From a virus: 21,833 nt of DNA. Below are positions 1 through 21,833 of this stretch, piece after piece. A model generated the notes under the pieces. It was given only the letters and a program-made list of their open reading frames with translations. It did no database searches and was not told where the DNA came from. The stretch covers positions 1 through 21,833 of the IMG/VR virus record IMGVR_UViG_3300043496_000080; one strand, 5' to 3'. Each line of letters opens with the position of its first letter. Position 1 is the first letter of the stretch. Made by a program: the position numbers and the translations under genes.

Positions 1-85
1 GGACCTGTCCGACGGCTCGGACCTGTCCGACGGCTCGGACCTGTCCGACGGCTCGGACCTGTCCGACGGCTCGGACCTGTCGCGG
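1..85. repeat. 18-bp iteron array, left portion
   Basis: Four identical 18-bp units GGACCTGTCCGACGGCTC lie at 1-18, 19-36, 37-54 and 55-72, followed by a partial unit GGACCTGTC at 73-81. Each unit contains GGAC-CT-GTCC, and across the unit junction CCGA-CGGC-TCGG, so every unit carries dyad symmetry. On the circle one more variant unit (21689-21706) precedes unit 1. The units lie inside the initiator gene and encode SDRSEP on the minus strand. Direct repeats of this size with internal dyads resemble the iterons of the lambda origin. Confidence 0.85.
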
Positions 86-127
86 CTGGCCGCGGCATAG
101 CCTGACGCGGGGTGTCGCTTGGTATCG
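1..127. repeat. Terminal direct repeat, left copy (circular closure)
   Basis: Bases 1-127 are identical to 21707-21833. The copy holds four perfect 18-bp units, a partial unit and about 45 bp of unique sequence. An open reading frame runs through the join. A 127-base exact overlap is what a k=127 assembly graph leaves on a circular contig, so I read this as closure of a circular or circularly permuted molecule, not a biological duplication. Confidence 0.93.
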
Positions 128-441
128 GACGCGGGATCGAATAGGAGGAGGGCGTCGGCGCTCGCCGCATACTGGCGGCAGCGATGGGAGTACCCATCGG
201 GCGCGAGAATCTTCGCGGCGACGAGACGTTGTAGACGCTCGAGCACAGTCGCGCGACTGAGTCCGGTCGCTTGCATCAACGTCTCGATCTTCGGCCGGAT
301 ATTGACGCCGGCGTGTCCGTCGCCGAACGTGAAGACAATCTGTACAAACTGCTTCAAGTCGGCGGGAAGGCGCGATTGCTGCGCCAGTTTGATAAACCGG
401 AACGGATTCCGGACGTCGGCGACGGCGGCGGGATAGCTCAT
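1..441 (-). CDS. Replication initiator-like winged-helix protein, N-terminal part (gene continues across the contig join)
   Basis: The gene starts with ATG at 441-439 and overlaps the stop of the upstream ribbon-helix-helix gene by four bases (ATGA). It stays open to base 1 and continues in the same frame at 21706, ending at 21248: 299 residues in all. Residues about 47-80 form a helix-turn-helix (IRPKIETLMQATGLSRATVL, then a second helix and a wing), like the HTH domains of phage lambda O-type initiators and HTH_36 proteins. Residues 121 onward are a Ser-Asp-Arg-Ser-Glu-Pro repeat encoded by the 18-bp direct repeats. Because the HTH precedes in-gene direct repeats, I infer an initiator that binds iterons inside its own gene. 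A transcriptional regulator is the main alternative. Linear gene callers would miss or truncate it. Confidence 0.8.
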   Translation of the reverse strand, partial: MSYPAAVADVRNPFRFIKLAQQSRLPADLKQFVQIVFTFGDGHAGVNIRPKIETLMQATGLSRATVLERLQRLVAAKILAPDGYSHRCRQYAASADALLLFDPASDTKRHPASGYAAASRDRSEPSDRSEPSDRSEPSDRSEPSDRS

Positions 442-638
442 GCGGTTTTCTTCTCCTTCCGATGGTGGGCGGCGTCGAGAATGGCGCGCTCCTCGTCTTT
501 TTTGGCGAGCCACAGGCGCACGCCATTTCTAATCTGTGCGGTGAGGGTGGTCCCGTCGCGGTCGCGTATCGCCTCGAGGCGGCGCGCGTCCTCGAGCTCG
601 AGGGCGAGGTTGAAGTGATAAGCGTTGAGCTTAGGCAT
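438..638 (-). CDS. Ribbon-helix-helix (CopG/Arc-like) DNA-binding protein, probable autorepressor
   Basis: The 66-residue protein has the ribbon-helix-helix pattern: a strand at about residues 4-13 (NAYHFNLALE), helix A with ARRLEAIRDRDG, then helix B TLTAQIRNGVRLWLAKK, and a charged tail. I chose ATG at 638 over an in-frame ATG at 698 because the later start leaves a palindrome (646-665) in the leader, where an operator would lie. The stop overlaps the initiator start by four bases, so the two are probably co-translated. Members of this family usually repress their own promoter as dimers; here that would also set initiator dosage, which is inference. An antitoxin is possible, but no toxin gene is adjacent. 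Confidence 0.78.
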   Translation of the reverse strand: MPKLNAYHFNLALELEDARRLEAIRDRDGTTLTAQIRNGVRLWLAKKDEERAILDAAHHRKEKKTA

Positions 639-645
639 AGGCCTT

Positions 646-665
646 AGTGTATTCCAAGGTACACT
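646..665. promoter_or_regulatory. Palindromic operator candidate upstream of the RHH gene
   Basis: AGTGTATTCCAAGGTACACT has perfect 6-bp arms (AGTGTA/TACACT) around an 8-bp centre. It lies 8 bp upstream of the RHH start at 638 and touches the stop codon of the preceding gene. Position and symmetry fit binding by RHH dimers. I see no convincing -35/-10 pair. Confidence 0.6.
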
Positions 666-823
666 TATTGTCGCGGGGATTCTCGCGAGAACTGGCAACC
701 GTAGGCGGCGAGGAGCTCGAGGACGCGGGCCGCGGCGACGTCCGGCGTCGGCGCCTGGCGGGCGATGTCGGCGAGGAGGCGCGCCAGGCTGAGCGACGTC
801 GGGACGATCCGCGGACCATTCAC
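665..823 (-). CDS. Hypothetical 52-residue protein
   Basis: Start GTG at 823-821 overlaps the stop of the upstream 29-codon gene in a GTGA junction, the usual coupling in this genome; an upstream in-frame start (895) would overlap that gene fully. The product begins with NGPRIVPTSL, followed by an amphipathic helical stretch (LARLLADIARQAP, then DVAAARVLELLAAYG). It has no motif I recognise. It ends at the edge of the 646-665 palindrome, the last gene before that regulatory gap. An overlapping ORF (819-631) is arginine/serine-rich and reads like a shadow frame. Confidence 0.55.
   Translation of the reverse strand: MNGPRIVPTSLSLARLLADIARQAPTPDVAAARVLELLAAYGCQFSRESPRQ
680..691. promoter_or_regulatory. 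12-bp perfect palindrome
   Basis: TTCTCGCGAGAA is a perfect dyad lying 14 bp from the 646-665 palindrome, within the 3' end of the 52-residue gene and upstream of the RHH gene. It could be a second regulator site or chance in GC-rich DNA. Confidence 0.35.
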
Positions 824-909
824 GGGCGGCGGCTCATCCAGGCGAGACACGTCAACATCACGCACGTCCAGAGCATGAGCCCGAGCACAATCCAATCAAC
901 CGCCGTCAT
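820..909 (-). CDS. 29-residue single-span membrane peptide
   Basis: ATG at 909-907 overlaps the nuclease stop (ATGA), and the stop overlaps the next GTG start (GTGA), so the mini-gene fits exactly between two coupled genes. The peptide MTAVDWIVLGLMLWTCVMLT is followed by CLAWMSRRP: one hydrophobic span (about residues 5-25) and a basic C-terminus, predicting a single transmembrane helix with the arginines in the cytoplasm. No lysis gene is otherwise recognisable, so a holin-like or single-gene lysis role is conceivable. Its place in the probable early arm argues against that. A membrane anchor for a partner is equally possible. Confidence 0.6.
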   Translation of the reverse strand: MTAVDWIVLGLMLWTCVMLTCLAWMSRRP

Positions 910-1271
910 GGCCGGCGCTCAAGGGCGGCGCGGATCGTCGCGAGGGCGGCGCCGGAGTCGAGCTCGCGCGGCGTAAAGCGGAGATAGACAAAGCCGAGCA
1001 TTTGGGCGGCGTTACTCTTTTCCATATCGCGGCGGATGCCGGTCACGCTCGAGTGACCGCCGATCGCGGTGCCAGGGTTGCGGCCGCCGCGATAGACGCC
1101 GCCGTCGCGCTCGACGATGAGGCGCGCCGCGGGCCAGCAGTAGTCGGCGCGCCACAGGCGATCGGGGCAGAACCGATACTCACGGACGGGCGCCGGGAGC
1201 TTCAGCGTCTCAAGCAAGGCGACAAACGGATCGAAGCGGAGGCGGCGAGCTCGCGGACGCGCGCGGGTCAT
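906..1271 (-). CDS. PD-(D/E)XK-like endonuclease (Vsr/DUF559-type)
   Basis: The 121-residue protein has the order typical of very-short-patch-repair-like phage nucleases: WRADYCWP with Asp43, then LIVERDGG with Glu54 and Asp56, then RRDMEKSNAAQMLGFVYLRFT, in which Glu84, Lys85 and Asn87 precede the final strand. The Asp-x10-Glu-x-Asp spacing suits a metal-dependent PD-(D/E)XK core. I took ATG at 1271 because it forms a 4-base ATGA overlap with the upstream zinc-finger gene; a longer frame to 1463 would overlap that gene and is arginine-rich. The role could be recombination-intermediate resolution or DNA processing; which one is inference. Confidence 0.7.
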   Translation of the reverse strand: MTRARPRARRLRFDPFVALLETLKLPAPVREYRFCPDRLWRADYCWPAARLIVERDGGVYRGGRNPGTAIGGHSSVTGIRRDMEKSNAAQMLGFVYLRFTPRELDSGAALATIRAALERRP

Positions 1272-1483
1272 CGGTCCTCGGCCGGGCTGACGAGGCGCGG
1301 CGCCGGCGGCGTGGCGCCGCGGGTGTCGGCATAGGTGCGGATGCAGTTCCAACAGCAGAAGTGCAAGGCGCGATCGGGATGATTGCCTTCGAGGAGCTCG
1401 AGCCAGTACGGCGGGACATCGACGGCCGCGGCCGTCTCGAGCTGCTCGCGACACTGTTCGCAATAGAAGATGGAGTGGAGCAC
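1268..1483 (-). CDS. Small CxxC...CCxxC zinc-finger protein
   Basis: The 71-residue protein carries CEQC at residues 8-11 and CCWNC at 43-47, a two-knuckle zinc site spanning about 36 residues, followed by a proline-rich tail. The start is GTG at 1483, with GGAGG (minus strand, 1496-1492) eight bases upstream. It is the first gene of the minus arm, immediately downstream of the 1535-1550 palindrome, and its stop overlaps the nuclease start. First-in-operon position and a zinc fold suggest a regulator or host-interaction protein, but I recognise no family. Confidence 0.68.
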   Translation of the reverse strand: MLHSIFYCEQCREQLETAAAVDVPPYWLELLEGNHPDRALHFCCWNCIRTYADTRGATPPAPRLVSPAEDR

Positions 1484-1651
1484 AGTATCGGCCTCCGCCG
1501 CGGATCTAACACAGCATCCGCGGGCCGTTTACTATTGGACCAAAGTCCAAGACGGGCGCGGGCCGCCGGCGCGCAATCTGTAGTGTCAAGGGGTGCGGCG
1601 CCGGCGGATACCGTCGAGATTCTCCAGTGTGCGCGTGTGCGGTTCGGTCGT
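1484..1651. promoter_or_regulatory. Divergent intergenic region between the two arms
   Basis: This 168-bp stretch separates the minus-arm start (GTG 1483) from the plus-arm HNH gene (ATG 1652), so both promoters should lie here. It contains the 1535-1550 inverted repeat and a locally AT-richer patch at 1528-1550. I could not find a convincing sigma70 hexamer pair on either strand. Confidence 0.55.
1535..1550. promoter_or_regulatory. Inverted repeat, candidate divergent-promoter operator
   Basis: TTGGACCAAAGTCCAA has perfect 6-bp arms TTGGAC/GTCCAA around a 4-base centre. It is the clearest symmetric element between the two divergent arms, about 52 bp upstream of the minus-arm start and 102 bp upstream of the HNH start. 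TTGGAC also resembles a -35 box read in either direction. Confidence 0.5.
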
Positions 1652-2053
1652 ATGCCTGAGAACGTCGGGCCTCTGCAATATTGCCTGGCGCCGAACTGTC
1701 GCGCGCTCGTCCGCCGCGGCTACTGCCGGGCGCATCGGCCGGCGCCGACACTGCCACGGGCGAATGCTGACGTCCGCCGGTGGTACATGGTGGAGCGGTG
1801 GCGGCATCCGGTCGCCGGCTACCGGGCGAAGTGTCTCGCGCGGGATCCGTTCTGCGTCGTGTGCCAGGCCGCCGGCCTCCTCGAGGTCGCGACGGACGTC
1901 GACCACATCGAACCCCATCACGGCGATCCGGCGCGGTTCTGGTGTCTCGAGAACCTACAGTCTCTCTGCCATCGGTGCCACTCGCGCAAAACCGCGGCGG
2001 AGGGGCGCGCAACGGCCGAGTCCCGGCGGATTAGGTCAAGTCCCGGAACCTAG
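1652..2053 (+). CDS. HNH endonuclease (terminase-associated)
   Basis: From ATG 1652 the protein is 133 residues. An N-terminal zinc knuckle (YCLAPNC, then GYCRAH) precedes the HNH fold: CVVC near residue 69, VDHIEPHH with the catalytic Asp-His, CLENLQSLCHRCHSRKT with the structural Asn and final His. HNH proteins of this size beside terminase genes are known to be needed for DNA cleavage in several cos-packaging phages, and this one lies just upstream of the terminase genes. It is the first gene of the plus arm. No good ribosome site precedes ATG 1652, so the exact start is uncertain; the frame is open further upstream but there it is arginine-rich and unlike the family. Confidence 0.88.
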   Translation: MPENVGPLQYCLAPNCRALVRRGYCRAHRPAPTLPRANADVRRWYMVERWRHPVAGYRAKCLARDPFCVVCQAAGLLEVATDVDHIEPHHGDPARFWCLENLQSLCHRCHSRKTAAEGRATAESRRIRSSPGT

Positions 2054-2150
2054 CATTAATAGGGGGGTGGTAAAGTGTTGATTCTAAAGGACTTGCCAAA
2101 CCGCCTCTGGTCCTCCGCGCGCGCGCCGGGCGGTTAAAGGATTTTCAAAG

Positions 2151-2170
2151 GGTTTTCTGGGGTTTTCTGT
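2151..2170. repeat. 10-bp tandem T-tract repeat (bent-DNA candidate)
   Basis: GGTTTTCTGG is followed directly by GGTTTTCTGT. Together with GGATTTTC at 2139 and AGTTTTGC at 2173 the T4 tracts recur at helical spacing (11, 10, 12 bp), the pattern expected of intrinsically curved DNA. Confidence 0.6.
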
Positions 2171-2177
2171 CAAGTTT

Positions 2178-2212
2178 TGCGGCCGTTTGCGGACATCTGC
2201 GGCCGTCTGCGG
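2178..2212. repeat. 10-bp phased TGCGG array
   Basis: TGCGG begins at 2178, 2188, 2198 and 2208. The 15-mers at 2178-2192 and 2198-2212 (TGCGGCCGT[T/C]TGCGG) differ at one base. Spacing of exactly 10 bp puts the motifs near one helix face, suiting a multimeric ring such as a small terminase. Confidence 0.65.
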
Positions 2213-2314
2213 GTCGATCAGCTGTAGATGGCCGGTCGGTAGGATTTTGGTAGGACGTCGGGATCAGCTGCGGAACGGGTCCGGCCGTCTTGACGCCGGG
2301 GAGAGGATAGGGTG

Positions 2315-2476
2315 ATGTCCTGCGCCGATTGTGGTGGCTCGACTAATCTCGCGAGCGGTGACGGCGTCTTTCGGTGTTGGCAGTGTCACTGCCGATACCT
2401 CGCGACGCTCGCCGCGCGCCGCGCGCCGTCCGCGGCGTTTATCTATCGGGCGCCGCCGTGGCGCCAGGCCGGCTAA
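2315..2476 (+). CDS. 53-residue zinc-ribbon mini-protein
   Basis: ATG 2315 follows a purine-rich GGGGAGAGGATAGGG ribosome site. The product begins MSCADCGGSTNLASGDGVFR and continues with CWQCHCRYLA, giving CxxC...CxxC over about 20 residues, a compact zinc ribbon like the one in many DNA-binding domains. The tail is basic and aromatic. It lies directly upstream of the small terminase and downstream of the phased repeat region, so a DNA-packaging or late-regulatory accessory role is a reasonable guess. No family is recognised. Confidence 0.65.
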   Translation: MSCADCGGSTNLASGDGVFRCWQCHCRYLATLAARRAPSAAFIYRAPPWRQAG

Positions 2477-2530
2477 TGGCCGGGCGACGAACGATTGCCA
2501 GCGTGGTTTGGCAACCGGGCGGGGGGAGCG

Positions 2531-3040
2531 ATGCCGCGCGGCGGGCATAGTCGCGTCGGGCCGCCGGCCTCGGACGCCGCGACGCGCGCCGTCCGGGGCG
2601 CCGAGACACGCCGCCGACATCGCATCAAGGGCGACGCCGGCGCCGCGCGCGACGCCTCGCACGATTGCGATCCGCCAAAAGGCCTCGATCGTCTCGAGCG
2701 GAACTACTGGAATTACTACGCCGCGCGAATGCCCTATCTCCCGGCCTCCGCGCGCGACGCGCTGAGCAAGTACTGTACGGCGCTCGCGACGATCGCCCGA
2801 TTGAAGGGGCTGATCGCCTCGCGCAAACCGGCGGACGTCCTCCTCCGCGACGCGCGCCGGAAGGATTTACGCCAGTGGATCCTGGGGAGTCGGTTGTACG
2901 AGACGGATCTCATCCTGACGCCGGCGAGCTCGATCCGGGCGCCGCGCGGGGCCGTCGCGCCGGCGTCGCCGACGGCGCCGGTCGATCCGTTCGCGGCGTT
3001 TATCGATCTGGAGGACGGCGACGAGGAAACAATCCAATGA
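2531..3040 (+). CDS. terS: Terminase small subunit (P27-like)
   Basis: The 169-residue protein opens with MPRGGHSRVG, the glycine-rich basic start seen in P27-family small terminases. A helical core follows (YWNYYAARMPYLPASARDAL, then KYCTALATIARLKGLIASRK), in which the conserved aspect is a compact helical bundle after the basic arm. The C-terminus is acidic (FIDLEDGDEETIQ). ATG 2531 was chosen for the GGGGGGAG directly upstream (2521-2528) and the family-like N-terminus; GTG/ATG codons further upstream lack this. The stop overlaps the next gene (ATGA). It should recognise the packaging site and load the large terminase. The call rests on position plus N-terminal similarity. Confidence 0.78.
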   Translation: MPRGGHSRVGPPASDAATRAVRGAETRRRHRIKGDAGAARDASHDCDPPKGLDRLERNYWNYYAARMPYLPASARDALSKYCTALATIARLKGLIASRKPADVLLRDARRKDLRQWILGSRLYETDLILTPASSIRAPRGAVAPASPTAPVDPFAAFIDLEDGDEETIQ

Positions 3041-3324
3041 TTGACGCTCGATCGGGGATCGATCCGCTCGCGAGGTGTCCGCGGTGTCGGCACGTCCTCA
3101 ACGCCGCGACATCCGCTACGGATGACGCGCGGCCGGAGGCCGGCGACGTCTCAATCTGTATCGGGTGCGCGCTCTATTTGATTTTCGTCGACGGCGGCGC
3201 CGGGCTCACTGTCCGCGCGGGCACGGCGGACGATGTCCGCGCGCTCTCCCTCGAGCAACGGGAAATCCTGAATGACGCCGCGCGGATGATCACGGGAGGC
3301 CGCGACGCGGAAACAATCCAATAG
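3037..3324 (+). CDS. 95-residue zinc-ribbon protein between the terminase genes
   Basis: ATG 3037 overlaps the terS stop. CPRC lies at residues 13-16 and CIGC near 42-45, a zinc-ribbon pair, followed by a strand-rich segment (ALYLIFVDGGAGLTVRAG) and a helix (SLEQREILNDAARMITGG). Small zinc-ribbon proteins of this shape occur next to terminase genes in other phages, but I know of no assigned function. Its last codons ETIQ-stop are encoded by nearly the same 18 bases (3305-3322) that end terS (3021-3038). The 3' end overlaps the probable true start of the large terminase. Confidence 0.7.
   Translation: MIDARSGIDPLARCPRCRHVLNAATSATDDARPEAGDVSICIGCALYLIFVDGGAGLTVRAGTADDVRALSLEQREILNDAARMITGGRDAETIQ
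3294..3307 (+). promoter_or_regulatory. Shine-Dalgarno before a non-canonical (ACG) start of terL
   Basis: GGGAGG at 3294-3299 is five bases upstream of ACG at 3305-3307. No ATG, GTG or TTG occurs in the terL frame between the in-frame TGA at 3287-3289 and GTG 3368, yet the intervening codons read like a conserved TerL N-terminus. ACG initiation or a sequence error would explain both facts. Confidence 0.4.
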
Positions 3325-3367
3325 CGGCGCCGGCGCGGACAATCCGGTCGACGCCTACGCGCGCGCG

Positions 3368-5095
3368 GTGGTCGCCGGCGAGCTCCCGGCCGGCAAGTAC
3401 CACGTCCTCGCCTGTCGCCGGCATTTGACCGATCGCGCGCGCGAGGGCGATCCGTCGTTCCCGTACCGTTTTGTCTGGGAGGCCGTCGACGGCCGCGGCC
3501 GGGCGCTCCACTCGGCGCAACGCTTCCTGGAGTTCGCGCGCCAGTGCCGGCACTACAAGGGCAAACGGTGGGCGGGCAAGCGATTTGATCCGTCGCCGTC
3601 GCAAGTGTTCCGGCTCGGGTCGCTCTTTGGTTGGCGGCACGTCGTCACCGGGCGCCGTCGGTTTACCACGTCCTACAACGAGCTCCCGCGGAAGCAAGGC
3701 AAAAGCTTTGAGGGCGCGATCGTCCTCGTCTATGTCACGTTTTTCGAAGGGGAGCCAGGGGCGGAGGGCTACGTCATTGCGACCAAGCGGAAGCAAGCCA
3801 ATATCGTCTTTGGCGACGCGCGCCGGCTGATTCTCCGCTCCCGGCTGACGTCGCCGACGCTGCAGGCGATCACGGTCGGCGCGCATAGTCTGTTCCTCGA
3901 GCGGACGGCGTCGAAAGTCGAGCCGCTCGGCGCGGATAGTGATTCAACGGACGGCCTCAATCCGTCGTGCACGATCGCCGACGAGCTCCACGCCTACAAG
4001 TATCGCGATCTCCTCGATGTGATGGAATCCGGCACGGGCGCGCGCGCCGATCCGATGATGTTTCAAATTACAACGGCGGGCACGGATCCGGATTCGCCGT
4101 GCGGGCAACAGCACGCCTACGCGTGCCAGATTCTCGAGGGTGTCCTCGATGACGCCGCGACGCGATCGTTCTTTGCGTTTATCGCCCATGCGGATCCGAC
4201 GGATGACTGGCAATCGGAGACGGCCTGGCGCAAGGCGAATCCGCACTATGGGATCTCCGTCAATCCAGAGGAGATCCAGAAGCTCGCGTTAAAAGCGGCG
4301 CAGATTCCGTCCGCCGCGGCGGAGTTCCAACAGAAGATCCTGAACTGGTGGGTCGCGACGCTGCAACCGTGCCTATCAATCAACGGCTGGCAACGGGGAC
4401 AGTCGGCCTGGACGCTCGACGAGCTCGAGCATCAACCGTGCTATGTCGGGATCGATCTCGCGTCGCTCCTCGACCTGTGCGCGCTCGCGCTCGTCTTTCC
4501 GCCGACGGCGGCGCGGCCGGCCTGGCGCGTCGCGCTCGAGCTCCTGACGCCGGCGGCGACGATTGCCGATCGCGCGCATCGGGACCGGGCGCCGTATCGG
4601 GAGTGGGTCGACGCCGGCTGGATTCGCACGACGCCTGGCGAACGGATCGATCATCAGGTCTTACGGCCGATCCTCCGCGCGGCGCGCGAGCGGTTCGACA
4701 TTCAGACTATCGGGTTTGATCCGTGGCATGCGGACACGTTGATCCATCAACTGACGGCGGAGGACGGATTCCCAGAAACACAAGTCCTGGCGATACCGCA
4801 AACCTTCGCGGGCATGTCGCGGGCCTGTCTGCGGATGCAGGCGGATATTGTCGCCGGCCTCGTCGACGCCAGGCGCGATCCGGTGATGGCGTGGGCGGTG
4901 TCGAATGTCGTCCCGAATATCGACGGCAAAGACAATCTCATGTTTGCCAAGGGCAAGTCCCGCGGCCGGATCGATCCGGTGATTGCGGCGACAATAGGCA
5001 TCGCGCTCTACTTGAAACATCCGCCGGCGCCTAAGCCGAAATATCAAATCTATGTGTTCGGGGGTACGCCTGATGGCTCGTCCGCGTCTCTATGA
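3368..5095 (+). CDS. terL: Terminase large subunit (Terminase_1 family; ATPase and nuclease)
   Basis: This is the DNA-packaging motor. Numbered from GTG 3368 (575 residues), Walker A is LPRKQGKS (106-113) and Walker B is IADE (203-206, in CTIADELHAY). The RNase H-like nuclease aspartates are in GIDLAS (Asp363), GFDPWHAD (Asp451) and RIDPVIA (Asp536). The lysine-rich Walker A and the IADELHA motif are characteristic of the HK97-type Terminase_1 family. The frame continues upstream of GTG 3368 with NPVDAYARAVVAGELPAGK, matching the usual TerL N-terminus, so the true start is probably near 3305 and not 3368. The stop lies 23 bases inside the following RHH gene. Confidence 0.95.
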   Translation: MVAGELPAGKYHVLACRRHLTDRAREGDPSFPYRFVWEAVDGRGRALHSAQRFLEFARQCRHYKGKRWAGKRFDPSPSQVFRLGSLFGWRHVVTGRRRFTTSYNELPRKQGKSFEGAIVLVYVTFFEGEPGAEGYVIATKRKQANIVFGDARRLILRSRLTSPTLQAITVGAHSLFLERTASKVEPLGADSDSTDGLNPSCTIADELHAYKYRDLLDVMESGTGARADPMMFQITTAGTDPDSPCGQQHAYACQILEGVLDDAATRSFFAFIAHADPTDDWQSETAWRKANPHYGISVNPEEIQKLALKAAQIPSAAAEFQQKILNWWVATLQPCLSINGWQRGQSAWTLDELEHQPCYVGIDLASLLDLCALALVFPPTAARPAWRVALELLTPAATIADRAHRDRAPYREWVDAGWIRTTPGERIDHQVLRPILRAARERFDIQTIGFDPWHADTLIHQLTAEDGFPETQVLAIPQTFAGMSRACLRMQADIVAGLVDARRDPVMAWAVSNVVPNIDGKDNLMFAKGKSRGRIDPVIAATIGIALYLKHPPAPKPKYQIYVFGGTPDGSSASL

Positions 5096-5276
5096 TGTTG
5101 CCGCGTCGCAGGGGCTATCCGTCCGCCTGACGCCGGCGCAACGCCAGGAGCTCGAGGCCGTCGCGCGCGCGGAGCGGTCGCCGGTATCGCGCGTCGTGCG
5201 CGAGGCGGTGAACTGCTACGTCGCCGACTCGCGCGAGCTGACGATCTTTCCGGTCCGCCGGCGCCGGCGATGCTAA
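5073..5276 (+). CDS. Ribbon-helix-helix DNA-binding protein, late arm
   Basis: From ATG 5073 the protein is 67 residues, with a clear RHH pattern: GLSVRLTP (strand) AQRQELEAVARAERSP (helix A and turn) VSRVVREAVNCYVAD (helix B), and a basic C-terminus ending in five consecutive arginines plus Cys. It overlaps terL by 23 bases and the next gene by 7, so it is embedded in the virion arm. It differs in sequence from the early RHH protein at 438-638. It might regulate late genes or bind packaged DNA; neither is shown. Confidence 0.75.
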   Translation: MARPRLYDVAASQGLSVRLTPAQRQELEAVARAERSPVSRVVREAVNCYVADSRELTIFPVRRRRRC

Positions 5277-5821
5277 CGACGCTCGAGCTCGCGGCGGCGC
5301 TCGTTCGGACGGTCCGCCGACATCCGGAGCTCTCCGACGTCCAGTGTGCGGCGGAGGTGTTCGAGGTGCTCCATATCTCGTCCGCCTGGTTTTGTCGGTG
5401 TAGTGAAGTAGACGGGATCTCCGTCGAAACACCATTCGAACAAGAGGCGCCGGCGCGCGCCGTCGCCGGGCCGGCGCCGCTGGCGGCGATCGTCGCGCGG
5501 ATAGTGGCGCTCGAGGCGCGGCTCGAGGAGCTCCGGGCGCTCAAATCAGCGGCGGAACCACTACCGTCGCTCGCCAAACGCCTCAAGGAGATGGGAGTAC
5601 CAGAACAAGAGCGGGGTGTAGTTACTCGCCAGCTCCTCGATCGCGCGGCGGCGACGGGTACGGCGCGGCGTCCGCCGCGGCGCGCGACGCCGTCCGCCGG
5701 TGAGACGGTCGATCTCACGCCGGGGTGTGATTGCGATCAAGCGGGGACGCCGGACGCCGCCGTCCATGCGTCGGACTGTACGTGGATTGCGCGCCGGCTC
5801 GAAGTGCAGAACGGCGGCTAG
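5270..5821 (+). CDS. Hypothetical 183-residue protein
   Basis: ATG 5270 overlaps the previous stop. The N-terminal 50 residues contain three cysteines (Cys27, then CRC near 42-44). A central helical, coiled-coil-like segment (about 70-100, ARIVALEARLEELRALKSAA) leads into a basic linker (TARRPPRRATP) and a C-terminal CDCDQAG...HASDC motif that could bind metal. It lies between terminase and capsid genes, where portal usually sits, but has no portal features. A head-assembly or packaging accessory is possible; I do not recognise a family. Confidence 0.65.
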   Translation: MLTTLELAAALVRTVRRHPELSDVQCAAEVFEVLHISSAWFCRCSEVDGISVETPFEQEAPARAVAGPAPLAAIVARIVALEARLEELRALKSAAEPLPSLAKRLKEMGVPEQERGVVTRQLLDRAAATGTARRPPRRATPSAGETVDLTPGCDCDQAGTPDAAVHASDCTWIARRLEVQNGG

Positions 5822-5927
5822 AAATGACGACCGATAACGATCCGGCGTTTGAAGCGGCAAGCCCGGACATCGGCCGGAGTTCCGTCCGACATAACGCCGG
5901 CGCCGGCCGTACACTCCCGGTCCAATC

Positions 5928-7838
5928 ATGGAGCGGGCGTACGCGGTCCTCGAGTGCAAGGCGGCGATTGCCTCAACGAACGTCCGTACCTTCTCCGGCA
6001 TCGCGTCGACGCCGTCCCTCGATCGGCAAAATCACGTGCTCGATCCGGACGGGGTGACGTTCGCCAATCCAGTCGTCCTCCTCCTCCATCACGATCGCGA
6101 AAAGCCGATCGGTACGGCGACACTGTCGCGCGGGCCGGGCGGGATTCTCTTTACCGCGACGCTCCCGATCGTCGACGAGGCCGGGCCGCTCCGCGATCGG
6201 TGCGATGAGGCCTGGCAGTCGATCAAGGCCGGCCTCCTGCGCGGCGTCTCGATTGGCTACCGGGTGCTCGAGGGCGGGATCGAACGGTTGCGCGGCGGCG
6301 CGCTCCGGCTGACGCGGACGGAAGTCTGCGAGCTCTCCCTCGTCGCGATTCCGGCGAACGCACAAGCGACGATCCTCAATATCAAGACGTTTGATACGTC
6401 TTTGACGGCCGCGCCAGGCCTCCAGCTCGATCGCTCGCGCGCGAAGGGCGCGCATCCGATGAAAACCACAACCGAACGCATAACGACACTCGAGGCCTCG
6501 CGCGCGGCGCTCGTCGGCCGCTTGAATACGCTCGCCGAAAAGACGGACGCCGCCGGCACGACGCTCGAGGCGGAGGACGCCGCGGAATACGACGATCTCA
6601 ATCTGCAGGTGAAAGGGATCGACGCCGATCTCGTGCGGTGGCGCGAGCTCGAGAAGCTCAACGCCGCGGCGGCGCAACCGGTCCTGCAGTCGGCGGTGAT
6701 GCCACGACACTCCGTACAAATCAAATCCAATCTCCCGCCGGGGACGAGTTTCGCCCGGATGGTCATGGCGATCGCGCGGAACGGCGGCGTCAATCATGGG
6801 GCGATGGAGTACGCGTCGCATACCTGGCGCGATACGCCGGAGGTTGCGCTCGCGATCAAGGCGGCGGTCGCGCCAGGCAATACGACGGATCCGGCGTGGG
6901 CGGGCGCGCTCGTCTCGATCGCGAATGTCGCGAACGAGTTTCTCGCGCTCCTGCGGCCGGCGACGATCCTCGGCAAGATCACCGGCCTCCGTACGGTCCC
7001 GTTCAATACCGCGGTCCCGGTGCAAACGGCCGGCGGATCGTACGGGTGGGTCGGGCAGGGCAAGCCGAAGCCGGTGACGAAACTCGGATTCCTCCAGGCC
7101 GTCCTGGGCATGAACAAGGCGAGCGGGATCGTGGTCTTGACCGAGGAGCTCGTTAAGAGCTCGAGTCCGTCGGCGGAGTCGATTGTCCGCGGCGACATGA
7201 TCGCCGGGATCGCGGCCTTCCTCGACGTGCAATTCATTGATCCGGCCGTCGCGGCGGTTCCGGATGTGAATCCGGCGTCGATCACGAACGGCCTCACGGG
7301 GATTCCGTCCGTCGATGCGATTACGGACCTGCAGGCGCTCATCGGGACGATCGCGGGCCAGGGTGTACCGCTCGCGGGGCTCACGCTCATCATGTCGGAG
7401 ATGAATGCGTTCGCGCTCGGGCTGATGAAGTCGGCGACGGGCGTCGCGACATTCGAGAATGCGACGGCGAGCGGCGGATCGGTGCAAGGGTTCCAGCTGA
7501 TCGCGAGCAACGCCGCCGGGAACAACGTGATCGCGCTGGCGCCGTCGATGATTCTCTACGCCGACGACGGCGGCGTCTCGATCGACGTCTCGCGCGAGGC
7601 CTCCGTGATCATGGACTCGGCGCCGGTCGACGGCGGCGCGCTGACGTCCCTCTGGCAGAACAACCTCGTCGGCCTCCGCGCGGAGCGGTTCGTCAACTGG
7701 AAGCGGGGCCGCGACGCCGCCGTGGCGTATGTGACCGGGGCGACCTATACCGTCGCGCCAGCAGAGACGCCGCCGGCGACGCGGGCGGGCAACGGCGGCG
7801 CGGTCAAGGTCGGCGACGCCGGGCCGGGCCGGAAGTAA
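5928..7838 (+). CDS. Prohead protease-major capsid protein fusion (HK97 fold)
   Basis: One 636-residue reading frame carries two normally separate proteins. Residues 1-150 are an S78/U35-type prohead protease: LLLHHDREKPIG with catalytic His55, GVSIGY with Ser108 and CELSLVAIPANAQ with Glu135. Residues 178-245 are a coiled-coil scaffolding (delta-like) region. Residues about 255-615 are the HK97 capsid fold, with VLTEELVKSSSPSAESIVRG and the C-terminal LRAERFVNWKRGRDAAVAYV. An in-frame TAA at 5892 limits the start to ATG 5928, which lacks a clear ribosome site. An internal ATG at 6459 (residue 178) with GAAGGG upstream could yield capsid alone. The fused precursor would self-process during maturation. 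Confidence 0.93.
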   Translation: MERAYAVLECKAAIASTNVRTFSGIASTPSLDRQNHVLDPDGVTFANPVVLLLHHDREKPIGTATLSRGPGGILFTATLPIVDEAGPLRDRCDEAWQSIKAGLLRGVSIGYRVLEGGIERLRGGALRLTRTEVCELSLVAIPANAQATILNIKTFDTSLTAAPGLQLDRSRAKGAHPMKTTTERITTLEASRAALVGRLNTLAEKTDAAGTTLEAEDAAEYDDLNLQVKGIDADLVRWRELEKLNAAAAQPVLQSAVMPRHSVQIKSNLPPGTSFARMVMAIARNGGVNHGAMEYASHTWRDTPEVALAIKAAVAPGNTTDPAWAGALVSIANVANEFLALLRPATILGKITGLRTVPFNTAVPVQTAGGSYGWVGQGKPKPVTKLGFLQAVLGMNKASGIVVLTEELVKSSSPSAESIVRGDMIAGIAAFLDVQFIDPAVAAVPDVNPASITNGLTGIPSVDAITDLQALIGTIAGQGVPLAGLTLIMSEMNAFALGLMKSATGVATFENATASGGSVQGFQLIASNAAGNNVIALAPSMILYADDGGVSIDVSREASVIMDSAPVDGGALTSLWQNNLVGLRAERFVNWKRGRDAAVAYVTGATYTVAPAETPPATRAGNGGAVKVGDAGPGRK

Positions 7839-7847
7839 AGCAACGGC

Positions 7848-9227
7848 ATGGCGACGGGTGCGATCGTCCGCCGGTCGGGGCTCCGCGGCGCGCTCCAGGG
7901 CGTGTGGCAGAGTCTGACGGCGGCGATCCGCTCGCCGCGGGCCGCGGGCTACGGCGGGCCGGTGGTCCGGGAACCGTATCCAGGGGCCTGGCAGAAAAAC
8001 CAAGAGATCACGGCGCCGTCGACGCTCGCGTACTTCGCGGTCTTTGCGTGCGCGACGCTGATCGCCGCCGACATCGCGAAACTCGGGCTCCGGCTCGTGC
8101 AAGTCGACGACGACGGCGTCTGGACGCCGGCGAGCTCGCCGGCCTTCTCGCCGGTCCTCCGCAAGCCGAACCGGTACCAGAATCCGATCACGTTCCTGGC
8201 GCAATGGATTATGTCGAAGCTCACCGCGGGCAACGCCTACGTCCTCAAGCAACGGGACGAGCGGGGCGTCGTGGTCGCGCTCTACGTCCTCGAGCCTGAC
8301 GGGGTGACGCCGCTCGTCGCGCCGGACGGCTCCGTCTACTACCAACTCAAGCCAAACGAGCTCGCCGGCCTGGCGCCGGATGCGCCGTTTTTTCAAGACG
8401 GCGGCGTCGCGCCGGCGCGCGAGATTATTCACGATCGGATGGTGACGCTGTTTCATCCGCTGATCGGCGTCTCGCCGATCTTCGCGTGCGGGCTGGCGGC
8501 GCTGCAGGGGCTCAAGATTCAAGAGAGCTCGACGACGTTTTTCGCCAACGGCTCGACGCCGGGCGGGATCCTGACGTCGCCGGGCGAGATTTCACAAGAG
8601 CAAGCGGACAGGGTCAAAGAGTACTGGGAGGCTAATTTTTCCGGCGTCAATGCCGGCAAGGTCGCCGTCATCGGCGACGGGCTCAAGTACGAGCAAACGG
8701 ATCCGGTATCGGCCGTCGACGCACAGCTGATCGAACAGCTCAAATGGACGTCCGAAACGGTGTGCGCGTGCTTCCACGTCCCGCCGTACATGATCGGGGT
8801 CGGCGGCTATCCGCCGTACAACAACGGCGAGCCGCTCTTGCAGCTCTACTACTCGCAGTGTCTCCAGCATTTGATCGTGTCCCTCGAGGCCTGTCTCGAC
8901 GAGGGGCTCGAGCTCCCGGCGCCGTACGGGACGGAGCTCGACATTGACGATCTGATCTGGATGGATACCAACAGCAAAACGACGGCGTCCGGCGCCGCGA
9001 TCGGCTCGGGGTCGCTCTCGCCGAATGAGGCGCGATTGAAGTACTTCGGGAAGGGCCGCGTCGCCGGCGGGGATTCGCCGTTCCTGCAGCAGCAGTACTA
9101 CAGCCTGGCGGCGCTCGCCGCGCGCGACGCGCTCGGGCCGCCGCCGGGGACGCCGGATCCGCTCGTCGCGTTTGCGGCGGCGCTCGAGCGGGCGACGGCG
9201 CCCACGCTCGCGACGATGGAGGGCTGA
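7848..9227 (+). CDS. Portal protein (HK97-type)
   Basis: The 459-residue product matches HK97-type portals in length and landmarks: TLAYFAVFACATLIAADIAK in the N-terminal wing, the PVLRKPNRYQNPITFLAQWI segment, KLTAGNAYVL, LIGVSPIFACGLAALQ, STPGGILTSPGEIS, and the late VCACFHVPPYMIG...PYNNGE stretch. It forms the dodecameric vertex ring through which terminase pumps DNA. ATG 7848 follows the protease-capsid stop by ten bases. Here portal comes after the capsid gene, whereas HK97-like phages usually place portal directly after the large terminase and before protease and capsid. Confidence 0.95.
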   Translation: MATGAIVRRSGLRGALQGVWQSLTAAIRSPRAAGYGGPVVREPYPGAWQKNQEITAPSTLAYFAVFACATLIAADIAKLGLRLVQVDDDGVWTPASSPAFSPVLRKPNRYQNPITFLAQWIMSKLTAGNAYVLKQRDERGVVVALYVLEPDGVTPLVAPDGSVYYQLKPNELAGLAPDAPFFQDGGVAPAREIIHDRMVTLFHPLIGVSPIFACGLAALQGLKIQESSTTFFANGSTPGGILTSPGEISQEQADRVKEYWEANFSGVNAGKVAVIGDGLKYEQTDPVSAVDAQLIEQLKWTSETVCACFHVPPYMIGVGGYPPYNNGEPLLQLYYSQCLQHLIVSLEACLDEGLELPAPYGTELDIDDLIWMDTNSKTTASGAAIGSGSLSPNEARLKYFGKGRVAGGDSPFLQQQYYSLAALAARDALGPPPGTPDPLVAFAAALERATAPTLATMEG

Positions 9228-9230
9228 CGG

Positions 9231-9734
9231 ATGGAGCTCGACGGCCTCGCGGAGATTCTCGCGCGCCGGCTCGACGTGGTCCTCGCGCCGCTCGTGCGGC
9301 GGCTCGCGGCGCTCGAGGCGGCGGCGGCCGGCGTCACGGCGGCGGCGACGGTCGCCGGGGCGACGCTCGAGGCGCTGACGCTGCGGACGGCGGCGCTCGA
9401 GGCGCGGCCGGCGCTGCCGGGGCCGCCAGGCGCGGACGGCGCCGCCGGCCTCGGGTTCGACGATCTCGAGGTCCACTACGACGGCGCGCATACGGTGACG
9501 CTCGAGTTCAAGCGGGGCGAGCTCGTGAAGTCCTGGCCGCTCGTCATGCCGAATCTGATTTATCAGGGCTCGTATGTCGACGACGGCCGGCGCTACATGG
9601 CGGGCGACGTCGTGAGTTACGCCGGCTCGACGTGGCACTGTCAGAAGGCGACGGCGGCGCGGCCGGGCGACGGCGCGCCAGGGTGGCGGCTGATGGTCAA
9701 ACGGGCGCGCGACGGGCGCGATGCGGGGCGCTGA
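9231..9734 (+). CDS. Collagen-like/carbohydrate-binding-like virion protein
   Basis: The 167-residue protein starts with an amphipathic coil (residues 1-60, ARRLDVVLAPLVRRLAALEA), then a short collagen-like run PGPPGADGAAGLG (67-79), a strand region, and a C-terminal domain GSYVDDGRRYMAGDVVSYAGSTWHCQ that resembles the aromatic-rich CBM5/12 or chitin-binding fold. Proteins of this order occur next to portal genes in prophages of Alphaproteobacteria and others. It may decorate the capsid or the virion surface. The ATG sits next to the portal stop with GAGGG upstream. Confidence 0.75.
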   Translation: MELDGLAEILARRLDVVLAPLVRRLAALEAAAAGVTAAATVAGATLEALTLRTAALEARPALPGPPGADGAAGLGFDDLEVHYDGAHTVTLEFKRGELVKSWPLVMPNLIYQGSYVDDGRRYMAGDVVSYAGSTWHCQKATAARPGDGAPGWRLMVKRARDGRDAGR

Positions 9735-10033
9735 TGCCGGTCCTTGTCACGCTCGACGAGGCGCGGACGCATCTCGGGATCCTGGTGACGGCCTACGATG
9801 CGCGGATCGACGCGACGCGCGCGGCGGCGTCGGCGCTCGTGGTCGATTATCTCGGCGCGCGCGCCGATCCGACGTGGGATGAGCTGACGGTCCCGCGGCA
9901 CGTCCATCAGGGGATCCTCTACGCCGTGGCGCATCTCTGGGAGCATCGCGGCGACGATATGAGTCTCGACGAGGCCTTCTGGCAGGCGCTCGCGCGGATT
10001 CTCCGGCGCGCGCGCGATCCGTCGGTGGCGTGA
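9734..10033 (+). CDS. Head-tail connector (HK97 gp6-like adaptor)
   Basis: ATG 9734 overlaps the previous stop (TGATG). The 99-residue helical protein starts VTLDEARTHLGI, then ARIDATRAAASALVVDYLG, and HQGILYAVAHLWEHRGDD, the order seen in gp6-like connector proteins that dock under the portal ring. The downstream genes are the expected head closure and neck proteins in order, which strengthens the call. Confidence 0.85.
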   Translation: MPVLVTLDEARTHLGILVTAYDARIDATRAAASALVVDYLGARADPTWDELTVPRHVHQGILYAVAHLWEHRGDDMSLDEAFWQALARILRRARDPSVA

Positions 10034-10389
10034 TGGCACTGCGGACGCGCGGGCAACGGCGACACCAAGTACTCCTCGAGAATCCCGTTCGGGTCAAAGA
10101 CGGCGACGGCGGCTATACCGAGACGTGGGTCCAGTGCGATCCGCCGCGGATGATGGCGGCGATCGAAAGTGCGTCGACGGGTGATCTCGAGCGGCTGACG
10201 GGCGCGACGATTCTCGCGACGGCGCCGTTCCTGATCGTCATGGATTATCACGCGGGCGTCGGGATGCAAACACGGATCACAAAACTGTATGACGCGCGCG
10301 GGCCGCGGGTCTTTGAAGTCGCCGGGCTACAGAATCCGGAGGACGCGGATCGGGAGCTCGCGATTGCCGCGACGGAGCTCGTCCGGTGA
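10033..10389 (+). CDS. Head closure protein (SPP1 gp16/HK97 head-tail joining family)
   Basis: The 118-residue protein from ATG 10033 starts MALRTRGQRRHQVLLENPVR and continues VKDGDGGYTETW, typical of the head-tail joining family, followed by alternating strands and DARGPRVFEVAGLQNPEDAD. It seals the filled head and links to the tail. A GTG three bases upstream (10030) could be used instead; ATG fits the TGATG overlap with the connector gene. Confidence 0.85.
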   Translation: MALRTRGQRRHQVLLENPVRVKDGDGGYTETWVQCDPPRMMAAIESASTGDLERLTGATILATAPFLIVMDYHAGVGMQTRITKLYDARGPRVFEVAGLQNPEDADRELAIAATELVR

Positions 10390-10814
10390 GTGCCCAATGG
10401 ACGTTTACCGGGCTGACCGAACTATTCGCGGAGCTCCGCAAGCTCCCCGACGAGCTCGCGCGCGAGGGCGGGGCGATCGTCCAGGCCGCCGGCGCCGGCG
10501 CCGCGGGCCGGGTGCGCGCTCGCTATCCGACGGGACCGAAACAAAAGGGCCGCCGGCCGGGCGGGATGATCCGCGAAGTGACGACGACGGATACCGTCAA
10601 CCGGTTCGGCGCGCGGGTCGTGGTCCGGTCGTGGGAATTTTACGCGAAGTGGTACGAGGAGGGGACGCAGGTCCGGCGCAACCGGAAGGGCGCGAACCGC
10701 GGCGCCGTCCGCGCGCATAACGTGTTCGTTCCGGAAATGCAACGGACGCGCGATCGGATGTATGACGAGCTCGCCGGGCTCCTCGCGCGGAAGGGGCTCG
10801 AGGTAACGCCGTGA
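10386..10814 (+). CDS. Neck/tail-completion protein (HK97 gp10-like)
   Basis: GTG 10386 overlaps the previous stop (GTGA). The 142-residue protein has the gp10-like pattern: N-terminal FTGLTELFAELRKLPDELAR, an internal basic region after AGRVRARYPTGP, a WYEEGTQ motif, and the C-terminal helix MQRTRDRMYDELAGLLARKG. Members lie between head closure and tail terminator, as here. Confidence 0.85.
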   Translation: MSAQWTFTGLTELFAELRKLPDELAREGGAIVQAAGAGAAGRVRARYPTGPKQKGRRPGGMIREVTTTDTVNRFGARVVVRSWEFYAKWYEEGTQVRRNRKGANRGAVRAHNVFVPEMQRTRDRMYDELAGLLARKGLEVTP

Positions 10815-11275
10815 GTCCGGCGACCGATCCGCCGGACGGGAGCGAGGTCGACGAGGCGCTCGTCGCGCTGCTCGAGGGCGACGCGGAGCTCGCGGCGCTG
10901 ATGCCGGACGGCGTGTGGTTCGACGTCGCGGAGGCGGATGCGACGGCGTTCGTCCTCGTCCGGCTCGTCGAACACAGCGACGATTACTCGTTTCAACCGG
11001 GGCGGCCACAAGAGACGGCGACCTATCTCGTGCAAGCGGTCTGCCTCGAGTCGACGGCGACGGCGACGGCGCGCGCGGCGGCGCGGCGGATTCATGCGCT
11101 CCTGATGACGGGGCCGCTCGCGATTGAGTCGTACGGCTGTCTCGCGGTGCTCCGCCAGGGGCGGATCCGGCTGACGACCTACGATCCGACGGGCGACATC
11201 CGCTGGCAACATCGCGGCGGCCATTACGTGATCACAGTGCAACCGAACCTAGCAGTAGCAGAGGAGCGACGATGA
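10811..11275 (+). CDS. Tail terminator/completion protein (DUF3168-like)
   Basis: GTG 10811 starts in a GTGA overlap. In the 154-residue product, EVDEALVALLEGDAELAALM, then VWFDVAEADATAFVLVRLVE and RRIHALLMTG match the alpha/beta layout of DUF3168 tail-terminator proteins, which cap the tail tube at its final length. The order head closure, neck, terminator, tube is the standard siphovirus order. Confidence 0.8.
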   Translation: MSPATDPPDGSEVDEALVALLEGDAELAALMPDGVWFDVAEADATAFVLVRLVEHSDDYSFQPGRPQETATYLVQAVCLESTATATARAAARRIHALLMTGPLAIESYGCLAVLRQGRIRLTTYDPTGDIRWQHRGGHYVITVQPNLAVAEERR

Positions 11276-11730
11276 GAATCCACGGGTACAAGGGGCAGGT
11301 GATGGCCGATCCGACGGGCGGCGCGCTGGCGGTCGCGGTCGCATCGGTGAATGAATGGACGCTCGATCAATCGAAAGATACGGTCGACGTCACGGCCTTC
11401 CAGGATGAAAACAAGGTCTACGTGTTGGGTCTGAAAGACGTCCAGGGCACCATCGGCGCGTGGTACGACAACAGCGATCTGGTGCTCTTTGAAATGGCGG
11501 AGGGTGATATCCCGGCGCTGCTGAAGCTTATCCCTGATACGCGGCAGCCGACGTTCTTCTGGTCCGGCCTGGCGTATCTCGACGCCTCGATCAATGTCTC
11601 GGCGTCGGGCGCGGTGTCGATCGCGAGCAAGTTCGTCGCGGCGGGACCGTGGGCGCGGGAACCGATCGTGCTGCGACGGACGCCGGACGGCCTCGGCGAG
11701 AACACCGGAGAGGCGCGCATCGCGGCATGA
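11272..11730 (+). CDS. Major tail tube protein
   Basis: The 152-residue protein contains NEWTLDQSKDTVDVTAFQD, then VYVLGLKDVQGTIGAWYDNS and SVSAS-type strands (SINVSASGAVSIASKFVAAG), the core pattern of siphovirus tail tube subunits. ATG 11272 follows AGGAGCG and overlaps the previous stop. Hexameric rings of this protein stack to form the tail tube measured by the tape measure gene downstream. Confidence 0.9.
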   Translation: MRIHGYKGQVMADPTGGALAVAVASVNEWTLDQSKDTVDVTAFQDENKVYVLGLKDVQGTIGAWYDNSDLVLFEMAEGDIPALLKLIPDTRQPTFFWSGLAYLDASINVSASGAVSIASKFVAAGPWAREPIVLRRTPDGLGENTGEARIAA

Positions 11731-12023
11731 TCTCCGGCGTCGTGGCGGCGCTCGAGTGGGGCTACTACCGGGCCGCCGCGATTGAGGGCTACACCATCGC
11801 GCGCGACAAAGACGCCGGCGTCGTGTGGGCGTCGGGGACGATCGTCGCCGCGGATGCGTTCAAGTGCACGCAACGGCCGCTGATGTTTGTCGCGCTCGTC
11901 AAGGGCGGGGAGTGGCGCTGGCCGCTCCTCGAGCCCGTCCCGGCGCTCGGCGTCGGGCCGTTTACCGTTCGCCTCGGTCCACAGGAGCGATCCGCCTATG
12001 TCCTGCCGTCTCGTCCGTCCTGA
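11727..12023 (+). CDS. Conserved hypothetical tail-module protein
   Basis: The 98-residue product from ATG 11727 (ATGA overlap) has EWGYYRAAAIEGYTIARDKD, then GTIVAADAFKCTQRPLMFVA and GEWRWPLLE. Proteins with this YYRAAAI...F...RPLVFVA pattern recur between tail tube and chaperone genes in related phages and prophages, with no assigned function. A tail-tube accessory is plausible from position. Confidence 0.7.
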   Translation: MISGVVAALEWGYYRAAAIEGYTIARDKDAGVVWASGTIVAADAFKCTQRPLMFVALVKGGEWRWPLLEPVPALGVGPFTVRLGPQERSAYVLPSRPS

Positions 12024-12465
12024 ACCGGTCCGCCTCGAGCTCGAGGGCGGCGACTGGATTATCGTCCGGCGCCGTCTCTCCGCCGGCGAGGAGCGGGCGA
12101 TGTTTGCGCGGATGCGGGCCGCCGGCGCGACGCCGGACCATATCGATCCGCTCCAAGTCGGGCCGGCGCGGACGCTCGCCTATCTCCTCGACTGGTCCCT
12201 GACGGACGCCGCCGGGATTCCGATCGTGATCCGGGGCCTCGAGCCGGAGGCCGTCCTCGCGGCGCTCGACCAACAAGATCCGGACTACGTCCGCGAAGTG
12301 AACGCCGCGATCCTCGCGCATGAGGAGGCGGAGTACGCCGCGCGCGACGCGGAAAAAAAAACGAGGAGCGGCGGGTCGCCGTCCGGGCCGATCTTGCTAT
12401 CTGCCGAGCCTACGGATGGACGCTCGCCGACGTCCTCGATCTCGACGCCGATGTCTACCGTCTGA
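11998..12465 (+). CDS. Tail assembly chaperone, zero-frame product (lambda gpG-like)
   Basis: The 155-residue product starts at ATG 11998 with an AGGAGCG site upstream and overlaps the previous gene by 26 bases. The N-terminal part (EPVRLELEGGDWIIVRRRLS) and helical middle (PARTLAYLLDWSLTDAAG) resemble siphovirus tail chaperones. Past the A9 run at 12353-12361 the zero-frame tail turns Ser/Gly/Pro-rich and looks non-native, whereas the -1 frame reads as a folded domain. In lambda both products are made, and gpG binds the tape measure with gpGT during tail assembly. Confidence 0.8.
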   Translation: MSCRLVRPEPVRLELEGGDWIIVRRRLSAGEERAMFARMRAAGATPDHIDPLQVGPARTLAYLLDWSLTDAAGIPIVIRGLEPEAVLAALDQQDPDYVREVNAAILAHEEAEYAARDAEKKTRSGGSPSGPILLSAEPTDGRSPTSSISTPMSTV

Positions 12466-12515
12466 TTCTCGAGGAGCTCGCCGCCGCGGCGCCGGCGCCT
12501 GATCCCTATGCCTAA
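11998..12515 (+). CDS. Tail assembly chaperone, -1 frameshift fusion product (gpGT-like)
   Basis: The zero frame runs GAA AAA AAA ACG. A -1 slip on A-AAA-AAA (12354-12360) resumes at AAC (12360-12362). It then reads NEERRVAVRADLAICRAYGW, followed by TLADVLDLDADVYRLILEEL and an alanine/proline-rich end, stopping at TAA 12513-12515, eight bases past the tape-measure ATG. The fusion is 172 residues (121 before the slip and 51 after). The downstream segment is a plausible helical domain with no start codon of its own, and tail-chaperone frameshifting is widely conserved. A single-base homopolymer error in the assembly would also join the frames. Confidence 0.75.
12353..12361 (+). promoter_or_regulatory. 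A9 slippery site for programmed -1 frameshifting
   Basis: Nine consecutive adenines form the only long homopolymer I noticed in this GC-rich window. They fit the heptamer X-XXY-YYZ as A-AAA-AAA in the zero frame. GAGGAGCGG, a Shine-Dalgarno-like stimulator, lies directly 3', and GC-rich sequence able to pair follows. Confidence 0.72.
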
Positions 12516-14325
12516 AGGAACGCTGACCGCCGATTTCTCCGAGTTTTACGAGGCTTGCCAGAAGGCCTCCGTGGTCCTACACGGCTTCGAGGCGGACGCC
12601 GGCAAGGTCGAGAAGTCGCTCAACCGTCTGACCAATTCCTTCTCGGGGACGCGGATCCAACAAGAAGCGACACTCATGGCGGAGGCCGTCGAGCGGGCCG
12701 GCGGCGCCGCGCGGCTGACCGAGAAAGAGATGGCGCGCGTTAACGCCACGATCGCGGAAGCGATCGCGAAGTACGCCGCGCTCGGACAAGAGGCGCCGGC
12801 GGCGCTCGTCGAGCTCGAGCAACAAACCCGCAAGACGGCGGACGCGACGGCGGGGCTCGACGACGGCCTCGCCAAGACGTCGACGGCCGCCGGCGGGACG
12901 GCGTCGGCGATCGGGTCGATGTCGACGGGGCTCAAGACGGCGGACAAGGCGCTCGGGGCCATGGGCGTCTCGATCGGGCCGGCGATCAACGCCTTCGACG
13001 AGATGACGGCCGTCGCCGGAAAGTCCGTCAAAGAGGTCGGCGCCTTCGGCCTGGCGACGTCGACGCTCGCCGCCGGCCTGGCGGGGTGGAAGGCCGGCCG
13101 GATGATCGCGGAGTTCTTCGATCTCGACAAGGCGATCGGCGACGCGACGGCGAAGCTCCTGGGGTTCGGCGACGTCGCCGGCGAGGTCGCCGGCGCCAAG
13201 GCGGACACGCTGGCGCGCGCGACGAAGAACGCCGGGCGGGAGATTACGGACTACAACGAGGCGATCAAAATCAACGAGGCCGCCGTCCAGTCCCATAACA
13301 AGGCGCTCGACACTGGCGCGCAACGGCTCCGGACCTGGGAGGGCGAGCTCGCCAAGGTGCGGCGCGCGGGCAATCTCGGCGCCTTGCAGAAAGAGATTGA
13401 AGCCGGTAACTCGACGGTCGCGGAGATGGCGCGACAGTTCGACATCTCGGAGCGGGCGATCGATCTCTTTACCAAGCGGCTCGGCGAGGACAAGACGGCG
13501 CAGAAGGAAGCCGCGGCGGCGACGGCGGAGCATACCAAAGCGCTCGAGGCGCTCCGCGATCGGATGTTTGGGACCGGGGCGATCAAGGCGGCGACGGACT
13601 ACGTCGCGGCGCTCGGGCCGGTGAGCAACTTGTCGCGGCTGAGTGCCGACGAGACGCAACGATTGAATACGGCGCTCGACGCCGCGGCGGAGGCCTACAA
13701 GCGGAACGGGCAAGTCGCGCCGGAAGTTATGCGCGCGATCTACGTCGCGACGCTGCCGATACCTCCGGTGGTCGAGGGGCTCGGGACGGCGCTCGCCGGC
13801 CTGGGCGCGAAAATCGACATCAACCGGACGGCGTACGCCGATCTGACCGCGGAGGCGAACCGCTCGACGGCGGCGTTCCAGGCGGCGCAGGATGCACAAT
13901 TCAAAGCCAACGAGGCCGCGATTGCAGGCGCCGGCGCCGCGGCCAACGAGACGAAGAAAGTCACGGCGGCAAATCAGGAGCTCGCGGCGTCCTATGCGCT
14001 CGTGACGCGAAGCGCGGCGGAGTGGCAGGCGCGCGCGGCGCTCGCGGAATACGACGCACAACGGAACCTCCTGAGCGGCTCGGCGCTCGGAAATCAAATG
14101 GCGCTGTTTCAGACACAGCAGGCGGCGGACTATCGGCGCCAGGCGGGGCAGGCGGCGTACCGGGAGAACGTCCTCCAGTCGGCCGCCGGCGGCGGCGCCT
14201 GGGGCGGGCCCGGCGGCGGGTGGACGGTCAACGTTCAGGCGACGAATAACCTCAACGGCGATCAAATCGCGCAGGCGCTCGTCGACGGGATGCGCCGCCG
14301 CGGCATCTCGCCGGGGGGATTCTAG
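12508..14325 (+). CDS. Tape measure protein
   Basis: The 605-residue, alanine-rich, helical protein lies directly after the chaperone frameshift gene, the invariant tape-measure position. Long coiled stretches (residues 1-120, 230-330, 440-560) surround a more hydrophobic, glycine-rich middle (GAMGVSIGPAINAFDEMTAV, then LATSTLAAGLAGWKAGRM, about 150-200). The C-terminus is glycine-rich and ends GMRRRGISPGGF. At about 1.5 angstrom per residue this length implies a tail near 90 nm, an estimate from the known scaling. ATG 12508 overlaps the -1 frame stop. Confidence 0.88.
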   Translation: MPKGTLTADFSEFYEACQKASVVLHGFEADAGKVEKSLNRLTNSFSGTRIQQEATLMAEAVERAGGAARLTEKEMARVNATIAEAIAKYAALGQEAPAALVELEQQTRKTADATAGLDDGLAKTSTAAGGTASAIGSMSTGLKTADKALGAMGVSIGPAINAFDEMTAVAGKSVKEVGAFGLATSTLAAGLAGWKAGRMIAEFFDLDKAIGDATAKLLGFGDVAGEVAGAKADTLARATKNAGREITDYNEAIKINEAAVQSHNKALDTGAQRLRTWEGELAKVRRAGNLGALQKEIEAGNSTVAEMARQFDISERAIDLFTKRLGEDKTAQKEAAAATAEHTKALEALRDRMFGTGAIKAATDYVAALGPVSNLSRLSADETQRLNTALDAAAEAYKRNGQVAPEVMRAIYVATLPIPPVVEGLGTALAGLGAKIDINRTAYADLTAEANRSTAAFQAAQDAQFKANEAAIAGAGAAANETKKVTAANQELAASYALVTRSAAEWQARAALAEYDAQRNLLSGSALGNQMALFQTQQAADYRRQAGQAAYRENVLQSAAGGGAWGGPGGGWTVNVQATNNLNGDQIAQALVDGMRRRGISPGGF

Positions 14326-14328
14326 GGC

Positions 14329-16896
14329 GTGGCGTCGCAGTCCTCGCGGCTCAAGGTCGGCCGGCTCAAAGCATTCCGGCTGCGCTATATCGGCGCGGAT
14401 GTCACGCCGCCGACGGCGCCGACGACACTCGTCGCGACGCTCGCCGCGGCGCCGTCCAACGACGTGGTCTTGACCTGGGCGCCGGCGTCCGATCACTACG
14501 GGATCTCGCACTACGGGGTGGAGCGGTGCTCGGGCGCCGGCTGTACGGCGTTTCTCCTCATCGGGGCGACGCCGGCAACGACCTATACCGACACGACGAC
14601 GACGGCGAGCTCGACCTACCGGTATCGGGTGTTCGCGGTCGATCCGTCCGGGCACGTCTCGCCGTTCAGCAACATTGCGACGATCACAACCCGTGACGCC
14701 AGCGACATCCTCGTTTGGATTGGCGGGATCTGGCAGAGTCTTGGCGCGGACGCGCTCGTCGGCGGCGCCGGGATCACGCAGGCGCTCAACGAGGTGACGG
14801 ATACCGCGACGGTTCGCATCCGCGGCCGGGTGCCGGTGGCGCTCAAGGGCACGCAGATCCGGATCGACGTCCTCGGGGAACGGCTGTTTCAGGGCCACAT
14901 CACGGCCGTCCGAACGGTCCTCGAGGGGCGGCGCGCGCATCCGGACAACGTCGTCTATGAGTGCGATGCGCTCGACTATACCTGGGAGTTCTCGACGCGG
15001 AAGGTCACGGCGCGGTATCGGGCGACGCCGGCGGCGACGATTCTCGCCGACCTGATGCAGTTCGCGCCGGCGGGCTATACGCTCGCGCTCGTCGGCATCG
15101 CGGCCGGCGGCGGGCCGGTCCTCGAGGAGATGACGTTTACCAACGAGGAGATTAGCCAGGCCGTCTCGCGCGTGTGCGAGCGGGCCGGATGGTACTGGTA
15201 TGTGTCGTTCGATCGGGTGGTGACGGTCTTTACGTCCGCGGCGGTGCCGTCGGCCGGGACAATCGACCAAACGCATCCGCGCGCCACGCAAACGCTCGCC
15301 AAGCACGAAGATTCCGCGGCGATCGTGACGCAGGTCCGGGCGCGCGGCGGCGGCGCCGCGGCGGCGGCGGATGTCCTGGCGGGCTCGACGTCGCTCCCGG
15401 TCGAAGATGCCTCGTGGTATGCGGCGACGGGCGGCACGGTCGAAGTCGGGCCGCAGCACGTGACGTACGGCGGCGTCAGTGATCCGGGGACGGGCGCGCT
15501 CGTCGGCACGGGCAATGCGCCGTCCGGGCCGCCGGCGGTGGCGGCGGCGCTCGGGTCGAATCTCGCCGCCGGCCTCCGGTATGACTATGCGGTGTCCTTT
15601 GTCACGGCGAGCGGCGAGACGCTCGCGGGGCCGATCAAATCGTATATTCCGGCCGGTGGGAGCGAGCCTCCGCCGCGGGCGCCGACGGCGGCGGAGATTT
15701 TCGACGCGGGGTATAGCGGCGGCCGGATGGTCCCTGGCGGCTCGTATCGGTGGGCGTTCGAGAAGCTCCTCACCGGCGGCGGCGGGATCACGATTCCGGG
15801 GCCGGCGAGTGCGGTCGAGATTGTGAACGCGAATACTTGGAAGGTTCGCGTCGCGAGCGATCTTTTTACGGCGAACGTCTACGCAATCAATATCTTTCGC
15901 ACGACGAACGGCGGCGGGACGTTCTACGCCGAACGATCGGCGACGTCGCCGGGCGATTACTTCACCGGGGACATGACCGACGGCGATCTCGCCGGCGGGC
16001 CGGTGATGGGCGCCGGCGCCGGCGCGACGTATCTCGCCGCGGCGCTGTCGCAGATTCCGATCTCGAAAGTGTCCGGCGTGACGGCACGCAAGCTCTATCG
16101 CACGACGGCGAACGGGACGCAACTCAAGCTCCTGGCGACGCTCCCCAATAACACGGCCACGACCTATATCGACACGACCGTCGACGGCGCGCTCGGGGCC
16201 AATGCGCCGGCGACGGATACCTCGGGGATTCTTGGCGGCGGCCAAATCAACGCCGGCGCCGCGGCGGTCCTCGTCAGTAGTGCGGCGCCGTTCCCGGCGT
16301 CCGGCGGATGGGTCCGCGTCGCCGGGATGGTGCTCCGCTATACGAGCATCTCGAGCTCGTCGCTCGTGCTCGCGGCGCCGCTCCCCTCGACGCTGTCCTA
16401 TGGGACGGAGATCCTCAATGCGCCGACACTGACCGGAATCCCGGCGAGCGGGACCGGGGCGATCCGCTATGACGTTGGGCGCGGCGACGAAGTGTATGTG
16501 TATGTCGTGCGCGACGATCTCGCGGCGCGCGCGGCGCTCGCGGCGGCGACGGGCGGCGACGGGATTCGCGCCGAGTTCCTGACGGACGGCCGGCTCGGGA
16601 TTCCGGAGCTCACGGCGCGCGCGGACGCGCTCCTCGCGATGCGGACGCCGCCGCTCGTGACGGTGACACTCGCGACGCGCGATCTCGGGGTGTCGGTCGG
16701 GAAAACGCTGACGTTCAACACGACACTCCCGGCAATCGTCGGGACGTTCCTGATCCAGCGGGTGACGATCTCGGAGTTTCCGCCCCGCGGGGTGCATGGG
16801 GCGTATGCGCCGCTCCGCGTGGTCGAGTGCTCCTCGCGGCGCTATACGTTCGAGGATTTAGTCCAACAGATCAAATTGCTCGGAAGGATTAACTGA
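14329..16896 (+). CDS. Tail-tip hub protein with N-terminal fibronectin type III domain
   Basis: The 855-residue protein starts at GTG 14329, three bases after the tape measure stop. Residues about 25-121 form an FN3 domain (PPTAPTTLVATLAAAPSNDV, SSTYRYRVFAVDPSGH). Residues about 122-350 resemble the hub fold of baseplate/tail-tip proteins (DTATVRIRGRVPVALKGTQI, ISQAVSRVCERAGWYWYVSF). A long beta-rich insertion with two repeat-like modules (YDYAVSFVTASGETLAGP; TARKLYRTTANGTQLKLLAT) leads to a C-terminal hub-like region (PLVTVTLATRDLGVSVGKTL). It would plug the tube tip and carry the adhesins. No separate distal-tail protein gene is visible between it and the tape measure. Confidence 0.75.
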   Translation: MASQSSRLKVGRLKAFRLRYIGADVTPPTAPTTLVATLAAAPSNDVVLTWAPASDHYGISHYGVERCSGAGCTAFLLIGATPATTYTDTTTTASSTYRYRVFAVDPSGHVSPFSNIATITTRDASDILVWIGGIWQSLGADALVGGAGITQALNEVTDTATVRIRGRVPVALKGTQIRIDVLGERLFQGHITAVRTVLEGRRAHPDNVVYECDALDYTWEFSTRKVTARYRATPAATILADLMQFAPAGYTLALVGIAAGGGPVLEEMTFTNEEISQAVSRVCERAGWYWYVSFDRVVTVFTSAAVPSAGTIDQTHPRATQTLAKHEDSAAIVTQVRARGGGAAAAADVLAGSTSLPVEDASWYAATGGTVEVGPQHVTYGGVSDPGTGALVGTGNAPSGPPAVAAALGSNLAAGLRYDYAVSFVTASGETLAGPIKSYIPAGGSEPPPRAPTAAEIFDAGYSGGRMVPGGSYRWAFEKLLTGGGGITIPGPASAVEIVNANTWKVRVASDLFTANVYAINIFRTTNGGGTFYAERSATSPGDYFTGDMTDGDLAGGPVMGAGAGATYLAAALSQIPISKVSGVTARKLYRTTANGTQLKLLATLPNNTATTYIDTTVDGALGANAPATDTSGILGGGQINAGAAAVLVSSAAPFPASGGWVRVAGMVLRYTSISSSSLVLAAPLPSTLSYGTEILNAPTLTGIPASGTGAIRYDVGRGDEVYVYVVRDDLAARAALAAATGGDGIRAEFLTDGRLGIPELTARADALLAMRTPPLVTVTLATRDLGVSVGKTLTFNTTLPAIVGTFLIQRVTISEFPPRGVHGAYAPLRVVECSSRRYTFEDLVQQIKLLGRIN

Positions 16897-17453
16897 TGGC
16901 TCTCAATCGCGCGCCGTTTAACGCGCTCGTCGACGATGACGGGAGCGGCAACGTCGGAACGCCGTGGGAGAAGGCGCGCATCGCCGGCGTCATTCTCGAT
17001 CCGGTCGACGTCGAGCTCGCGCCGGATTCCTGTAGTGTCACGGCGATCACGGTGCAAACGTCCTGCAATCCAAGCCAGTGGAACGCGCTCAAGTACGACA
17101 CGATCAATTGGCAAACGGCGGCGGGGATGTTCGTCCCGCCCAACGACTACGTCACAATTCCAAAATTGGGCTACTACCTGATTCTCGGGTCGGTGACGTT
17201 TCCGCAGGGCGACGGGATTCGAGGATTGGCGATCTATACCAACGGCATCGCGGCGGCCGGCTTGCCAGGGCAACAGCAGCTCCGCGTCGCGACGACGGCT
17301 ACCTACACCGTGATCAACGTCTCGGCGCTCGTCTACCTCGGCGAAAACTCGTACGTACAGCTCGCCGCCTTCCAAAACACGGGCGCGCCGATTTTGGTCG
17401 GCGGACTGCATCCGCAAACGACCAATCACATGCAAGTGATCCGGGTGAAATAG
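16896..17453 (+). CDS. C1q-like jelly-roll virion protein
   Basis: The 185-residue protein has a polar N-terminal part (residues 1-85) and a C-terminal beta domain with the C1q/TNF-like layout: GYYLILGSVTFPQGDG, then RGLAIYTNGIAAAG, TTATYTVINVSALVYLGENS, and YVQLAAFQNTGAPIL, ending HMQVIRVK. Such trimeric jelly rolls form tips of phage fibres and bind host glycans or proteins. ATG 16896 overlaps the hub stop and has GGAAGG upstream. The call is from strand pattern and position. Confidence 0.7.
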   Translation: MALNRAPFNALVDDDGSGNVGTPWEKARIAGVILDPVDVELAPDSCSVTAITVQTSCNPSQWNALKYDTINWQTAAGMFVPPNDYVTIPKLGYYLILGSVTFPQGDGIRGLAIYTNGIAAAGLPGQQQLRVATTATYTVINVSALVYLGENSYVQLAAFQNTGAPILVGGLHPQTTNHMQVIRVK

Positions 17454-17467
17454 GACAGGGGGCAGAC

Positions 17468-17740
17468 ATGGCAATTGTGACGGCAGGGCGGCCGGTGACG
17501 GTCGACGACGTGAAAATGACGGCCGGCCGGATTGCGTCGATGATTCGCGACGCGGTTCAGGATGGCAACGATTTTCGGATTCAGCTCGAGTCGTGGCCGG
17601 ATCCGGATCTCATCGAGCTCGGCTTGTCGCAAGCGGAGATCAACGCGATCAAGGGGTTTTACGTCGGCGATCTGCCGCAACTCTCGGCGCTCCTGCAGGC
17701 CTCGACGTGGATCAAGCAACTGTTGGGGACGGGCGTCTAA
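17468..17740 (+). CDS. Small conserved tail-module protein (90 residues)
   Basis: ATG 17468 follows ACAGGGGGCAG. The protein is helical: DDVKMTAGRIASMIRDAVQD, then WPDPDLIELGLSQAEINAIK and LPQLSALLQASTWIKQLLG. A similar small protein with an LxxxGLxQxxxxxIKxxxxD pattern follows C1q-like or fibre genes in other phages, where its function is unknown. It may be a virion or fibre assembly helper. Confidence 0.65.
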   Translation: MAIVTAGRPVTVDDVKMTAGRIASMIRDAVQDGNDFRIQLESWPDPDLIELGLSQAEINAIKGFYVGDLPQLSALLQASTWIKQLLGTGV

Positions 17741-17763
17741 CGCGACGCCGAAAGGACTACATC

Positions 17764-18309
17764 ATGCTCTCCGCTCGCGCGCTCGTCGCCGTGCTCGCGC
17801 TCGCGCTCGTTGCGTGCGATCTCAATATCACGACGGCGCCGGGCGACATCACGAACACGAACACGAACACCAACACGAACAATCTCGACATTCACGATCT
17901 CGTCAACTTCGCGCCGGCGGCGAATCCGGCGACGCCGGTCCCGGCGCCAGGCGGCGGCACGGAGACGCCGCTCCCCTTACCGGCCGGCGCGCAAGCGACG
18001 GCGAACGCCTACGCCGCCGGGCATACGACGCAGCTCGCGCGGAGCTGCCAGGAGATTTACGGCGAGACGGCCTGGCAGTACCTCGACGGCCTCGTCGCGG
18101 CGCTCCGGCGCGACGATCCGCGGTGGGGCTACATGGTCAAACCGACGGACGGCCAAATCTCGCGCGACGTCATTGCCTACCGGGCGACGTCGGACAATAG
18201 CGGGGCGTGGGGCGTCGACGTGATTGTCGATCGGTGCGGGAGTAATACCGCGGCGTGGAATGTCCTGGGGTTCGATCCGGCGGCGCAATGGGCCGGGACG
18301 CGGTTCTAG
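17764..18309 (+). CDS. Phage-encoded lipoprotein
   Basis: From ATG 17764 (AAAGGA upstream) the 181-residue protein begins with a lipoprotein signal peptide, MLSARALVAVLALALVAC, with lipobox Leu-Val-Ala-Cys at residues 15-18. Asp19 is the +2 residue that in Enterobacteria keeps lipoproteins in the inner membrane. A low-complexity Asn-Thr repeat (about 31-39) and a Pro-rich linker (about 50-75) lead to a globular domain with two cysteines (RSCQEIYGETAWQYLDGLVA; VDVIVDRCGSNTAAWNV). It lies among adhesin genes. Superinfection exclusion or a spanin-like lysis role are possible; no family is recognised. Confidence 0.78.
   Translation: MLSARALVAVLALALVACDLNITTAPGDITNTNTNTNTNNLDIHDLVNFAPAANPATPVPAPGGGTETPLPLPAGAQATANAYAAGHTTQLARSCQEIYGETAWQYLDGLVAALRRDDPRWGYMVKPTDGQISRDVIAYRATSDNSGAWGVDVIVDRCGSNTAAWNVLGFDPAAQWAGTRF
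17851..17880 (+). repeat. 6-bp tandem repeat (ACGAAC) in the lipoprotein gene
   Basis: Five near-perfect ACGAAC units, one altered to ACCAAC, encode the alternating Thr-Asn run just after the mature N-terminus. Unit number could vary in frame by slippage, changing tether length without disrupting the protein. Confidence 0.75.
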
Positions 18310-18413
18310 GGCGTCTCGCGGCGCTCCGGATCCGGAGTCATCGGCGCGCCGGCCGGGAGTATGGGACCGGGCGCGACGGCGGAAGGGCCGCGCGCACGGC
18401 CGGCGGCGCGCCG

Positions 18414-18542
18414 ATGTACGAGCGGATCCTCGCGCGGTATCGCGGGCGGGGCGGCGTGCTCGGGTGGCTCGTGCTCGAGCTCGACGTCCGATGGTTACGG
18501 CGGGAGATGCGGCGCGCGCGCCGGCGGCGCGGCCGGGACTAA
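18414..18542 (+). CDS. 42-residue basic protein with a short hydrophobic segment
   Basis: From ATG 18414 the product is MYERILARYRGRGGVLGWLV followed by LELDVRWLRREMRRARRRRGRD. Residues about 13-22 are hydrophobic and the C-terminal half is strongly basic and helical. The same frame opens earlier, at ATG 18288, but that extension overlaps the lipoprotein gene and is Gly/Arg-rich, like a shadow frame. A hydrophobic patch plus a polybasic tail recalls small lysis peptides, and it sits late in the virion arm where lysis genes often lie; this is speculation. Confidence 0.5.
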   Translation: MYERILARYRGRGGVLGWLVLELDVRWLRREMRRARRRRGRD

Positions 18543-18563
18543 TTATCAAGAGGGGCGGACATT

Positions 18564-19820
18564 ATGGCGACGAAAACGGCGCGATCGTGGGATGCGATCG
18601 TGTGCGACTACGAACGGCTCGCCGACGAGCTGACAGTACTCACGGTCGAGGCGCGCGCCGCGGTCGACGCCGGCGGCGAGACGCCGCCGCCGGTGGAACC
18701 TCCGCCGTCCGGCGACGTGATCCTCGTGACGGAGAATCTCCCTGGCGCGATTGCCGCGGCGCCGGCCGGGGCGGTGCTCGACCTGGGCGGGCGGGCGTTT
18801 ACTGGCGCGATCACGATCGACAAGCCGCTGACGGTCCAGAACGGCGAGATTCTCGCCGGGGCCAACGTGAACGATCTCGTCGCGCTCTCGGGCGACGGGA
18901 TCACGCTGCGCGATCTCGTGCTCCGCGGCGACGGTACGACCAAGCGCGGCATTAGCAACCAGGCGGCCGGGACGGTGCTCGAGCGGGTCGAGGTCCTGAA
19001 CATCTGCCGCGAAGGACAAGAGACACAGGCGCTCGCTATGTGGGACAGTCCAGGGCCGCTGACGGCGACGGATTGTCACTTCGAGGGCGGCGCGCTCTGT
19101 TTTCTCGCCGGCGGCTCGACGCCGACGGTCCCGAACACGATCGCGACGGGACTCACGTTCCGGCGGTGCACGTTTACACGGCCGCTCGAGTGGCGCGACA
19201 AAGGGTACGCGTGCAAAAACTCCTTTGAGCTCAAGTGTGCGCGCGACGTGCTCGTCGAGGACTGCGAGATTGCGAACGTCTGGGCACAGGGCCAGTCGGG
19301 CTACGCGATCCAGTTGACGCCGTCGCAGTACGGCGGGTCGCCGGAGACGACGGTCGAGAATGTCACGTTCCGGAATTGCCGAATCCACGACGCCGGCGGC
19401 GGCGTCAACGCGCTCGGCTACTCGCAACATGACGAGCCCGATCGGGTGACGCAGCGCGGCGGACAGTATCGGTTCGAGGGCTGTACGTTCGACATCAACA
19501 AATCCTACGAGGGGCAAGCGGCCGTCGTGACGTGCGCGCATAGTCCGAACGGCGTCGCGCTCGTGGACTGCGACGTGACGAGCAATGGTGATGCCTTTCT
19601 GCGGTTCTCGGATAAAGAGCCGGTCGACGGGTTCAGCTATACCGGCGGCCGGGTGAATACGCCGGGGACGTATGGCGTCTTTTCGCCGCTCGGGAATCGT
19701 GGCGCGGCGTGGCAATCCATCGCGCCGGGCGGCGTGATCTCGGGTGTCACGTTCGTCGGCGCGCATAGCACGTTCAAAAACAATTTCCCCGATAACACGT
19801 ACGAGGCGGCGCCGGCGTGA
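18564..19820 (+). CDS. Right-handed beta-helix protein, tailspike-like
   Basis: The 418-residue protein has a short helical N-terminus (1-37), a proline-rich hinge (GGETPPPVEPPPSGD, about 37-51) and then a parallel beta-helix of pectate-lyase type. Coil after coil shows the short-strand, Asn/Asp-Gly-turn rhythm (GAITIDKPLTVQNGEILAGA; GISNQAAGTVLERVEVLNIC; ENVTFRNCRIHDAGGGVNAL; YRFEGCTFDINKS; VALVDCDVTSNGDAFLRFSD). This architecture is typical of tailspikes that bind or cleave surface polysaccharide. I cannot assign catalytic residues. ATG 18564 follows GAGGGGCGG. Confidence 0.8.
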   Translation: MATKTARSWDAIVCDYERLADELTVLTVEARAAVDAGGETPPPVEPPPSGDVILVTENLPGAIAAAPAGAVLDLGGRAFTGAITIDKPLTVQNGEILAGANVNDLVALSGDGITLRDLVLRGDGTTKRGISNQAAGTVLERVEVLNICREGQETQALAMWDSPGPLTATDCHFEGGALCFLAGGSTPTVPNTIATGLTFRRCTFTRPLEWRDKGYACKNSFELKCARDVLVEDCEIANVWAQGQSGYAIQLTPSQYGGSPETTVENVTFRNCRIHDAGGGVNALGYSQHDEPDRVTQRGGQYRFEGCTFDINKSYEGQAAVVTCAHSPNGVALVDCDVTSNGDAFLRFSDKEPVDGFSYTGGRVNTPGTYGVFSPLGNRGAAWQSIAPGGVISGVTFVGAHSTFKNNFPDNTYEAAPA

Positions 19821-20002
19821 CGACGGAGGCGCGCGCGGAGCTCGCGGCGCATCCGTGGCGGCGTTTTCTCCTGGCGCGCAAAGACGCGATCGACTGGCTC
19901 GCGGCATCCGGCGAGCCGGACGATCGGATCGCGGTCGCGCTGTCGCTCGCCGAGTATCAAGTGACGCGGATCCGGCGGACGGCGCGCGAGGCGATAGAGT
20001 GA
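19817..20002 (+). CDS. Hypothetical 61-residue protein
   Basis: GTG 19817 overlaps the tailspike stop (GTGA). The helical protein reads AELAAHPWRRFLLARKDAID, then WLAASGEPDDRIAVALSLAE and YQVTRIRRTAREAIE. The second half resembles a helix-turn-helix (PDDRIAVALSLAEYQVTRIRR), as found in small sigma-like or Trp-repressor-like proteins, so a DNA-binding role is possible. It is coupled to the next gene by another GTGA overlap. Confidence 0.6.
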   Translation: MTTEARAELAAHPWRRFLLARKDAIDWLAASGEPDDRIAVALSLAEYQVTRIRRTAREAIE

Positions 20003-20217
20003 CGCCGCTCCGGCTCGCGCATCTCGATCGGCTCGTGCTCGGCGCGCGGATCGTGGGCGTCGAAGTCGATACGGGGACGCCGGCGCTCGAGCTGCTCCTC
20101 GAGAACGGCTGTAGTCTGCGGATTCGCCTGGCGGACCGGGGCCCGGAGGCCGTCGCGATCGAAGTGCCGGACGGCGTCGGGCTCCTCTCGGTGCCGACGT
20201 CCTCGACGATTCAGTAA
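19999..20217 (+). CDS. Hypothetical 72-residue protein, last gene of the plus arm
   Basis: GTG 19999 overlaps the previous stop. The product is mainly beta: LDRLVLGARIVGVEVDTGTP, ALELLLENGCSLRIRLADRG and AVAIEVPDGVGLLSVPTSST, which could be a small barrel or a two-sheet sandwich. No motif is recognised. A hairpin-forming GC-rich stretch follows immediately. Confidence 0.6.
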   Translation: MTPLRLAHLDRLVLGARIVGVEVDTGTPALELLLENGCSLRIRLADRGPEAVAIEVPDGVGLLSVPTSSTIQ

Positions 20218-20218
20218 C

Positions 20219-20297
20219 GGAGCGGGCGCCGGCACGGGGACGGGCGCGCGGCCGGTGCTCCCCATGCTGCGCGCCGTCCGGTGCACGGCGCCGCTCC
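20219..20297. terminator. Long-range inverted repeat between convergent arms
   Basis: GGAGCGGGCGCCG (20219-20231) pairs with CGGCGCCGCTCC (20286-20297) except for one bulged base. The loop contains further GC-rich complementarity. It sits in the 89-bp gap where plus and minus arms meet, the place for a bidirectional transcription barrier. No U-tract follows on either side, so a simple intrinsic terminator is not shown. Confidence 0.4.
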
Positions 20298-20306
20298 GCT
20301 CCCATC

Positions 20307-20879
20307 CTAATCCCGGCGCGGCCGTTCGAACCCCTCATATCGCCGGCTCCGCGTGGTGCGGCGGCGTCCCCACGGGGCCCACGATTCGACGCTGCGCGCG
20401 CGGAGCTCGACGTCCACGGCGAGGAGATGGTCGCCGGACGCCGGCGGCGCCGGGCGCTCGACGACCGGGACGGGCAACCGTGGGGCGAGCTCGGCGGCGA
20501 GATGGGCGGCGGCGACGGCCTCCTCGACGGCGACGTGCTCGCGGACGGCCGCCGCGCGCCGGCGCCGGGCTCGCGCGTCGGCGGCGGCGCGCCGGCGGGC
20601 CTCCTCGGCGGCGCGGGTGTCCTGGCGCCGGCGGGTCTGCTCGGCGTCCCTGGCGGCGCGGGCCTGGGCGTCGAGCTCGGCGCGGGCGGCGTCTCGCGCG
20701 CGGATGATCTGCTCGCGGTCCTCGAGGAGGGCGTATAGCTCGGGCGCCAGGGCATCAAAGACGGCGCGCTCGTCCGGGCTGAGCTCGCGGTCCTCGGCGA
20801 GGGCGGCATCTCGGAGGCGATTGAGTCGCTCGAGGCGGGCGCGGATCTTCTCGTCGACGGTTCTCCCGACAATCCACAT
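20307..20879 (-). CDS. Coiled-coil protein with a capsid delta-domain-like N-terminus
   Basis: ATG 20879 has GGAGG (20890-20886) six bases upstream. The 190-residue protein reads DEKIRARLERLNRLRDAALA, then EDRELSPDERAVFDALAPEL and YALLEDREQIIRARDAARAE, continuing as a long Ala/Arg/Glu coil to about residue 125 and then a Pro-containing, basic tail. The N-terminal 60 residues resemble the scaffolding (delta) region of HK97-type capsid proteins, with its signature LxxEExxxFDxLxxE pattern. Yet it lies on the opposite arm from the capsid genes. It could be an independent scaffold or a DNA-binding or replication accessory. Confidence 0.7.
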   Translation of the reverse strand: MWIVGRTVDEKIRARLERLNRLRDAALAEDRELSPDERAVFDALAPELYALLEDREQIIRARDAARAELDAQARAARDAEQTRRRQDTRAAEEARRRAAADARARRRRAAAVREHVAVEEAVAAAHLAAELAPRLPVPVVERPAPPASGDHLLAVDVELRARSVESWAPWGRRRTTRSRRYEGFERPRRD

Positions 20880-20930
20880 CTCCGGCCTCCGCTCTTGCCA
20901 GGCCTCACGATCGCGCGGTGGCGCGGGGGT

Positions 20931-20960
20931 GTCTCCGTCCGGTGAGACGCTCGTGTCTCA
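20931..20960 (-). promoter_or_regulatory. Two mutually exclusive hairpins in the leader of the coiled-coil gene
   Basis: GTCTC (20931-20935) can pair with GAGAC (20944-20948), or that same GAGAC can pair with GTCTC (20955-20959; extended arms TGAGAC/GTCTCA at 20943-20960). The element lies in the 145-bp gap between 21024 and 20880, which holds no gene I can support. Competing pairings upstream of a GGAGG site recall an attenuator or translational switch, but the stems are short. Confidence 0.35.
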
Positions 20961-21011
20961 GAGCCTTACGTATGGTCGAGCTTCCCCGATACCGTCGGCG
21001 AGGGCGCCGGT

Positions 21012-21028
21012 GTGACAGGACAGGTCAC
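21012..21028. promoter_or_regulatory. Palindrome containing an iteron-like core
   Basis: GTGACAGGACAGGTCAC has 5-bp arms GTGAC/GTCAC. Its centre, GGACAGGTC (21018-21026), matches nine of ten bases of the iteron core GGACAGGTCC read on the minus strand. It lies at the stop of the zinc-ribbon gene, about 560 bp from the degenerate repeats. It may be an isolated initiator-binding site or chance. Confidence 0.35.
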
Positions 21029-21240
21029 GAGCTCGACGGGCTCGGCCTCCGCGGCCGGGTGATCCACGGTTTTTTTATCGTCCGGCCTCGTGGACGCAAG
21101 TACGCCGTTTCGCTGATCGGCGCTCCACAGCGGTCGCGGTGAGACGCGATCACGGAATTGTCGACGGTTGCCCATCCGTGCCATTGGGCGCCGCATTGGC
21201 AGTACACACTAACGCGCGGGTGCGGTTGTTTGCCTTTCAT
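21025..21240 (-). CDS. 71-residue zinc-ribbon protein downstream of the initiator
   Basis: ATG 21240 is seven bases after the initiator stop. The protein reads MKGKQPHPRVSVYCQCGAQW, then ASHRDRCG: CxC at residues 14-16, with His34 and Cys38, a likely zinc site. The C-terminus is basic (RPRGRTIKKPWITRPRRP). A longer frame upstream overlaps the initiator and is Ser/Arg-rich, so I used the later start. Its location directly after the initiator suggests a partner in replication or its control, though unlike lambda P it is far too small to be a helicase loader. Confidence 0.65.
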   Translation of the reverse strand: MKGKQPHPRVSVYCQCGAQWHGWATVDNSVIASHRDRCGAPISETAYLRPRGRTIKKPWITRPRRPSPSSS

Positions 21241-21247
21241 GGGCGTC

Positions 21248-21833
21248 TCAGTGGAACGAGGCGCGAAGGACCTCAACGATGACGCGCTCGCGCGTCGCGG
21301 CGTCGATCTCGATGTGTCCCGCGCGACAGTGGTCGTCAAAGTGTCGGCCGATCGTCTCGATGGTTGGGAGCGAGATTCCGTCGGTATAGCGGGCCTGACG
21401 GACGGCGCTCCGGGCGAGCTTTTGGATCTTCACGGCGAGACGTTCGCGCTCGGCCTCCTCGCGAAGTTTACCGATCGGATGAATAGGCGCCGGCGGCGTC
21501 GAGTTTTCCACAGGCGCCGAATCGAGCGCCGGCGTTTGTTCACGTACGTTCAGAACGTTCTTTATGATCTGGTCCGAGCCTCCAGACCTGTCCGTCCGAG
21601 CCTTCGGACCTGTCCGTCCGAGCCTCCGGACTAGTCGATCCGAGCCTCCGGACCTGTCAAATATCTGACCGTCCGAGCCTCCAGACATGTACCTGTCCGA
21701 CGGCTCGGACCTGTCCGACGGCTCGGACCTGTCCGACGGCTCGGACCTGTCCGACGGCTCGGACCTGTCCGACGGCTCGGACCTGTCGCGGCTGGCCGCG
21801 GCATAGCCTGACGCGGGGTGTCGCTTGGTATCG
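21248..21833 (-). CDS. Replication initiator-like winged-helix protein, C-terminal part (continues from 1-441)
   Basis: This is the downstream segment of the gene that starts at 441. The frame enters from the contig join with SDRSEP repeats and passes through a Gly/Ser/Asp/Arg linker encoded by degenerate 22-bp repeats (SGGSDGQIFDRSGGSDRLVR). It ends in a folded C-terminal domain: PIGKLREEAERERLAVKIQK, then LPTIETIGRHFDDHCRAGHI and RERVIVEVLRASFH, stopping at 21248. In lambda O the C-terminal domain contacts the helicase loader; here it might recruit host replication proteins, which is inference. A start at 21688 would give only 146 residues and lose the HTH, and I reject it as the main start. 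Confidence 0.8.
   Translation of the reverse strand, partial: DTKRHPASGYAAASRDRSEPSDRSEPSDRSEPSDRSEPSDRSEPSDRYMSGGSDGQIFDRSGGSDRLVRRLGRTGPKARTDRSGGSDQIIKNVLNVREQTPALDSAPVENSTPPAPIHPIGKLREEAERERLAVKIQKLARSAVRQARYTDGISLPTIETIGRHFDDHCRAGHIEIDAATRERVIVEVLRASFH
21552..21570. other. AT-richer patch beside the repeats; possible unwinding element
   Basis: AGAACGTTCTTTATGATCT is one of few AT-richer stretches in the window. It begins with the perfect palindrome AGAACGTTCT (21552-21561) and abuts the repeat field at 21571. In lambda the unwinding region also lies immediately beyond the iterons in the direction of O gene transcription, as here on the minus strand. Functional assignment is inference. 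Confidence 0.45.
21571..21688. repeat. Degenerate 22-bp repeat family next to the iterons
   Basis: Units begin at 21585, 21607 and 21629 (22 bp each), with a 33-bp expanded copy at 21651 that contains an AT-rich CAAATATCTGA insertion and a half copy before 21585. The consensus is GACCTGTCCG followed by TCCGAGCCTCCG. The first half is shared with the 18-bp iteron; the second half differs. The copies diverge while the adjacent 18-bp copies are identical, suggesting older and newer expansions of one motif. Confidence 0.75.
21689..21791. repeat. 18-bp iteron array, right portion
   Basis: A variant unit at 21689-21706 (GT in place of the first GG) is followed by four perfect units at 21707-21778 and a partial unit. 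Units from 21707 are the same molecules as those at 1-72 because of the terminal overlap. The real circle therefore has four perfect units, one variant and one partial. Confidence 0.85.
21707..21833. repeat. Terminal direct repeat, right copy
   Basis: Identical to 1-127. Removing it gives a 21,706-bp circle. All features within it are duplicates of those at 1-127. Confidence 0.93.

Follow-up and report, generated by a model that had tools for sequence, protein, structure and literature searches.

The stretch of viral DNA considered here, a record of 21,833 bp that we call the window, raises the question of where replication begins in a genome whose scanned ORFs include no polymerase, helicase or helicase loader (some small ORFs lay outside that scan). 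We consider it very probable that the answer lies in a single gene, rep, which would encode a phage replication initiator and carry the origin inside its own coding sequence, functioning in the manner of lambda O and SPP1 gp38. A preliminary description of this DNA had taken the gene to be the only replication gene of the phage apart from small accessories, a claim with which the scan of ORFs is compatible but which it does not prove.

Closing the Circle

The first 127 bp of the record are identical to its last 127 bp, forming a perfect direct repeat, and closing the molecule on this terminal repeat alone, the basis of the join, gives a circle of 21,706 bp in which 21707–21833 duplicates 1–127. 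The overlap comprises about 80 bp of tandem repeat and about 47 bp of unique sequence, and no sibling contig spanning the join was present among the records searched. As had been claimed from the first inspection, a 299-residue gene crosses the contig ends: the joined minus-strand ORF runs unbroken from 441 to 1 and then from 21706 to 21248, a length of 900 nt that encodes 299 amino acids and a stop. Its features, and those around it, are as follows.

1–441, minus strand: 5′ part of rep in the joined ORF, with the start codon at 441–439, the winged helix and the first part of the 18-bp array
21248–21706, minus strand: 3′ part of rep beyond the join, with the stop codon at 21250–21248, open in frame through the 127-bp terminal repeat
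163–363, minus strand: predicted winged helix-turn-helix, residues 27–93 (AlphaFold2 model; HMM E = 1.5e-6)
217–255, minus strand: predicted recognition helix, residues 63–75, with R, A, L and E at family positions 50, 51, 54 and 55
21257–21475, minus strand: predicted helical C-terminal domain of three helices (single-sequence AlphaFold2 model)
438–639, minus strand: small ORF resembling a ribbon-helix-helix (RHH) protein by eye, with an ATGA overlap with the rep start
21696–21789 (the same DNA as 1–82 on the circle): 18-bp iteron-like array of four perfect dyads CGGACCTGTCCG and one variant
about 21570–21696: 22-bp degenerate repeat field, with GGAC/GTCC half-sites as in the 18-bp array, in all three frames
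21534–21574: AT-rich patch, a candidate DNA unwinding element, the AT maximum of rep and directly 3′ of the repeats
21504–21512, plus strand: DnaA box TTTTCCACA, the window's sole match to the consensus TTWTNCACA, some 20 bp past the AT patch

The remaining genes have a siphovirus-like layout that includes an HNH endonuclease, a large terminase, a fused head protease/major head protein, a portal, head-tail connectors, a major tail protein and a tail-fibre-like protein, and the searches for RNA families and tRNAs found none. Among the ORFs scanned there was no match to a P-type loader downstream of rep, where the small ORFs have no family match; the one directly downstream (21025–21240, minus strand) has a Cys-X-Cys ... 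His ... Cys pattern and is possibly zinc-binding. Elsewhere, an ORF at 906–1463 (minus strand) matches phrog_503, a family of unknown function (E = 8.9e-22), and weakly DUF559, so that it is possibly a nuclease, and the ORF at 17758–18306 (plus strand), with no PHROG match, contains a TN repeat and starts like a lipoprotein signal peptide (LVACDLN). The switch in GC skew that had been anticipated near 1/21700 is absent, the detrended skew having its minimum at 9145 and its maximum at 2560; with no switch at the rep site, GC skew was rejected as evidence for the origin.

The Rep Protein

The N-terminal helix-turn-helix of the preliminary description was recovered in several ways. The AlphaFold2 model of the N-domain has the secondary structure of a winged helix (helices at 27–39, 52–59 and 63–75, strands at 79–85 and 88–93; mean pLDDT 75.5). 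Pfam searches gave weak winged-helix matches, GntR/AsnC/IclR-type ones among them (HTH_36, E = 0.013; GntR, E = 0.0098), and of 38,880 PHROG families the three that match best all consist of replication initiators, each of them matched weakly. When an HMM of related initiators, built with the window left out, was run against all ORFs of the window, Rep was found at E = 1.5e-6 and the next, unrelated ORF at 0.7. Both the HMM and the PHROG matches fall on a winged helix of generic kind. With the family profile, regulators of the MarR/GntR type score about as many bits as Rep does, so the HMM match alone is no proof of membership. The solved structures that match the N-domain are generic winged helices only, the closest being regulators, with TubR among the top fold matches. 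Searches with full-length and N-terminal Rep turned up no homologue in viral contigs and annotated phages, and no close whole-protein relative; among 43 loci carrying terminase relatives (26–74% identity), none had a related Rep in the stretch covered.

The C-terminal domain is modelled as a helical block (pLDDT about 80–93 over model residues 41–108), and it presumably contacts the host replication machinery. It has no PHROG or Pfam match, and a fold search returned no match at E ≤ 0.001; the top fold matches were weak holin-like helices, which were not trusted. The RHH-like ORF at 438–639 has no Pfam family match and one weak PHROG match of unknown function, and it is possibly a control gene in a rep operon. 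To the eye, its ATGA overlap with rep recalls the cop-rep operons of plasmids.

Repeats inside the Coding Sequence

Along rep the order is winged helix, 18-bp array, 22-bp field, AT patch and helical C-terminus. The four perfect and one variant 18-bp repeats, at 21706–21789 and again at 1–82 through the terminal repeat, are present as first described, and so is the 22-bp field that follows them. Copies of the 18-bp unit preserve the frame and are translated as SDRSEP, and units of the 22-bp field begin in frames 0, 0, 1, 2 and 0; because these units shift frame while the motif persists, it is the DNA that is conserved and not the peptide, which points to selection acting on the repeat DNA, as judged from sequence. 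The 21,706-bp circle has five GGACNNGTCC sites, every one of them within the 22-bp field, and 2000 codon shuffles of rep gave a mean of 0.07 such sites and at most 2. The AT-richer patch noted earlier is 40 bp long and 60% AT; nothing else in rep is as AT-rich, and genome-wide it ranks at the 99.8th percentile. The DnaA box, found in a post hoc search for a consensus expected 0.07 times by chance in the window, is not conserved in relatives.

Related Initiators Share the Arrangement

A search of viral contigs by DNA alone, with a pattern of two spaced dyads and a half-site, returned 18 loci, 10 of which lie inside initiator genes, as defined by a significant initiator PHROG match or by homology to such an ORF (L068 to L058, by inspection); a further six belong to a single unrelated family. 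In the six viral contigs L053, L056, L060, L061, L062 and L065, a cluster of CGGAC/GTCCG repeats immediately precedes a conserved ORF (MATKKTTRPRPKPSK...), one not recognised as an initiator. Relatives were then picked by similarity of the helix-turn-helix protein in order to lessen the bias of motif selection (alignment A2 was too diverse for the locus search), giving a set of 44 non-redundant genes in which L055, L057, L058, L067, L069 and the window were already known by motif, a few more came up a second time through their protein, and lambda served as an added control. Repeat sites were sorted into class A (CGGAC/GTCCG) and class B (CCCCCG-type), and a significant in-gene cluster of one or the other was present in 34 of the 44, mostly in all three frames. 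In 28 of 35 genes (the window and lambda included), where 1.7 were expected, the AT maximum was directly 3′ of the repeats, with its start between −5 and +25 bp relative to the end of the array; the relatives are not independent samples. The positive control, lambda O, scored positive for both iterons and AT maximum. In Pseudomonas phage MD8, a gene for a P-like helicase loader comes after that of the class B relative (gp56).

Recognition Helix and Motif Class

Among 32 non-redundant initiators (24 of class A and eight of class B), the four alignment columns that say most about motif class all fall in the recognition helix, at positions 50, 51, 54 and 55. Proteins of class A have R at 50, T or S at 51, a hydrophobic residue at 54 and a mostly acidic one at 55; class B proteins have E, Q, K, A or D at 50, R at 51, Q, H or R at 54 and other residues at 55. 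The window, whose repeats are of class A, has R, A, L and E at these positions and is thus class-A-like at 50, 54 and 55, with an A at 51 that is not T/S but is small as in class A, so that by sequence its helix largely fits class A. L119, a later match, pairs a class B helix (SERAVQRA) with class B repeats. The initiator family with this match between helix and repeats takes in L073–L116 and the window at 217–255; two of the loci surveyed, L071 and L108, have class-A-like backbones yet class B helices and repeats.

In a tree of the winged helix drawn without the recognition helix, which is too short for firm clades, the rejection of a single class B clade is weak (p-AU 0.045), and support exists for just one independent pair; class B is probably not one clade, the tree being weak. 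More distant initiators (L121, L122, L124, L127 and L129) carry other in-gene repeats, such as CACATTGCCC in L121 and CCCAAAAACGG in L122, which suggests that further motif classes exist. No prior report of a link between motif and helix was found in the literature searched, in a search short on subscription journals, and this covariation might be the part that a specialist finds new.

The DNA role that the preliminary description gave to the repeats gains support from four sides: units that shift frame, a DNA-motif search that led to initiator genes, repeats with an AT patch in initiators chosen for their protein, and the covariation of motif class with helix. What that description observed is borne out, and so, for the most part, is its interpretation.

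A Model and Its Alternatives

The sequences directly show the gene, its repeats and AT patch, the order in which these stand, their recurrence in related initiators and the tie between motif and recognition helix; binding, melting, helicase recruitment and origin activity are what we infer from this arrangement. The N-terminal winged helix of Rep would bind the GGACNNGTCC dyads of the 18-bp and 22-bp arrays, and several bound copies would strain the DNA such that the adjoining AT-rich 40 bp opens. The C-terminal helical domain would recruit the host helicase, either directly or via a host loader or DnaA, and theta replication would follow. The translated repeats would meanwhile serve as a flexible linker joining the two domains of the protein.

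Several other explanations can be envisioned, the first of which is that Rep is a winged-helix transcription regulator, a repressor for which the repeats are autoregulatory operators, with the origin elsewhere. The generic N-domain, its weak GntR/AsnC/IclR-type matches and the regulators that are its closest solved folds all suit this explanation. It is nevertheless unlikely, since the best PHROG matches are all initiators, the DNA motif also occurs in the initiator genes of other phages, a helicase loader follows the class B relative, members of the family repeatedly have an AT patch directly 3′ of their repeats, and no other replication gene was seen among the ORFs scanned.

A second explanation concerns the join, which could be an assembly artefact in which the ends overlap through repeats only and the 299-aa gene is unreal. 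A k-mer of 127 is common in assemblers, the overlap has exactly this length, some 80 bp of it is tandem repeat, and no other record crosses the join. Against this, about 47 bp of the overlap is unique, the 18-bp array falls short of the overlap in length (about 92 bp), and joining leaves an open frame with the domain order expected of an initiator; an artefact is very improbable.

We give hardly any weight to a third explanation, in which the repeats are a centromere-like site and Rep is a partition adaptor (TubR/ParR-like) of a plasmid-maintained phage: TubR structures rank near the top of the fold matches to the N-domain and centromeres typically have iterated sites, but there is no TubZ, ParM or ParA among the ORFs scanned, and the AT patch and the initiator relatives do not fit. 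Equally little weight goes to a protein-level or neutral explanation of the repeats, with SDRSEP as a flexible linker expanded by slippage and no role for the DNA: the perfect 18-bp copies, a multiple of three in length with the frame kept, do look like recent slippage, but the 22-bp units change frame yet keep the DNA motif and motif class tracks the recognition helix in relatives.

Returning to an initiator with an embedded origin, a wider claim can be made only tentatively, at somewhat short of even chances: that there is a broad class of initiators whose four recognition-helix residues decide between at least two iteron motifs for retention in the gene, protein and origin switching specificity together, and that the window belongs to it as a remote case, equipped with a novel C-terminal recruitment domain, in a 21.7-kb phage with no other phage-encoded replication protein. 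An origin nested in its initiator gene can move and change together with it, which may explain cassette-wise swaps of phage replication modules. If the helix residues predict the iteron, the origins of many uncultured phages would become readable from sequence alone. With the window, the embedded-origin plan would reach a compact phage whose helix is divergent and whose C-terminal domain has no match.

Comparison with Known Systems

Lambda offers one analogy: its O protein binds mid-gene iterons and opens an adjoining 40-bp AT-rich segment (PMC5043065, PMC7466680). The lambda O gene is also 900 nt long, with annotated iterons at nt 349–433 and its AT maximum at nt 435, and the lambda O order that had been proposed for rep bears out in this respect: both genes encode 299-aa initiators with dyad-containing iterons mid-gene and an AT-rich segment directly 3′. 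The window differs in having another iteron, an unrelated C-terminus and no P-type loader among the ORFs scanned. Of the two profiles against which the N-domain was to be compared, HTH_36 was matched below its cut-off and lambda O was not matched: the search with PF04492 (Phage_rep_O) gave nothing at E ≤ 10 (lambda O itself scores 5.7e-36), and a comparison of alignment A4 (window first) to lambda O in hhalign gave a probability of 0.3%. Membership of the lambda O family was rejected on the missing Pfam match and a C-terminus that matches nothing. The label "lambda O-like" holds for architecture but fails for family.

The HTH_36-type O-like initiators (phrog_270, 391, 678 and 1032; e.g., MD8 gp56) share an N-terminal winged helix followed by GGAC/GTCC or CCCCCG-type repeats with the AT maximum 3′ of them, and many members have the class A motif of the window. 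The helix of the window is distant from theirs (HMM E = 1.5e-6; Pfam HTH_36 below cut-off), their C-terminus is not common to it, and it is set apart by repeats of two periods, 18 and 22 bp, with four of the copies perfect.

In SPP1, gp38 binds repeats within gene 38 that adjoin an unwinding element (PMC6316719). By gene layout, gp38/oriL resembles the window in having direct repeats and an AT-rich unwinding element inside the initiator's own gene (PMC6316719); it differs in that SPP1 has a Gram-positive host and encodes its own helicase loader and helicase (gp39 and gp40).

The RepA_N initiators of plasmids and satellites offer a further parallel, with an N-terminal DNA-binding domain, a variable, host-specific C-terminus and semi-palindromic iterons, which in the satellite lie in a non-coding region (PMC7145576); RepA_N is absent among the Pfam matches of the window. 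Overall, the embedded-origin architecture is already known, and the window is a new, divergent member.
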